Positions 1-64,000 of a DNA stretch of 64,000 nucleotides are shown here, one piece after another (position 1 is the stretch's first letter; each line of letters opens with the position of its first letter). A program made the position numbers and the translations under genes. The stretch is from assembly GCA_033558025.1 (NCBI GenBank), contig JAUCEF010000018.1, positions 4,402,001 to 4,466,000 on the forward strand. Reading direction: 5' to 3'. The notes under the pieces are model-generated. The model was given only the letters and a program-made list of their open reading frames with translations, did no database searches and was not told the DNA's origin. The stretch comes from Phytophthora sp. 'mugwort' (lineage: Eukaryota > Oomycota > Peronosporomycetes > Peronosporales > Peronosporaceae).

Positions 1-1140
1 ATTTCCTGGGGCGACAATGACCTCCGGGCCCAGATTATCAAGTGGTCCGACGGTCACCCTAGCCAGTCCGATTCGCTTGGGTCACATACACCGCTACCCA
101 GTCGGCGTGGAGACGATGGTTACGCGACTAAGACGCCTGAATGTCGGGGGGGGGGGGGTCTTGGCGCACCCAACGAGGACGAAGAGAAGCCTCGTCCTCC
201 TGTAAGAACTTGACGCTCACTGAAGCATCAACCCGCGTCAAGGCTACAAAGGCAGCAGCAGCCTCGAAAGTCAGTCATACGAGACGGACTGCCTCCTGGT
301 CTCCATTCCATGAAGAGTTGGGGCCATCCGTTACAAGACTGAGAGGGGCCTCTTTAGCTCTTCTTCCGACGAGGAGGAGGAGGACCAAGTGGACCTAGAG
401 ATCTCGAACGATCTCAGCAGTTAAGACACCAAGCTACCCGGAGTGCGCGTCCCGGCGACCCAGTCACCTTCGAAGAAGTATCCGTCTCCTCGCCATGGGG
501 GACCGCCTTACGCCCCCGGGTACTTCCCTCCGGTAGAGTCCCACGGAGCTTACACCTACTTCGATCAGCTCCCGTCACCTCGGGGGATCCTCGGTGGATC
601 TTTTCCAGAGCGCCACCGGGCGGCCAAGCAGCCCCTGTTCAACATGACTGTACGCTGCTAGGTGCGTGCTCGTGGCACTGCACCCCATCCCGCTCAAAGA
701 GTTCACAAGCGGACGAAAAAGTCAGAGCTCCGGTCGGAACTTCGACCTGTGTGGTTCTGTAATGCCCTCACACTGTGCTCCTTCCAGAAGGCTGAAACCA
801 TGTTCTGGTAGTGGGCAGCTAGGCGATGCTCACATGGACAACTCAACGTTTTCCGGCGGGATCTCACGTTGGAGGCCATCCTTGACCTCTGAAACCTCCG
901 CATTAAGTTTACCCATATGGTTGGCAAACGGGAGCTCATGATTAGCGCGGGTATGGCTTGGCTCTACGAACACACCCCGTACGGGCAAGAAAGCCCGAAC
1001 TACTAACGAAGACATCGCCAATTTTTGTATTCCCAGATCGCGACAGCCTTCGGGCAGTCAGTTTGGAGCCGTCCAACCGGCTCCCAGAAGCTCTCAGACT
1101 CTGAGTACCCCCTTCACTTCACGCGAAACTAGCGCTCCCC
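1..1140. other. No supported gene; low-information repeat-like DNA
   Basis: Only short overlapping open frames with no recognisable domain are seen here. A run of 13 G residues lies at about 146-158. The base composition and broken frames resemble the transposon debris that follows, so this is probably decayed repeat DNA, but no element family could be assigned. Confidence 0.4.
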
Positions 1141-1719
1141 GTGAACGCGCCGATCCTTGAGCACAAGCTCCACGCGGTTGTGGGTCTCGCCGTTACGGCG
1201 GAGGAGAGGTGGTTGTGCCCTTGTACCCCCGTTTTCGAGTACGGGTATGAGGCACCGCCCCAACGGTCCGGCTCAGGACCTCTTGTACCACCTACGGCTC
1301 CACCTCGAGCCGTTGAGAACTCCGCTCTCCGTCGTCGAGTTCTTTCGATTGGCGTCGGTGAGGGCGGGCGTACCGTCTCCCAGGAGGGGAACACTGGGAT
1401 CCTTTGGCCAGTCCGTGACAATGTGAATCGTCTGGCCGACGACTTGTCGGTCCTTAAGGGTCGGGTCGACCATCGGACGAATGACGTGGACGAGGCTTTC
1501 CGACGTCTGGATGCCCTTTGGGTGTCCATGGACCGAGTCCAGCGGGAGATGTACCTCCTTGGGGACCTCATGTGGCCAGTTCCTCAGGCGGGAGCGACTC
1601 CTGCGTACCCCCAGCCGTATCAGTATGGCTCATACTCGGCGTATACAGCCGGGTTCCTCGGCGTATACAGCCGGGGTTCCTTCGTATGGAACCATTCGGC
1701 GGTCTCGCAAGGGACCTAG
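1141..1719 (+). other. Open frame of about 190 codons, possible gag-like remnant
   Basis: The frame opens with GTG rather than ATG, so a true start is not shown. The central part (roughly residues 90-145) has a heptad-like pattern of Leu/Val with charged residues and could form a coiled coil; the C-terminal part is Pro/Tyr/Gly rich. Near its end (about 1635-1680) a 22-bp unit is tandemly duplicated. It is followed directly by the 3' end of a minus-strand Ty3/gypsy element, and a structural (gag-like) fragment of another element is one possibility. No domain was recognised, and it may not be a gene. Confidence 0.2.
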
Positions 1720-1765
1720 GCTTCTGGACCTGGACACTTTGAGAGGGAAAAGTCGCAGCCTCGCT

Positions 1766-2679
1766 TAAAGATCTAGGGCCTGCGGGGCTACCGAGCCCAA
1801 TGAATCATGATACCGCTTCAGACGGCCCACGTACGACGTTCGGTAGGTCGTCATCGACTTTGGCAGGTTAATGGTATATGCCGCAAAAATGCCTGGCCAG
1901 GACCGCTGATGGTCCAATGAAGCTGTGCCTCAGCTTGTTGCTCCCAACGGAACCTACCGTGGCGAGGGATAAGTTCCTAGTGTCTAGTAGGACGAATTGG
2001 CCCACTTTAAACACGTTTAAGTTTCCTCTTCCTTGTTTGTCTGAGTACTCTTTTTGTTTGTCCTGTGCCGCTGCCATGTATCACGGACACGGCTGGTTAC
2101 ATTCAGCCTGGTGTCTATAAAACACTCCACTTGTTTCCGCAAGGAAACCGGTCTCATGTCCGAGACCCGGGAGGAAAGCGCTTTCCGAGCCTCTCCCCCT
2201 CTTAGAATCGAGGACGGGTGCTCTATCTCAAATTGAGCGGAAGGTAGAACACGCTATATCCGGTCGATAGTGAACCGCAATGCTGAGTGCAAACTCAACT
2301 ACTGACATGCGTTCTGACCACGTGCGAGGAGACTCCGCATATATAATGTGCAGAGTACTTCAAGCAGTCGGTTAACACGCTCCGTCTGCCCATCCGTTTG
2401 AGGATGAGCAGTGGACATGTGTAGCCTCGTTCCAAGTAGCTGGAACAGCGTTCGCCAGAATGCAACGGTAAACCACGCGTCACGATCCGAGACAATTGTC
2501 TCCGGCAGAACATGACGGCAGAAAACGCCATCCAAGAACAGCTTCGCAGCCTGTTTCCCGGTCACGGCGTCTTTGACCCGAGCAAGACGCACCACCTCGC
2601 TCAGACTGCACACGAACATCAAGATGCCGGTGTTTCCGTGGCCATCGGCTAAGAGTCCAGAGATGAAGTCAAGACTCAT
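1766..2679 (-). pseudogene. Ty3/gypsy integrase remnant
   Basis: The core piece (2679-2299) contains the conserved signatures around the first catalytic Asp (SLDFISGL), the second Asp (IVSDRD) and the Glu region (HPQTDGQTERVNR), all typical of gypsy integrases (rve fold). About 220 bp further on, a second frame (2077-1868) carries the integrase C-terminal region (KEYSDKQGR, VGQFVLLDT, NKLRHSFIGP). It continues across a further frame change to a tail with YVGRLKRYHDS, ending in a stop near 1766. The separation into three frames shows the gene is broken. Its role when intact would be strand transfer of element cDNA in the nucleus. Confidence 0.85.
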
Positions 2680-2879
2680 TGGATTCCAGCAGTCCGCTGG
2701 AACGGGCAGGCTCTACAAGGGAGCTGAGGCGTGCCCGGCGGGTTTCACCTGCTGACATGTTTCACATGTCTTCACGTACTGTGCGACCCACTTGCAAATG
2801 TGGCCCCCCAAAGGTACTGAGAGACCGATCGGAAGGTATTCTCGCTGCCCAAGTGACCGCTGGACGGCGCGTTGTGCGC

Positions 2880-4110
2880 CTATAGGATGTCAAACTTGAG
2901 ATCCTCCTCGCTTGAAACGACTACCCGAGGGGTTTCGTGGGGCTCCACTCGATAGTAGAGCAGGCCATCAGCCCACTCGTATGATGGAGCCGGGTCTCTG
3001 ACGTGGCGTGCCACTCGGTCTTGGCTTCCTTGCCAGCAGCCAGGAAACGCATCAGAGGTGCCAGGTTTCGTCGCCCCGATACGCCATACGTATCTGATCG
3101 TACAGATCGGTCGTGGCACGGCTTATGTGCGCCGGCTCATAGTCCGGCCTGCGTGACAACGCATCGGCAAGCACGTTGAGCTTGCCAGGCTTGTACTTGA
3201 CGCCGAAGTTACATTCCGCGAAGAAGACAGCCACCTCGCCATCCTTGGGACAATGGGGCGAATTCGTCGCCGTCCGCAAGGATGCCGTGACCAGTGTAGA
3301 TCATAAAGGGCTGGGGTCCAGGGAGGCGCACCCTGAACTTGACAAGGGCATAGTGCATGGCAAGCAGCTCATTGTCATGAACGGGGTAATTCCGTTTGGC
3401 AGCCTTCAGCCGCCTGGACTAAACGATATCAGTCAGACCCACGTACCCTTCGCTGTACTCGTAGAGGTAGCGGCCCAGCCCCGCCACTTCCTCAGGTCCT
3501 TCTGGGACCTAGGCGTTGGCCAAGCCGAAATGGTCTTGACCTTCTCCGGGTCGGCTCGAACGTCGACGTTGCTGACGAAGCAACCAACTCTTCGATCGCC
3601 GCGAAATGCACTTGTCGCTATTGGTATAGAGCTTGTTCGCTCTCATGGCATCTAACACTCGACGGAGGTGCTCCAAATGGACCTCCTTAGCCGTCTTGCG
3701 TCCCTCGGTACGGCTTTGGACGGAAATGTCGTCGAAGTACGACTGTGTGTACGCACACCGTGGTCTAAACAACTGCGTGACCAGGCGATTAAGTCGCCGG
3801 GGCAGTAGACAGGCCATGCGGCATCACAAGCCACTCCAGAGCATACCGCTCGAATAGATCACTGTGGTGAGCGGGATGCTGCTCTCGCGCATCAAGATCT
3901 GGTAGTATCCGTCCACCAGATCCAGGGCTCTGTACAACTCGCACACGGCTATGTTGTTCAACAACACATCCTTCCACGCGATTGGTGTCTGAGCCTGCAC
4001 CGTCGCGCTGTTCAGCTGGCGGAAAGCATAATACAGACACCACTTCCCATTCGGCTTCCGAACGCAGAAGGTCGAGTGCGGGGATTTCGATTCCCGCACC
4101 ATGCCTGCCT
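2880..4110 (-). pseudogene. Ty3/gypsy reverse transcriptase and RNase H remnant
   Basis: At 4102-3824 the frame holds the N-terminal RT fingers motif (VRKPNGKW, with RQLNSATV downstream) and ALDLVDGYYQI, matching RT blocks of Ty3-type elements. The next frame (3817-3509) holds SYFDDISVQS, the catalytic FDD variant, followed by HLEHLRRVLDAMR. RNase H residues appear at 3279-3052 with YKPGKLNVLADALSRRPDYE, the conserved end of the RNase H domain. The pieces are in three or more frames. This is a decayed pol region, not an active enzyme gene. Confidence 0.85.
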
Positions 4111-4654
4111 TGGCTTTAGCGGCAATGACCTCGCACTACTCCCGAGGCAGTGGCCATTGTCCGGTGACGCAGTACTTTGTCCCGGCACGAGATCTATCTC
4201 GTGCCTGATTCCACGATTTGGTGGGAGTTGAGACTGTGGGTCCTTAAAAACCACGTCCTCAGATTCCTTCATCAAAGGATACACGGGATCCTTCGAAGTC
4301 CAGCACATGACGATTCTCCGTGGACTCAGAACCCAAGCGCGAGGCACGCTGGGAGGAGATTGCCTCCAGGACGCCCTCGTCCATAACCTAGGAGGAATTC
4401 AATTCCTCAGGAGTGGACCCTTGCTTCAAGAGTACCACCTCCGCGATCTCCCCAGCCTTCAGGTTGGCCAGGAAATCAGTCAGTGACAACTCTTCGAGGT
4501 TCAGGAGCTCTGCCACCTCGGGCGGCATCTCTAACTGGATGCCGCCTGACTTGCCTGATGGCAGGTCTCACCGTCGAGGATGTGATAACACCCTTCGACT
4601 GAACCCGGGTTCTGGGTTCCGAGTTGTTTGAAGCGACACCAGTCTGAATTGACT

Positions 4655-5014
4655 TCAGATTCGGGTTGCGCCGCGGCTATGTCGTCTACGGCGACTGTGA
4701 CGTGGTTCTTCGTTATCCACGTCTTCGGACGTCTCATTGACGACGCCAAAATATTCAAGGGCTTCATGTGGAACTTGGTTACCCACACAAGAAGCGCGTT
4801 TCGCCGTTACTCCTTCTGTTAATGTATGGTTGACCTGGTGTGGAACAAGTTTACCCACACAGGAAGCGCCTCGTGCGCCTTCCTCGTCAGTTTTGGTCTT
4901 GGTGACCTGTTGCGGACCATGGCTACCCACACAGGAAGTGACTTGTGCGTCTAGTTCGCCAGTTCCGGTCTGAGTGACCTGGTGTGAACCTTGGTTACCA
5001 GCTGGTCGGCGCAC
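4655..5014 (-). repeat. 72-bp tandem coding repeat inside the gypsy remnant
   Basis: The sequence acccacac recurs at 4781, 4853 and 4925, exactly 72 bp apart, with a weaker fourth match near 4997. On the minus strand this is an open frame of 119 codons. It encodes a 24-residue unit built around SCVG followed by V/GPxxV and Thr/Glu-rich spacer. The units differ at many positions, so the array is old or under relaxed constraint. It sits between the protease-like and RT pieces of the element. Confidence 0.75.
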
Positions 5015-5337
5015 CTGGCACCGCCACTCTTGCCTCGGTCGTCGGTCTAGAGTCCGGCGGGGATCGAGGGCTATCCTGTAAGGACTACCGCGCTCGACCA
5101 GGTCCAGCTTCTGCTTCCACCGCTTCCAGGGAGTCGCTCAATACGGCGTCTCTTAAAAATCCACTGTGCGACCCTGCACCCCTGCACCCATTTGGGGCAC
5201 CCCAGTTCCTGGTTGAGGTGGGAATATGACTCACCAATGCCCTGCCAGTTATGGCGGACCGACTGGCCCCGATGCCTTTATTTGGACAGTCGATCCATAG
5301 ATCATGTGTCTCGAGCCAGGGCATGCCCAGAATAAAG

Positions 5338-6364
5338 TCATGTATTGTCCTTCTTCAGGAGAGTAAACTGCTCCATGCTGTCAAAGTCCTCGAACTTCAG
5401 AGCTAGATCCACATGGATCTTGGGAACGGTAATCATTGTTTCATCGGCCAGCTGTACCGACACTGTCCCCTTGCATTGCTTTCTTGTAAAGCATCGCACA
5501 ACTTGCTGCTGTTCTCTGCACAATCTGACGGCGTGAGGAGTTCTTCGACGCCCCGGAGTCAATTAAACTCGGAAGGGCATATCCCCGTACACTTACGTGT
5601 ACTACTAGCAGCCCAACGCCCATATTCGATTGGAGAGTACAAATACTCTCAGAGGCTAAGGCGCCATGGTGCGCGCCACCCGCGCACCGCTCATGAAGCC
5701 TTAGGTCTTCCCCAGTAAAACCCCAGCCTCTACTGGTTTCCTGCGTTCCCCTGCCCATGGGTCGCCGCCTTGCCAGCGACCCCTTGAGCGCGACGGGCTT
5801 GGGAGGGAAACATTTTCTTTGTCCCCCCGCATGACAGGCACGTGCCATGCCCTAGCTTACCACACCTATAGCAGCGAATATCATGCTGCTCGGCGAGCCC
5901 AAGTTCCATGGGAACTGGCCCGCTTGGGGGCCCTCGACTTGGTGTCGTTGCCCCTAGCCACATCGCCGCAGGCATGCGCGCCTGCCGGTGACTGTACTCC
6001 TTTTGAAGGGCGACTTGGATCGATCCTCCAAAGTGTTGGCCTGCGCCCGAAATAACTATGTGCGGGCCGGGCCTACTATTAGGCCGTCCATGAACACCGT
6101 CACCTTGATGTGTTCATGAAGTAAGTTTACCACGAGGGATGCGGTGAGTTCCCGCATCTCCTGGATGTACTCGAGCAACGCACGTCTTCCCTCTTTACAT
6201 GACAGGAAGCGTGACCGCTGGCGGTACTCGTAGTTCGCCGGGAGGGAAGCGGCTCTAAGCTCACACAGCTGAGTCCAGGATGCGAAGCATCCAGGCGTTG
6301 TCAACTTCCCGCGTATACGCCAACTCTTACCGCGACCGCTAAGGTTGGAGAGGACGAAAGCCAC
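5338..6364 (-). pseudogene. Ty3/gypsy gag and protease remnants
   Basis: The upstream piece (6364-6056) resembles the gag capsid region: it has hydrophobic helices, a Tyr/Arg-rich stretch and an EYIQEMRELTASL motif. The piece at 5975-5730 contains a CCHC zinc knuckle of the form CxxCGKLGHGxxxC. The frame at 5848-5441 contains LPSLIDSGAS, the aspartic protease active-site motif (DSGA) of retroelements. Each is in a separate frame, so the polyprotein is broken. A likely protease C-terminal piece lies at 5562-5338 (KIHVDLALKFEDFD). Confidence 0.75.
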
Positions 6365-6584
6365 TCAGAGGTGCTCGGAAGCGATGAGAGCCGCATCCAT
6401 TGCGAACTCAACTTCTCGCACTCAGAAGTGAAGGTTTTCACCTTCCTTCGCCTCGGGCGGGTTTACCTTCAGCCTCAACGGCTTCGGGTAGACCGGTTTC
6501 GGCTCTGCGACCATTTAAAAAATCCTTTAATTTTAACAAATTTACAATAATTTAAATTATTTATTTTTATTTATTAAATATGCA

Positions 6585-7329
6585 GGTTGCTACGAACGTG
6601 TTCGATGAGCCCCTGTTCGTACATGTCGAACGCGTTCACGAGCTCGACCTGCTCAGCTTGCGTGGACGATGCCAGGCTGTGCAAGGCATCTATACCAAAG
6701 ATGCCGGCCATCCAACGAACGTACTCAAACTGTGAGGAGAAACTCATTCCGGGCCATGCTGCTAGGGCCTCAGAGGTTTCAGGTAGTCACCCGCGCAGGC
6801 GGGGATTATCTACAATTGCTACTAAGTGTGGCGTGGCACACAACACCTTGCGCACAGGGAGTGTGACTTCTTGAAAGTATACAAACTATCTGTGAACGGC
6901 AGTTCACAAGTCCCTGGTCGGAGGGGACTGTTACCAAATTAGGTAGATATAAGCGTGAATATATTTATAGGTGGTGTCCTTAATGCTTCTACATACAAAC
7001 TGTCAGTCACCTATGAAGTATCCTAGATGCTACGTTATGGTTGACTTGAGGTCCTTGTGCCATATGTGTGGTACCCATCAGTGACGTCATTGCAGTGACA
7101 TCTTACTGATGATGGCTACATCACAAGTGGTAATTGGGTACACCACTCGAAGAGTGACTTGGAACTTTTCGTGTAACCCCGTTACAACAGGTGCCAAGTG
7201 AATAAATCGACGGAGTAGATGGCGCATTAGCCGAACTGCACGTCGGTCGCGGATTACAGGGCGTCATACACCGCAATGCCGTTTACATCGAGATCCCATA
7301 GCATTTTATTTCAAATAAAATCTTTGTTT
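6585..7329. other. Intergenic, no gene seen
   Basis: Short open frames only. No recognisable element or RNA gene was seen. The region separates the gypsy remnant from an unknown minus-strand frame. Confidence 0.4.
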
Positions 7330-7884
7330 TTATTTGAAACTTTCAAATACATAGTGCGAAGTACAAATACACAGTGTTTTGCGCTTCAAGGCGCTTCCTG
7401 GAGCAAACTGAAGCGAATAGCGAATACGGGAAAAACCCTCTAAACCGATTACTAAGTTCGCTACATAGTGCATACAAGATGCAACATTCGAAGCGCTCTT
7501 AAGTTCCCTATTGTCTTGCGCTGTTGCCGATACACGCCATTCAAATTTAGAGATTACAGAGCCCCCTCTTCGCAAACTTCGTTTAAGAGCGAAACGATGC
7601 ACAGTCTCATTTAAGTAAGCTCGGACAGCAGGCATAACTTCCTGTCTTTTATCGCTAATTATTGAGCGAATTACAAACATGAAGTATGAACTACAATTAC
7701 TTCGCCAAGTTCTAAGCTTTACGAGACTTATTTCAGAGCAATAAAAACGGGGTAACGGGAAATTAACATTGCTGCTGGAGCCCTGTTTCATATAGGAATA
7801 ACCACGGATCAACGATGGCCGGAATATGATGCTCAAACGAAACAGTTCTCGAATAAGTTCAATGACGCGCAAAAATGATATCAT
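7330..7884 (-). CDS. Hypothetical 184-codon open frame
   Basis: The frame begins with ATG at 7884 and is open for 184 codons. The N-terminus is hydrophobic and rich in Ile/Leu/Phe/Arg. The rest is basic and Ser-rich with several Cys, and has no motif I recognise. No introns or neighbouring promoter signs were identified. It lies between two decayed retrotransposons, so it could be a chance frame or a fragment of an unknown repeat. No function is proposed. Confidence 0.25.
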   Translation of the reverse strand: MISFLRVIELIRELFRLSIIFRPSLIRGYSYMKQGSSSNVNFPLPRFYCSEISLVKLRTWRSNCSSYFMFVIRSIISDKRQEVMPAVRAYLNETVHRFALKRSLRRGGSVISKFEWRVSATAQDNRELKSASNVASCMHYVANLVIGLEGFSRIRYSLQFAPGSALKRKTLCICTSHYVFESFK

Positions 7885-8179
7885 TTTCTAAAGCGAGGTC
7901 GAACCATTGGCTGCCAACCCACTTCTTAGCGCTCTACCTCACTGACGAGCGATACCGGCTCCTTGTCGACGTTATTGTACTCTCCACAGCACGCGGACAG
8001 CATTCTTTATTGGTCGACAGGGCTATGTTGCCCACCAAGCAGCCATTCCGTGCTTCCCCCCTTTTCCTAGTTTTAAACACTGTTGGATTCTGAAGCTGCG
8101 GTAGCTTTGCGTTGATGCCTACGTGCCGACACGACGCAGAAAGAACCCCGGCAATCAGCTTCACAGGTACTGCGTGATC

Positions 8180-8403
8180 TGTTGCACAATGTAGGACGCA
8201 GGTAGACGTTGAATAGCTTGAGGCTGGTACGCTTGAGTAGTAGATGAAAGATTGTAGAATGAATTGAGAATTAAAAAGGAAAGTAAGCCCGCGCGTGAAC
8301 GAGCGGCTGTTTCGTAACTCCTCCTACGCCGCTAGCTGCGAAACCGCTGCCGTTGCTTCTTGTGGTGCCGTGCCATTCTCGTCGGTTGGTCCGTTTTCCA
8401 ACA
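8180..8403 (-). repeat. 3' LTR of the copia element
   Basis: It is 224 bp, with TGTTG and CAACA ends, and is the partner of 12985-13208. The pol reading frame ends inside it with its stop at 8324-8326, so about 80 bp of the LTR is also coding. Immediately internal (8404-8414), the minus strand reads AAGGAGGAG next to the LTR, a purine-rich polypurine-tract candidate. Confidence 0.9.
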
Positions 8404-11400
8404 CTCCTCCTTGGCCCAGACGAGGAGAACGAGCTGAAAGGCGCAATGCCTGCATCATCCGGCGGTGGAGCTGGGACCCTAGGGGCTTCGTCAGGATGTC
8501 AGCCTTCATGTTTGTAGTTGGACAGTATTCAACACGAATACTGCCTTTCTTCAGGAAATCCCGAATGAACTGATACTGGGTATTAATATGGCGCATGCGG
8601 GACGACGTGAGCGCATTCTCCATGGTCTTGATCGCGCTTTGATTATCAACGCGGAGCGTGACAGGGTTGTCGAGACCTCTGAGCCCTAATTCGTCAAGTA
8701 GCTGTCGGATCCAAAGACAGTCGCGAATCGCGGCTCCACCTGCGATATATTCTGCCTTGGCCGTCGATAAAGCTACTGTACTTTGTTTCTTGGAGTACCA
8801 CGCGATTGGCATGTTGTTGAGAACCCCCCCCCTCCTGACGTCGACTTGGCGTCCTTGGTATCACCGGCCCAGTCTGCATCAATATACATAACCGGGTTGC
8901 ACGAAGCATAGTCTTGCGTGTTGTACTTGTACGAGAGTCCAATGTCAAGAGTGGCCTTCAGGTACCGCAGCAAATGCTTTACTGCTTGCCAGTGTCTTGT
9001 CGTAGGTTGGGGGACATGGCGAGCTAGGAAATTAACTGCCATGGTAATGTCTGGCCTTGTGCAGTTGCTGATCCAGAAAAGCGGCCCAATAGTCTTGCGC
9101 ATCAGTTGAGTATCTGTAAATGGTTCGTCAGCCGCGTTATTTGAGTCGAGTCGCCAGCCATGGGTGCTTTCGTTGGTCGACATTTCGCCATTCCGTACGC
9201 TCAAGAAGCTCTAAGATGTTCGCGTTCTGATGGATAAACATCCCATTTTCTCGTTGATCGAATTGGAGTCCGAGACATTTCGCCGCAATGCCCAGGTCCT
9301 TAACTCCGAACGCTTGCTGCAACTTGCTCATGATCCAGTCGCAGTGGGCGGGTTCTTGGCTTACGATCGACAGGTCATCGACGTAGAGCCCAAGAACCAG
9401 TAGCTTCTTTTCTTTTCTGCAGAAGTACAGGCATGGGTCCAATTTACTCTGCTGCAGACCATGGTCGATCAGAAACTTGTGCACGAGCTGCTCGTTTCAG
9501 AGGCGGCCACTTTGCTTAAGACCGTAGAGACTTTTCTTCAGCAAAAGGTGCTTACCCTTAGGCAGCCGCATTCCCGGTGGTGCTCGCATCACGATTGGTT
9601 TGTCAATATCCGCCTTGGGGTACGTGTTGGGGACGTCACCTTGTCGCACTCGGACGTGCCAGATAGCAGCGAGGACAAATAAAAAACGCAGGCTAGACAT
9701 CTCCAGAACCGGCGAGAATGTTTCACTGAAGTCGATGCCATAACGCTGGGTGAATCCTCGAGCGACGAGACGTGCATTAAATCGCTCCAAATCTCCTTTG
9801 CTGTTGCATTTTATCTTGAAGACCCATTTGCATGAGACCACAGCAGTAGATTCCGGCGCGTCAACAATTTCCCACGTGTCATTGTCAGCGATCGCTTTCA
9901 ACTCCTCCTCAATTGCTTTCTTCCATTCAGCGCACAGGGGTCCCGATATGGCTTCAGCGTAGCTGCGGGGTTCTTTGAGTCTTGTGGGCGCTTGCTTTCC
10001 ATTTGCGAGTGACGCCGACGCCGATAGGCTTATCGTTAAAAGCAAGCTTGCTGGTTGCGGAGATTCTTTGACGAACGACTCTGGCAGCGTAAACTCCTCC
10101 GGAGGGAGGGGCCGGTTGCGGCGACTATCTTCAAATTGCTGCGGAGTCTGTGCGCTGAAATCTCCCTCTCGTAGTCCTCATGTTTTCCTTCCGAGGACGA
10201 TTCAGCTGCTTCAGGTTCACCAGCGGTACCGGCAATGTCATCAAGTAATGCCGAGGTGTCGTGTGGGTCAATGTGATCCACATTTTGGACATGGGTTGTC
10301 GTGAGAACCTTCTTCTTCTTGGGATATAGAGAACATACCCCTTTTGCGTTTCGCTGACCCCCAGAATCACCGCTTTTTCAGCACGTTTCTTGAGAGATCG
10401 ACCCGCTTTGTGGTTAATATGCGCAGAGCACTGAGATCCAAACCTCAGGATGTGTGAGACGTCTGGGACCTTCCCCTTTAGACTTCTAGCGGTGTTTTAA
10501 AATCGGGGTTGGCGCGGGCAGGAAATCGATTTTGGATGTAGCTCGCATAGCGTACAGCGTCGCCCCAGAAACGTTTCGGGAGATTCGCTGCCCATAGCAT
10601 CGCGCGCGCAGAGTCCATCAGGGTACGATGAAATCTTTCAGCTTACCGTTGGATGCGGAGGTAGCCGTCTCACTATGCAGGTGGCGAATACCCCGATCTT
10701 GAAGGAAGTACTTAAGACTTCCGTTGATGAATTCTCCACCACAGTCGCTGCGAATGTACTGCACCTTCGTGTTGTACTGCGTCTCAAATTCGTTGATGAA
10801 CACGCGGATGAGATCCGAGACTTCGTCCTTTTTGCGGAGCAAGCGAATACGGTTGTAGCTTGAGCCGTAATCAACCATCGTCAGAATGTGGATGTATCCA
10901 TTCCGATCCGGGATCAAGTCAGTTTTCAAGTCCATGCTAATAGTAGCGCCGACGACATCTGTAGCTGCGGACGTGGAAGAATCTTGAGTAGGCTGACTTC
11001 GACGCGACCGCTTCGCCTCGGAACAACTCATGCAGAAGTGGGCTTTTCGATTTGAGAGGCGAAGTCCGTCAACCAGTCGACCATCCGAAGGAGGTCTTGA
11101 TAGTTGATGTGACCCAGTCTTTCATGCCACGTTTGGAGAGTGCCTTCGCGAGCTTGGGCAAATTGTGATTCAGCATGGCCTGGGATGGCATCGAGCTTCC
11201 ATAGCTTGCCGTCACTCGATGCGGTAGTTACTGTACCTCCTGACGAGTTCATGATTGTGTAGTTGGAGCCGAATAGACAGGATAGACTATTTTCGACGAG
11301 ATTGTGTACGGAGATGATTTCTGCTTAAGCCAGGCGAAAAGTACACATCGGTTAGCAGAATAGCCTTCGGTCGCCCCTGGACGAGTTTTGTCACCACGCA

Positions 11401-11670
11401 GTTTCCCTTCTCCATAGCCTCGATGCAGTTACCGTTGACCACTCGAATAACAAGTTGAGCTGGTTCAATACCGAAGAGGCTGTTGCGATCACTGCACATG
11501 TGGTGCGTTGCACCAGAGTCAAGAAGCCACGTATTGCTCACACTATTTAAGTTTGACGAAGCAGAATGGTCACATCCGTCGAGTGTCCACACTTCACCTT
11601 CGTCGTCGCTTCTACCATTTTCACTGTCGCTGTCAGCAACTTCGGCTGCACGTGCGGCTCCCTGTGCCAA
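8324..11670 (-). pseudogene. Copia pol remnant (protease, integrase, RT, RNase H)
   Basis: Successive minus-strand frames carry these signatures. Protease, WLLDSGATHHMCSD at 11670-11287. GAG-pre-integrase zinc region, WHERLGHINY at 11252-11028. Integrase core, with DLKTD, the second-Asp region SDCGGEF and HLHSETATSASNG at 11031-10618. RT N-terminal half, with WKKAIEEELKAI, CKWVFKIK, RLVARGFTQRYGIDF and KKSLYGLKQS at 10045-9497. RT catalytic YVDDLSI at 9484-9137. RNase H, with ALSTAKAEYIA at 8812-8324. The boundaries between pieces are frameshifts, and 10.4-10.6 kb is also degraded. The final residues lie inside the 3' LTR. Confidence 0.9.
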
Positions 11671-12716
11671 TTACTTAGCTTTAGCAATGAGTCGGCGCAC
11701 GATCATCTTGTGCTCCTTGTCGCATACGTAGCACTTTAGCGGCATTAAGTGGGCACTGGCAGCATTTCCTTCGTCGTCAATTTGGCGAGTTGCGGCTTCA
11801 TTGAAGGTATTTCTACTGCGATGATTTTGGGTCCGGGTTCTGCTCTCGAATGTCGAGCCTGATGAGCGGCGAGCAGCGTAGCGCCTCCCGTCCCCGCGTA
11901 GTCGGTAGAGCAGGGTCAAGGCTTTGTAAGCGTCTTTAATCTTGTCGCTGTTTCCGACGTCAACGCTCGATAGTAGAACACGAGCGAGTTCAGGGCAGGA
12001 ATTGCTACACAGCACTTGCAGGAGAAGCAAGCTCTGGTCGCCCTCCATCAAACCTTCGAAACTTCAGATATTCCAAGTAATCACTCCATGTATCTCCACC
12101 TCGTTTGTAGCACTTGATCTGGTCACTTAGTTCCAGCTGAGTTAGTCGACATTTAAGCTCAGATAGTAAGGTGGCTTTTCAACTGTGAAAAACTCATCGA
12201 GTTTCCGTCGTACTTTTGCTTCCACTCAGAGCTCTTCTTGTGGAAGTACCTTAAAGCCTTGCCGTCCAGGAAATTCACGAGCAGGGAGGGCTTTAACTCG
12301 TCCGTCCAGGTTGAGCCGTTGACAAGCGACTCAGTATAGATGGTGTGCTCGTACTCCTTTAGAAAATACTCGAATCCAGCACCGAGGCTTGGGTAGACTT
12401 CTGCTCCGTCAAACTTCCTGCAGTTAACGACCTTGATCTTCGGTTTCTTCGGTGATGGAGGGACAGTGTGCATGCTTATGTCTGATATCGAAGGTCTTGT
12501 TTGCTGGGTTTGGTCCCGTAACGACTGGATTTCGCGTTGTAGGTCCACGATGAGGTCCATAAGCGCGGCCGTGTTCAATGATCCGACGTCATCAGCGGGT
12601 GACGAATGTGGAAATGGTTCCAACCACTGGGGATCGGGCGGGTTAAATGACATCTCGAACATTAGGTCGGGCAGACCTGAAATATCTTCTTGGGCTTGCT
12701 CCAGCGTGCCCGGCAC
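11671..12716 (-). pseudogene. Copia gag remnant
   Basis: The first piece (12716-12159) has an acidic N-terminus, a short coiled-coil-like stretch (LQREIQSLRDQ) and a capsid-like region with FLDGKALRYFHKK, consistent with a copia gag. The second piece (12051-11671) ends with a CYVCDKEH half zinc knuckle. The remainder of the CCHC is lost at the frame change into the protease piece. Frameshifted, not functional. Confidence 0.8.
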
Positions 12717-12984
12717 TCACTTCAAAAGGGTACTGGCCGTGTTTTGAGAGGTTAGGTTATCTGAAGCGGAGTCCTTCCTCAACGGGCCTGGCACTAGTGG
12801 CGGTCGCCTTCCTCGAAGAGCACCGTTAGTTCCAGTGGCTGTCTTCTTCGACGAGCCCTGTTGTTATGGCTGGTCACTTTCCTCGAAGAGCGCCGCTAGC
12901 CTCGAATGGTCGCCTTTTTTGAAGAACACCTTCGGCCTTAAACTGGCACCGTCCTCAAAGCTTCTCCTTGTTGGGCTCAAAACC

Positions 12985-13208
12985 TGTTGCACGATGTAGG
13001 ATGCAGATAGACGTTGAATAGCTTGAGGCTGGTACACTTGAGTAGTAGATGAAAGATTGTAGAATGAATTGAGAATTAAAAAGGAAAGTAAGCCCGCGCG
13101 TGAACGAGCGGCTGTTTCGTAACTCCTCCTACGCCGTTAGTTGCGAAACCTCTGCCGTTGCTTCTTGTGGTGCCGTGCCATTCTCGTCGGTTGGTCCGTT
13201 TTCCAACA
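12985..13208 (-). repeat. 5' LTR of the copia element
   Basis: It has the same length and ends as the 3' copy. On the minus strand the sequence just inside (12984 downwards) reads GGTTTTGAGCCCAAC, which is where a tRNA primer-binding site should lie. I could not match it confidently to a specific tRNA. Confidence 0.9.
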
Positions 13209-14400
13209 TGATTGTCGTGCGGGAACTCCGTTCTAGCTGCGTTGCTTTCTCCCTGCTATTTAAGTTCCTACAGAGGAAGCAGGCCCCTCATGCTCGATAA
13301 GTGTTTTGCAGATGTGCTTAAAGTGTACCTTGACATTTACACTCGTATTACCTGGTTAATGAAGGGATTAACGACGGCAAGGTCTCTAACCCCAGGGCCA
13401 GCGTGCCCAAGGAGACAGCGCTCGACTAATTGGACAGCAGACGAGGTACATAAATTGTTTATAAGAGCGACTACGGCTTGGTCTAATCCGGCTATTGCAT
13501 TTACATGCAATTAGTTGCTGCAGCTTCGCTTTCAGACAAAGAACACCTCCGCAGGCTTTCTTACGCAGAGCAACAAAGACGACGAAAAGAACAATCGGAC
13601 GGCGGTGGCAGCTAGACTACGCACTTCGTGGGACTAGGAGGCGTGTCGCCTGGCGATCAAGACTCTCATCACATACTGCAAAGTAGTATATGGGCTGTTA
13701 TCGCAATTTGCACGTTGCGTTGCAAAACCTGTTTATTGCTTATACAGAAAATCATGGAAGAACACATACGTACCGGCAATAATACAAAGAACTGTATCGC
13801 TTACCCGGCATACTGGAATACAATGCTGGAATGTTTGGGACCGTTTTTCAGTGGTCTTTACGGTAACGCTATCGCTGATAACGAGAGACACCTCGCGACG
13901 GTTTGCTCCTTAGCGGCCATTGAAGAATCTATCGCCGGATTTGATACTGATGTTGAAGAGCAAGGGGGTCTGACCAAGCCGAGGTCGTGGCGTGCGGTGT
14001 TCAGGATGGTGATATATCGCATCCGAGCACAGCGTCACTACGGGGAGATCAGATCGGGTAGTTGTCCACAGAACCGCCAAGCGGTTTCGCCTTTACTCCC
14101 CGGTCAAGGAGACCCCAATGAACAGATAAAAAAAGACGCTGATCTATCAACGTTGGCGTTTTGATGTCGATACTGGTGAATCATTTTTGTGGGAAAGCCA
14201 CCAACCCAGGATAGCAGCAAGATAGCGTCCGTTTAGGCGGAATTGGCGTGGTTACGCCAACATGTGGTTGGAGTAGGGGATCGTGTTGCAGAAATGGAGG
14301 GAAAATTCGATGCAGTATCCGACAAGATTGTAGTATCCGTGGCGAAAGCAGTGCTGGGACTATTACTCTTTGCTTATGCCAAAGTAAGTAGAGGATTCGT
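13209..14400. other. Unclassified region with possible Myb/SANT-like remnant
   Basis: On the plus strand around 13410-13480 there is a short peptide with NWTADEVHKLF, reminiscent of the start of Myb/SANT-like DNA-binding domains used by PIF/Harbinger elements. A frame at 13628-14164 (GTG start; first internal ATG near 13754) has no recognised domain. Because a Harbinger transposase remnant lies immediately to the right on the opposite strand, both may belong to one decayed element. That link is inference. Confidence 0.3.
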
Positions 14401-14401
14401 A

Positions 14402-14822
14402 TTAAATGATCACTTCTTCCACTAACTTGCTAACTATGTCGTTACGTTTTTCCTGCTCCGCTAGCAGTTCTTCATCCGCGTCCTCCTCGACTTGAAATAC
14501 CTCCCGGTCTCCGGCAACGTCGTCGTGTAGAACCCGTATCGTACAGCATGTTGTTGTCATTTTGTTGTCATTTTCGCTTCCATCCAGGGTAGCCAACTCA
14601 GCTAGCGTGTTTCGGTCGTTGTAAGTGCGAAGTTATGCAACGTGTAATAATGCTTACGTCTTCTACGTCGCTGTTCATGTCGATTTCTCGTCGTAAAATC
14701 TGGAAACGGCCTTTTAGCTCACCAAATGCCATCTCAACAGGGATGCGGGTTCTTGAGTGCATCTTGTTGAGCTTGTTGATTACCGGATTTTGGCGCTGCT
14801 CGTGCGCAAAGGGTGTTAACAT
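14402..14822 (-). pseudogene. PIF/Harbinger-type transposase C-terminal fragment
   Basis: The frame at 14822-14598 contains HSRTRIPVEMAFGELKGRFQ, matching the conserved last catalytic block (the Glu-bearing helix) of Harbinger DDE nucleases, followed by a short C-terminal helix. A second frame (14596-14402) continues with an acidic tail. The N-terminal and first catalytic blocks are not present, so only a fragment survives. Confidence 0.65.
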
Positions 14823-15166
14823 ACAGATGATGGCGTCGTTTACGGTTTTACTAGCTTCCTCGCGTTGTTTGCATTCGTTTAGTTGTCCCTAACTCACTGA
14901 AGACGGCATCCTCTTTTCCGAAGCATACCCTGACAGAGACGGCATATGTTCATTGAATTTGGTATGGCGCGAAATCCGCAAAACGAAGGTAGCTCAAGGA
15001 GGGAAATCGACACACAATCTGATTGGCTCATTCAAAACTTTCTCACCTACCAACTCGCAATACGATTGGTGAGATTGGGCGTCGGATCTTTGCAACTTTG
15101 CTGTAATTTCTGGATAGCGAGCCATTCTCCAGATATCCTAGCAAAGCTCATTCATGCCCCGACGGA

Positions 15167-17819
15167 ATGGATCTCGACGACGATAGCGTTGACTTCAAGC
15201 AAGTACTCAGCTTTCTCAAAAAGGAGGGATGGAAGTCTGCTCCGTCACGTGGTCTGAACTACGGGTAAGTGGTATCTACACGAGCTTACGAGGGGGCCTG
15301 CACTAACTGCATGTGCGGTAGCTCACAAACCATCTCCCCGTCCAACGCATGAGGGCCCTGCACAACACGGGCGATTTGATTACGCGCACGGCTGGATCCG
15401 AATCTGATGGGGGCTGCAGGTGATTGCTGTTTGAATTCAGACGATAAAGCTATCGACGATGCGAATAACGATGTATTCGACGACAGAGGAAACTCTTGTG
15501 AAGACGATGAGAGAGCCGCGACGGAGCACGCCATCATACCGCTGCGAGTTGCAGACAATGAATCGAAGTCTGACAGTGATGAAGACGCCCTGCAAGTGGC
15601 GAGTAACATGGATTTGATTGACAGCGATAGCAGCGAGGAGTCGGATAGTCAAAGCAGCGAGCTATCAGATGATGGCGAGCCTTCTGAGTATGAACTTCCT
15701 GCACGTTTGACAACACCACACCCTGAAATTGTGAGCCGCTTTCAAGGTATCAATTACGCGGAAATTATGATGTAGTACTTCGCTATGATATACTAATTGT
15801 TTTTTATGTTCTTTGAGTGCTCGACAGTGTTTGGTAAAGCGGAGCTTAGTGCAATGAAGGAACACGGGTGGAAAATGTGCCGGCAAAACGCTGTACGTCC
15901 TGTTGAAGTGGAGCATGCCATAGATGATATCTACGACGACTACTACGGACCCAGTGATGGCATTATGACTTGTAAGGATAACCCACTGGAACTGTTCATG
16001 TATTTCTTGCCACGCCGATTTTGGCAGCATGTTGCATCCGCCACGCATACATACTGGGAAAAAACGCTTGCAGATCGCGTGGAGAAGATCTATCAGAGCC
16101 AACGATGACCTGGTAGCCCACAGGCGCCGCAATCAAGAGAGAAATTCGAGAAAGGATTCATAGATTCACCAAAATCCAGCCGGTGAGCTACTACATTGGG
16201 TTGGACTTCTTGTTGCTCGTGTGATTGCTCCGTAAAAGCGCATCGCAGATCAATGGAAACGCGCTGAGCGTGGAGTTATTCCTTGTGGCACTTTTGGAGA
16301 TGTGATGTCGCGCGATCGCTTCAAGAGTGTGACACGGTGTCTTCATTTCGCTCACAATAGAGACCCCAATGCTGCGCTTCATCGGGCCTGGAAGATATGC
16401 CCGGTGTTAGCTACACCGGAGAGAACGTTCAAAGCCGGATACATTCTCAGCTCGAAGATATTTATCGACGAAGGGATGCTCCTCTCTCGAAATCGTCTCA
16501 ACCCCACGAGGACATACATCAAAGATAAGCCGCACAAGTGGGGCTCAAGTGCGTTCTCACGTGCTGTGATACTGTGCCAGGTACTGTATTGCATGCCTTG
16601 TAAATGTGTCGTTATAACTACTAATGTCTGTGTGATATATACAGGGCGGAACTTGATGTTGGAAAGAAAAGTCAGTCAATAGGTAATGCTGCAGCTAATG
16701 ACAACAAGAATGGTCCAGCAGCGTACTCCGAAACCTGTGCATATTCGAAGGTAAACCGTACGAAGGAAGGCGCATTGTTGTTGCTGACAGGTGTTATACC
16801 TCAATACCACTCACACAGCAGCTGTGAAAGATGGGTTTTAACTACTGTGGCACAATCAAATCAAATAGGCAAGATGGTGTCAAAAAGTGCAGTTCGACGT
16901 CAAGAAGCCACCGGCTAGCGTTCGGAGAGGAATGTTCAAGATGGCTACGGCGAAGAGTGATCCAGGCTTGGTTGCCTTAGGATGGGTTGATAACCGACCT
17001 GTTTATTTTTTGGCTTCGGACATGAGCACTGACATTGCAACAATCGAGAGGAGAGAGAAAGACGGATCGACATCGAAAGTGAATTGCCCCAAATTGGTGT
17101 TGGAGTACCAGACATACATGAAGGCGTTGATAAGCATGATCAGCTGCGGCTGCAACCCTCCCCTCCCTACTCGCTTCAGTTGAGTACAAAGTAAGTGTGC
17201 ATTATCCTGCCTGATCCAAACGGTCCGTCTTACTGACATTTGCTTTGGCTTGAAATGTTGCTGCTGTGTAGGCTGCAAAAATACTACCATTCCCTTTGCC
17301 TAGGACTTCTAGACATGGCGATTGTCAACGCATACATTGTACAGTGCTGGGTATTTGAGAAGAAGACTCGGCAAAAGCGATCAACGCATTTCGAGTTTAT
17401 GTCCAGGCTGCACGAGCAGCTCATCCAAGTTGTGGAGAGTGACTTCACGTCAACGACACCATGGCAATCCGCTCGTCTAACCTCATCAACAGCATGCAGT
17501 CTTACGCCACGACAGGAGCACGAGCTGGTTCAGGTCATCGACACACGCATCAACAACGGGGTGGAGCGTCTGAGGCAGCGTCAGTGCCGAGTGTGCGCTG
17601 TGCTTGCGCACGAAAAAGGAAACTCCGGGAACGACAACCTGGTACTGTCCGAAGTGCTCCGCGCATCAAAGAGGACTCTACTTCATGTGCAACAAGATCC
17701 GCAACCATTCTTCAAATCCTCGACTGCTGTGTTCACAGATCTACCAATTTGTTGGGAACAACGGAAAGTTTGCTCCATCTAATGCGAGCATGCGAGACCG
17801 AAAGCTACGAAAGGCATAA
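15167..17819 (+). pseudogene. piggyBac-like transposase, nearly complete but frameshifted
   Basis: The gene begins with ATG at 15167 (MDLDDDSVDFKQVLSF...) and a short exon ending at a GTAAGT donor near 15269. A highly acidic Ser/Asp/Glu region follows (15407-15775). Catalytic blocks of the DDE_Tnp_1_7 family are seen in order: first Asp in IFIDEGMLLSRNRLNPTR with KDKPHKWG (about 16460-16545); second Asp in VVADRCYTSIPLTQQL (about 16775-16820); third Asp in GVDKHDQLRLQ (about 17125-17160). AIVNAYIV and LHEQL follow near 17310-17420, and a Cys-rich zinc-binding C-terminus (CRVC...CPKC) ends at 17819. Some gaps can be introns, but the step from YMKA to GVDKHDQ changes frame within an otherwise continuous conserved block. 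This marks a real frameshift. Confidence 0.8.
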
Positions 17820-18181
17820 ATATAGAGGACAATCAAATGCTGCTGTTAGTTGATAGGCTCTTGTGGTAGTGATATCGAAACAACTATAACATGACCTACG
17901 CCAGCTCGTCGTTTGGGTTTCTCTGATGTACGTTAGCGGCGTCCTCCTGCGGCTGATGAGCAAGTACTTGATGCTTTCCGCTCAACTTTCTCGATAGTGG
18001 TACGATAGGATTACTTATGGTTTCTTGCGAGGAAAATAGCTGGGGAAGTCCCCAACAAAGCGAACAGAGAATAGGCAAACTTGACTTGATTTGACTATCC
18101 GATACTCAGCTCCATACAAAAAATCCTATCCGGGAAGGTTTATTAACCCTTCCCTGTCAGGGACCGTCTTCAAAGAGTTAA

Positions 18182-19140
18182 GTACTAGGGCAAACCGATT
18201 TGGCATGAATCAATAAGCGTATCTAGGTAACACTGATCGATCTGATCCCAGCACTTCAAGATGACCCTTGTGAGCTCCTGAGTCGAGTGGTACTGGTGGA
18301 CTAACCATGAGAGCTTCCCCCCACCGGACCTCAACCCATTGACGTCCGGTGATAACGCTGGCCATGTAAAACAGCAAATCTTTGGTCGTTGAGCTAGTCC
18401 TATGTGTAATGCGACGAATGGATAGAGCAGTTGTCCTGCTGAAAGAGGCACGCACGGCGATAATTCTTGCTAATGAAGGGTAGCAAGGGCTTCTCCAACA
18501 TCTCTACATATTTCACACTGTTCTGGGTGCCAGTTAGAATAGCTAGCTTCGACTTATCTTTAGACGAGAAACTCTCCACACCACGACCGATCCTCCGCCT
18601 GAATAACGCTTCGCTCTTCAGTACGTAGATCATGCCAGTAATACTCCTATCCGTCTGGGTCGTCGAGATTAAACTTTTTTTCCTCACTGAAGACGATAGT
18701 CTTCCATTGTTCCGTCCAGCGATCTCTGGGGAACGCCCAGTCAGCTCGAGCAAGTCTGTGACTGTGTTTTAGGGCAGGCATCTGCTTCCGCTTCTAGTTT
18801 TCACTGTAGGAGTGTTGTGGGAGATCTCACGGACTCGCCGAGCGCTGATAGGCAGATCCAGCGACGTTTCAGTTGCGCAGAGCTGTACTTACCCGTAGCA
18901 GCGCGGAGCAACCTCCGTGAGGTTGTAGGTGTCATGTTTGATGGCCTTCCATGACGCTCCTTAGTATTATACCCGCTCGGACTGGGCAGGAACTGATGTA
19001 TATCAGCATTTAGACCGGTTAAGGCGCGTTGCTATCGCCTGAAGGCTGTATCCAAGCTCTTGAAGGGCTAGCATCTGACCCTACTCATGGTCTGTAAACG
19101 ATGTTCCTCTTGGCATCGCCCTAGATGCAAATAAGCGCTG
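18182..19140 (-). pseudogene. Tc1/mariner transposase remnant
   Basis: The minus strand shows the N-terminal helix-turn-helix region (LALQELGYSLQAIA, about 19080-19030) and RRLLRAATGKYSSAQLK further on. The catalytic region contains ILTGTQNSVKYVEMLEKPLLPFI and FQQDNCSIHSSH (18560-18400), the second-Asp block of Tc1 family enzymes. The C-terminal block with SPDVNGL and the ELTRVI...CWDQI...YLDTLI helices is at 18370-18190. In the usual third-acid motif (SPDLNPIENLW type) the residues after Asn are altered. Many frameshifts and stops; inactive. Confidence 0.8.
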
Positions 19141-19659
19141 CGAAGGGTAGAGTCGCCTGCTAGACCACCTGTTAAGACACATATAAAATGTTAGATACAA
19201 ACAACGCGAGGAAGCAAGTAAAATACGTATTAGACGCCATCGTCTGTATACTTTTTGCCACACCCATCCCAAAAGGCGGAATGTTTTGCTGCTCGGACAA
19301 TGCGCAGCCGATTTTCAAATGGAGACCACCATTCGAACCATCCTGATGTCCTGAGTCCATTGGCCAGTTTTCAGCGTGTAGCGCTATCCTATTCGTCAAC
19401 AGTATAAAAAGTATACCGTCCGTATAATTTCCGCCTGCACTGTACCAGACGGTAGCCAGGGTGCCCTAGATTAACTTTATTCTGACTTTAATAGTCAGAA
19501 AAACTTTAATTTAAAAATATATCTTCCAATAGAAAGCATCCATCTTAACATGTAAGAAAAGTGTAGGTTAAAATAACTTCCCTATTCAAATTCTCGTCTC
19601 CCTACTTTTTAACAAGTTAGTTTACGTACGAAAAGACACTTCGGATCTGTCCAGTTAGA
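19141..19659. other. Intergenic, AT-rich, short inverted repeat
   Basis: An 11-bp inverted repeat, gtatacttttt at 19246-19256 and aaaaagtatac at 19406-19416, lies just upstream of the Tc1 remnant and could be part of a terminal repeat; the matching opposite end was not found. The stretch 19480-19620 is AT-rich and probably includes the promoter of the following ankyrin gene. Confidence 0.3.
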
Positions 19660-21037
19660 ATGGTGGGTAGTCCGGTTCGTACAGCCAAAGGTGTTCCTCG
19701 ATACCCTCCGTGGTTACAGAAGGCTTTGAAGGTAAAGGAGATGACGGAGCAGTTTTGGATCAAGCAGCAGCAGGTGGTCGAAGCTAATACGAACCAAAAA
19801 CAGCAGCGACCAAAGTGGAGAGCTCCGGATCTCGCGTCAACAGCCCAAGCAGCAGCATCCAAACAAACTGCAGAACGTCACAAGAAAGTCGAGTCTTTCG
19901 TCAACATCTGGGCCAGCATTGCAGCCGACGACGTTCAGGCAGTCAAGACGTTCCTCGAGGAGGACCGACGCCGGTTCTTCGTACGGAAAGATTATCTCAA
20001 GGGGTTTGGAGGCGGCGAATCTCTCGTACATGAGGCGAGTTACCTGGGGTCGTTGAAGGTCGTCCGCTTCTTGGTCACCTTCATGCAAACTCACTTTACA
20101 CCGGAGATTTGTGTCGAGGCTGTGAATGCTGTCGACTCTCATTACAGTCTCACGACGCCTCTTATTGCAGCGTGTAGGAACTCGCTTGGAGCCATTGCCA
20201 ATCGTGTGGAGATACTAAAACTTCTGGTAGAAGCTGGAGGGGACACTGCACACCGCGACTCGCATGGCGATAACGTTCTGCACTGGTGCGCTCGAAACTC
20301 GCAGGTTTTGCTGCTGCGCTACCTCTTAAAGCACACGGACGCTGTTGTCGCTCGGACGGCGGAAAACTACAAGCGACAGACGGTAAGTTCCGATTGTAAA
20401 CGATATCGGGAGCGTTGTACTTGACCTGTAACGGCTTGGAATTGTGCAGCCTCTCGATATTGCCAAGGTGCAGCTCGGTCGCACTCGCTGTCTGTCGACT
20501 CTGACTTGTCTTGAGCTCTTTCTGGCCGTGAATCCTACCTGCAATCTGCGACTGAAGATGCTAAGTATCCGTCGCAACGAGGACCTCATCCGGGCTCGGG
20601 AGTCTGCACAAGTCCATGAACAACTCGCTGCTGTAATGGAGATGTCCGAGCTGATGGTCCCAAAGGCTGAAAACCTGTGGCGAGAGACGCTCGAGGTCGC
20701 GGAAAAGCGCCGCAAAGCTGAAGAGCAGCGACACGTGGGCGCACAAGTGAAGGCAGCAGCAGCTGCCGCTCGCGAGTGGCTGGAGTCGAAAGATGGCAAA
20801 CTCTTCGTGAAGAAGCAGATCCCGCTGGCGACGGCCGACATCAAGCAGGCCGTGCACACTGGCAAGATGCCCAAGCCCAAGGACTTGAAGGCTGCAGCCA
20901 AGCAGCGCGTGCAAGACCTTTATTGCGTCGAAAAGGAGCAGAGCGTCAAGAAATCAGCCACTGAGTCCTTTGTGGCTCATCATCCGCCATACCCTCGGGA
21001 TCGCGTCACGGAACTGCGACGCTTGTTGCAATTGTAG
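19660..21037 (+). CDS. Ankyrin-repeat protein, about 436 aa, two exons
   Basis: Exon 1 is 19660-20382 and exon 2 is 20450-21037. The 67-bp intron has a GTAAGT donor and CAG acceptor and keeps phase 0. The join restores the ankyrin signature: the residues after KRQT continue as PLDIA. Ankyrin repeats lie at about residues 85-255 (SLVHEASYLGSLKVVRFLV, TPLIAAC...VEILKLLVEAGGD, NVLHWCARNSQVLLLRYLL). The C-terminal third is Lys/Glu/Ala-rich and predicted helical. Ankyrin repeats mediate protein-protein contacts; the partner and role are unknown. It is the first intact gene after the transposon block. Domain call is firm, function is open. Confidence 0.88.
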
Positions 21038-21177
21038 CCATTTCGACAACTTCAACTTAACCAATAGTCAAAATCAGTTTAAATTTGTAGAAATTTTTCG
21101 CGTCGCTTCAATAGTATAACGACCCCCAAGTGGTCGTGTTATTTCGCAATTCTTCTCTTACTTGAGGCTTCGGCATC

Positions 21178-23652
21178 ATGATGAAAGCTACTGCAAATGA
21201 CGTAGGATGGGAGGGGACTAAGCCACAGGTATGGTAGCACGTATATGTTGTTAATAAAAAGCTTCTTGTCTACCAACACGATCATCGTCTACTGTACAGG
21301 GTGTGACCAAGGCGAAGGCAGAGTCCAAAGTATGCGCTGGTACACTAGCAACTTTGTCCATACCGTTGACATCACTTGTTGTGTGTCTGGCACTATAGAC
21401 TTCGTCCATTCCGTCACGATTCCAAACTCCGACAGATGAAAGACGAACGTACGAGAGTTTCTACTTAGTACCTTGTAGTCACCTTTTGACTTTGTCGTGT
21501 ACAGTGCCTCTCACCCTGGAGATGCCGAAGATAAAGCGGTGCATGTTGAGAGTGTGAAAGAGTCCAAGCTCAAGCAGCCAGAAGTCAAGATCTTGGATCG
21601 TCACCGTCCAGCAACTTCGTCGATGGCAGCAGAAACGACGTCGTGTGTCGCTAGAGCTGAAAGCAAAATGGATCACCCCGGGGATACATCGCTGCACACA
21701 GCACGGAGCGTACAGTCTCTCGCTAACGATATGCGACGCATTCGATCGATGCGGACGGATCCTGACGAAGTTGCAGCGGAAGAAGAAAGTCGGAAGCCCA
21801 ACATCGCAGAGAAGAAGAGTGAAGGGCGGCTGGCACCTGGTGGACGTCCACGACCGGCTCAGATCAAGCTGGAGATTGCTGATCTTGAGATAACTGTCGA
21901 TTGTCCTCCTCCTGGTCGTCAAGCGACGAAAAGTCCCAAACTTTCGGGTCCAAACGGCTTTGGATCGAGATCCGGCACGTCGACGTCACCAACTGTGTCG
22001 TCCACAGGCAAGAAAGGCATCCAGCGCAACTTTGTTCAAGGACTTGGCACAGATTTTCAGTTAGATCTTCACACTGGCAGCACCGATCGTTTGGAACGCT
22101 CGTACGACTTGTCTGCGTCGGGAACTTTTGACGCTCTAGGCTTCCAAATCAAACAGACTGGGCTGACGCGGTCACCTGATCGAGATTTGGATGGTCCTTC
22201 GAGTACGCAGTCGGACAAGCGACAGCAGCCATCGAATACCAAGAAACACTTGGTCAAGCTGGGCGTGTTGGGACGTGGCGCTAGCGGTGTCGTACACAAG
22301 GCTCTTCACGTTCCGTCGCTTATGCTCGTGGCCGTCAAAGTCATTCCTGTCTTTGAGCACGAAAAGCGACATCAACTCATTGCCGAGCTCAAAGCTCTGT
22401 ACAATAACCTCTCGACCTTACCCGATGCTGAAGCGTCCGAGACGACGCGACAAAGTGTGGCGTGTCCAGAGCTGGTTTGTCTGTATGACGCCTTCATGAA
22501 CCCCAATGAAGGGAATGTTTCCATTGTGGTCGAGTACATGGACGGCGGTTCACTGCAAGACATTGTAGAGACTGGAGGATGTACCAGCGAAGTGGTTCTA
22601 GCCAACATCTCATTCCGCGTCCTTAAAGGCCTCGCATTTCTTCACAGTACGCACCAACTTCACCGTGACATTAAGCCCAGCAATCTGCTTATCAATCATT
22701 TCGGTGACGTTAAAGTCTCCGACTTTGGGATTGTTCGTGAGATGGAGAATTCGATGGCGAAAGCGACGACGTTCGTGGGAACACTCACCTACATGTCCCC
22801 AGAGCGAATTGCCAGCGAGGTAAGAAAGCGCTTATCTTCTGTCATGACTATTCGTGCTTTGTTCGCTCAGATCCACTCGTGTTTCATCTTCTTGGTAGGA
22901 ATACTCGTACAAGTCGGACGTGTGGTCTTTTGGTCTCTCCATCATGACTTGTGCTCTTGGGAAGTTCCCATACTCGTCGCGAGGTGGGTACTGGGAACTA
23001 CTGCACATGATCCGCAACGAACCGGTACGGATTGTAACGAGAAGTGCACTTCTTGTGCTAGTAAAAAGCTGACAAATGTCTTTGCTAGCCTCCTCGACTA
23101 CCTGAAGGCGAATTCTCGGAGGTATTTTGCGATTTCTTGGACAAGTGTCTCAAGAAGGACCAGACAGAGCGATGGAGCGTGAAGCAGCTACTCAAGCACG
23201 ACTTCATCCAGCGATACTGTGGTGACCAGGCCGCGACACCAAGTCCAGGTAGCAGGAGAGGGACCGATGACGACGCGAAAAATGGTGACGATGAGAGCAA
23301 AGAACAAGCCGAGGTGGACGAAATCGTGCAGAAGGTGGTTGAACACTACTTCAAAGATGCCAAAGAGCTCATCAACGAGCACGGATACTCACTGGACGAC
23401 ATTGTGACTTGGATTCAGCTTCTGCCTGCCATGCAGAAAGTGTAAGTTAGCAAAACTCTCCATAGTTTTTCGTATGTAAGTTCTAACTCGCACTTGATAA
23501 ACTCTGATCTCGCCTGTAGCAAACTGTCTCGATTCGCAGAGCAGATCGGTGCTAGTCCTTCACTCGTGTGCGCGAAATTCCAAGAGGCTATGAACGGTCT
23601 GCTGAACGATATCGAGGGGACGTACTTTGACGACGCCAAGCAGTCCAAGTAA
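21178..23652 (+). CDS. MAP kinase kinase-like (STE7-type) protein kinase, about 677 aa, six exons
   Basis: Proposed exons are 21178-21228, 21300-21329, 21479-22819, 22899-23024, 23089-23441 and 23520-23652. The last four are well supported by domain continuity; the two small 5' exons fit splice sites and phase but are less certain (otherwise the first in-frame ATG is near 21623). A long Ser/Thr-rich N-terminus of about 280 residues precedes the kinase domain. Visible catalytic elements are the Gly loop GRGASG, VAVK Lys314, HRDIKPSN Asp424, DFG Asp442 and YMSPER. The activation loop SMAKATTFVGT fits the S/T-x5-S/T spacing known for plant-type MAPKKs. An unusual C-terminal extension of about 130 residues follows. 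It would phosphorylate a MAP kinase on Thr and Tyr. The gene ends 158 bp from the convergent histidine-kinase gene. Confidence 0.85.
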
Positions 23653-23810
23653 CCAACTCCCGAACTTAAGACGCGATCACTGATACCAAGCTGTCAAATC
23701 AATTATAAGTTACATTTTCTGCGGCGCAATGAAGGCGACGGCGTTCTCTCGATACTCTCCGGGCCTTCACTGCTTCATTAAAAAAAAGCAAAAATACCAC
23801 CACACACGGC

Positions 23811-26800
23811 TTACATGACAACGCAGGCGTTGTCACCTCCTCCTCCACTGTTCTTCTTCTTGGCTTCTTGATTTCCACTGCCACTATTAGTGCGGAAGGA
23901 AAAGTTGCGGCGTAGATAGCCCCGTAGCGCACGGTGTTCGCTCTTAAGTAGCTGGAACGCGTCCTTCAATACCACGTGGTCCTCGGCCGTAACACTTTCC
24001 TCCATCACGTGTTCTGTAGCAAGTTGCACTCGGAAGGCTGCCTTAGAAACCCTCATAGCTGCAACATAAGCTGACGATCCCTTGAGCGAGTGACTTTCAC
24101 GTCGCAACACGACGAAATCGCGCTTAGAGTACGCATCTTCAATACGGCGCATGAATTCCTCGCTCAAGCCTGCGTATTTTTCCAGTAAGTTGACAAACAA
24201 ACTCTCATTTGCACCGCATTGCTCCACCCCCAGCGAATAGTCGATCGGGTCGCCAGTCGGAATCACAACATCTTCAGGGGCCATCGTCGACGAGTATGCG
24301 CGTGCCGGTTTGTTCACCACAATCGTCGAGCTGGTCGCACTTTCTCCTGCATCCTGCTGCTGATTGTTGCCATCGCTCGATGAAAACGAGTTCGGGGTAG
24401 AGTATGGCGTATGTTCTGTCGCATTCATTGGGTAGATTCCCGCTGCCTTCGCTGCAGCAAACAAGTTCGTGCCAACAATATTCGACGCATTCACCAGATT
24501 TCCAGGACGTGTCGACGGTGCAGTTTTCGACGATTCAGGCGTCTCGCGCTGGGTATCCACTGGTCCGATGGTGCGTCCGACAGTCCCCGAGCTTGTTGAG
24601 TTGCTCTTGCACTCGCTGATAGTCGTAAGCGACATCAGCAACGCCTCGGAGCCCGCTGCCGTTTGAATTCCACTCGGTTGGCCAATCATCATCGGATCTT
24701 CGAGCTCCAAATCCGAGATGGCGCGGTCGAGATCCAGCTTCTCCTCGTGTCTAGAGGCCGCGACCAAGTTGGCAGCATTCTGGCAGGTTTGGCCATCAGC
24801 ATCGACATTGCTACTATCCGCTAAGGGACGAGGACAGTGTTGACCCAGAAAACGCACTCGCATCCACTTCCGAATCGCCTTTCGCAGCTCCGTTTTCGAG
24901 ATTGGTTTGACGATAAATTCATCCATGCCAGCGTCCAGACATTTCTTCCGATCGCCACTCATAGCATACGCTGTGACGCCAATAATGGGGATACGCGGGA
25001 GCTTGTGCTGCTTCTCGAAGACGCGAATATTACGGGTGGATTCATACCCATTCATGATTGGCATCTCGCAGTCCATCAGCACAATATCGTACGAATCATG
25101 ATGCTCCTGGTACATCTGATACGCGTCTAGGCCGTTCGTCTCCCACTGAAGCAAGTGGTTGTCCTCCATGAAGAAGCTCTTGACGACTTCCCAGTTAAAT
25201 TCATTATCTTCCACCACCAAGATGCGAGCATGTTTGGGTACGAGCTCCGACATGGACGCATTGTGTCTTGCACTGCTGGCTGCTAAAGAGGATGCAGCTC
25301 CTGCCTCAGCGACCAGAATCGCCGGGTATTTCTGAATGAGATCATCATCTTCGTCCTCAAGACGACGCACCACAACCGTAAAGAAGAACTCTGAGCCCTC
25401 CCCCAGCTCACTGTCTACGTCAATATCGCCGTCCATCAGCTCCACGAGCTGTTTGCAGATAGCAAGACCCAATCCAGAGCCTGTAGGGTTGTTCTTGCGC
25501 GTACGCTCCAGCTTTGTGAAGAGCGAAAACAATCGCGATTTCTCCTCATCGTCCATACCGACACCGGTATCAATAACTTGGAATAAAAGCTTCACACAAT
25601 GCTTTGGCAGGTCGGGAGACGGCACCATGTTGCATCGAACTGTGATCGATCCCTCGTTCGTGAATTTAATGGCATTTGATAACAAATTGAGCAACACCTG
25701 ACGAAGTCGACTGACGTCACCAATGACGCGCTTTGGAACCTTTGGCGAGCATTCCAATGTTAGTTTGATGTGCTTTTCGCGGGCCTTAAACTTGAAAATC
25801 TCCACCGAATATTCCAATAAATCTTGCATCTGGAACGGATCCGCTGAGATCTCCATATGTCCTGCTTCAATCTTCGACAAGTCGAGGATATCGTTGATTA
25901 AATTCAGCAGCAACGATCCAGAAATGTAGGCAATATGCACATAACGCTCGGGTGTCTTGTCCAGCTTTTGGTCGCGTAGGAGTTCCAGCATCCCCAACAC
26001 ACCGTTCAGAGGAGTTCGTAGCTCGTGACTAAATGAAGCGAGAAAATTCACCTTTGCAGCCTCCATGTGCTTCTTCGCCGTGTAGTCTTGGCCCACTCCA
26101 ATCACACCACGAATGTTACCGTGCATATCTTTCTTACTAGAAGCATTCACAAGAAGCAGCAAGGAAAGTCCGGCAGCGGTCGTCATAGGAAGTTCCATTT
26201 CCTCAACATCAATGCCAATCAGTGCCTGGTTCAGTAGTTTTCGCACTTCGGGGCGATTCTCGGCATTAATAAACGCATCCACCAACGATAGTCCAAGAAC
26301 CGTCGACTTGTGGAAGCCCGTAATTTCCTCAATCTTCTGGTTCCACTCGTTAATGCAGCCAAACGTGTCGACACCAAAGATCGGAGCATTCGCTGTATCA
26401 ATCAATCGAAAGTACTCGTGTTCCTGCGCGATACGATCGGTAATGTCCTGGCCAATACCTACCACACCAACAATATTGCCGTGCATATCATTACGAGGGG
26501 TAGCGTTCAGAAGAATCTCAATGCGCGTGCCGGGGCGTGTTATCAATGGGAACTCGAAGTTCGCAGTCTGGATCCCATTCAGCGCCTTACTGAATACGTC
26601 TGCTACGATAGGTCGGTACTCTGGCGAAATGAACGTCTCTACCAAATTCTCTCCAATCACTTCTGCCGTCGAGTATTTCGTGATCTGCGCAGCCTTCTTG
26701 TTCCAAATGTTCACGCACAGGTTGGCATCCACACCAAAAATTGGAGCATTGGCCGTATCAATCAGGCGCGTGTACTCTTGCTCCTGCACAATGCGATCAG

Positions 26801-29800
26801 TTAAGTCCTGACCGATGCCCACAACGCCCACGATCTCACCGTGCTGGTCAAACCTCGCCGTCGCATTCATACGAATATTTACCGTTCGACCGTTCTTTTT
26901 CTTCAATTCAACATCAAAATTCGATGTCTCGTCACCCTCTAGAGCCTTCCACAAAATAGTTTCCACAGCGTCACGATACTCTTCAGGGATAGCCCAGCTC
27001 ATCAAGTCTTTGCCATCAGCTTCCTCCTTTGAGAATCGCGTCATTTCAGCAGTTTTGTGATTCCATATATTGATCTTGCCCTGTGCATCGACACCAAAGA
27101 TCGGAGCATTTGCCTTCTCAATCAATCGAGCGTACTCTTGTTCCTGTGCGATCCGATCCGTGATATCTTGTCCGATACCTACCATGCCAATCACCGTTCC
27201 GTGCTCATTAAACCGAGGCGTGGCATTCAGTAGAATTTCCACACGTCGACCTGCTTTCGTGACCAATGGGAACTCGAAATTGGCCGTTTCGGTTCCATCC
27301 AGCGCCTTTGACAACACTGCGCCCACAGCTTGACGATAGTCTTCAGTAATGAACTGTTCCACGAGATTCTCGCCCAGTACTTCATCTGTTGAATACTGCA
27401 TAATCTCCGCAGCCTTCTTGTTCCATATATTTACGCGGCCTTCGCTGTCCACTCCGAAGATGGGAGCGTTAGCAGTATCAATCAAACGACTGTACTCTTG
27501 TTCCTGCGCAATACGTTCCGTGATATCCTGGCCGATACTCACCACACCGACAATTTCTCCCAACTCGTTGTACCGCGGCGTGGCATTCAGCAAAATCTCG
27601 ACACGGCGTCCAGACTTGGTGATCAGTGGGAAGTTAAAGTTGGCCGTTTGCACTCCGTTCAGTGCCTGCGAGAGCACCAAGCCCACAGCAGAACGATACC
27701 CCTCCGAGATAAACTCTTGCACCAAGTCCTTTCCAATGACCTCCTCGGCTGGGAACTGCGTGATCTCAGCGGACTTATCATTCCAAATATTGACGAGACC
27801 GGTCATGTCGACACCAAAAATGGGTGCATTGGCTGTGTCAATTAGACGGCTGTACTCCTGCTCTTGCACAATACGCTCCGTGATGTCCTGGCCGATACCG
27901 ACAACGCCCACGATATCACCATGTTGATTGTACCGCGGTGTCGCATTCAGTAAGATATCTACACGTCGGCCAGTCTTCGTAATGAGCGGAAACTCGAAAT
28001 TCGCCGTGCCTTCTCCCTCCATAGCCTTCGACATGACTTCTGACACCCCAGCGCGATAGTCGTGCGGGATAAAGCTCTCAACAAGGCGTGTTCCTCGTGC
28101 CTCCAGTACCGTGTACTCCATGATAGCTACAGCCTTGCGGTTCCAAATATCCACACGTCCGTCCATATCGATACCAAAAATCGGCGCATTGGCTGTATCA
28201 ATCAGTCGAATGTATTCTTCCTCTTGCGCGCGCTGATCAGTAAAGTCTTGTCCAATCCCTACTACGCCAGTGATCTTGCCGCTGTGGTCAAAGCGTGGCG
28301 TCGCGTTCAGTAGAATATCTAACTGTCTTCCACTCTTCGTTACCAAAGGGAACTCGAAATTTGCAGTCTCAATGCCTCCCATCGCCTTCGACAGCACATC
28401 TGCAACAGTGTCACGTGCATGCTCAGCGATAAAGCCAAGAAGGTCTTTGCCAATCGCCTGTACATACGAGTAATCAGTGATCGTGGCCGCCTTCTTATTC
28501 CAAATCGTCACGCGGAACTTCTTGTCCACACCCACAATGGGTGCATTAGCAGTGTCGATGAGACGGCTGTATTCTTGTTCCTGTACGATGCGTTCGGTAA
28601 TGTCCTGGCCAATGCCGACGACACCAACGATGACGCCGGCATGGTTATAACGCGGTGTGGCGTTCAGCAAGATCTCCACTTTCCGGCCATGTTTTGTGAT
28701 CAAAGGGAACTCAAAATTGGCCGTCTCGACCCCTTGGAGCGCCTTCTGGAAGACAGCGGCCACTTCCTCGCGATAGTCTTCGTGGATCAAGAACGAAACC
28801 AAGTCGACACCCATGACTTCGCCTGGCCAGTACTCGCTAATCTGTGCAGCCTTCTTGTTGAAAATGACGACGCATCCTTCCGTGTCAACACCGAAAATAG
28901 GGGCGTTGGCTGAATCCACCAGCTTGCTGTACTCCATCTCGCTCGCATTCCGCGCTGTCACGTCCTGTCCAATGGCCACAATGCGGTTCACACTTGTACC
29001 AGCTCCATCGACACTGACCTGGGGCGTGAGGCTCAGCAATAACTCAACGCGCGCGCCACTGGCGGTCTTCAGCGGCAGTTCGAACTCGGAAACTGACGTG
29101 TTGGTTGATGCAACACGCGCCAGCAGTTCGCCCACGAGAACGCGGAAGTCTTCGTGCACCAGGTCGACGAGCGGCGTGCCCATGACCTGCTCAATGGTGT
29201 AGCCCGTGAGCGCCTCAGCCTTTGGGTTCCATAGAACGATGTGTCCGTCACGATCGAGCTCCACGATGGGGGCGACCGCCTGCTGCGTTACTCGCGCGTA
29301 CTGTAGTTGCCACACGGTCACGTCCTGTCCGATGGCTACGACGTTCAACGCTTTGTCGTCGCTCGCGTCGACTGTCAAGTTTACGAGCAGTTTCACGTTG
29401 TGGCCGAGCTCTGGCGTGTTCAGTTCAATCTCAATGTCGCGCACAGTGGCGTTGACGTCAGCCAGCGCCTGCTCCAGTCCGCGCGTGAGGTCAACCTTCT
29501 TTGAACCTGTCACGAGCTCCGTGACGGGGCGGCCAAGCACGTCCGCGCTCGCGAATCCAGAGAGCTCCGCCAGCTTGTGGTTCCAGAACGTCAGGCAGCC
29601 CGTCCCATCCATGGCCAACGCTGGCGCATTTGCCTCGTTTAGAACGTGAAAGAGTCGAGGAGAGAGGCCCGACGAGTCGCGCGACGACGGGCTCGAGGAG
29701 ATGGCCGGCCGGCGCTCGGCCGCGTCGATGCCGCTGCCACTGCTGCAGTTGCTGTCACGCCTCGAGCGGCGTGTGCCCGCCGTGGCCGTGGCCATAGTCG

Positions 29801-29864
29801 TGTTCTTCTTCTTCTTCTGCTGCTGCTTGGTGTCCGTCCGGCATGGCATCGCCCCGGTGTCCAT
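23811..29864 (-). CDS. Hybrid histidine kinase with 10 tandem PAS domains and C-terminal CaaX box, 2017 aa
   Basis: Single exon; the first ATG in the long frame is at 29864 (an upstream GTG-led extension is not needed). After a basic, Ser-rich N-terminus there are 10 PAS/PAC units of about 120 residues, each with NAPIxGVD near its start and GQDxT at its end. Then HisKA with FSHELRTPLNG (His1280), HATPase (LLNLLSNAIKFTNEG, DTGVGMD, GSGLGLAICK), receiver with phospho-acceptor Asp1598 in LMDCEMPIMNG and the conserved Lys in IVKPIS, and HPt with His1925 in SHSLKGSS. A full His-Asp-His relay is therefore in one chain. No signal peptide or membrane helix is visible. The protein ends CVVM, a CaaX farnesylation motif identical to that of mammalian N-Ras. 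The PAS ligand is unknown; LOV flavin-Cys motifs are absent. Convergent with the MAPKK gene. Confidence 0.95.
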   Translation of the reverse strand: MDTGAMPCRTDTKQQQKKKKNTTMATATAGTRRSRRDSNCSSGSGIDAAERRPAISSSPSSRDSSGLSPRLFHVLNEANAPALAMDGTGCLTFWNHKLAELSGFASADVLGRPVTELVTGSKKVDLTRGLEQALADVNATVRDIEIELNTPELGHNVKLLVNLTVDASDDKALNVVAIGQDVTVWQLQYARVTQQAVAPIVELDRDGHIVLWNPKAEALTGYTIEQVMGTPLVDLVHEDFRVLVGELLARVASTNTSVSEFELPLKTASGARVELLLSLTPQVSVDGAGTSVNRIVAIGQDVTARNASEMEYSKLVDSANAPIFGVDTEGCVVIFNKKAAQISEYWPGEVMGVDLVSFLIHEDYREEVAAVFQKALQGVETANFEFPLITKHGRKVEILLNATPRYNHAGVIVGVVGIGQDITERIVQEQEYSRLIDTANAPIVGVDKKFRVTIWNKKAATITDYSYVQAIGKDLLGFIAEHARDTVADVLSKAMGGIETANFEFPLVTKSGRQLDILLNATPRFDHSGKITGVVGIGQDFTDQRAQEEEYIRLIDTANAPIFGIDMDGRVDIWNRKAVAIMEYTVLEARGTRLVESFIPHDYRAGVSEVMSKAMEGEGTANFEFPLITKTGRRVDILLNATPRYNQHGDIVGVVGIGQDITERIVQEQEYSRLIDTANAPIFGVDMTGLVNIWNDKSAEITQFPAEEVIGKDLVQEFISEGYRSAVGLVLSQALNGVQTANFNFPLITKSGRRVEILLNATPRYNELGEIVGVVSIGQDITERIAQEQEYSRLIDTANAPIFGVDSEGRVNIWNKKAAEIMQYSTDEVLGENLVEQFITEDYRQAVGAVLSKALDGTETANFEFPLVTKAGRRVEILLNATPRFNEHGTVIGMVGIGQDITDRIAQEQEYARLIEKANAPIFGVDAQGKINIWNHKTAEMTRFSKEEADGKDLMSWAIPEEYRDAVETILWKALEGDETSNFDVELKKKNGRTVNIRMNATARFDQHGEIVGVVGIGQDLTDRIVQEQEYTRLIDTANAPIFGVDANLCVNIWNKKAAQITKYSTAEVIGENLVETFISPEYRPIVADVFSKALNGIQTANFEFPLITRPGTRIEILLNATPRNDMHGNIVGVVGIGQDITDRIAQEHEYFRLIDTANAPIFGVDTFGCINEWNQKIEEITGFHKSTVLGLSLVDAFINAENRPEVRKLLNQALIGIDVEEMELPMTTAAGLSLLLLVNASSKKDMHGNIRGVIGVGQDYTAKKHMEAAKVNFLASFSHELRTPLNGVLGMLELLRDQKLDKTPERYVHIAYISGSLLLNLINDILDLSKIEAGHMEISADPFQMQDLLEYSVEIFKFKAREKHIKLTLECSPKVPKRVIGDVSRLRQVLLNLLSNAIKFTNEGSITVRCNMVPSPDLPKHCVKLLFQVIDTGVGMDDEEKSRLFSLFTKLERTRKNNPTGSGLGLAICKQLVELMDGDIDVDSELGEGSEFFFTVVVRRLEDEDDDLIQKYPAILVAEAGAASSLAASSARHNASMSELVPKHARILVVEDNEFNWEVVKSFFMEDNHLLQWETNGLDAYQMYQEHHDSYDIVLMDCEMPIMNGYESTRNIRVFEKQHKLPRIPIIGVTAYAMSGDRKKCLDAGMDEFIVKPISKTELRKAIRKWMRVRFLGQHCPRPLADSSNVDADGQTCQNAANLVAASRHEEKLDLDRAISDLELEDPMMIGQPSGIQTAAGSEALLMSLTTISECKSNSTSSGTVGRTIGPVDTQRETPESSKTAPSTRPGNLVNASNIVGTNLFAAAKAAGIYPMNATEHTPYSTPNSFSSSDGNNQQQDAGESATSSTIVVNKPARAYSSTMAPEDVVIPTGDPIDYSLGVEQCGANESLFVNLLEKYAGLSEEFMRRIEDAYSKRDFVVLRRESHSLKGSSAYVAAMRVSKAAFRVQLATEHVMEESVTAEDHVVLKDAFQLLKSEHRALRGYLRRNFSFRTNSGSGNQEAKKKNSGGGGDNACVVM

Positions 29865-31467
29865 CGAAAGTGAGGGATCCGCTTGAGGGCGGTGGCAGAA
29901 CGGCCGGAAACTCGAAAGAAAGGGCGCCACGCGGTGCGTCCCACGGCCGAGAACGGGGCGTGCGGACGAAGGCCTGCCTACCTGCCTGCGCGACGTGCAC
30001 AGTACGAGTTCCGGGGCTTACGAGGCCTTTTCGAGTGTGGCGGAGGAGCTTCTCGTGAGCCTGTCTCGGCTTGAGCCCCCAGGCGGATGTGTAACGTGAC
30101 TGTCCGGCTTCACTTGGCGTTGCTGAACTTCAGGCTTTTAGAGGACGGAGAGTACCGTGCCGAGAGAACAACTAATACAGCTGTGCCGGACTAAACAAGA
30201 CAGGTTGATGACGGTATAATTATAGTCTTGCAGAATCGTTTTTCACATGTTTATGGATAAATTTGGTTTCTTTTAATAGGCATTACAGGTAGTAGTAGTG
30301 AACACGTGAGTGTACATTTAGTATACACCTGATGCAAAGGATATACAGTAGCAGGATATGGGTTGCTGCACGGTGCAGTTTAAGCAAATTACGGTACGCG
30401 AGAGCAAATTGACATGAAATACAATCTAACACTCGCTGCTGACCAATCAAAAGGAGGTGCGCCCCGTCTGCACCTAAAGTTTCGACCAATGACGAACCGA
30501 ACCCTGCTGAAGGGAAGCGTCCGATCGCATTACGCTGGTCATGATGGACACATTCGCGTGCACTGTCTGCCGCTGCGGCGCCATCGATTGCTGCGCGTGG
30601 TGGCTGGCAGCGACATCGCTGCACGCACGCTGAGGTCGCTTCAACTGCTGCGCGTGGAGAGGCCTGACGCGCGGCAACATTTCGCGCAGGATAGACGCTG
30701 CGATTTGATCTTAAATGGACAGTAACACGTCTCTCACTTAAGAGGCTCCGAGGACCTCAGTTAGGTGGCTTCTGAAGCTGTGGCAGCCAGAATCCGCAAC
30801 TTCAGAAGCCTCCTCACAAGCTGTTGCACGTATAATCGTGCTGATCCCCGCAGATCGGCGCGAAGTTAATAACTTCAGCGGTTTTGCAAGGACCGACGTG
30901 AAACATGACGGCACCTGGCGGGGTAAAGCTCGGTCTGCGAAGGCCGTTCATCATCTCGGTACCGGTACGACATGGCTTGATTTCAGCTTGCGATCACATG
31001 CTGCAACTGTGCCAGTCTGTGACCACAGGAAGGCTTCACTTCTCACGCAGAGTGGCATGTAAACAACCCATCGGCTGACGAGGCCGAACAGACGAATGCG
31101 GGAGCTGACTCAGTCTCACACCACGAAATACCAAGGCGCCTCCTTCGAACATGTATTGCTAGCTTTTTCCACTGTGTTTCTGCTTGGGGCCCACTTCGGC
31201 AGTCGGTCCCACTTTTCCTGTCTCCTCTCCGCTCGGTCTCCGTCCTCCGGCCCCACCGAATTCGAATTTAGCCTCGCACGACAATCGCAGTGAATGCAGT
31301 GCAAGCGCTCGGCTCGACGGAGCACGGCGACGGACGGTTGCGTGTCGTGGACCTTTCTCATGCGCGAGTCTTCATCGTGGTGAGATGAGAGATGCGCACG
31401 CCAGAAGGGCGCATGCACGCTGCCGTCGCCGCCTGCACGGGGACATCAACAACAAAACCGTGGGTCT
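29865..31467. other. Intergenic, no gene seen
   Basis: The interval holds the upstream region of the 10-PAS kinase and the downstream region of the Rab18 gene. The open frames present lack recognisable domains and exon structure. A pyrimidine-rich TCACTTT, similar to the oomycete initiator core YCAYTYY, is immediately upstream of the kinase ATG (about 29868-29874 on the minus strand). It is so close to the ATG that it may not be the true start site. Confidence 0.4.
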
Positions 31468-32490
<1,023 letters not shown>

Positions 32491-32833
32491 TGCACCTGGA
32501 ACTACGTCGTCACGACAGACGACACATGTCGTTAGGACGAGGAGCTAGGATGAAAGCTCCCCCCCCTTGGAGCGCGATTCCGCCCACTTTTCGAGGCCGA
32601 TTACCTGTTGGACTGATAGTGTGGGCGACGCGACGCGGGGACCGGAACTGCGGTTCTCTCGGGCTCTTCGCTTCCTTCCTTCTCCCGTCTCTGTATTGTC
32701 GGACCAGAAAACCCGCGTGGTCTTTTTGACGAATCGTAGAGAAGTATCCGTAATTCGTTATAGAGTTCACTCTCTAATCGCATACCTTAACCACAAAATC
32801 AATTGGGCATCTATTCTTATCTTAATAAGTTCC
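32491..32833. promoter_or_regulatory. Short bidirectional promoter region between Rab18 and PSMG3
   Basis: The start codons of the divergent Rab18 and PSMG3 genes are 343 bp apart, so the interval must carry both promoters. TCACTCT at 32767-32773, 61 bp before the PSMG3 ATG, fits the oomycete initiator core YCAYTYY. No TATA box is evident. The match is short and could be chance. Confidence 0.4.
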
Positions 32834-33452
32834 ATGGCTGAGACGGCGACACCAGTAGCGCTCCACACGAAGAAGGACCGGAAGGTGCTGGGCGAGTGGG
32901 CATAGGCCGCGTGGACATCTTGTACAGTGACTGACGGTACTGTTATGGGCAGAATATCAACGGGGTCCCAACCGATATTGCCGTCTCGATATTCGTAGAC
33001 CGTGTGTTCATCGTCGTGACGCAGCTGGGCACCTTCGGCACATTGGTAGGCGGCGCACAGATACAGCAATGTGTGTCGTTGCTTATTCGTATTTGACAAG
33101 CGCGCGTGTTGATGTAGGTGGAGGCTCACCAGAAAGACTCGATCAGCGGCAAATTCCAGCCGGAGATCCACGTTCGTCTTGGGCGGCGCGACGACCCGCT
33201 GCTGCTGGTGTACTCGAGGCAGTTCCTGGAGCATTTTGGGTATGTTGACGTTGAGATGCAGTATAGGCTGCGATGGGCAAAGAGATGATGCCAACGGGGT
33301 GCTTTTTCCTTGTTGTGCGCAGTGTACCTATCGGCCTGCCGGTCCTGGCGGCTATCGGGCTTAAGGACCGTTCATCGGGCACGTTTGAGGTTATCATGCA
33401 GAGCGTGAGAGAGCTAATTGGCCAAGTCCAGAGCGTGCAGGGCCAGCCGTAA
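32834..33452 (+). CDS. psmg3: Proteasome assembly chaperone 3 (PSMG3/PAC3-like), 131 aa, four exons
   Basis: Exons are 32834-32884, 32953-33045, 33118-33239 and 33323-33452, with GT/AG junctions and agreeing phases. The predicted protein has GVPTDIAVSIFVDRVFIVVTQ followed by LGTFGTL, then LGRRDDPLLLVYSRQFLEHF and a C-terminal LAAIGLKDRSSGTFEVI. This pattern and the length of about 130 residues match PSMG3, which forms a heterodimer with PAC4 and guides assembly of the 20S proteasome alpha ring. Recognition rests on motif memory, but the aligned positions cover almost the whole protein. The gene is easily missed because every exon is short. It shares its promoter region with Rab18. Confidence 0.85.
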
Positions 33453-34531
33453 CGCGTTGAGTCTATGTAGTAAATCCCCCATGAAGTGAACAAGTTGCTC
33501 CGAAGAACAGCATGCCGCATTTCATCCGACGAATCGTTAAGTTTATGTAGGAACCTACCTCGAAGTACTTCCCAGTGTGATCTAGGACATTTGTGTAGGA
33601 AGCCATGATGGAGGTGAGTTATGTGCAGTGCCTTGCTGTTGGATGACTCAATGTCGATGATGTGCGCCTGAACAAGCAACGTCACAGCTCTAGCCGCAAT
33701 AAAGGGCTTACGCGCTGAAGTCGCCCGGCAACTACAGTCGCTGCAGCCCTACACAAGGATGCACTCTTGGAGTACACAGTGGATGGGAAGCGACAACGTA
33801 GCCAGATATACCTTTGTGCGTTCTCATCCTGCTTGGTTCTGGGAAAACCGCGGTTATAGCACTATCCCTTGAAGTCGCGAGGTTTGGCTTCTTCAACGCC
33901 CGCAAACACCTGGTGCCACTAGTGGATGTGGCCCCCGCTATTCTCGGCATTCTCAGCACTGTTAGTGCAAGGTGTTCGCTTCGCTGCTACGTTGCTGTGC
34001 GAGAAAACGTTAAGTGTCTGAAGGGTCCGCAGACCAGGCGTGCTTGATTCGTCGGAGTCCGAGCAATCGCAATCCGGGCCGGACCGGACCCAGCAGTAGC
34101 TCGCGAAATCGGCTCTATGCTATGCACCAAGAAGAGCTACGATGTGGTTGCATTTGTACGCGCAATGACAAGCAAGATATATGAGTGTGCCGTGTTACCC
34201 CATCGGGCCAAAGCGCGGTCCCCAAAACAAACGCTGTCGTTTCCCGAGCAACTTTATAATCAGGCTGCATGAATCGCCGGATTCTTTCCATGGAAGCGTT
34301 AAACCTTAAGCTGGCCAATCACAGACCATCATGTATAAAATTTCAACCACTCAGAAGTCCCGCTGGGACCCGAAGTTGAAGTTGTGGTTCCGCAACGGAC
34401 CAATGCCGATGCTCATCGTCGTGCTCGGCAGCCGCCCTGGCTATTGAAGCTCTCAGTTTGCAATTTGCCGGCTCCTGCGCACCTACTCGACCGGACCCAG
34501 CCAGCCAGCAATTACTCCAGCTTTCTCCAAG
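33453..34531. other. Intergenic, no gene seen
   Basis: Open frames here (for example 33814-34047 on the plus strand) have no recognisable domain or convincing exon structure. Likely the 3' region of PSMG3 and upstream region of the next small gene. Confidence 0.4.
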
Positions 34532-34863
34532 ATGTCCAAGACCTCCACCGTTGACACTAGTGCGCCGCTGCTGCAGCCACAATACCGCCGATACTACCTG
34601 TCACTAACCAACAGTTGCTTGCTGTCCCAGACTCACCGACGAAGTCGGAGTGCCTGGAGCTGTTCCGCGCACTGAAGAACAAGGACGAGCTGTCGCGCTC
34701 GTGCAAAGAGATCATGCAGATGATCACGGCCAATGACAAGGGTGTCTTGGAGAACGAGCCGCTCAACACGTCTGGCGGCAGCCGGACGCGCGGCGGCATC
34801 AGCCACGCTGCGCTGCAACGCCGTTATACGGGCAAGATGTCGGGCGTTAGCCTTTCGGGTTGA
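34532..34863 (+). CDS. Small unknown protein, 86 aa, two exons
   Basis: Proposed exons are 34532-34559 and 34631-34863, joined in phase 1 across a 71-bp intron (GTGCGC donor, CCCAG acceptor). The protein starts MSKTSTVDT, followed by a helical segment (SECLELFRALKNKDELSRSCKEIMQMI) and a Gly/Ser/Arg-rich C-terminus. Composition and codon use resemble the neighbouring genes. I do not recognise a family. It is flanked by genes in the same direction. The intron choice is the simplest that restores frame; other splice forms are possible. Confidence 0.5.
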
Positions 34864-35205
34864 GGCGCTGTCCAAGACCGCAAGATCGAGTCCAGTCCAG
34901 TCGAGCCCAGTCCCACTCGTTGTGTGGTGTGTTCTCTTCATCAAGTCACGTAGAAGAGCCGTGTAGAGGGATAAGAAGGCCAGGGGCGGCCGGATGTAGC
35001 TGTACCAATACCCCCTCACACTGTCTCCGCATTTTCAACATTTATTCACCCAAATAACCCATTTCCAATAATGATTGTTGCGCGATGTTTTATCTTCTTG
35101 CGGTGTGAGCTAAAATTCATTTTGTCCTTCTGTCACCCATCTGGGTGATTGGGTCTTACTCTTTGCCACTCAATTGTAACTTGTGTCAAGCACCACCCCA
35201 CGAAA

Positions 35206-36863
35206 ATGGAGCTGCTGTTACGCCGCGCCGCGTCGGCGAGTGCGCTGCCCCAGGGCCGCGTGCTCGTAGCCACCTACCGCTCCAAGCGCATCCAAGCCAA
35301 GCGGGAGGCCTTCCGCGTTGCCAGCAACCTCCCCACCAGCGACAAGAAGAACAAGCAGCAGAAAGGCCCGCGGAAACCCCCGCAGCGCAAGAGCGAGCGA
35401 CACGAGGCACCGCCGCGCGTTGAGCAGCCGCCGCGTCCTACGCTGGAGGAGATTGACCGGGAATGGGCCAAGATGCGTCAGCGCACAATGATCGTCCCAC
35501 CTGCTGTGATGCCGGCGCGAACGCGTAAGGAGATCGAGAACAAGAGACGCATGAGACGTCTTGGCCTGCTGTCGGACGACGAGGAAGAGGATAACGACGG
35601 CACGGGCGCCTTTGACCCCCGCAACAAGGGATTTGTGGGACGACGGCCGACGCGTGAGCGGGAGGCACCATCCAACCCGCAGCACTTCTACGATGGACGA
35701 CCTTCTAGAGCGGAGAAGGATGCCAATGACGAGAGATATAGGAAGACGGGACGTATACCAGCGCGACGACCAGTGTCGATGAAGGACAAGCAGTTCACAA
35801 ACATCCAGGCAGCCCCGGATGATGTGGTGGAGCGCGAGTTCTTGATCCCTGACGAACCAGCCAACCCGAAGGCGCTGGATCTGGCAGTGATAGGACGTCC
35901 AAATGCAGGCAAGTCGTCCATCATGAACAGCCTGTTGAACGTGACGGTGTCGGCAGTGTCGCCCAAGTACAACACGACCCGCGACCGTATTCTGGGCATC
36001 TTGACGGAGGGCGGCGCGCAGCTTTCGTTTTACGATACGCCTGGACTTATTAAGCCGAAGGAGAGCCACGAGTATGTGCAGACGCTAGTGACTACGGCAG
36101 CAGAAACACTGCAGGGTGTGGATTTGTCGATGCTGGTCGTAGACTCGGTTAAACGTCTCGATGAAGCCGCTCTGCAGGCATTGGAGAAGGTGCTGACCAC
36201 CTCGGCGCAAGTATGCTCGCCTACGATGCTCGTGATGAACAAGTACGACCTCGTTGGGAAGCGCGAGAAGATCAATCTGGATTTCAAGGTGAAGGAGCTG
36301 TCGCAGATGGTCGAAGAGATCTATGCCAAGCACTACGACGCTGATGGAGCATCGTTGCAGCTCGACCCACTGGCTTATATCGGTGAGAACAGTATCAAGG
36401 TTTCGGCCGTGAAGGGCTACGGTATGGACGAGTTGAGGAAGACTCTGCTCTCGCTAGCGGTCGACCGACCGTGGAGTTACCATTCGTCTATGCATTCCGA
36501 CATGTCGGACCTTGACTTGGTGACGGAAATTATCCGCGAGAAGCTTTATTGCCGATTCAACAAGGAGCTGCCATACACGTTCGAGCAGGAGAACGTCGGC
36601 TGGACCAGATTCAAGGACAAGAGCATCCGCATCGACCAGGATATTTTCGTATGTTGCCTGCATTGTTTGATGCCTAGATCACCTATCTCATTTATTATTT
36701 CGATTCCTGACTAATGCTACAGGTTCCTGCTGCTCGCGTCCGCAAGATGGTGGTGGGACACAACGGCGACACCGTCCGCTCCGTGGGCATGGCGGCTCGA
36801 GACGAGATCGAACAGTTGCTGAAACGCCGCGTTCACTTATACCTGAACGTTCGTGTCCGCTAG
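35206..36863 (+). CDS. Era-type GTPase, probably mitochondrial, 527 aa, two exons
   Basis: The ATG at 35206 is chosen because it follows AT-rich upstream DNA and opens an Arg/Ala/Ser-rich, acid-free N-terminus typical of a mitochondrial presequence. Exon 1 ends at 36648 and exon 2 is 36723-36863. G1 is GRPNAGKSS (residues 230-238), G3 DTPGL, G4 NKYD, followed by a KH-like RNA-binding region with IRIDQDIFVPAARVRKMVVGHNGDTVR. The order GTPase then KH identifies the Era family; mitochondrial Era (ERAL1) chaperones small-subunit rRNA during ribosome assembly. An N-terminal extension of about 190 charged, Lys/Arg/Glu-rich residues is longer than in bacterial Era (about 300 aa in total). Mitochondrial localisation is inferred. 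Confidence 0.9.
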
Positions 36864-37069
36864 ACCTCGACCTGGGCTTGGCAATAGATAGATTTCTTGC
36901 AGCAACTTAAGATCCAGTTAAATGACATGGTTTAAATAAAGCGCAGTTATAACATCTTCTAATCGAAATACCGGTAAACCTTTCTTCTGTTCAATTATCG
37001 TGGTGAAAGTCCAAGCGACCCAAACGCATTCGAAAAGGTGCGAGCATTCTAGAAAAGCGCCTCCAAAAG

Positions 37070-38432
37070 ATGGAGTTCAAGCACGAGGGCAACGCTCTGT
37101 TTGTGGACGAAGCGTACGAGGATGCAGTGCGCAGTTACACGCGCGCATTGGAGAAGCAGCCGCAGGACGCAGACGCTCTTTCCAAGCGCGCAGCGGCGTA
37201 TCTTAAGCTGCACAAACTCCAAGAGGCTGCTGCCGACTCCTCGCGAGCCACCGAACTGGATGCGACTCTGCACATGGCACACCTGCGTCACGGGTGAGTG
37301 CTACATCATGCACTAATTTTTGATTAGAACCAGTTTCGCTAATGAGTGGCTGGGTGGTTGCAGCGTGGTGCAATTCGAGCTGGAAAAGTTTGCGGAGGCC
37401 AAGCGAGCGTTCCAGCGCGGTAAAGAGGCAGTGCCGAAGACGAACGAGGCGCTGACCAAACGCTTTCAGACGTGGATCCGCAAGTGCGACGCTGAGCTGG
37501 ACGGTGAGTGCAAGGTATAGGGATGCTTGCAACAGCAGGTCGCTAACGTGTTGTGGCATGGATTCCAGATGACGATGAGGGCGATCTAGTTATTCCTGAT
37601 GAACCTGCACCAGTGCAAGCCGCAGCTTCAAGCAACCAGAGCGCTGCTGCAGTTGCGCCGCTGCCAGGAAAGCCGACGATCCGGTGAGATGACATTGCTT
37701 TGTTGGATTTTGGGAATTGATACTGACGTGGTTGATGTAGTCATGAATGGTATCAGTCCGGCATATATGTGACGGTCTCGATCCTCCAGAAGAAACTTGG
37801 TCAGGAAGACGTTCAAATCAGTATTGAACCGAAGAAGCTTCTTGTGCGAGTCAAACTCGACGGCGAGTTCGTGGAGGCTTATAACGAGGCTCTCTTCGAC
37901 GAAGTCGTCCCGGATGAGAGCTCGTACAAGGTTCTGGGCTCGAAGGTGGAGCTGAAACTCAAGAAGAAGAGCAGCGGCATGCACTGGGACAAGCTCGAGG
38001 AGGCCGTATATCAGTCGGGCGCACAGGTTGTGACCGGTCCTGCCGCTGTCTTTGAGGCTAAGCCGGAGCAGGTCCCGCGTCCGTACTCGAGCAGCCGCGA
38101 CTGGAACCAGATCGAGAAGGCTATCGGCAACGAGCTAGAGGCGGAGAAGCCCGAGGGCGAGGAGGCGATGCAAAAGCTATTCCGAGATATTTATGCCAAG
38201 GCTGACGAGAACACGCGCAAGGCTATGAACAAGTCCTTCGTACGTGGCCACTCTGCGTGGTCTGGTGAAGTTGTGGCACTAACTCGCGTTACTCTGATTG
38301 TGTCTCTTCTTGTTCATCCAGCAAACTTCGGGTGGGACCGTGCTGTCCACCAACTGGAAGGAGGTGGCTGAAAAGGATTACGAGAAGGAGCGGACGGCCC
38401 CGAACGGAATGGAGTGGAAGAAGTGGGGATAA
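37070..38432 (+). CDS. sgt1: SGT1 co-chaperone (TPR-CS-SGS), 362 aa, five exons
   Basis: Exons are 37070-37293, 37364-37503, 37569-37683, 37741-38239 and 38322-38432; all have GT/AG junctions and the phases close (1089 nt). Residues 1-120 contain TPR units (HEGNALFVDEAYEDAVRSYTRAL, DADALSKRAAAYLKLHKL). An acidic linker follows, then the CS (p23-like) domain from HEWYQSG to VELKLKKKS (about 160-250). The SGS region has SSRDWNQIEKAI, KLFRDIYAKADENTRKAMNKSF, TNWKEV and a terminal GMEWKKW. SGT1 bridges HSP90 with SCF ubiquitin ligases and, in yeast, kinetochore assembly; in plants it supports immune receptors. The gene ends 175 bp before the CenH3 start codon, in the same direction. Confidence 0.95.
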
Positions 38433-38607
38433 AGGACTCGAACTTGAAGCTCTACACACGTCACATCAAAATTCTCATAATGCAACGATGTGATTCGTTA
38501 TTGTAACTCAATATTCACAATGCTCTTCCTTTCCCATAAAAACTATCGGCGACAATTTCAAGTCTTTGAATATAGTCTAGGCGTCTAGGCGGGTAGTGTA
38601 GGAAGCC

Positions 38608-39312
38608 ATGTCGTCGCCGCCACCCGCGAGCGATGCCTCCAGCAGCAGTGTCACGGACAGCGGCACCGATGAGTCCACACCACCGAACTCTCCAGCACCG
38701 TTCGCTGCCACCAGGCGCGGTCCCGGGCCGGTCCGACTGGCCGTAGCAGCGTCGTCCGCGTCCTCTGTGCCAACGCCGTCCCCGCCGCCCAACCTGCCTG
38801 CGCGCCGGCCATCCGTGGCCCCCGTGGGCCGCCAGGCCGCCATCCACGCCACCCCCACAGCACCGAGACGCAAGCGCAAGGCAACTCCGCCGCGTCGACG
38901 ACCCAGTAGCCCCGCGACTACCATGCAGACCGTTAAGACCAGGAGGAAAGCCGGCGAGATGGCACTCCGGGAAATTCGGCTGCTGCAGCGCTCCACCAAG
39001 TTACTGCTGCGGAAGCTGCCCTTTGCACGTGTAGTGCGGGAAATCCAGACGGAGTTCACGGGTGTGGGCTACCGCTGGCAGGCTGAGGCGCTGCTAGCGT
39101 TGCAAGAGGCTACCGAGACGTACCTTGTCCGCACCTTCGAAGACGCGTACGTGGTGTTTAGAGGGGGTGTAAGAAGGGTTACATACTGATAAGTTTGGTA
39201 TTTGTTGGCATGCAGGAACTTGTGTGCTATTCACGGCAAGCGCGTGACGCTGCAGGTGAAGGACATTCAGCTGTCGTTGCGGATTCGCGGCATTCGACCG
39301 ACGGCTTCGTAA
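38608..39312 (+). CDS. cenH3: Centromeric histone H3 variant (CenH3/CENP-A), 211 aa, two exons
   Basis: Exon 1 is 38608-39146 and exon 2 is 39216-39312; the join gives [14 protein letters not shown], matching the H3 alpha2-loop2 region. Residues 1-115 form a long Pro/Ser/Ala/Arg-rich tail unlike the conserved canonical H3 tail. The histone fold follows ([25 protein letters not shown] through [14 protein letters not shown]). CenH3 hallmarks are visible: loop 1 has one extra residue (TGVGYRW against the shorter canonical loop), Trp occupies the loop-1 aromatic position, Ala replaces the H3 Gln after KLPF, and the tail is divergent. It would replace H3 in centromeric nucleosomes and mark the kinetochore site. 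Family placement is strong from the fold alone. Confidence 0.95.
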
Positions 39313-40259
39313 AGAGAGCGAGGTCCGAGGGTATTCAGACGAGGGTGTGATGAACACTTTGTTTTATTTTTTGCACAATTGGGCGTGTATACATGCACCT
39401 GCAGCTGTCTTGATGGTGAAAATTTGTATTTATTTCCTGTTGGTGTTGAAAGCTCGGGCGTGCGATGATGTCGGTGCCAAGTGGTTGCAGGTTGTTTATC
39501 CGGACGGTGCGTGTATCTGTTACTGCGGAGGAGTGATACTGCCCATTTGCAGTGAGCATGTCGTGACGATCGACAAAAGTTGCTACAGTATTCCCAGCTC
39601 AGGAGTGGCTTCGTTAGCAGAGGTGTCAGTGCCGTTGAGGTTGATGTCTGGAGCTTGTTCTGCCGCAGAGTCAAAATGAAGACGCAGTTATGATATTTAT
39701 GTTTTGCTACACAGCATACTGCACACTGAAGGCGTGCTTTGGTGTGTCAAGTTATCAATAGTGGTGTCGACGATAACATTATCGGTGAACGTCTTCATCG
39801 CCATTCAAGACCGCACAAATAGAGCGACCGAGACTTCAGCATCTTTGCAGTCTGCGTCGCCACAGAATTACAGTGGACTTGACAACACCACAGATGTGAC
39901 GCTTGATGGTGAACCGGGCCACGCTTCCGTTCCCTTGAAACGATCCTGAAGCCGCTGAAGCGAGGCACGAGGCTTCAGAGGCTTGGAAAAAGTTAAGCGT
40001 CCGAGACGACGCTTGGCCAGACCTTGTCCGATTACAGCCATAGTCCCCAAGCACTGATTTCATTCCAAAACGATGATGCATAAGTGACTGCAACTAGTGA
40101 CAAATATGCAACAACAACACATACCAATGAATGACCGCTACGCTGTGGACAATAGTGCTTGCAGGATGGCAATCCAGACGTGCATCTGTAAACAACGGTC
40201 ACGCTAGTTAGCAACGGAGCCGACATCTATTTTTTTGAAGTACACGGCGGATTTGAAGC
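39313..40259. other. Intergenic, no gene seen
   Basis: An open frame of 110 codons at 39347-39679 and another of 81 codons at 39704-39949 contain hydrophobic stretches but no recognised domain, and neither has a convincing gene structure. The interval lies between the 3' end of CenH3 and the 3' end of a convergent ankyrin gene. Confidence 0.4.
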
Positions 40260-42670
40260 TTACTCGCGCGAATCAAACAGCTGCTTGGCAGTTCGCTTCC
40301 ACTCAGCAACAATGGCTCTTGCATCCTTCCCGTTCGATATCGGGCCAAGCTTAATGGCCACCTCGTACTCGCTTTCTGGGTCCAGGAACTGGTAGTCTTG
40401 AAACAACTCCTATGTCCAATGCAGAAGACCATGAGATTAAATTACCAGGTTATCAACAACACTTAGAACAAACCTGCTCGCTGCTCGCTTGGTCCTCGTA
40501 TTTGTTGCCTGGCTCTCGCTCCCATATCCGTTTGACTGCAACGTAGGGATGTAGCCGAGAAGAAAACGCTCCTGCGAAATATGCCTTTAGAGTGACAGGT
40601 TCTTTTCCACCGTAGTCGCGATCTGCGGACACAGGCATGACGACGAGCCAAGTTACTTCATGACATCACAGCGCTAAAGCCCCGCATTGCATGAACTCAC
40701 CCAGCCGAATCTCACGAGTCTGAGAATTGTAATCGGTCGCAAAATACTCTTCTGAGCCGATTGCAAGGCGGTCCTCCAGCGGAAAATACTTAGACGCATC
40801 CTCTGACACAACTGCAACGTTGCTTTCCGGTGTCACCGTAATGTATCCCGGGAAAGCTTGGGTTGATGCCTTAAAAAGCACAGCATAAAACCACACTTCG
40901 CGGGTCTTCGCTATATATGAAGTCTGGTCAGCATAATACAGTGTTGCGCGAGGATCCACTGCAAGTGACGTGGACGAAGAGGATATCGAGCACTTCCGCG
41001 GTGGCGACGCGACCAAAGTTTTATCGCAAGATTCCTTCATGGCCACGTCTTCATCAATAGGTGCTGGTTGAGTAGTTAAGTCCGCAGCTGGGTCGCTCAA
41101 CGGTTCCACCATTTCCAGCTTGAGACCCTGAACTAGCTTCGACAGCACTCCAACCCAACTCGGGCCAGTGGGCGCTCCACTGTTTAGCGCAGGCGAAATG
41201 AGTGACATGCCATAGCTATCAGCCTCAAGTTTGAGGTCATTAACAAAATCTGGGTCCCAGAAAATTGTGTTGGCAAAAACTGTCTCCATCCGAACCACTT
41301 GACAAGCAGGTACAACATCATACAGCATGGGGACCCGCTCTTGGAGGACTCGATCGAAATCCACGCTGTCTTGATGTGATCCTGCCGCAAATCATCAAAC
41401 TTAAGCATTAGTCGTCAATGACGAAATTCACAGCGCTCTAGAGCAAATAATACCTTCTAGAAGTGCATTCACCAAGGCTGTCGTCTGACGAGTAAACGCA
41501 CTGGAGTGCTGTTGAAGTGTGAACCGCGACAATCCACGAAGGAATAGAGCTGACGCAAGCGCTTTCTACCGTTTCAACACCCATATCATGGTCGTTAGTG
41601 TACCTAGCAGCTCTTGCAGTGACTAATCAAAGATACTTACAGATAGCGGAATTGACTTTGATCTGGAACTACAGCCTGATACAGCAAATATCGTACACAG
41701 TCAGACAAAGCACACAGCGAAGCACAACAAAATACCCACAACACGCGTCCTACTCCGCATCACCGCACTTTCTGCATCCACCAGAATGCGAACGACCTCC
41801 TCCGGTGGCCTCGATAGTGTCCGAACGAGCGACAGCGCCGTAAGACCGGATCTGTCCTGAGCGGCTGGATCAGCTCCTCGTTCAAGCAATGTTTGAACCA
41901 CCTGTCCGGCACAAACCATCACCATTCAGCACACCTGACTAGACTCACTCAGCTCAAGAAAATCTCTCTCTACCTCTTGATACCCTCCCATTGCTGCAAC
42001 ATGTAGCGGCGTCCGTCCAAACTGCCACGACATCACCGAAACATCAGCACATTTCTTACACTAACAAACTGCGAGTCTTTCTGCTTCCTACCACATCCCG
42101 CACGTTTGGGTCGAAGCCCACTCTATCCACGAGCACGTGCACGAGCTTGACCTTGACGTTCTGTCGAGCAGTGGAGACCCCCACGGCCACGTGGAGCAGT
42201 GTAGCCCCTGCCTCATTGCGGACCGTTCTGAGGTCCAGTCTCCAGTGCCGCAGCCCATCACGCGTAGGGATAGAGCCTGTATCCAGGTACGTCTTGAGCA
42301 CCGCCGTCTTCCCGGCACTGGCCTGGTCGAACAAAGCGTGCAGGACCCCGTTAGCCGAGCCCTTGGCTGTCGCGTACTGCGCCGCTTGTCGGAAGGCCAC
42401 GTCTTCTTCCTCGCGGCGCGCAACGGCGGTCAGTAGCTGCGCCCGGAGCTGGATAAGCTGCAGCTGCAATACGGCGGGGTCCGACGACGCGGGTTCACGG
42501 GCGTTTGGGGCGCTGCTAAGGCATGTGGGGGACAAAATCTGACGGCACGAAAGCTCCAAATGCTGCAGACGTTGTTGCGCCTCGTCCACCATGTCAAGCA
42601 GCGAGCGCTCCGCTGCCTGCCCGTCGGCGGAGCTCGCAAAAGGGAAGGACACAGATCCCAGCTCGGACAT
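40260..42670 (-). CDS. Ankyrin-repeat protein with unknown C-terminal half, about 639 aa, eight exons (model)
   Basis: The N-terminal part is firm: exons 42670-42092, 42021-41974 and 41901 onward join to give three ankyrin repeats (TLLHVAVGVS, FGRTPLHVAAMGGYQEVVQTLLERGADP, GLTALSLVRTL...VVRILVDAE). Exons at 41565-41454, 41381-40701, 40622-40474 and 40409-40260 form a second continuous frame set, ending FDSRE. No ATG was found for that second set. A 35-bp exon (41675-41641) and a donor at 41736 link the two parts with correct phases. If that donor is not used, the ankyrin protein would stop at 41701 (275 aa) and the rest would be a separate gene with unknown start. The C-terminal half, with WFYAVLFKAS, EPVTLKAYFAG and an acidic Ser-rich middle, is not recognised. 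Confidence 0.55.
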
Positions 42671-43761
42671 GGAATTAATTCGAAATGGCGGAGGATAGAG
42701 TTTTGATTGGTTAATGAGTTGTCCAAGGTTATAAGGGTATGCCGCGGATATAACGGATCAATTCTGTAATGCTGATGCGTCACAGTGAAGTGTCTGCCTG
42801 AGCTACGGAGACAATGCATATGCAGTTAATTGCTGCTCAAGCAGTAGCAACTACTTCCGCACGTCGCGAGTGAAATGTACTTACCGTAGCTGTGCACGAC
42901 CACCGACGAGCTCTGACCTGGCGGCACCACCGGCACACGAAGGTCGAACTCTGATTGCAGCCATAGATGCAAGACTTGGTACATGTACTCACATTGCTGG
43001 GTAGAGAGAGTGAACGGATACGTGCTAATAATCCGGCCGACATTCTATACTGGTAGATGCAGGACAATATGCCAGCGCGACTAGCTTGTGCAAAGGACAA
43101 GGTACTGCACACGGTGACAGTATAGTAATGATCATGGGCAACGGGGATCGTCTGCCCACACGGTACACGCGTTTGCGACAGGCAAGGACGTCAGGCTTGG
43201 CCGGCAGCCACCACCGCCGTGCTACAGATCTGCATATTGTGCAGTGCATAACCCTCCGCATAGCTTGTGTCGGCGCGAACGCGTGTGTACAGTGGCCGCT
43301 CGTCGCGCGGATAGTTGTACCAGCTTGGTTATCTGGATTAACGTGTGAAACCCACCCCCTACTGCGCCGACTACAGCATCTCGCTAGAATTCACACTACA
43401 CACACTGCAAAAGTACAGTTTTACATCTCCTTTTAGGCAGCGTACACTCTAATTAAACCTACAAGTATACATATTTAAGGAGGGATATCACCATATCTTT
43501 TGAAAGAAGTATGATGTATGATCTGAGGTTATACATTTATCAAGTTGCGAAGAAGTTGTACGGCACATCTATGTACCTGCATTACGGTGTACAAAGTGTG
43601 ACTCACTTCGTCGAATCATCTGGCGCGATTGACTACTATGTCACAGTACAGTAGGACGGTACAGTGGCGCGCGTCGACTCTGCACGGTTGACCTTACGAC
43701 CTCCCCGCGCGCGCACTCACTTCACTCTCCCCACTACGGAATAAGCTTGAGAAGGGCAACC
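42671..43761. promoter_or_regulatory. Divergent intergenic region upstream of the giant PAS kinase
   Basis: This 1.09-kb interval separates divergent genes. TCACTTC at 43717-43723, within a pyrimidine-rich CACTCACTTCACTCTCCCC tract and about 40 bp before the kinase ATG, fits the oomycete initiator core YCAYTYY. No other element was recognised, and no coding frame in the interval is supported. Confidence 0.35.
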
Positions 43762-46700
43762 ATGGGGAAACATAAGAAACCCCCGCCGGGGATGGCCACG
43801 GGGCCGCCCCCAACACCCCCGCTCGACAATAACGCGGTCGAGACGAAGCAGAGCGCCATGAAGGATCCGTCTCCGAGCCTCGGGTCGCAGGCGGAAGCGC
43901 TGGCGCAGCTGCTGCTGGACGCTAACGCGCCCGCCGTCGGCGTGGACGTGGCGGGTCGCGTGACAGTCTGGAACAAGCGCCTGGTCGACATCACGGGCTT
44001 CCGCGCCGAGCGCGTGTTAGGTCACCCCATCTCCGACTTTGTCTACGGTGCGCAGCGCAAGGGCGAGATCATGGAGACTATCGAAGCCTGCATTGAGGAC
44101 AGGCGGTCGGTGCTGGAGCTGCGCATCCCGCTGCTCACGACCACGGGCCGCAACGCCCAAGTGTTGACCAATATGACGCCGCTGCTGGCTGAGGACGGCA
44201 TGTGCGTGGGCGCTTACGGTGTCGGCCAGGACGTGACTGAGTGGGCCATCCAAGAAAAGCAGTACGCCACCGTCATAATGCAGGCCAACGCGCCCATCAT
44301 CGAGCTTGACAGGGAGGGCAACATCACAGTCTGGAACTCCAAGACTGAGTCTATGACGGGATACGCTAGTGTGGACATGGTGGGCGAGCCGCTTCTGCCC
44401 GTCGTGGATCGGAACTTCCGGAAGATCGTGTCGGAGAAGATCGACCAAGCACTCTCAGGAATCGCAGGCGCAGACTTTGAGTTGCCGCTGGTGACTGCGC
44501 GAGGATCCAGAGTCGAGATTGTGCTGTGTTTAACGCCGAGATTCGATACCCTAAGGTCAGTGGTGGGAGTTGTTGCTATCGGACAGGATGTGACGGAGAG
44601 AAACACAAAGGAGATGGAATACAGGAAGCTTATCGAGACGGCCAATGCACCCATTTTTGGCGTGGATACACAAGGACGAGTGGTGATTTTCAACACCAAG
44701 GCGTCGCAGATCAGTGAATACTCGCCTGAAGAAGTGATGGGCGTGGATCTGGTCGACACTCTTATTTCAGAAGATGTCCGGTCCGAAGTGGCTGCTGTAT
44801 TTCAGAAAGCATTTCAAGGAATCGAGACGGCAAACTTTGAGTTCCCATTGGTCACGAAGACTGGCCGAAAAGTGGAGATCCTGCTGAATGCCACACCACG
44901 ATACGATCACACAGGACAGCTCGTGGGTGTCGTCGGGATTGGTCAGGATATAACCGACCGTATTATCCAGGAGAAGGAGTACAGCCGACTGATCGACACC
45001 GCCAACGCCCCGATCTTTGGTGTGGATTGCAACTTCGAAGTGATCATCTGGAATAAAAAGGCAGCATCTATTACAGAGTACACAAACGAAGACACCATCG
45101 GCGAGACAATTTTCAACTTTATATCCGAAGACTATCGTGATGCGGTTGGTGAGGTCCTATCGAGAGCTATGGAGGGCGAAGGGACAGCAAACTTTGATTT
45201 CCCATTGATCACGAAGAGTGGACGGCGATTGGATATTCTGCTAAACGCAACACCAAAGTACGACCATTTTGGGAACATTTGCGGTGCCGTGGGAATTGGC
45301 CAGGACATCACAGACAGACGTGCTCAAGAGCAGGAATACACACGCCTCATTGATACCGCGAACGCGCCTATTTTCGGTGTGGATGAAAATGGGTGTGTAA
45401 ATACGTGGAACCGGAAAGCTGCTGACACTACACAGTACTCGAACGAAGAGGTCCTTGGGGTGAATTTGGTCAAAAACTTCATCCCGGACGACTTCCAGGA
45501 GGCAGTGTGGACAGTGCTATCTCAAGCGCTAGAAGGGCAAGAAACTGCCAACTTTGAATTCCCCCTTATTACAAAGGACGGTCGTCGCGTAGAGATTTTG
45601 CTGAACGCCACCCCGCGCTACAATGAGAAGGGCGTTGTGATTGGCGTTGTTGGGATCGGTCAGGATATTACCGTGCGCATGGCTCAAGAAAAGGAAACCA
45701 ACCGACTTATCCACTCGGCAAACGCTCCGATTTTTGGAGTAGATCAGGCTGGTCGAGTGAATATTTGGAATCTAAAGGTGGCAGAAATCACCCAGTTTTC
45801 ATCCGAAGAAATTATGGGTAAAGATCTGGTAAATCGGTTCGTAGCCGAAGACCATCGTGAGTCAGTGGGGCTATTGCTTCAGAAAGCTCTCCAAGGAGAG
45901 CAGACTGGCAACTTCGACTTCCCTCTCATCACTAAAACAGGACGGCGAGTCGAAATCTTGCTGAATGCCACACCTAGATATGACGAGCTGGGACAGATTT
46001 TCGGTGTGATGGGAATAGGCCAAGACATCACGGAACGTATTGCTCAAGAGCAGGAGTACATCCGCTTGATCGATACTGCCAATGCCCCCATCTTTGGTGT
46101 CGATAGCGAAGGTCGTGTTAATATTTGGAACAAGAAGGCTGCTGAGATCATGCAGTACACGACGGATGCAGTGATGGGTGAGAAACTGGTGGAGAAGTAC
46201 ATTACGAAGGACTACCAGGAGGCTGTGAGCAACGTGTTGTCTGAGGCCCTGGACGGCGTCGAAACGGCAAACTTCGAGTTCCCACTGATCACTAAAGCTG
46301 GTCGACGTGTAGAGATCTTACTGAATGCCACACCTCGATACAACGAGCACGGCGCTGTAATTGGCATGGTCGGTATCGGCCAGGATATTACAGACCGTAT
46401 TGCACAAGAGCAAGAGTATATGAGGCTGATTGATACGGCAAATGCTCCGATTTTCGGCGTAGATATCAATGGGCGTGTGAATATCTGGAACAGAAAGGCG
46501 GCCGATACAACGAAGTACACAAATGCAGAAGTTTTGGGTAAGGACCTGGTAGCTGAGTTCATTTCGGAGGAGTACAAGGTACCTGTTCGGTGCGTGTTGG
46601 AGAAGGCGTTCGAAGATGTTGAGACTGCAAATTTTGAGTTCCCGTTGATTACGAAGGCCGGTCGACGTGTAGAGATTTTGCTGAATGCAACTCCTCGCTA

Positions 46701-49700
46701 CAATGAACAGGGTGAAGTAATGGGAATGGTTGGTATTGGCCAAGACATCACCGTGAGAATGGCGCAGGAGAAAGAAAAGAACCGGATGATTCACTCAGCC
46801 AATGCTCCGATCTTTGGTGTCGACCAGGACGGACTTGTAAACATTTGGAATCTGAAGGTAGCTGAGATTACGCAGTTCTCGTCCGAGGAAGTGATGGGGC
46901 AAGATCTGGTACACCGTTTTGTTGCGGAAGACCACCGTGACGAGGTCAGGTTTAATCTACAAAAAGCCCTTCAAGGAGAGCCAACTGGTAACTTCGATTT
47001 TCCCCTCATCACTAAAACCGGGCGACGAGTTGAAATTCTGCTCAATGCGACACCTCGGTACGATGAGGTAGGGCAGATTTTCGGTGTAACCGGAATCGGC
47101 CAAGACATCACTGAGCGTATCGCACAAGAACAGGAGTACATCCGTTTGATCGACACTGCCAACGCTCCGATCTTTGGAGTTGACTCTGAAGGCCGAGTGA
47201 ATATCTGGAACAAGAAGGCAGCTGAAATCATGCAGTACACGACGGATGCAGTGATGGGTGAGAAACTGGTGGAGAAGTACATTACGAAGGACTACCAGGA
47301 GGCTGTGAGCAACGTGTTGTCTGAGGCACTGGACGGCGTCGAAACGGCAAACTTCGAGTTCCCACTGATCACTAAAGCTGGTCGACGTGTAGAGATCTTA
47401 CTGAATGCCACACCTCGATACAACGAGCACGGCGCTGTGATCGGCATGGTCGGTATCGGCCAGGATATCACAGACCGGATTGCTCAAGAGCAGGAGTACA
47501 TGCGGCTGATTGACACTGCAAATGCCCCGATCTTTGGTGTGGATATTAATGGACGTGTGAACATCTGGAATCGAAAGGCTGCTGACATCATGCAGTACAC
47601 GAACGAGGACGTTCTGGGCAAGGACCTGGTTGCGGAGTTCATTTCAGAAGAGTACAAGGTGCCTGTGCGTAGTGTTTTAGAAAAGGCGTTCGAAGGCGTT
47701 GAGACCGCTAACTTCGAATTTCCACTAATTACGAGAGCCGGTCGACGTGTTGAAATCTTGCTGAATGCGACACCGCGGTACAATGAGCGCGGAGAAGTCA
47801 TGGGCATGGTCGGTATCGGTCAGGATATCACGGAACGTATAGCCCAAGAACAGGAGCATAGTCGAATGATTGATACGGCGAATGCTCCGATCTTTGGTGT
47901 TGATACTGATGGGCGAGTCAACATCTGGAATCGGAAGGCGGCAGACATTATGCAATACACCAATGAGGATGTCCTTGGCAAGAACTTGGTTGAGCAATTT
48001 ATCTCGGAGGAATACCGAGTTCCAGTTCGAAGTGTTCTCGAGAAAGCGTTCAAGGGAGTGGAAACAGCCAATTTCGAATTCCCGTTGATCACGAAGGCTG
48101 GTCGCCGCGTCGAAATTCTGCTGAACGCAACACCTCGTTACAATGAACGTGGGGAAGTCATGGGTATGGTGGGTATCGGTCAGGATATCACGGAGCGTAT
48201 AGCTCAGGAACAAGAGTACAGCCGTCTGATCGACACGGCCAACGCTCCGATCTTCGGCGTGGATATAAACGGCCGCGTGAACATCTGGAACCGCAAGGCT
48301 GCCGACATCATGCAGTATACAAACGAGGACGTTCTGGACAAGGACCTGGTAGCCGAGTTTATCTCGGAGGAGTACAAAGTACCCGTTCGCAGTGTGCTCG
48401 AGAAGGCGTTTGAGGGGGTGGAGACTGCGAACTTCGAGTTCCCACTAATCACGAAGGCTGGTCGACGGGTGGAAATCCTGCTGAACGCCACTCCGCGCTA
48501 TAATGAGCATGGCGAGGTTATGGGAATGGTGGGTATTGGCCAGGATATCACGGAGCGTATCGCTCAGGAACAAGAGTACACACGCTTAATTGATACGGCC
48601 AACGCCCCGATTTTCGGTGTGGATATTAACGGACATGTGAACATTTGGAATCGGAAGGCCGCAGACATTATGCAGTATACGAACAAAGACGTGTTGGGCA
48701 AGGACCTGGTTGCGGAGTTCATTTCGAATGAGTACAAGGTGCCTGTGCGCAGCGTTCTGGAGAAGGCTTTCGAAGGTATCGAGACGGCCAATTTCGAATT
48801 CCCGTTGATCACGAAAGCTGGTCGCCGCGTCGAAATTCTGCTGAACGCAACACCTCGTTACAATGAACGTGGGGAAGTCATGGGTATGGTGGGTATCGGT
48901 CAGGATATCACGGAGCGTATAGCTCAAGAACAAGAGTACAGCCGTCTGATCGACACGGCCAACGCTCCGATCTTCGGCGTGGATATAAACGGCCGCGTGA
49001 ACATCTGGAACCGCAAGGCTGCCGACATCATGCAGTATACAAACGAGGACGTTCTGGACAAGGACCTGGTAGCCGAGTTTATCTCGGAGGAGTACAAAGT
49101 ACCCGTTCGCAGTGTGCTCGAGAAGGCGTTTGAGGGGGTGGAGACTGCGAACTTCGAGTTCCCACTAATCACGAAGGCTGGTCGCCGGGTGGAAATCCTG
49201 CTGAACGCCACTCCGCGCTATAATGAGCATGGCGAGGTTATGGGAATGGTGGGTATTGGCCAGGATATCACGGAGCGTATCGCTCAGGAACAAGAGTACA
49301 CACGCTTAATTGATACGGCCAACGCCCCGATTTTCGGTGTGGATATTAACGGACATGTGAACATTTGGAATCGGAAGGCCGCAGACATTATGCAGTATAC
49401 GAACAAAGACGTGTTGGGCAAGGACCTGGTTGCGGAGTTCATTTCGAATGAGTACAAGGTGCCTGTGCGCAGCGTTCTGGAGAAGGCTTTCGAAGGTATC
49501 GAGACGGCCAATTTCGAATTCCCGTTGATCACGAAAGCTGGTCGCCGCGTCGAAATTCTGCTGAACGCAACACCTCGTTACAATGAACGTGGGGAAGTCA
49601 TGGGTATGGTGGGTATCGGTCAGGATATCACGGAGCGTATAGCTCAAGAACAAGAGTACAGCCGTCTGATCGACACGGCCAACGCTCCGATCTTCGGCGT

Positions 49701-52700
49701 GGATATAAACGGCCGCGTGAACATCTGGAACCGCAAGGCTGCCGACATCATGCAGTATACAAACGAGGACGTTCTGGACAAGGACCTGGTAGCCGAGTTT
49801 ATCTCGGAGGAGTACAAAGTACCCGTTCGCAGTGTGCTCGAGAAGGCGTTTGAGGGGGTGGAGACTGCGAACTTCGAGTTCCCACTAATCACGAAGGCTG
49901 GTCGACGGGTGGAAATCCTGCTGAACGCCACTCCGCGCTATAATGAGCATGGCGAGGTTATGGGAATGGTGGGTATTGGCCAGGATATCACGGAGCGTAT
50001 CGCTCAGGAACAAGAGTACACACGCTTAATTGATACGGCCAACGCCCCGATTTTCGGTGTGGATATTAACGGACATGTGAACATTTGGAATCGGAAGGCC
50101 GCAGACATTATGCAGTATACGAACAAAGACGTGTTGGGCAAGGACCTGGTTGCGGAGTTCATTTCGAATGAGTACAAGGTGCCTGTGCGCAGCGTTCTGG
50201 AGAAGGCTTTCGAAGGTATCGAGACGGCCAATTTCGAATTCCCGTTGATCACGAAAGCTGGTCGCCGCGTCGAAATTCTGCTGAACGCAACACCTCGTTA
50301 CAATGAACGTGGGGAAGTCATGGGTATGGTGGGTATCGGTCAGGATATCACGGAGCGTATAGCTCAAGAACAAGAGTACAGCCGTCTGATCGACACGGCC
50401 AACGCTCCGATCTTCGGCGTGGATATAAACGGCCGCGTGAACATCTGGAACCGCAAGGCTGCCGACATCATGCAGTATACAAACGAGGACGTTCTGGACA
50501 AGGACCTGGTAGCCGAGTTTATCTCGGAGGAGTACAAAGTACCCGTTCGCAGTGTGCTCGAGAAGGCGTTTGAGGGGGTGGAGACTGCGAACTTCGAGTT
50601 CCCACTAATCACGAAGGCTGGTCGACGTGTTGAGATTTTGCTGAACGCCACTCCGCGGTACAATGAGCATGGCGAAGTGAAGGGTATGGTTGGAATTGGC
50701 CAGGACATCACGGAGCGCATTGCTCAGGAGCAGGAATACAGCCGTCTGATTGATACGGCTAATGCCCCGATCTTCGGTGTAGATACAAACATGCGTATCA
50801 ATATTTTCAACCGTAAAGCTCAGCAGATTACCAACTTTTCTTCCGAAGAAGTGGTGGGTGAAATGTATGTGGAAACTATTATTTCACCGGAATTCAAGAC
50901 TGTTACTCACGACATCATGACCGAAGCGCTCAAGGGAAATGAGACGGCCAGTTTCGAGTTAGCACTTACCACCAAGACCGGCCGTAAGGTAAACATTTTA
51001 TTGAACGCCACGGCTCGCTTTGACCAGCATGGGCAGATTGTCGGTGCCGTGGGTATCGGTCAGGATATCACCGATCGCATTGCTCAGGAGCAAGAGTACA
51101 CGAGATTGATCGACTCGGCCAACGCTCCGATCTTCGGTGTCGACGTGAATGGCTGTGTGAACATCTGGAATAAAAAGGCTGCGGAAATCACGCAGTACAC
51201 ACCGAACGATGTGATGGGTGAAAACCTGGTGGAGAAATTCATCACGGAAGACTATCGTGACGCTGTTGGTCTTGTTCTGTCCAAGGCGTGTGCAGGAATG
51301 GAGACCGCCAACTTCGAGTTCCCGCTGATGACTAAGGCCGGTCGTCGCGTGGAGATTCTGCTGAATGCTACGTCTCGTTTCAACGAGATCGGTGAGGTTA
51401 TGGGAGTGGTGGGCATCGGTCAGGATATCACCGAACGTATTGCCCAGGAACAGGAGTACACTCGCCTCATCGATACTGCTAATGCTCCGATTTTCGGTGT
51501 TGATATCAACGGTCGAGTGAACATTTGGAACCGGAAGGCTGCCGAAACAACCCAGTACATGAACGCAGAGGTTCTTGGCAAAGACTTGGTGGCTGAGTTC
51601 ATCTCGACGGAGTATAAGGTCCCAGTTCGCAGTGTGTTGGAGAAGGCATTTGAAGGCGTAGAGACGGCGAATTTCGAGTTTCCACTTATCACGAAGGCAG
51701 GTCGACGGGTGGAAATCCTGCTGAACGCCACTCCGCGCTATAATGAGCATGGCGAGGTTATGGGAATGGTGGGTATTGGCCAGGATATCACGGAGCGTAT
51801 CGCTCAGGAACAAGAGTACACACGCTTAATTGATACGGCCAACGCCCCGATTTTCGGTGTGGATATTAACGGACATGTGAACATTTGGAATCGGAAGGCC
51901 GCAGACATTATGCAGTATACGAACAAAGACGTGTTGGGCAAGGACCTGGTTGCGGAGTTCATTTCGAATGAGTACAAGGTGCCTGTGCGCAGCGTTCTGG
52001 AGAAGGCTTTCGAAGGTATCGAGACGGCCAATTTCGAATTCCCGTTGATCACGAAAGCTGGTCGCCGCGTCGAAATTCTGCTGAACGCAACACCTCGTTA
52101 CAATGAACGTGGGGAAGTCATGGGTATGGTGGGTATCGGTCAGGATATCACGGAGCGTATAGCTCAAGAACAAGAGTACAGCCGTCTGATCGACACGGCC
52201 AACGCTCCGATCTTCGGCGTGGATATAAACGGCCGCGTGAACATCTGGAACCGCAAGGCTGCCGACATCATGCAGTATACAAACGAGGACGTTCTGGACA
52301 AGGACCTGGTAGCCGAGTTTATCTCGGAGGAGTACAAAGTACCCGTTCGCAGTGTGCTCGAGAAGGCGTTTGAGGGGGTGGAGACTGCGAACTTCGAGTT
52401 CCCACTAATCACGAAGGCTGGTCGACGTGTTGAGATTTTGCTGAACGCCACTCCGCGGTACAATGAGCATGGCGAAGTGAAGGGTATGGTTGGAATTGGC
52501 CAGGACATCACGGAGCGCATTGCTCAGGAGCAGGAATACAGCCGTCTGATTGATACGGCTAATGCCCCGATCTTCGGTGTAGATACAAACATGCGTATCA
52601 ATATTTTCAACCGTAAAGCTCAGCAGATTACCAACTTTTCTTCCGAAGAAGTGGTGGGTGAAATGTATGTGGAAACTATTATTTCACCGGAATTCAAGAC

Positions 52701-55700
52701 TGTTACTCACGACATCATGACCGAAGCGCTCAAGGGAAATGAGACGGCCAGTTTCGAGTTAGCACTTACCACCAAGACCGGCCGTAAGGTAAACATTTTA
52801 TTGAACGCCACGGCTCGCTTTGACCAGCATGGGCAGATTGTCGGTGTCGTAGGTATCGGTCAGGATATCACCGATCGCATTGCTCAGGAGCAAGAGTACA
52901 CGAGATTGATCGACTCGGCCAACGCTCCGATCTTCGGTGTCGACGTGAATGGCTGTGTGAACATCTGGAATAAAAAGGCTGCGGAAATCACGCAGTACAC
53001 ACCGAACGATGTGATGGGTGAAAACCTGGTGGAGAAATTCATCACGGAAGACTATCGTGACGCTGTTGGTCTTGTTCTGTCCAAGGCGTGTGCAGGAATG
53101 GAGACCGCCAACTTCGAGTTCCCGCTGATGACTAAGGCCGGTCGTCGCGTGGAGATTCTGCTGAATGCTACGTCTCGTTTCAACGAGATCGGTGAGGTTA
53201 TGGGAGTGGTGGGCATCGGTCAGGATATCACCGAACGTATTGCCCAGGAACAGGAGTACACTCGCCTCATCGATACTGCTAATGCTCCGATTTTCGGTGT
53301 TGATATCAACGGTCGAGTGAACATTTGGAACCGGAAGGCTGCCGAAACAACCCAGTACATGAACGCAGAGGTTCTTGGCAAAGACTTGGTGGCTGAGTTC
53401 ATCTCGACGGAGTATAAGGTCCCAGTTCGCAGTGTGTTGGAGAAGGCATTTGAAGGCGTAGAGACGGCGAATTTCGAGTTTCCACTTATCACGAAGGCAG
53501 GTCGACGGGTGGAAATCCTGCTGAACGCCACTCCGCGCTATAATGAGCATGGCGAGGTTATGGGAATGGTGGGTATTGGCCAGGATATCACGGAGCGTAT
53601 CGCTCAGGAACAAGAGTACACACGCTTAATTGATACGGCCAACGCCCCGATTTTCGGTGTGGATATTAACGGACATGTGAACATTTGGAATCGGAAGGCC
53701 GCAGACATTATGCAGTATACGAACAAAGACGTGTTGGGCAAGGACCTGGTTGCGGAGTTCATTTCGAATGAGTACAAGGTGCCTGTGCGCAGCGTTCTGG
53801 AGAAGGCTTTCGAAGGTATCGAGACGGCCAATTTCGAATTCCCGTTGATCACGAAAGCTGGTCGCCGCGTCGAAATTCTGCTGAACGCAACACCTCGTTA
53901 CAATGAACGTGGGGAAGTCATGGGTATGGTGGGTATCGGTCAGGATATCACGGAGCGTATAGCTCAAGAACAAGAGTACAGCCGTCTGATCGACACGGCC
54001 AACGCTCCGATCTTCGGCGTGGATATAAACGGCCGCGTGAACATCTGGAACCGCAAGGCTGCCGACATCATGCAGTATACAAACGAGGACGTTCTGGACA
54101 AGGACCTGGTAGCCGAGTTTATCTCGGAGGAGTACAAAGTACCCGTTCGCAGTGTGCTCGAGAAGGCGTTTGAGGGGGTGGAGACTGCGAACTTCGAGTT
54201 CCCACTAATCACGAAGGCTGGTCGACGTGTTGAGATTTTGCTGAACGCCACTCCGCGGTACAATGAGCATGGCGAAGTGAAGGGTATGGTTGGAATTGGC
54301 CAGGACATCACGGAGCGCATTGCTCAGGAGCAGGAATACAGCCGCCTGATTGATACGGCTAATGCCCCGATTTTCGGTGTAGATACCAATATGTGTGTCA
54401 ATATCTGGAACAGAAAGGCCGCTCAGATCACGAATTACTCGATTGAAGAAGTAATGGGAGAGAACCTTGTGGAGACGTTTATTTCTCCTGAATTCCGCCC
54501 TATCGTAGCTGAAGTACTGTCGCAAGCTCTAACCGGAGTTGAAACTGCAAATTTTGAGTTTCCATTGATTACCCGTCCGGGCACGAGAATCGAGATCTTG
54601 CTCAATGCGACCCCGCGATATGACTTGAACGGTAATATTGTTGGTGTCGTGGGTATCGGCCAGGATATTACGGATCGCATCGCTCAAGAGCACGAGTACT
54701 TCCGTCTGATTGATACTGCGAACGCTCCGATCTTTGGTATTGATACAAACGGTCGCATTAATGAGTGGAACCAGAAGATTGAGGAGATTACAGGCTACCA
54801 CAAATCGAGCGTACTGGGTCTGTCGTTGGTGCATACATTCATCACCCCAGAGTGCAGACAACAAGTGCGCCAGCTACTGAACCAAGCGCTGATCGGTATT
54901 GACGTTGGCGAGATGGAACTTCCGATGACGACGAAGCGTGGCGTGTTCCTGTTGCTCCTTGTAAATGCGTCGAGTAAGAAGGACATGCACGGAAACATCC
55001 GTGGTGTCATCGGCGTGGGACAAGACTACACTGCCAGGAAGCACATGGAGGCTGCTAAGGTGAATTTCTTGGCCTCGTTCAGCCACGAACTGCGAACGCC
55101 GCTGAACGGTGTGCTGGGTATGCTGGAACTTTTGAAGGAGCAGCCCCTAGATAAATCCATCGAGAGGTATGTGCACATGGCATACGTGTCGGGTTCCCTT
55201 CTTCTGAACCTGATCAACGACATCCTCGACTTGTCAAAGATTGAGGCTGGGCATCTAGAAATTTCGACGGCACCATTCCAGATGCACGATTTGCTGGACT
55301 ATTCGATCGAAATCTTTAAGTTTAAGGCTCGAGAACGTGGACTGAAACTTTGCCTGAAGTGCGGTGACAACGTGCCAAAGGCTGTGATTGGTGACGTTGT
55401 GCGGCTTCGTCAAGTCTTGTTGAACTTGTTGTCGAACGCAATTAAGTTCACGAACGAAGGTTCAATTACGGTGGCATGTAGCGTGGTGCATTCTCCGGAT
55501 TTGCCATCTCAATTCAAGAAGTTGCTGTTTCAAGTTATTGACACGGGAATTGGCATGGACGCCGAGGAGAAAATGCGCCTCTTTTCTCTGTTTACGAAGC
55601 TGGAGCGTACTCGACAGAATAATCCAACTGGTTCTGGCCTGGGTCTTGCTATTTGTAAGCAGCTCGCGGAGCTAATGGACGGATCCATTGATGTTGACAG

Positions 55701-57603
55701 TGAATTGGGCGTTGGCAGCAACTTTTTCTTTACGGTGATAGTGAGACTGATTGACGAGGTCGACCCTAAGCACGCTTATTACTCGTCCGAGGACTTTTTG
55801 GATCCGTCGACAGCGTTGCTTTCATCAGATGGAGCTGTGCGTGCTGCTGACGGTGAAAATGCTTCAGTGCGAGTGGAGGTTCCGAAGCAGGCGCGTATTC
55901 TGGTTGTTGAGGATAACGAGTTTAACTGGGAAGTGGTGAAATGCTTCCTTCAGCAAGATGACCATCTCCTGCAGTGGGAGGTCAATGGCCGCGACGCTGT
56001 GAAGGCCTATAGCGAAAACCACACAGAGTTTGACCTGATCTTTATGGATTGCGAAATGCCTATCATGGACGGTTATACTGCTACTAATGCAATCCGCGAA
56101 TTTGAACGCGAGCACGGCCTTTCGCGCATCCCGATTCTTGGATTAACGGCGTATGCGATGAGTGGTGATCGACAGAAGTGTCTCGACTGCGGTATGGATG
56201 AATTCATGGTGAAACCTATATCAAAGCTGAGTCTCCGCAAGGCTATCCGGCAATGGATGCGGATCCGCTATCTGGGCCAGAAGAATTTCGCATTGGGAGC
56301 AGTGGCAAAGGCACCTGGTTCCACGGGGCCTCTGACCCTGCGAAACGTGCCTCCTCCTGCTGCTAAAAGCCCCATGAGAATTCCTGCGCCATCACCAGGA
56401 GCCCCCACTCCGATGCCATCATTTGAAAGTGACCTCGAGGATGTTACGCTCATGGGTGCGACATCGACTGCTAGACTTGCGCCTGCTTCTCGTCATATGC
56501 AACAGCTGGATCTTGCACAGGCAATCTCGAATCTGGAGCTCGATGACCCCATGTCGATTGGGCTTCAAAGTGGCCGAGCTGTTCGGACCGCTACACCAAC
56601 AACGTCAATCTTCAGCTTGGGTCCCTCCGTTAACAACATTTCAAGACCTACAAGCTCGAACGATTTGCCAGATGTGCTCAGATTATCCAGGAATACGAGC
56701 GGTACCTCAACAACGGGCCCATCCGAGCCGGAGCTGCCAACATCCGAGACGTCGACTACGTTGCCTTATGTCAAGACTCCTTTCATTGGGGTAACTAATA
56801 GCCCATTTCAGAATGGAGCGCGCTCCTCATTGCCAACAAACCCCACGCTTTGGAGCCACCCGCCGTTTAAGAAGAGGGATCTACCGACAGAAGAACCACA
56901 TCCCTGGTGTGGTCTCGTGCCGAAGAAGAAGGTCAGCTTCCACGAAGACCTCGACTATGGGTCTTCCCATCCGAGCAGAGGAGGTCACAGTAGCAGTAGT
57001 GGCAGCGGCATGCCTTCTGTTCTGGAGCGCATGGAAACTGGCAGCTCCATGGAAGATGATACACCAATAGGAGCTCCCTCGATTCATGAGACTGCTGTCT
57101 CCCATTCAATCGATCCGATGAGCATCGAGATCCCAGAAGGAGACCCCGTCAATTACAGTCTGGGAGTGGATCAATGCGGAGGTCACGAAGAACTCTTCTT
57201 GACCCTTTTGGAAAAGTTTGCTACATCGTCGGAGGTGATCACATCCCGGGTTATCGACGCTCACGAGCGCAACGACTTCGTGACTGCCTGCCGCGAAGCT
57301 CACTCGCTCAAGGGGTCGTCTGCCTACGTAGCTGCTCTCCGTGTGTCCAAGTGCGCCTTCCGTGCCCAAGTCGCGTACGAACACTTGATGGCGCAGCAGG
57401 CAAACGGCGAAGGCTCGGACACTTTAGCTGCGAAGCAGATTGTCGATGACTCAGTCGAGCTGCTCACCAAAGAGCAGAGGCTTCTACGGGGATATCTCCG
57501 ACGCAATTTCGAGTTTAAAATTCAAGCGGGACCGTCTCAAGTGACAGCAAGTCAAGAGCCTACTGTCCAAGACAAACCAACTGGCCCATGTTGCGTTATG
57601 TGA
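43762..57603 (+). CDS. Giant hybrid histidine kinase with 31 tandem PAS domains and C-terminal CaaX box, 4613 aa
   Basis: One uninterrupted exon. The ATG at 43762 (context CAACCATGG) is preferred over a TTG five codons earlier. A Pro-rich N-terminus of about 50 residues precedes 31 PAS/PAC units; from unit 4 (near 44980) to unit 31 (near 54700) they start every 360 bp. Each has ANAPIFGVD, a WN at the PAS core, ETANFEFPLIT, EILLNATPR and GQDIT followed by a helical linker. Then HisKA with FSHELRTPLNG (His3775), HATPase (LLNLLSNAIKFTNEG, DTGIGMD, GSGLGLAICK), receiver with Asp4096 in FMDCEMPIMDG, a Ser/Pro/Thr-rich linker, and HPt with His4514 in AHSLKGSS. No membrane helix is visible. The C-terminus is CCVM, a CaaX box (Cys4610). 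The predicted activity is ATP-dependent His autophosphorylation with internal His-Asp-His relay. The ligand is unknown. Confidence 0.95.
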   Translation: MGKHKKPPPGMATGPPPTPPLDNNAVETKQSAMKDPSPSLGSQAEALAQLLLDANAPAVGVDVAGRVTVWNKRLVDITGFRAERVLGHPISDFVYGAQRKGEIMETIEACIEDRRSVLELRIPLLTTTGRNAQVLTNMTPLLAEDGMCVGAYGVGQDVTEWAIQEKQYATVIMQANAPIIELDREGNITVWNSKTESMTGYASVDMVGEPLLPVVDRNFRKIVSEKIDQALSGIAGADFELPLVTARGSRVEIVLCLTPRFDTLRSVVGVVAIGQDVTERNTKEMEYRKLIETANAPIFGVDTQGRVVIFNTKASQISEYSPEEVMGVDLVDTLISEDVRSEVAAVFQKAFQGIETANFEFPLVTKTGRKVEILLNATPRYDHTGQLVGVVGIGQDITDRIIQEKEYSRLIDTANAPIFGVDCNFEVIIWNKKAASITEYTNEDTIGETIFNFISEDYRDAVGEVLSRAMEGEGTANFDFPLITKSGRRLDILLNATPKYDHFGNICGAVGIGQDITDRRAQEQEYTRLIDTANAPIFGVDENGCVNTWNRKAADTTQYSNEEVLGVNLVKNFIPDDFQEAVWTVLSQALEGQETANFEFPLITKDGRRVEILLNATPRYNEKGVVIGVVGIGQDITVRMAQEKETNRLIHSANAPIFGVDQAGRVNIWNLKVAEITQFSSEEIMGKDLVNRFVAEDHRESVGLLLQKALQGEQTGNFDFPLITKTGRRVEILLNATPRYDELGQIFGVMGIGQDITERIAQEQEYIRLIDTANAPIFGVDSEGRVNIWNKKAAEIMQYTTDAVMGEKLVEKYITKDYQEAVSNVLSEALDGVETANFEFPLITKAGRRVEILLNATPRYNEHGAVIGMVGIGQDITDRIAQEQEYMRLIDTANAPIFGVDINGRVNIWNRKAADTTKYTNAEVLGKDLVAEFISEEYKVPVRCVLEKAFEDVETANFEFPLITKAGRRVEILLNATPRYNEQGEVMGMVGIGQDITVRMAQEKEKNRMIHSANAPIFGVDQDGLVNIWNLKVAEITQFSSEEVMGQDLVHRFVAEDHRDEVRFNLQKALQGEPTGNFDFPLITKTGRRVEILLNATPRYDEVGQIFGVTGIGQDITERIAQEQEYIRLIDTANAPIFGVDSEGRVNIWNKKAAEIMQYTTDAVMGEKLVEKYITKDYQEAVSNVLSEALDGVETANFEFPLITKAGRRVEILLNATPRYNEHGAVIGMVGIGQDITDRIAQEQEYMRLIDTANAPIFGVDINGRVNIWNRKAADIMQYTNEDVLGKDLVAEFISEEYKVPVRSVLEKAFEGVETANFEFPLITRAGRRVEILLNATPRYNERGEVMGMVGIGQDITERIAQEQEHSRMIDTANAPIFGVDTDGRVNIWNRKAADIMQYTNEDVLGKNLVEQFISEEYRVPVRSVLEKAFKGVETANFEFPLITKAGRRVEILLNATPRYNERGEVMGMVGIGQDITERIAQEQEYSRLIDTANAPIFGVDINGRVNIWNRKAADIMQYTNEDVLDKDLVAEFISEEYKVPVRSVLEKAFEGVETANFEFPLITKAGRRVEILLNATPRYNEHGEVMGMVGIGQDITERIAQEQEYTRLIDTANAPIFGVDINGHVNIWNRKAADIMQYTNKDVLGKDLVAEFISNEYKVPVRSVLEKAFEGIETANFEFPLITKAGRRVEILLNATPRYNERGEVMGMVGIGQDITERIAQEQEYSRLIDTANAPIFGVDINGRVNIWNRKAADIMQYTNEDVLDKDLVAEFISEEYKVPVRSVLEKAFEGVETANFEFPLITKAGRRVEILLNATPRYNEHGEVMGMVGIGQDITERIAQEQEYTRLIDTANAPIFGVDINGHVNIWNRKAADIMQYTNKDVLGKDLVAEFISNEYKVPVRSVLEKAFEGIETANFEFPLITKAGRRVEILLNATPRYNERGEVMGMVGIGQDITERIAQEQEYSRLIDTANAPIFGVDINGRVNIWNRKAADIMQYTNEDVLDKDLVAEFISEEYKVPVRSVLEKAFEGVETANFEFPLITKAGRRVEILLNATPRYNEHGEVMGMVGIGQDITERIAQEQEYTRLIDTANAPIFGVDINGHVNIWNRKAADIMQYTNKDVLGKDLVAEFISNEYKVPVRSVLEKAFEGIETANFEFPLITKAGRRVEILLNATPRYNERGEVMGMVGIGQDITERIAQEQEYSRLIDTANAPIFGVDINGRVNIWNRKAADIMQYTNEDVLDKDLVAEFISEEYKVPVRSVLEKAFEGVETANFEFPLITKAGRRVEILLNATPRYNEHGEVKGMVGIGQDITERIAQEQEYSRLIDTANAPIFGVDTNMRINIFNRKAQQITNFSSEEVVGEMYVETIISPEFKTVTHDIMTEALKGNETASFELALTTKTGRKVNILLNATARFDQHGQIVGAVGIGQDITDRIAQEQEYTRLIDSANAPIFGVDVNGCVNIWNKKAAEITQYTPNDVMGENLVEKFITEDYRDAVGLVLSKACAGMETANFEFPLMTKAGRRVEILLNATSRFNEIGEVMGVVGIGQDITERIAQEQEYTRLIDTANAPIFGVDINGRVNIWNRKAAETTQYMNAEVLGKDLVAEFISTEYKVPVRSVLEKAFEGVETANFEFPLITKAGRRVEILLNATPRYNEHGEVMGMVGIGQDITERIAQEQEYTRLIDTANAPIFGVDINGHVNIWNRKAADIMQYTNKDVLGKDLVAEFISNEYKVPVRSVLEKAFEGIETANFEFPLITKAGRRVEILLNATPRYNERGEVMGMVGIGQDITERIAQEQEYSRLIDTANAPIFGVDINGRVNIWNRKAADIMQYTNEDVLDKDLVAEFISEEYKVPVRSVLEKAFEGVETANFEFPLITKAGRRVEILLNATPRYNEHGEVKGMVGIGQDITERIAQEQEYSRLIDTANAPIFGVDTNMRINIFNRKAQQITNFSSEEVVGEMYVETIISPEFKTVTHDIMTEALKGNETASFELALTTKTGRKVNILLNATARFDQHGQIVGVVGIGQDITDRIAQEQEYTRLIDSANAPIFGVDVNGCVNIWNKKAAEITQYTPNDVMGENLVEKFITEDYRDAVGLVLSKACAGMETANFEFPLMTKAGRRVEILLNATSRFNEIGEVMGVVGIGQDITERIAQEQEYTRLIDTANAPIFGVDINGRVNIWNRKAAETTQYMNAEVLGKDLVAEFISTEYKVPVRSVLEKAFEGVETANFEFPLITKAGRRVEILLNATPRYNEHGEVMGMVGIGQDITERIAQEQEYTRLIDTANAPIFGVDINGHVNIWNRKAADIMQYTNKDVLGKDLVAEFISNEYKVPVRSVLEKAFEGIETANFEFPLITKAGRRVEILLNATPRYNERGEVMGMVGIGQDITERIAQEQEYSRLIDTANAPIFGVDINGRVNIWNRKAADIMQYTNEDVLDKDLVAEFISEEYKVPVRSVLEKAFEGVETANFEFPLITKAGRRVEILLNATPRYNEHGEVKGMVGIGQDITERIAQEQEYSRLIDTANAPIFGVDTNMCVNIWNRKAAQITNYSIEEVMGENLVETFISPEFRPIVAEVLSQALTGVETANFEFPLITRPGTRIEILLNATPRYDLNGNIVGVVGIGQDITDRIAQEHEYFRLIDTANAPIFGIDTNGRINEWNQKIEEITGYHKSSVLGLSLVHTFITPECRQQVRQLLNQALIGIDVGEMELPMTTKRGVFLLLLVNASSKKDMHGNIRGVIGVGQDYTARKHMEAAKVNFLASFSHELRTPLNGVLGMLELLKEQPLDKSIERYVHMAYVSGSLLLNLINDILDLSKIEAGHLEISTAPFQMHDLLDYSIEIFKFKARERGLKLCLKCGDNVPKAVIGDVVRLRQVLLNLLSNAIKFTNEGSITVACSVVHSPDLPSQFKKLLFQVIDTGIGMDAEEKMRLFSLFTKLERTRQNNPTGSGLGLAICKQLAELMDGSIDVDSELGVGSNFFFTVIVRLIDEVDPKHAYYSSEDFLDPSTALLSSDGAVRAADGENASVRVEVPKQARILVVEDNEFNWEVVKCFLQQDDHLLQWEVNGRDAVKAYSENHTEFDLIFMDCEMPIMDGYTATNAIREFEREHGLSRIPILGLTAYAMSGDRQKCLDCGMDEFMVKPISKLSLRKAIRQWMRIRYLGQKNFALGAVAKAPGSTGPLTLRNVPPPAAKSPMRIPAPSPGAPTPMPSFESDLEDVTLMGATSTARLAPASRHMQQLDLAQAISNLELDDPMSIGLQSGRAVRTATPTTSIFSLGPSVNNISRPTSSNDLPDVLRLSRNTSGTSTTGPSEPELPTSETSTTLPYVKTPFIGVTNSPFQNGARSSLPTNPTLWSHPPFKKRDLPTEEPHPWCGLVPKKKVSFHEDLDYGSSHPSRGGHSSSSGSGMPSVLERMETGSSMEDDTPIGAPSIHETAVSHSIDPMSIEIPEGDPVNYSLGVDQCGGHEELFLTLLEKFATSSEVITSRVIDAHERNDFVTACREAHSLKGSSAYVAALRVSKCAFRAQVAYEHLMAQQANGEGSDTLAAKQIVDDSVELLTKEQRLLRGYLRRNFEFKIQAGPSQVTASQEPTVQDKPTGPCCVM
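45700..47859 (+). repeat. Older 1080-bp (three-PAS) duplication
   Basis: Units 6-7-8 (45700-46779) and 9-10-11 (46780-47859) show the same order of unit types: the first of each triplet has the unusual LIHSANAPIFGVDQ/MIHSANAPIFGVDQ with WNLKVAEITQF and TGNFDFPLIT, followed by a SEGRVN unit and an INGRVN unit. Substitutions are scattered, so this duplication predates the near-identical ones further on. Confidence 0.85.
48100..50630 (+). repeat. 720-bp (two-PAS) near-identical tandem repeat, about 3.5 copies
   Basis: Blocks starting near 48100, 48820 and 49540, with a partial fourth, alternate an INGRVN unit and an INGHVN unit. Line-by-line comparison by eye shows very few changes, for example gtcgacggg against gtcgccggg and agctcagg against agctcaag. 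These copies are recent or homogenised. Confidence 0.9.
49900..54345 (+). repeat. 1800-bp (five-PAS) near-identical tandem repeat, about 2.5 copies
   Basis: The segment from about 49900 to 51699 recurs at 51700-53499, and about 845 bp of it recurs again from 53500. By eye the first two copies differ at only two positions, near 51047-51051 against 52847-52851. It nests on top of the 720-bp repeat and includes a distinctive TNMRINIF unit and a VNGCVN unit. Confidence 0.9.
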
Positions 57604-57710
57604 AGAAAACATGTGTGTCGATGAGTAAAGTTTGTTTTAAATGAATAATACAAATTTGGTTTTCTTTGGTAGCGAAGTTCCATTTGAAACTCCTCAGAGC
57701 AGAGCTGGCC

Positions 57711-58331
57711 ATGTCGAGACGACGCCTGAGCGATGGGAACGGCGACAAGCTGACGGGACTTTTTGGTGGCACTTCGCTGGTCTTGGGCCACAATGAAGAC
57801 AAGCAGGACACTAGTCGACCAAGTGCGTTACGAGTCAAGATCATTTCGATGGGGGAGAGCGGCGTCGGGAAGAGCTGCGCGATCAAACGTTACTGCGAAG
57901 AGAAGTTTGTGAGCAAATACATCTCGACGATCGGCATCGACTATGGTGTCAAGCTCGTGATGGTTAATGGAATCGAAGTGCGTGTCAATTTCTGGGACCT
58001 CTCGGGGTTGCCTGAGTACCTGGAGGTGCGTAACGAGTTTTATAAGGACACTCAAGGAGGGATCCTCATGTTTGATGTGTCGTCGCGGGAGAGCTTCGAG
58101 TCTCTCGATAGCTGGTTGCGAGAGGCCGCGAAGTTTGACGCAGGCAAGTTCCCGTGCATTCTGTGTGGGAACAAAGTCGACCGCCCTCGCGTCGTCTCGG
58201 AAGTTGAAGCGAGGGCGTATGCTCAATCCAAGGCGTTCGAGTACTTTGAGACGTCTGCCTGTACTGGTGTAAACATCACTGAGGCATTTCACTCGCTGTT
58301 TAAAACAGTAGTCAAACACGTGACGCGTTAA
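57711..58331 (+). CDS. RJL-family small GTPase (Rab-like, DNAJC27-type GTPase domain), 206 aa
   Basis: The ATG at 57711 is 107 bp after the histidine kinase stop; single exon. G1 is GESGVGKS (residues 48-55), followed by IKRYCEEKFVSKYISTIGIDYGVK, then WDLSGLPEYLEVRNEFYKDTQGG, GNKVD as G4 and TSA as G5. IKRYCEEKFVSKY, STIGIDYGVK and RNEFYKDTQG are RJL family hallmarks, as is replacement of the usual DTAGQ switch II by DLSGxPEY, which removes the catalytic Gln. There is no C-terminal prenylation Cys and no J domain in this protein. RJL genes track with presence of flagella across eukaryotes, so a flagellar role is likely but inferred. Convergent with a dynein light-chain gene 40 bp away. Confidence 0.9.
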   Translation: MSRRRLSDGNGDKLTGLFGGTSLVLGHNEDKQDTSRPSALRVKIISMGESGVGKSCAIKRYCEEKFVSKYISTIGIDYGVKLVMVNGIEVRVNFWDLSGLPEYLEVRNEFYKDTQGGILMFDVSSRESFESLDSWLREAAKFDAGKFPCILCGNKVDRPRVVSEVEARAYAQSKAFEYFETSACTGVNITEAFHSLFKTVVKHVTR

Positions 58332-58371
58332 AATGCTGGAAGGGACTATGATTTGTGATTTACTGCTTAGC

Positions 58372-58983
58372 TTAGTAGAGGTAGACGCTGTATGCAGTAG
58401 TCACACAGAACAAACTGTCCTGTAACACATTAATACGCCACGTGAGGTCTGTCAAACACAAATTGCGGTATACTCGAACGATTGTGCACTCACGTTGGAG
58501 AAGGTCTCGGACGCGTAGCAGTCCGTCTCAGCGTCCCAGAAACATCGACACCCCATCCTATACAAACACGGGTTATTGGTAATGGATCTCGCATTTTACA
58601 GCAGTCGCTACGTCGCATACCTCACTCCTTCTCCACGGTGCTCTCCGATGACCACTTGCACCACGTACTTGAACCGAGGAAAGTCGCAGTCTGCCATCAC
58701 CACCACAGACCACCAGACTCAAGTTAGCAAGAACAAGAACCAGAACCTACCGCGTATTAATCGACTCTAAAGTATCTCTCGAACATTCCTATCGACCTTT
58801 TAGCCGCATCTTAACAGCGTCTGCGATCTCCTTGGTCAACGCCGCTGCTCGGTCCGATTGGTAGATGGCGCTATCCAGTTTCTCGGCTAGCACTTGTCCG
58901 ATGATCTGCTTCATTTTGGTCGTGCTGGGCTTCGTTTTTGGGTTGAGCTGTAAGCCCCTCGATCCTTCCGGTGGCGCTGGCAT
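58372..58983 (-). CDS. Tctex1-type dynein light chain, four exons, one unresolved junction
   Basis: Exons on the minus strand are 58983-58797 (MPAPPEG start), 58691-58621, 58557-58494 and 58419-58372. The protein shows the Tctex1 pattern: KMKQIIGQVLAEKLDSAIYQ and LTKEIADAVKMRLK, then PRFKYVVQVVIGEHRGEGV, CRCFWDAETDCYASETFSN and a final DSLFCVTTAYSVYLY. The last three exons agree in phase. The exon 1 donor (AAAAG/GTCGAT, phase 1) does not agree with the exon 2 acceptor (phase 0); a TTTT run just after the acceptor may be an extra base, or an unseen alternative splice is used. Tctex1 light chains belong to cytoplasmic or ciliary dynein. The convergent RJL neighbour fits a flagellar link. Confidence 0.75.
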
Positions 58984-59134
58984 CCTTGCAATTGTCACGC
59001 GCCGCTTCAGGATCGAGCATCCGGTAAAATAAAATAATTGCTACACTTTTTCGCAAGATACAAAATTATAAAGAATACTTATTATTGCCGCAAAAGGATG
59101 ATTCTCAACAAGTTTTTTTTTCTGTGGCGGTTTT

Positions 59135-59158
59135 GATGCGAAACTGAAATTTCGCATC
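59135..59158. other. Perfect 9-bp stem hairpin
   Basis: GATGCGAAA at 59135-59143 is the exact reverse complement of TTTCGCATC at 59150-59158, with a 6-base loop. It lies beyond the 5' end of the Tctex1 gene, at the edge of the repeat-rich right end. No function is assigned. Confidence 0.4.
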
Positions 59159-59897
59159 GTCAGTTTATCTTTCCATCACAAAAATATTTACAAACTGATG
59201 AACGGGAGAATCAAACTAACTTAAGCAGGATTTTGTCTAGATGTTCGTGATTGATTCTAGGCACGTGATGCTGCCCCCGACTGCGAATCATGTGACGAGG
59301 CAATATGCCCCGACGGGGAACAGACAGGAACCAACGGGAACAGAATGTCTTCGAGCCAGTGCAATGATAAAAATGGACATGTATACACTCGAACAGTGTA
59401 ATCGTATAATGGTCTCAGTCTGGCGAATTGGCATACCTATTCGTATGAACCTGCTAAAATTGCCTACACCGCGAACGCAATAGTGCTTTGTACAGCATGA
59501 AACCTGGCAGTTAGATTAGAGGCAGTCGGTATAGACGGTGGTTTGCAGTGTTTTCAGCGTAGCGTAGTGGAAGCAATACATACCAACGTAGAGTAGCTAT
59601 CGATCCGCTTGATGCCTTACGTTTTCAGCGCGTGGCCTCCACGCCCCCGCACTGTACCCGCTAAAGCCAGTCGCGTATCATCGGGTTAAGTCGGGTTTTA
59701 GACCCCGACTGGATTGGCTGGGGTATTCGGCCAGATGCAGTAGGTGGCTGCGATTTGCAGCGTGCTTAGCGTGATGTAGAGTAGAGAGTAGGAGCCAGGT
59801 AACTAGTGTTATAACTACGTTTTTACAAATGAAAGATAGGCATCAATGTATTAGAGGCTTTACACACAATCAGAGGTACCGGTAGTAAATAAATAAA
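59159..59897. other. No gene seen
   Basis: Short open frames only. Recurring agcgtag/agcgtg words and several small inverted stretches give a repeat-like look, but no element was identified. Confidence 0.35.
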
Positions 59898-60227
59898 CTA
59901 TCGTTTTGCGGCTAATGTATCGGAGCTAGGGTGATTCAGGACTGGCAAACATCTCGAATGCGAGTAGCATGTGAAGACAACAATTGTAATTATCAACTTG
60001 GGCACCCATATCCGTTGAGTAAGGCGTAACGTGAAGTCGCTCCATGCTTGCGGCAACAAACTTGCTATTGTTTCTGCCAGGGCTCGGATGGCCTTGGCAT
60101 AGGATGACTGCATTGAATCGTAGTACTTGATTTCGCCAGCCGCCACGTCAATCATGATCCCGCACCAGTGGTGATCGTTGCAGTTGATCGGTATCAATAT
60201 TTTCAGTGGAAACGCCGTACAAGGCAT
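59898..60227 (-). pseudogene. Ulp1-like cysteine peptidase fragment, frameshifted
   Basis: On the minus strand, LKILIPINCNDHHWCGIMIDV then IKYYDSMQSSY match the His-bearing part of Ulp1/C48 peptidases (the I-P-x-N...HHW signature and the YDSM block). The sequence continues to a point near 60000, where the frame changes. In a neighbouring frame the next residues read VDNYNC, the expected active-site Cys region, so one indel separates the His and Cys halves. Ulp1-like domains of this kind are common in transposon-derived proteins. The fragment has no start and lies in repeat-like DNA. Confidence 0.6.
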
Positions 60228-63200
60228 TTCTTATTACATCAACATGAGTTGTAGTAGTACCGCCTTCTACCTGACCGAACAGGGTGCAATCGAGCCCAAT
60301 TTATCGATGGCATCCGAGAAAAAAGCTTCGCTGCTTGTATGTGCGAAGTTATGCATATCCATGCGAATTCTTGAGAACTGAAGAAGAAATCCGGATCTAC
60401 GAATTCTCAGATGCGACGGGTACAGAAGAGTCAGGCGCAGAAGTGATCGAATGTGTATTGATTGGAGGCAGATAAGAAGTAGAGAGATGACTACGGAAGG
60501 TGAAGCCTATAATCGACAGTCTCCTACGAGCAACCGACCCGCTCGGAGACCAAGAAGTAGGGGCGATTGGTCGAGGAGAGATCAGTTCAAACTCAGGTCG
60601 AATTGTTTTCGAAGTCGACTGATCGATATGCCGAATGTTTCATAGGTCGATCGCGGAAATAGTTGCTCCACGGATCCGCGGTATCGTCTTCACGGAGAAT
60701 CTCCAGGAGATCAGCTGATTGAGCTCGATGGATTCGGATTGGCCAGATTGGACGCTCAAATCGCCGACCTGGATTCCAAGTAGCATTATCCGCTGTAGTC
60801 GGAAGATGAAGAAAGAAAGGTCGAACAACTGAACCAGATCGGCCGACCGTTCCATCATCATCGGGGAAACGGGCGCAACAATGCGCGCCAATCATCGCCA
60901 GCCCGGATCCACTGCTGATGACGACCATATTAGTACTGCTCCACCACGGGGCCGCGACGTTGTTATGTGGTGACCGGCAGACAGTGAGTCGTCTCCTCGT
61001 AGGCCTGATGGCGTCGCCGCTGAGACAGAGGTAAGAATCGGCGAACCTGGCAACGCCATAGCCGGCCATAGATCCGTATCCGCCTGGCTTTAAGTCCCGA
61101 TACTGATCAAACCCTGATATCGAGATGGATACCGGGAATAACGGAGGGACCAGCAGCTGCGGCTATTTTAGGAGGAGAATCAGGAAGACTCCCGTGATCG
61201 GATGCGTCGGATTATCCAGACCCGGACGGAATGGCCGGTGGACTCCGGTGACAATATCTGTCAGGAGTCCACGATCCAGGCTGAAAGAATTGTGAACTCC
61301 CTTGATCAGACCTTTCTGTGCCCATAATCCCACGCGGGAGGCCGAACGAAGCTCGCCTGAACTGTACGGGAACCCTTCCAGACTGTTATCAGATATCTCG
61401 ATGGGCTGAGTAGCGTCACCACCTGGAAGAGTACCAGATCGACGACGAGCTTCAAAACGGGATCGAGATCGGGCCGCCAGCCCTTGGGCATCGATATCCC
61501 CCACTTCCTCGTCCTCGTCCCCGGGCCCAAGTGGTTCAGGTAACGGAGAAGCGACTCCACTAGAGACAGCCGACTCCAGTTCGCTTTTGGCCAAAGACCA
61601 TCGCCATCGATCTGCGGCTGAGGCTCCGTCTCATCCAGAGAGAAAGTCATTGCTGGGAGCTCTCTTGGGTCAGATCAAAGGAGACGAAGCCAAAGAGGGG
61701 GGAACAGATCGGCTTCGTGACGGTACTTGGATAAAGGTCGAGCTGGCATCAATCGGATACGTTCCCGCTCGCCAGATCGACAGATCGCGGACATTGGACT
61801 GGCTACCGGAACGGATGAGGTAACGAGATCAAGCTCGATTCGAGCTTGACGAAGTTCGTTTTCCAGCCACACCATATCTGCTTAAGCCCTGTCCCGTTCG
61901 GGACGAAGCTGGGAGTTGCATCGTTGGATCGAGAGGCCTCAAGGCTCGAGCGAAGTTCAGGCTGTCGCGGTACGAGTCGTGATCAGTGTGAGTCTCGTAC
62001 AGCCCCTGCTCATGGGCGATGATTTGGCTGCGGAGGTCGTCAACCGCCAGCTCATAGAGTTCCAGGCGATATCAAGCTCATCTCGGTATGGCTCGACTTC
62101 AGTGGGAGATCTCGCTGAACGCCCGAGAGACGACCTTCTACGTCTTGAATCTCGGCTGTCTGTTGGCGGGGCTGATCGCGTAGGTGGATAATAATCGGTT
62201 GATCGCCATGGGCTGGGAGGCGTTGTAGATCTCAGCCTTTTACCTGGATCGTGCCGGAATTGTTCCAAGCACGCAGAACATCAGAAATCTGGGCTATGGC
62301 GCGATCCTTGTGCGTCCGATCCCGAAGTAGACCGTCCCGTGTACGTAGTTCATCCTCCAGGTATGTGACCTGATGCTCTACGATCCGGGCGGTGTAGTCG
62401 AATGATACACGCGACGGGACCTAGCACTGCGGGGCGAGGCCGGCGGCCATCAATCCTCTCCAGGGGCGTTGGATGGGTGATCACGCATGAATCCAGGAAA
62501 TGAGTACGCCAATTGAGAAGTGGGACCGAAGTGTGGCCGATGTACGGCAACGATTTTTCGGACATGGGGCGGTTGTGGCAACCAGAATATCAGATCCCAA
62601 GGAAGTGCCGCATCTGCGAGAAAAAAAAGGCGGATCCTGCAATGCGGAATGGGGACGGCCGAGTCAGATCAAGCTACGATGTAAAGGCGGGACAGTGCCT
62701 CGACCTATCAGGAGCCATTGGGGGATGTCCCAACGCAGGAAAAGAAAACCAAGACGAAGGCAGTCATCAGGATCGGATCTACTATGACCGTCCGACCGAC
62801 TAAAACGCTGTCAGCCAGGATTAACGCTAGGCTATGGCCTATCTTGGATTGGATAGACGCCAGAGGTCGAGATCAAGACACGGCAGGAAGATCGGAAATC
62901 GAAATTGATCGATGGCGGCAGATTGGGACCGATCTGGTTCGATCTGTTTACAGCTGGTGCCGATCGACCCATGGAGATCCTCGACCAGATAGGTTATTGG
63001 GTTCGAGATCGGAGCAAGGGGCGAGAATCTAGATCGATCGAAGATGGACGCATCGGGGCGCAGCTGGCTCGATCCGACGCTGGTGCCGATCGACCTTGTG
63101 ACCCCGATCAAATCGGTTATTGGGTCCGAGATCTAGGCGAGAGGCGAGGATCGAGATCGGTGGGACCGACAGACGCTTTCCCGGCTGATCGATTCTGATT

Positions 63201-64000
63201 CTCGATCGGACCACACCCGATTTTGATCGGATCTCGATCGCGTCGATCCTCGACCAGATCGGTGCTCGACTTCGAGATCGGGGCATGGGGTTGAGATCGG
63301 GACTTGGAGGCGTTTAGCAGATCGCGACCGATCTGGAACGACCCCGATCGGAATACAGATGATCACAACCAAGCTGCGATCTGAATCGATCCTCGATCTG
63401 ACCAGCACAGTGCCTAGCAGTGAAGTGAAGGGCGAGCCTTGCCGGCGACCAACGGATCGCAACCGATCAAGATCGGCCCTCGATCGGATCGGCATACACG
63501 TTCCAGCAGATCGGCATATAGGTTCGGTCATAAGGGTTCTATTAGGTTGGGTTATTGCTTCGGTCGATCGGCGTTCGCAGATCGCATAGATTCTGACATA
63601 CGGGTCTTCACAGAGCGGGGTCGATCGATCGTCATTCTCGGGGATATGCAATTATGAGGCCAGTGTGTGTTGCAAGGTTGAAGAAGGGCATAAATCAGGG
63701 TAGTCAGGCGGCACGGGATAGGATTCAAGACGGGAAGATAGGACGAGAAAAGGACAAAATACAGTCAGACGCGAATTTACATTAGACGGCTTAAGCGGCT
63801 TTCATACACAGCGGATCTGGACTACATTGGCCCAACAAGGTGTCGGCAAGTCAGGCAGATCTAGTGTTATGGTGAGAGGACGAGATCACATATTGGCCGA
63901 CTCTCCCCTACGCTAGGGAACTACTGTTCAAGCTCGCAGCTCGATCGATCGGCATTCATTGCTTGGTCGGCGATCGCTTCGACTCTCAACTCACAAGATA
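60228..64000. repeat. GATC-rich degenerate repeat field without a recognisable gene
   Basis: GATCG, CGATC and GATCGA words recur densely, especially from 62860 to 63650. A tandem unit of about 125 bp is seen twice: ctggtgccgatcgacc near 62954 and 63080, and ggttattggg followed by cgagatc near 62992 and 63115. Long open frames exist on both strands (for example 61594-61163 minus, with an Asp/Glu-rich segment and Pro/Arg-rich tail), but no enzymatic domain is visible. A plus-strand frame at 62513-62803 has CRICEKKK and further Cys but no clear zinc finger. It may be gag-like or non-coding retroelement DNA. Confidence 0.45.

Follow-up and report, generated by a model that had tools for sequence, protein, structure and literature searches.

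The window, a stretch of 64,000 nucleotides from the genome of Phytophthora sp. 'mugwort', contains two large genes that we refer to as histidine kinases A and B. Their features are listed below, with positions counted from the first letter of the window:

23811..29864, minus strand: histidine kinase A, open reading frame, 2017 aa from the first ATG
25860..26054, minus strand: HisKA domain of kinase A with the phospho-acceptor His (76.3 bits)
24870..25223, minus strand: receiver domain of kinase A (86 bits)
23943..24188, minus strand: HPt domain of kinase A (Pfam; the match stops ~40 residues ahead of the CaaX Cys)
23814..23825, minus strand: CaaX codons of kinase A in the genomic DNA, TGC GTT GTC ATG (C-V-V-M), with TAA next
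43762..57603, plus strand: histidine kinase B, open reading frame, 4613 aa, a single uninterrupted frame of 13.8 kb
55057..55251, plus strand: HisKA domain of kinase B (74.7 bits)
55897..56250, plus strand: receiver domain of kinase B (76.4 bits)
57205..57405, plus strand: HPt domain of kinase B (the match covers profile positions 2-63 of 84)
57589..57600, plus strand: CaaX codons of kinase B in the genomic DNA, TGT TGC GTT ATG (C-C-V-M), with TGA next

In translation, the tail of kinase A reads ...GGGGDNACVVM and that of kinase B ...KPTGPCCVM, and the codons of both boxes directly abut genomic stops (TAA and TGA, respectively), which bears out the ends CVVM and CCVM given in a preliminary description of this DNA. 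The same description spoke of two kinases, and that part needs to be amended: both have the box, but a third HisKA kinase lies just outside the window. Profile searching of the 86.3 Mb genome in six frames (with scores for the best candidates only) gives 3 HisKA matches, all on the contig of the window. The third belongs to kinase C, whose HisKA domain is found 14 kb and whose stop codon ~12 kb beyond the window end, and its final residues are TNGPCGIM with the box CGIM. All histidine kinases found in the genome (3/3) thus end in a CaaX box whose X is Met. Kinase C was out of sight when the first two boxes were noticed because it lies beyond the window, and it therefore serves as an out-of-sample test that the pattern passed. 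At the same locus, an open reading frame for a Ras-like GTPase (57711-58331, plus strand) starts 107 bp downstream of kinase B and ends VKHVTR with no C-terminal Cys. This pair of kinase and Ras-like GTPase is fused in two gene models of Phytophthora kernoviae (P0069 and P0070), from which we conclude that the gene order is conserved and that the fusions are probably annotation errors.

Beyond their tails, kinase A comprises 10 PAS stretches and kinase B 31, each together with HisKA, HATPase_c, receiver, and HPt domains (all Pfam matches above cut-offs), and kinase C has at least 15 PAS stretches in a sequence that is cut at the N-terminus (Pfam). The motifs SHELRTPL, GSGLGLAI, EDNEFN, and HSLKG are present in all three proteins. 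By their domain set of HisKA, HATPase_c, receiver, and HPt these are hybrid histidine kinases with predicted phosphotransfer activity. They fit the known class of oomycete PAS-array histidine kinases—characterized by unusually long PAS arrays and no transmembrane domain (PMC3019232)—in their tandem PAS domains, their lack of a transmembrane helix, and their clustered genes. The kinases of P. infestans described there are built in the same way, with N-terminal tandem PAS domains, a kinase and receiver part, no transmembrane domain, and three clustered genes, and have 10, 15, and 21 PAS stretches versus the 31 of kinase B. Several multi-PAS blocks of kinase B appear near-identical by eye, which suggests that its internal PAS amplification is recent. 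The best 19-residue Kyte-Doolittle means of 1.37 (kinase A), 1.34 (kinase B), and 1.49 (kinase C) leave no candidate membrane helix, and the best means near the N-terminus (-0.33 for kinase A and 0.91 for kinase B) show no strongly hydrophobic N-terminus. For kinases A and B, this hydropathy is consistent with the earlier assertion that signal peptides and membrane helices are absent. The N-terminus of kinase B (MGKHKK...) was considered for myristoylation as well and judged unsuitable by the general rules for this modification.

Relatives of these kinases were collected using the HPt-tail part of kinase A as query, which yielded 67, and the stretch from kinase to tail of a Saprolegnia relative, for which 7995 candidates were scored and the best 120 of 6219 were used. 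Together with kinases A, B, and C, both searches (the second limited to these best 120 of 6219) gave an oomycete clade set of 91 proteins, several of which were assigned to oomycetes by similarity. When this set was scanned for C-terminal CaaX as had been proposed, 79 of the 91 proteins were found to end in Cys-x-x-Met among the matches listed. The box is even more consistent in rows that have HisKA, HPt, and the (R)NF motif after the HPt, 67 of 68 of which end in it (the one exception is a fused model with an internal box), and after thinning of 70 rows to 51 (<90% identity in the final 40 residues) Cys-x-x-Met is found in 49 of these 51. Its carriers include Phytophthora, Nothophytophthora, Peronospora, Bremia, Plasmopara, Hyaloperonospora, and Peronosclerospora, and further Pythium, Globisporangium, Lagenidium, Albugo, Aphanomyces, Saprolegnia, and Thraustotheca; P0027 from Pythium oligandrum ends in the very CVVM of kinase A. 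Random loss of the terminal Cys among orthologs, which had been named as an outcome that would speak against a function of the box, was looked for and is not the case. The alignment of P0022 reaches the reference C-terminus (...NACSVM) and is followed by 198 extra residues with EF-hand Pfam domains, so that we regard it as a fused gene model with the box inside. P0069 and P0070 have the Ras-like GTPase in place of the kinase tail, and homology stops 35 residues short of the end of the references. In nine other boxless rows (P0080, P0084-P0090, and P0104), homology breaks off 36 to 232 residues short of that end, with P0084 nearest to a complete HPt and the least certain of them. Judged from these alignments, none of the 12 boxless rows is a clean loss of the box; they are fused or tail-less models.

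A Cys at position -4 was seen in 0/46 proteins of an oomycete receiver-Ser/Thr kinase family (see below), 0/35 other receiver matches, and 0/51 non-oomycete kinases among the best 120 of 6219 matches. The latter two are weak controls because they are mostly bacterial-looking, where CaaX is unexpected, and thus just show how seldom chance produces such an end. Eukaryotic rows from outside the oomycetes within the same best 120 of 6219 (P0103, P0105, P0106, and P0127, whose sequence stops within its receiver, plus P0119 of unsure origin) have no box, and with this coverage more distant eukaryotic kinases may carry one. The close non-oomycete kinases P0103 and P0105 have a strongly basic stretch near their end (KKKRNKKK and KKKRNKKN, respectively) that could possibly be an alternative route to the membrane.

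Protein farnesyltransferase (FTase) reads little of the a1 residue of a CaaX box but does read a2 and X (PMC3017772, PMC10320760). The end of N-Ras is CVVM as had been stated at the outset, and it is modified by FTase along with several other boxes that end in Met (PMC11152559); an FTase crystal structure also contains CVVM as its peptide (PMC11121372). When FTase is missing, CIIM, CVIM, and other Met-ending boxes become geranylgeranylated and CVVM shows no shift (PMC11152559), so that a geranylgeranyl group may be possible for some of the kinase tails. By their letters, the tails of the kinases conform to the substrate rule of FTase, with the Cys fourth from the end, an aliphatic-type a2, and an X in the FTase set. 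Our six-frame search of the genome found a gene for FTase beta (E 1.3e-72 to PDB 1jcq_B), with a match that runs across one in-frame TGA—presumably an intron read through by this kind of search. The genome also has GGTase-I beta, Rab-GGTase beta, three alpha-type (PPTA) loci, one Rce1-like protease gene (identified at the level of the Pfam family), and an ICMT gene. Two loci were matched in a search for prenyl carriers with PF05351, and the better one looks like UNC119, so that we do not claim it as PDE6-delta.

How strictly the box has been kept can be read from a tree of the kinase core with 65 tips from the 79 box-bearing rows, from which the outgroups P0103 and P0119 were pruned before counting. 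This tree was made by a quick method and has a total length of 12.4 changes per column, with support below 80 for 26 of the 64 inner branches. The fewest changes that it needs are 0 for the Cys at -4 and 0 for the Met at -1, zeros that should be weighed alongside the full count of 79 of 91, as the rows were picked for having the box. Position a2 (-2) requires 19 changes among the letters V, I, L, and T only, and a1 (-3) requires 31 changes and takes 12 different letters, R, Q, and N among them. Further upstream there are 7 changes at -5, 9 at -6, and 18 to 42 at each position from -7 to -30, in line with the original impression of a retained box on otherwise divergent tails, which are variable and by eye rich in Gly, Ser, Asn, and Lys. 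On this footprint, Cys-x-x-Met is kept by selection. The view that the two boxes of the window arose by chance or simply persist from a recent gene duplication finds some footing in the arrangement of the three kinase genes, since their clustering within a span of ~61 kb on one contig makes a tandem origin likely. However, the paralogs have reached or come close to saturation at synonymous sites (pS 0.74-0.82, at 74-84% amino-acid identity over the core), and therefore the shared box is not a remnant of recent copying; the tails have otherwise diverged, and the box is unchanged through Peronosporales, Pythium-type genera, Albugo, and Saprolegniales. A Cys-x-x-Met end is expected by chance in ~1.5-2e-4 per protein given the kinases' own composition, with the paralogs being non-independent. 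We thus reject chance and recent duplication on the tail-change counts and the synonymous saturation, and consider their probability negligible. The box might instead be another C-terminal motif that functions without prenylation, such as a PDZ-type ligand or a Cys with a role in redox chemistry or metal binding. A conserved extreme C-terminus does not by itself identify the reader of a motif, and an end like V-V-M is compatible with the pattern of hydrophobic C-terminal ligands. Such a ligand or redox motif is not expected to fix -4 and -1 yet leave -3 free, though, and across the 65 rows Cys is always at -4 and X always Met with a free a1 and only V, I, L, or T at a2, as in the rules of FTase, the prenylation enzymes being encoded in the same genome. 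We therefore find this explanation very improbable and read the pattern of conservation, with its loose a1 and constrained a2 and X, as one of farnesylation.

Overall, it seems very likely to us that the oomycete kinases are farnesylated and that their HPt end is held at a membrane from where it feeds a separate receiver. FTase would attach a farnesyl group to the Cys at the fourth-last residue of the kinase, Rce1 would then cut off the last three residues, and ICMT would methylate the newly formed C-terminus. In this way, a variable and probably flexible tether would hold the HPt end of the kinase at the membrane. The idea of a functional lipid-anchored phosphorelay kinase is therefore supported at the level of sequence by the box, its conservation, and the enzyme genes, from which we infer lipidation and membrane location. 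A single farnesyl is a weak anchor, and most tails give no clear sign of another membrane signal: 62 of 65 have no Cys between -5 and -40 (3 of 65 do), and only 22 of 79 carry a pair of neighboring basic residues among the last 16 ahead of the box. Histidine kinases of this class dimerise. A kinase dimer would present two farnesyls, perhaps sufficient for stable binding without a second lipid, and we suggest this avidity as a reason why one farnesyl per chain might suffice.

To which membrane the lipid would direct these kinases is a separate question, and the plasma membrane, the nuclear envelope, and internal membranes are all possible sites. That the box is prenylated but serves the nuclear envelope, an internal membrane, or a prenyl-dependent partner instead of the plasma membrane is an alternative that we take seriously while considering it the less probable one. 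CSIM and CAIM are lamin boxes (PMC11152559), and a canonical lamin is present in oomycetes (PMC5630835). The tails of kinases B and C also have neither a basic cluster nor a second upstream Cys, whereas kinase A has a KKK patch ahead of its box. A basic patch in this place is more typical of the plasma membrane, following the logic of K-Ras4B. It appears unlikely that the lipid chiefly delivers the kinase to the zoospore flagellum, similar to other farnesylated ciliary proteins. In favor of such a role, zoospores and cysts express Ps130388, a P. sojae kinase with this architecture whose deletion has effects on both zoospore chemotaxis and cyst germination (PMC10072465). Yet the box is kept in the downy mildews Hyaloperonospora brassicae, Bremia lactucae, Peronospora farinosa, Peronospora belbahrii, and Peronosclerospora sorghi, and several of these genera are not known to form zoospores. 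We give less weight to a role only at the flagellum since downy mildews retain the box.

PAS-array kinases as such are known already, and what appears to be new is the clade-wide farnesylation signal and the lipid-anchored variant of these proteins that it predicts. The main text on the P. infestans kinome makes no mention of CaaX or prenyl, of receiver, CheY, or phosphorelay, and where it notes the absence of transmembrane domains it gives no other link to a membrane (PMC3019232). Ps130388 of P. sojae resembles the kinases described here with multiple PAS domains, a kinase-receiver core (called TorS), and an HPt, and the main text of that study likewise has no mention of CaaX or prenyl (PMC10072465). 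Among matching titles and abstract openings, in a body of literature that mostly leaves out subscription journals, no prenylated histidine kinase is described, which agrees with the initial remark that a lipid-anchored histidine kinase was not known from previous work. The closest parallels come from unrelated proteins. GRK-like proteins of Phytophthora and Albugo carry prenylation motifs and, together with GRK1/GRK7, offer examples of a signalling kinase that is membrane-held by a C-terminal prenyl as proposed here (PMC3307776). These proteins differ in that they have the fold and chemistry of Ser/Thr kinases, unrelated to His-Asp phosphorelay. Ras proteins carry a second membrane signal, either palmitate or a polybasic stretch. 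They are small GTPases, and such second signals are mostly not evident in the kinases, but the tetrapeptides of N-Ras (CVVM) and K-Ras4B (CVIM) are identical to some of the kinase boxes and modified by FTase (PMC11152559). KinesinCaaX of Trypanosoma brucei is similarly a lineage-specific protist protein with a farnesylated CVIM end, though a motor protein and not a sensor kinase (PMC3206815).

Since nearly all giant oomycete histidine kinases end in a farnesyl signal, they are probably tethered to a membrane by lipid. Histidine kinases are generally regarded as either transmembrane or soluble. If our interpretation is correct, this would be the first class of prenylated histidine kinases, in which a bacterial phosphorelay is fused with a Ras-type lipid anchor, and a clade with such a farnesyl anchor would extend eukaryotic two-component signalling by a third kind. 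The soluble-looking oomycete kinases would then be membrane-tethered sensors, which would constrain the place of both PAS ligands and output. It also makes the location of these kinases and the phosphate acceptor of their HPt directly testable.

Regarding this acceptor, the PAS array would sense a cytosolic cue and phosphate would move from His to Asp to the HPt-His inside the kinase. The membrane-held HPt would then donate the phosphate to the receiver of another protein, for which the oomycete receiver-Ser/Thr kinase is the most likely candidate. All 3 HPt matches in the genome are on kinases A, B, and C, and our profile search of the genome found none beyond them. Of five receiver matches, three are on the kinases and two elsewhere:

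L032:1979-4675 (G000:C5), minus strand: protein of 898 aa with a receiver at the N-terminus, a Ser/Thr kinase, and DUF547 (Pfam)
L011 (G000:C13:100717-101037): weaker receiver match in the C13 protein (46.4 bits)

The receiver-Ser/Thr kinase occurs in Phytophthora and downy mildews as well as in Pythium, Albugo, and Saprolegniales (46 of 81 matches, some rows of which have no species label), and its place in the genome content makes it the likely output of the kinases' HPt. For the broadest version of this model, in which every oomycete histidine kinase as sampled would be farnesylated and the phosphorelay would run from a lipid-held HPt into one receiver-Ser/Thr kinase, we see about even chances. 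The C13 protein, for which Pfam matched the receiver only, appears hydrolase-like further on by eye, and its receiver match lies within a long open frame ~5 kb from the Rce1-like gene.
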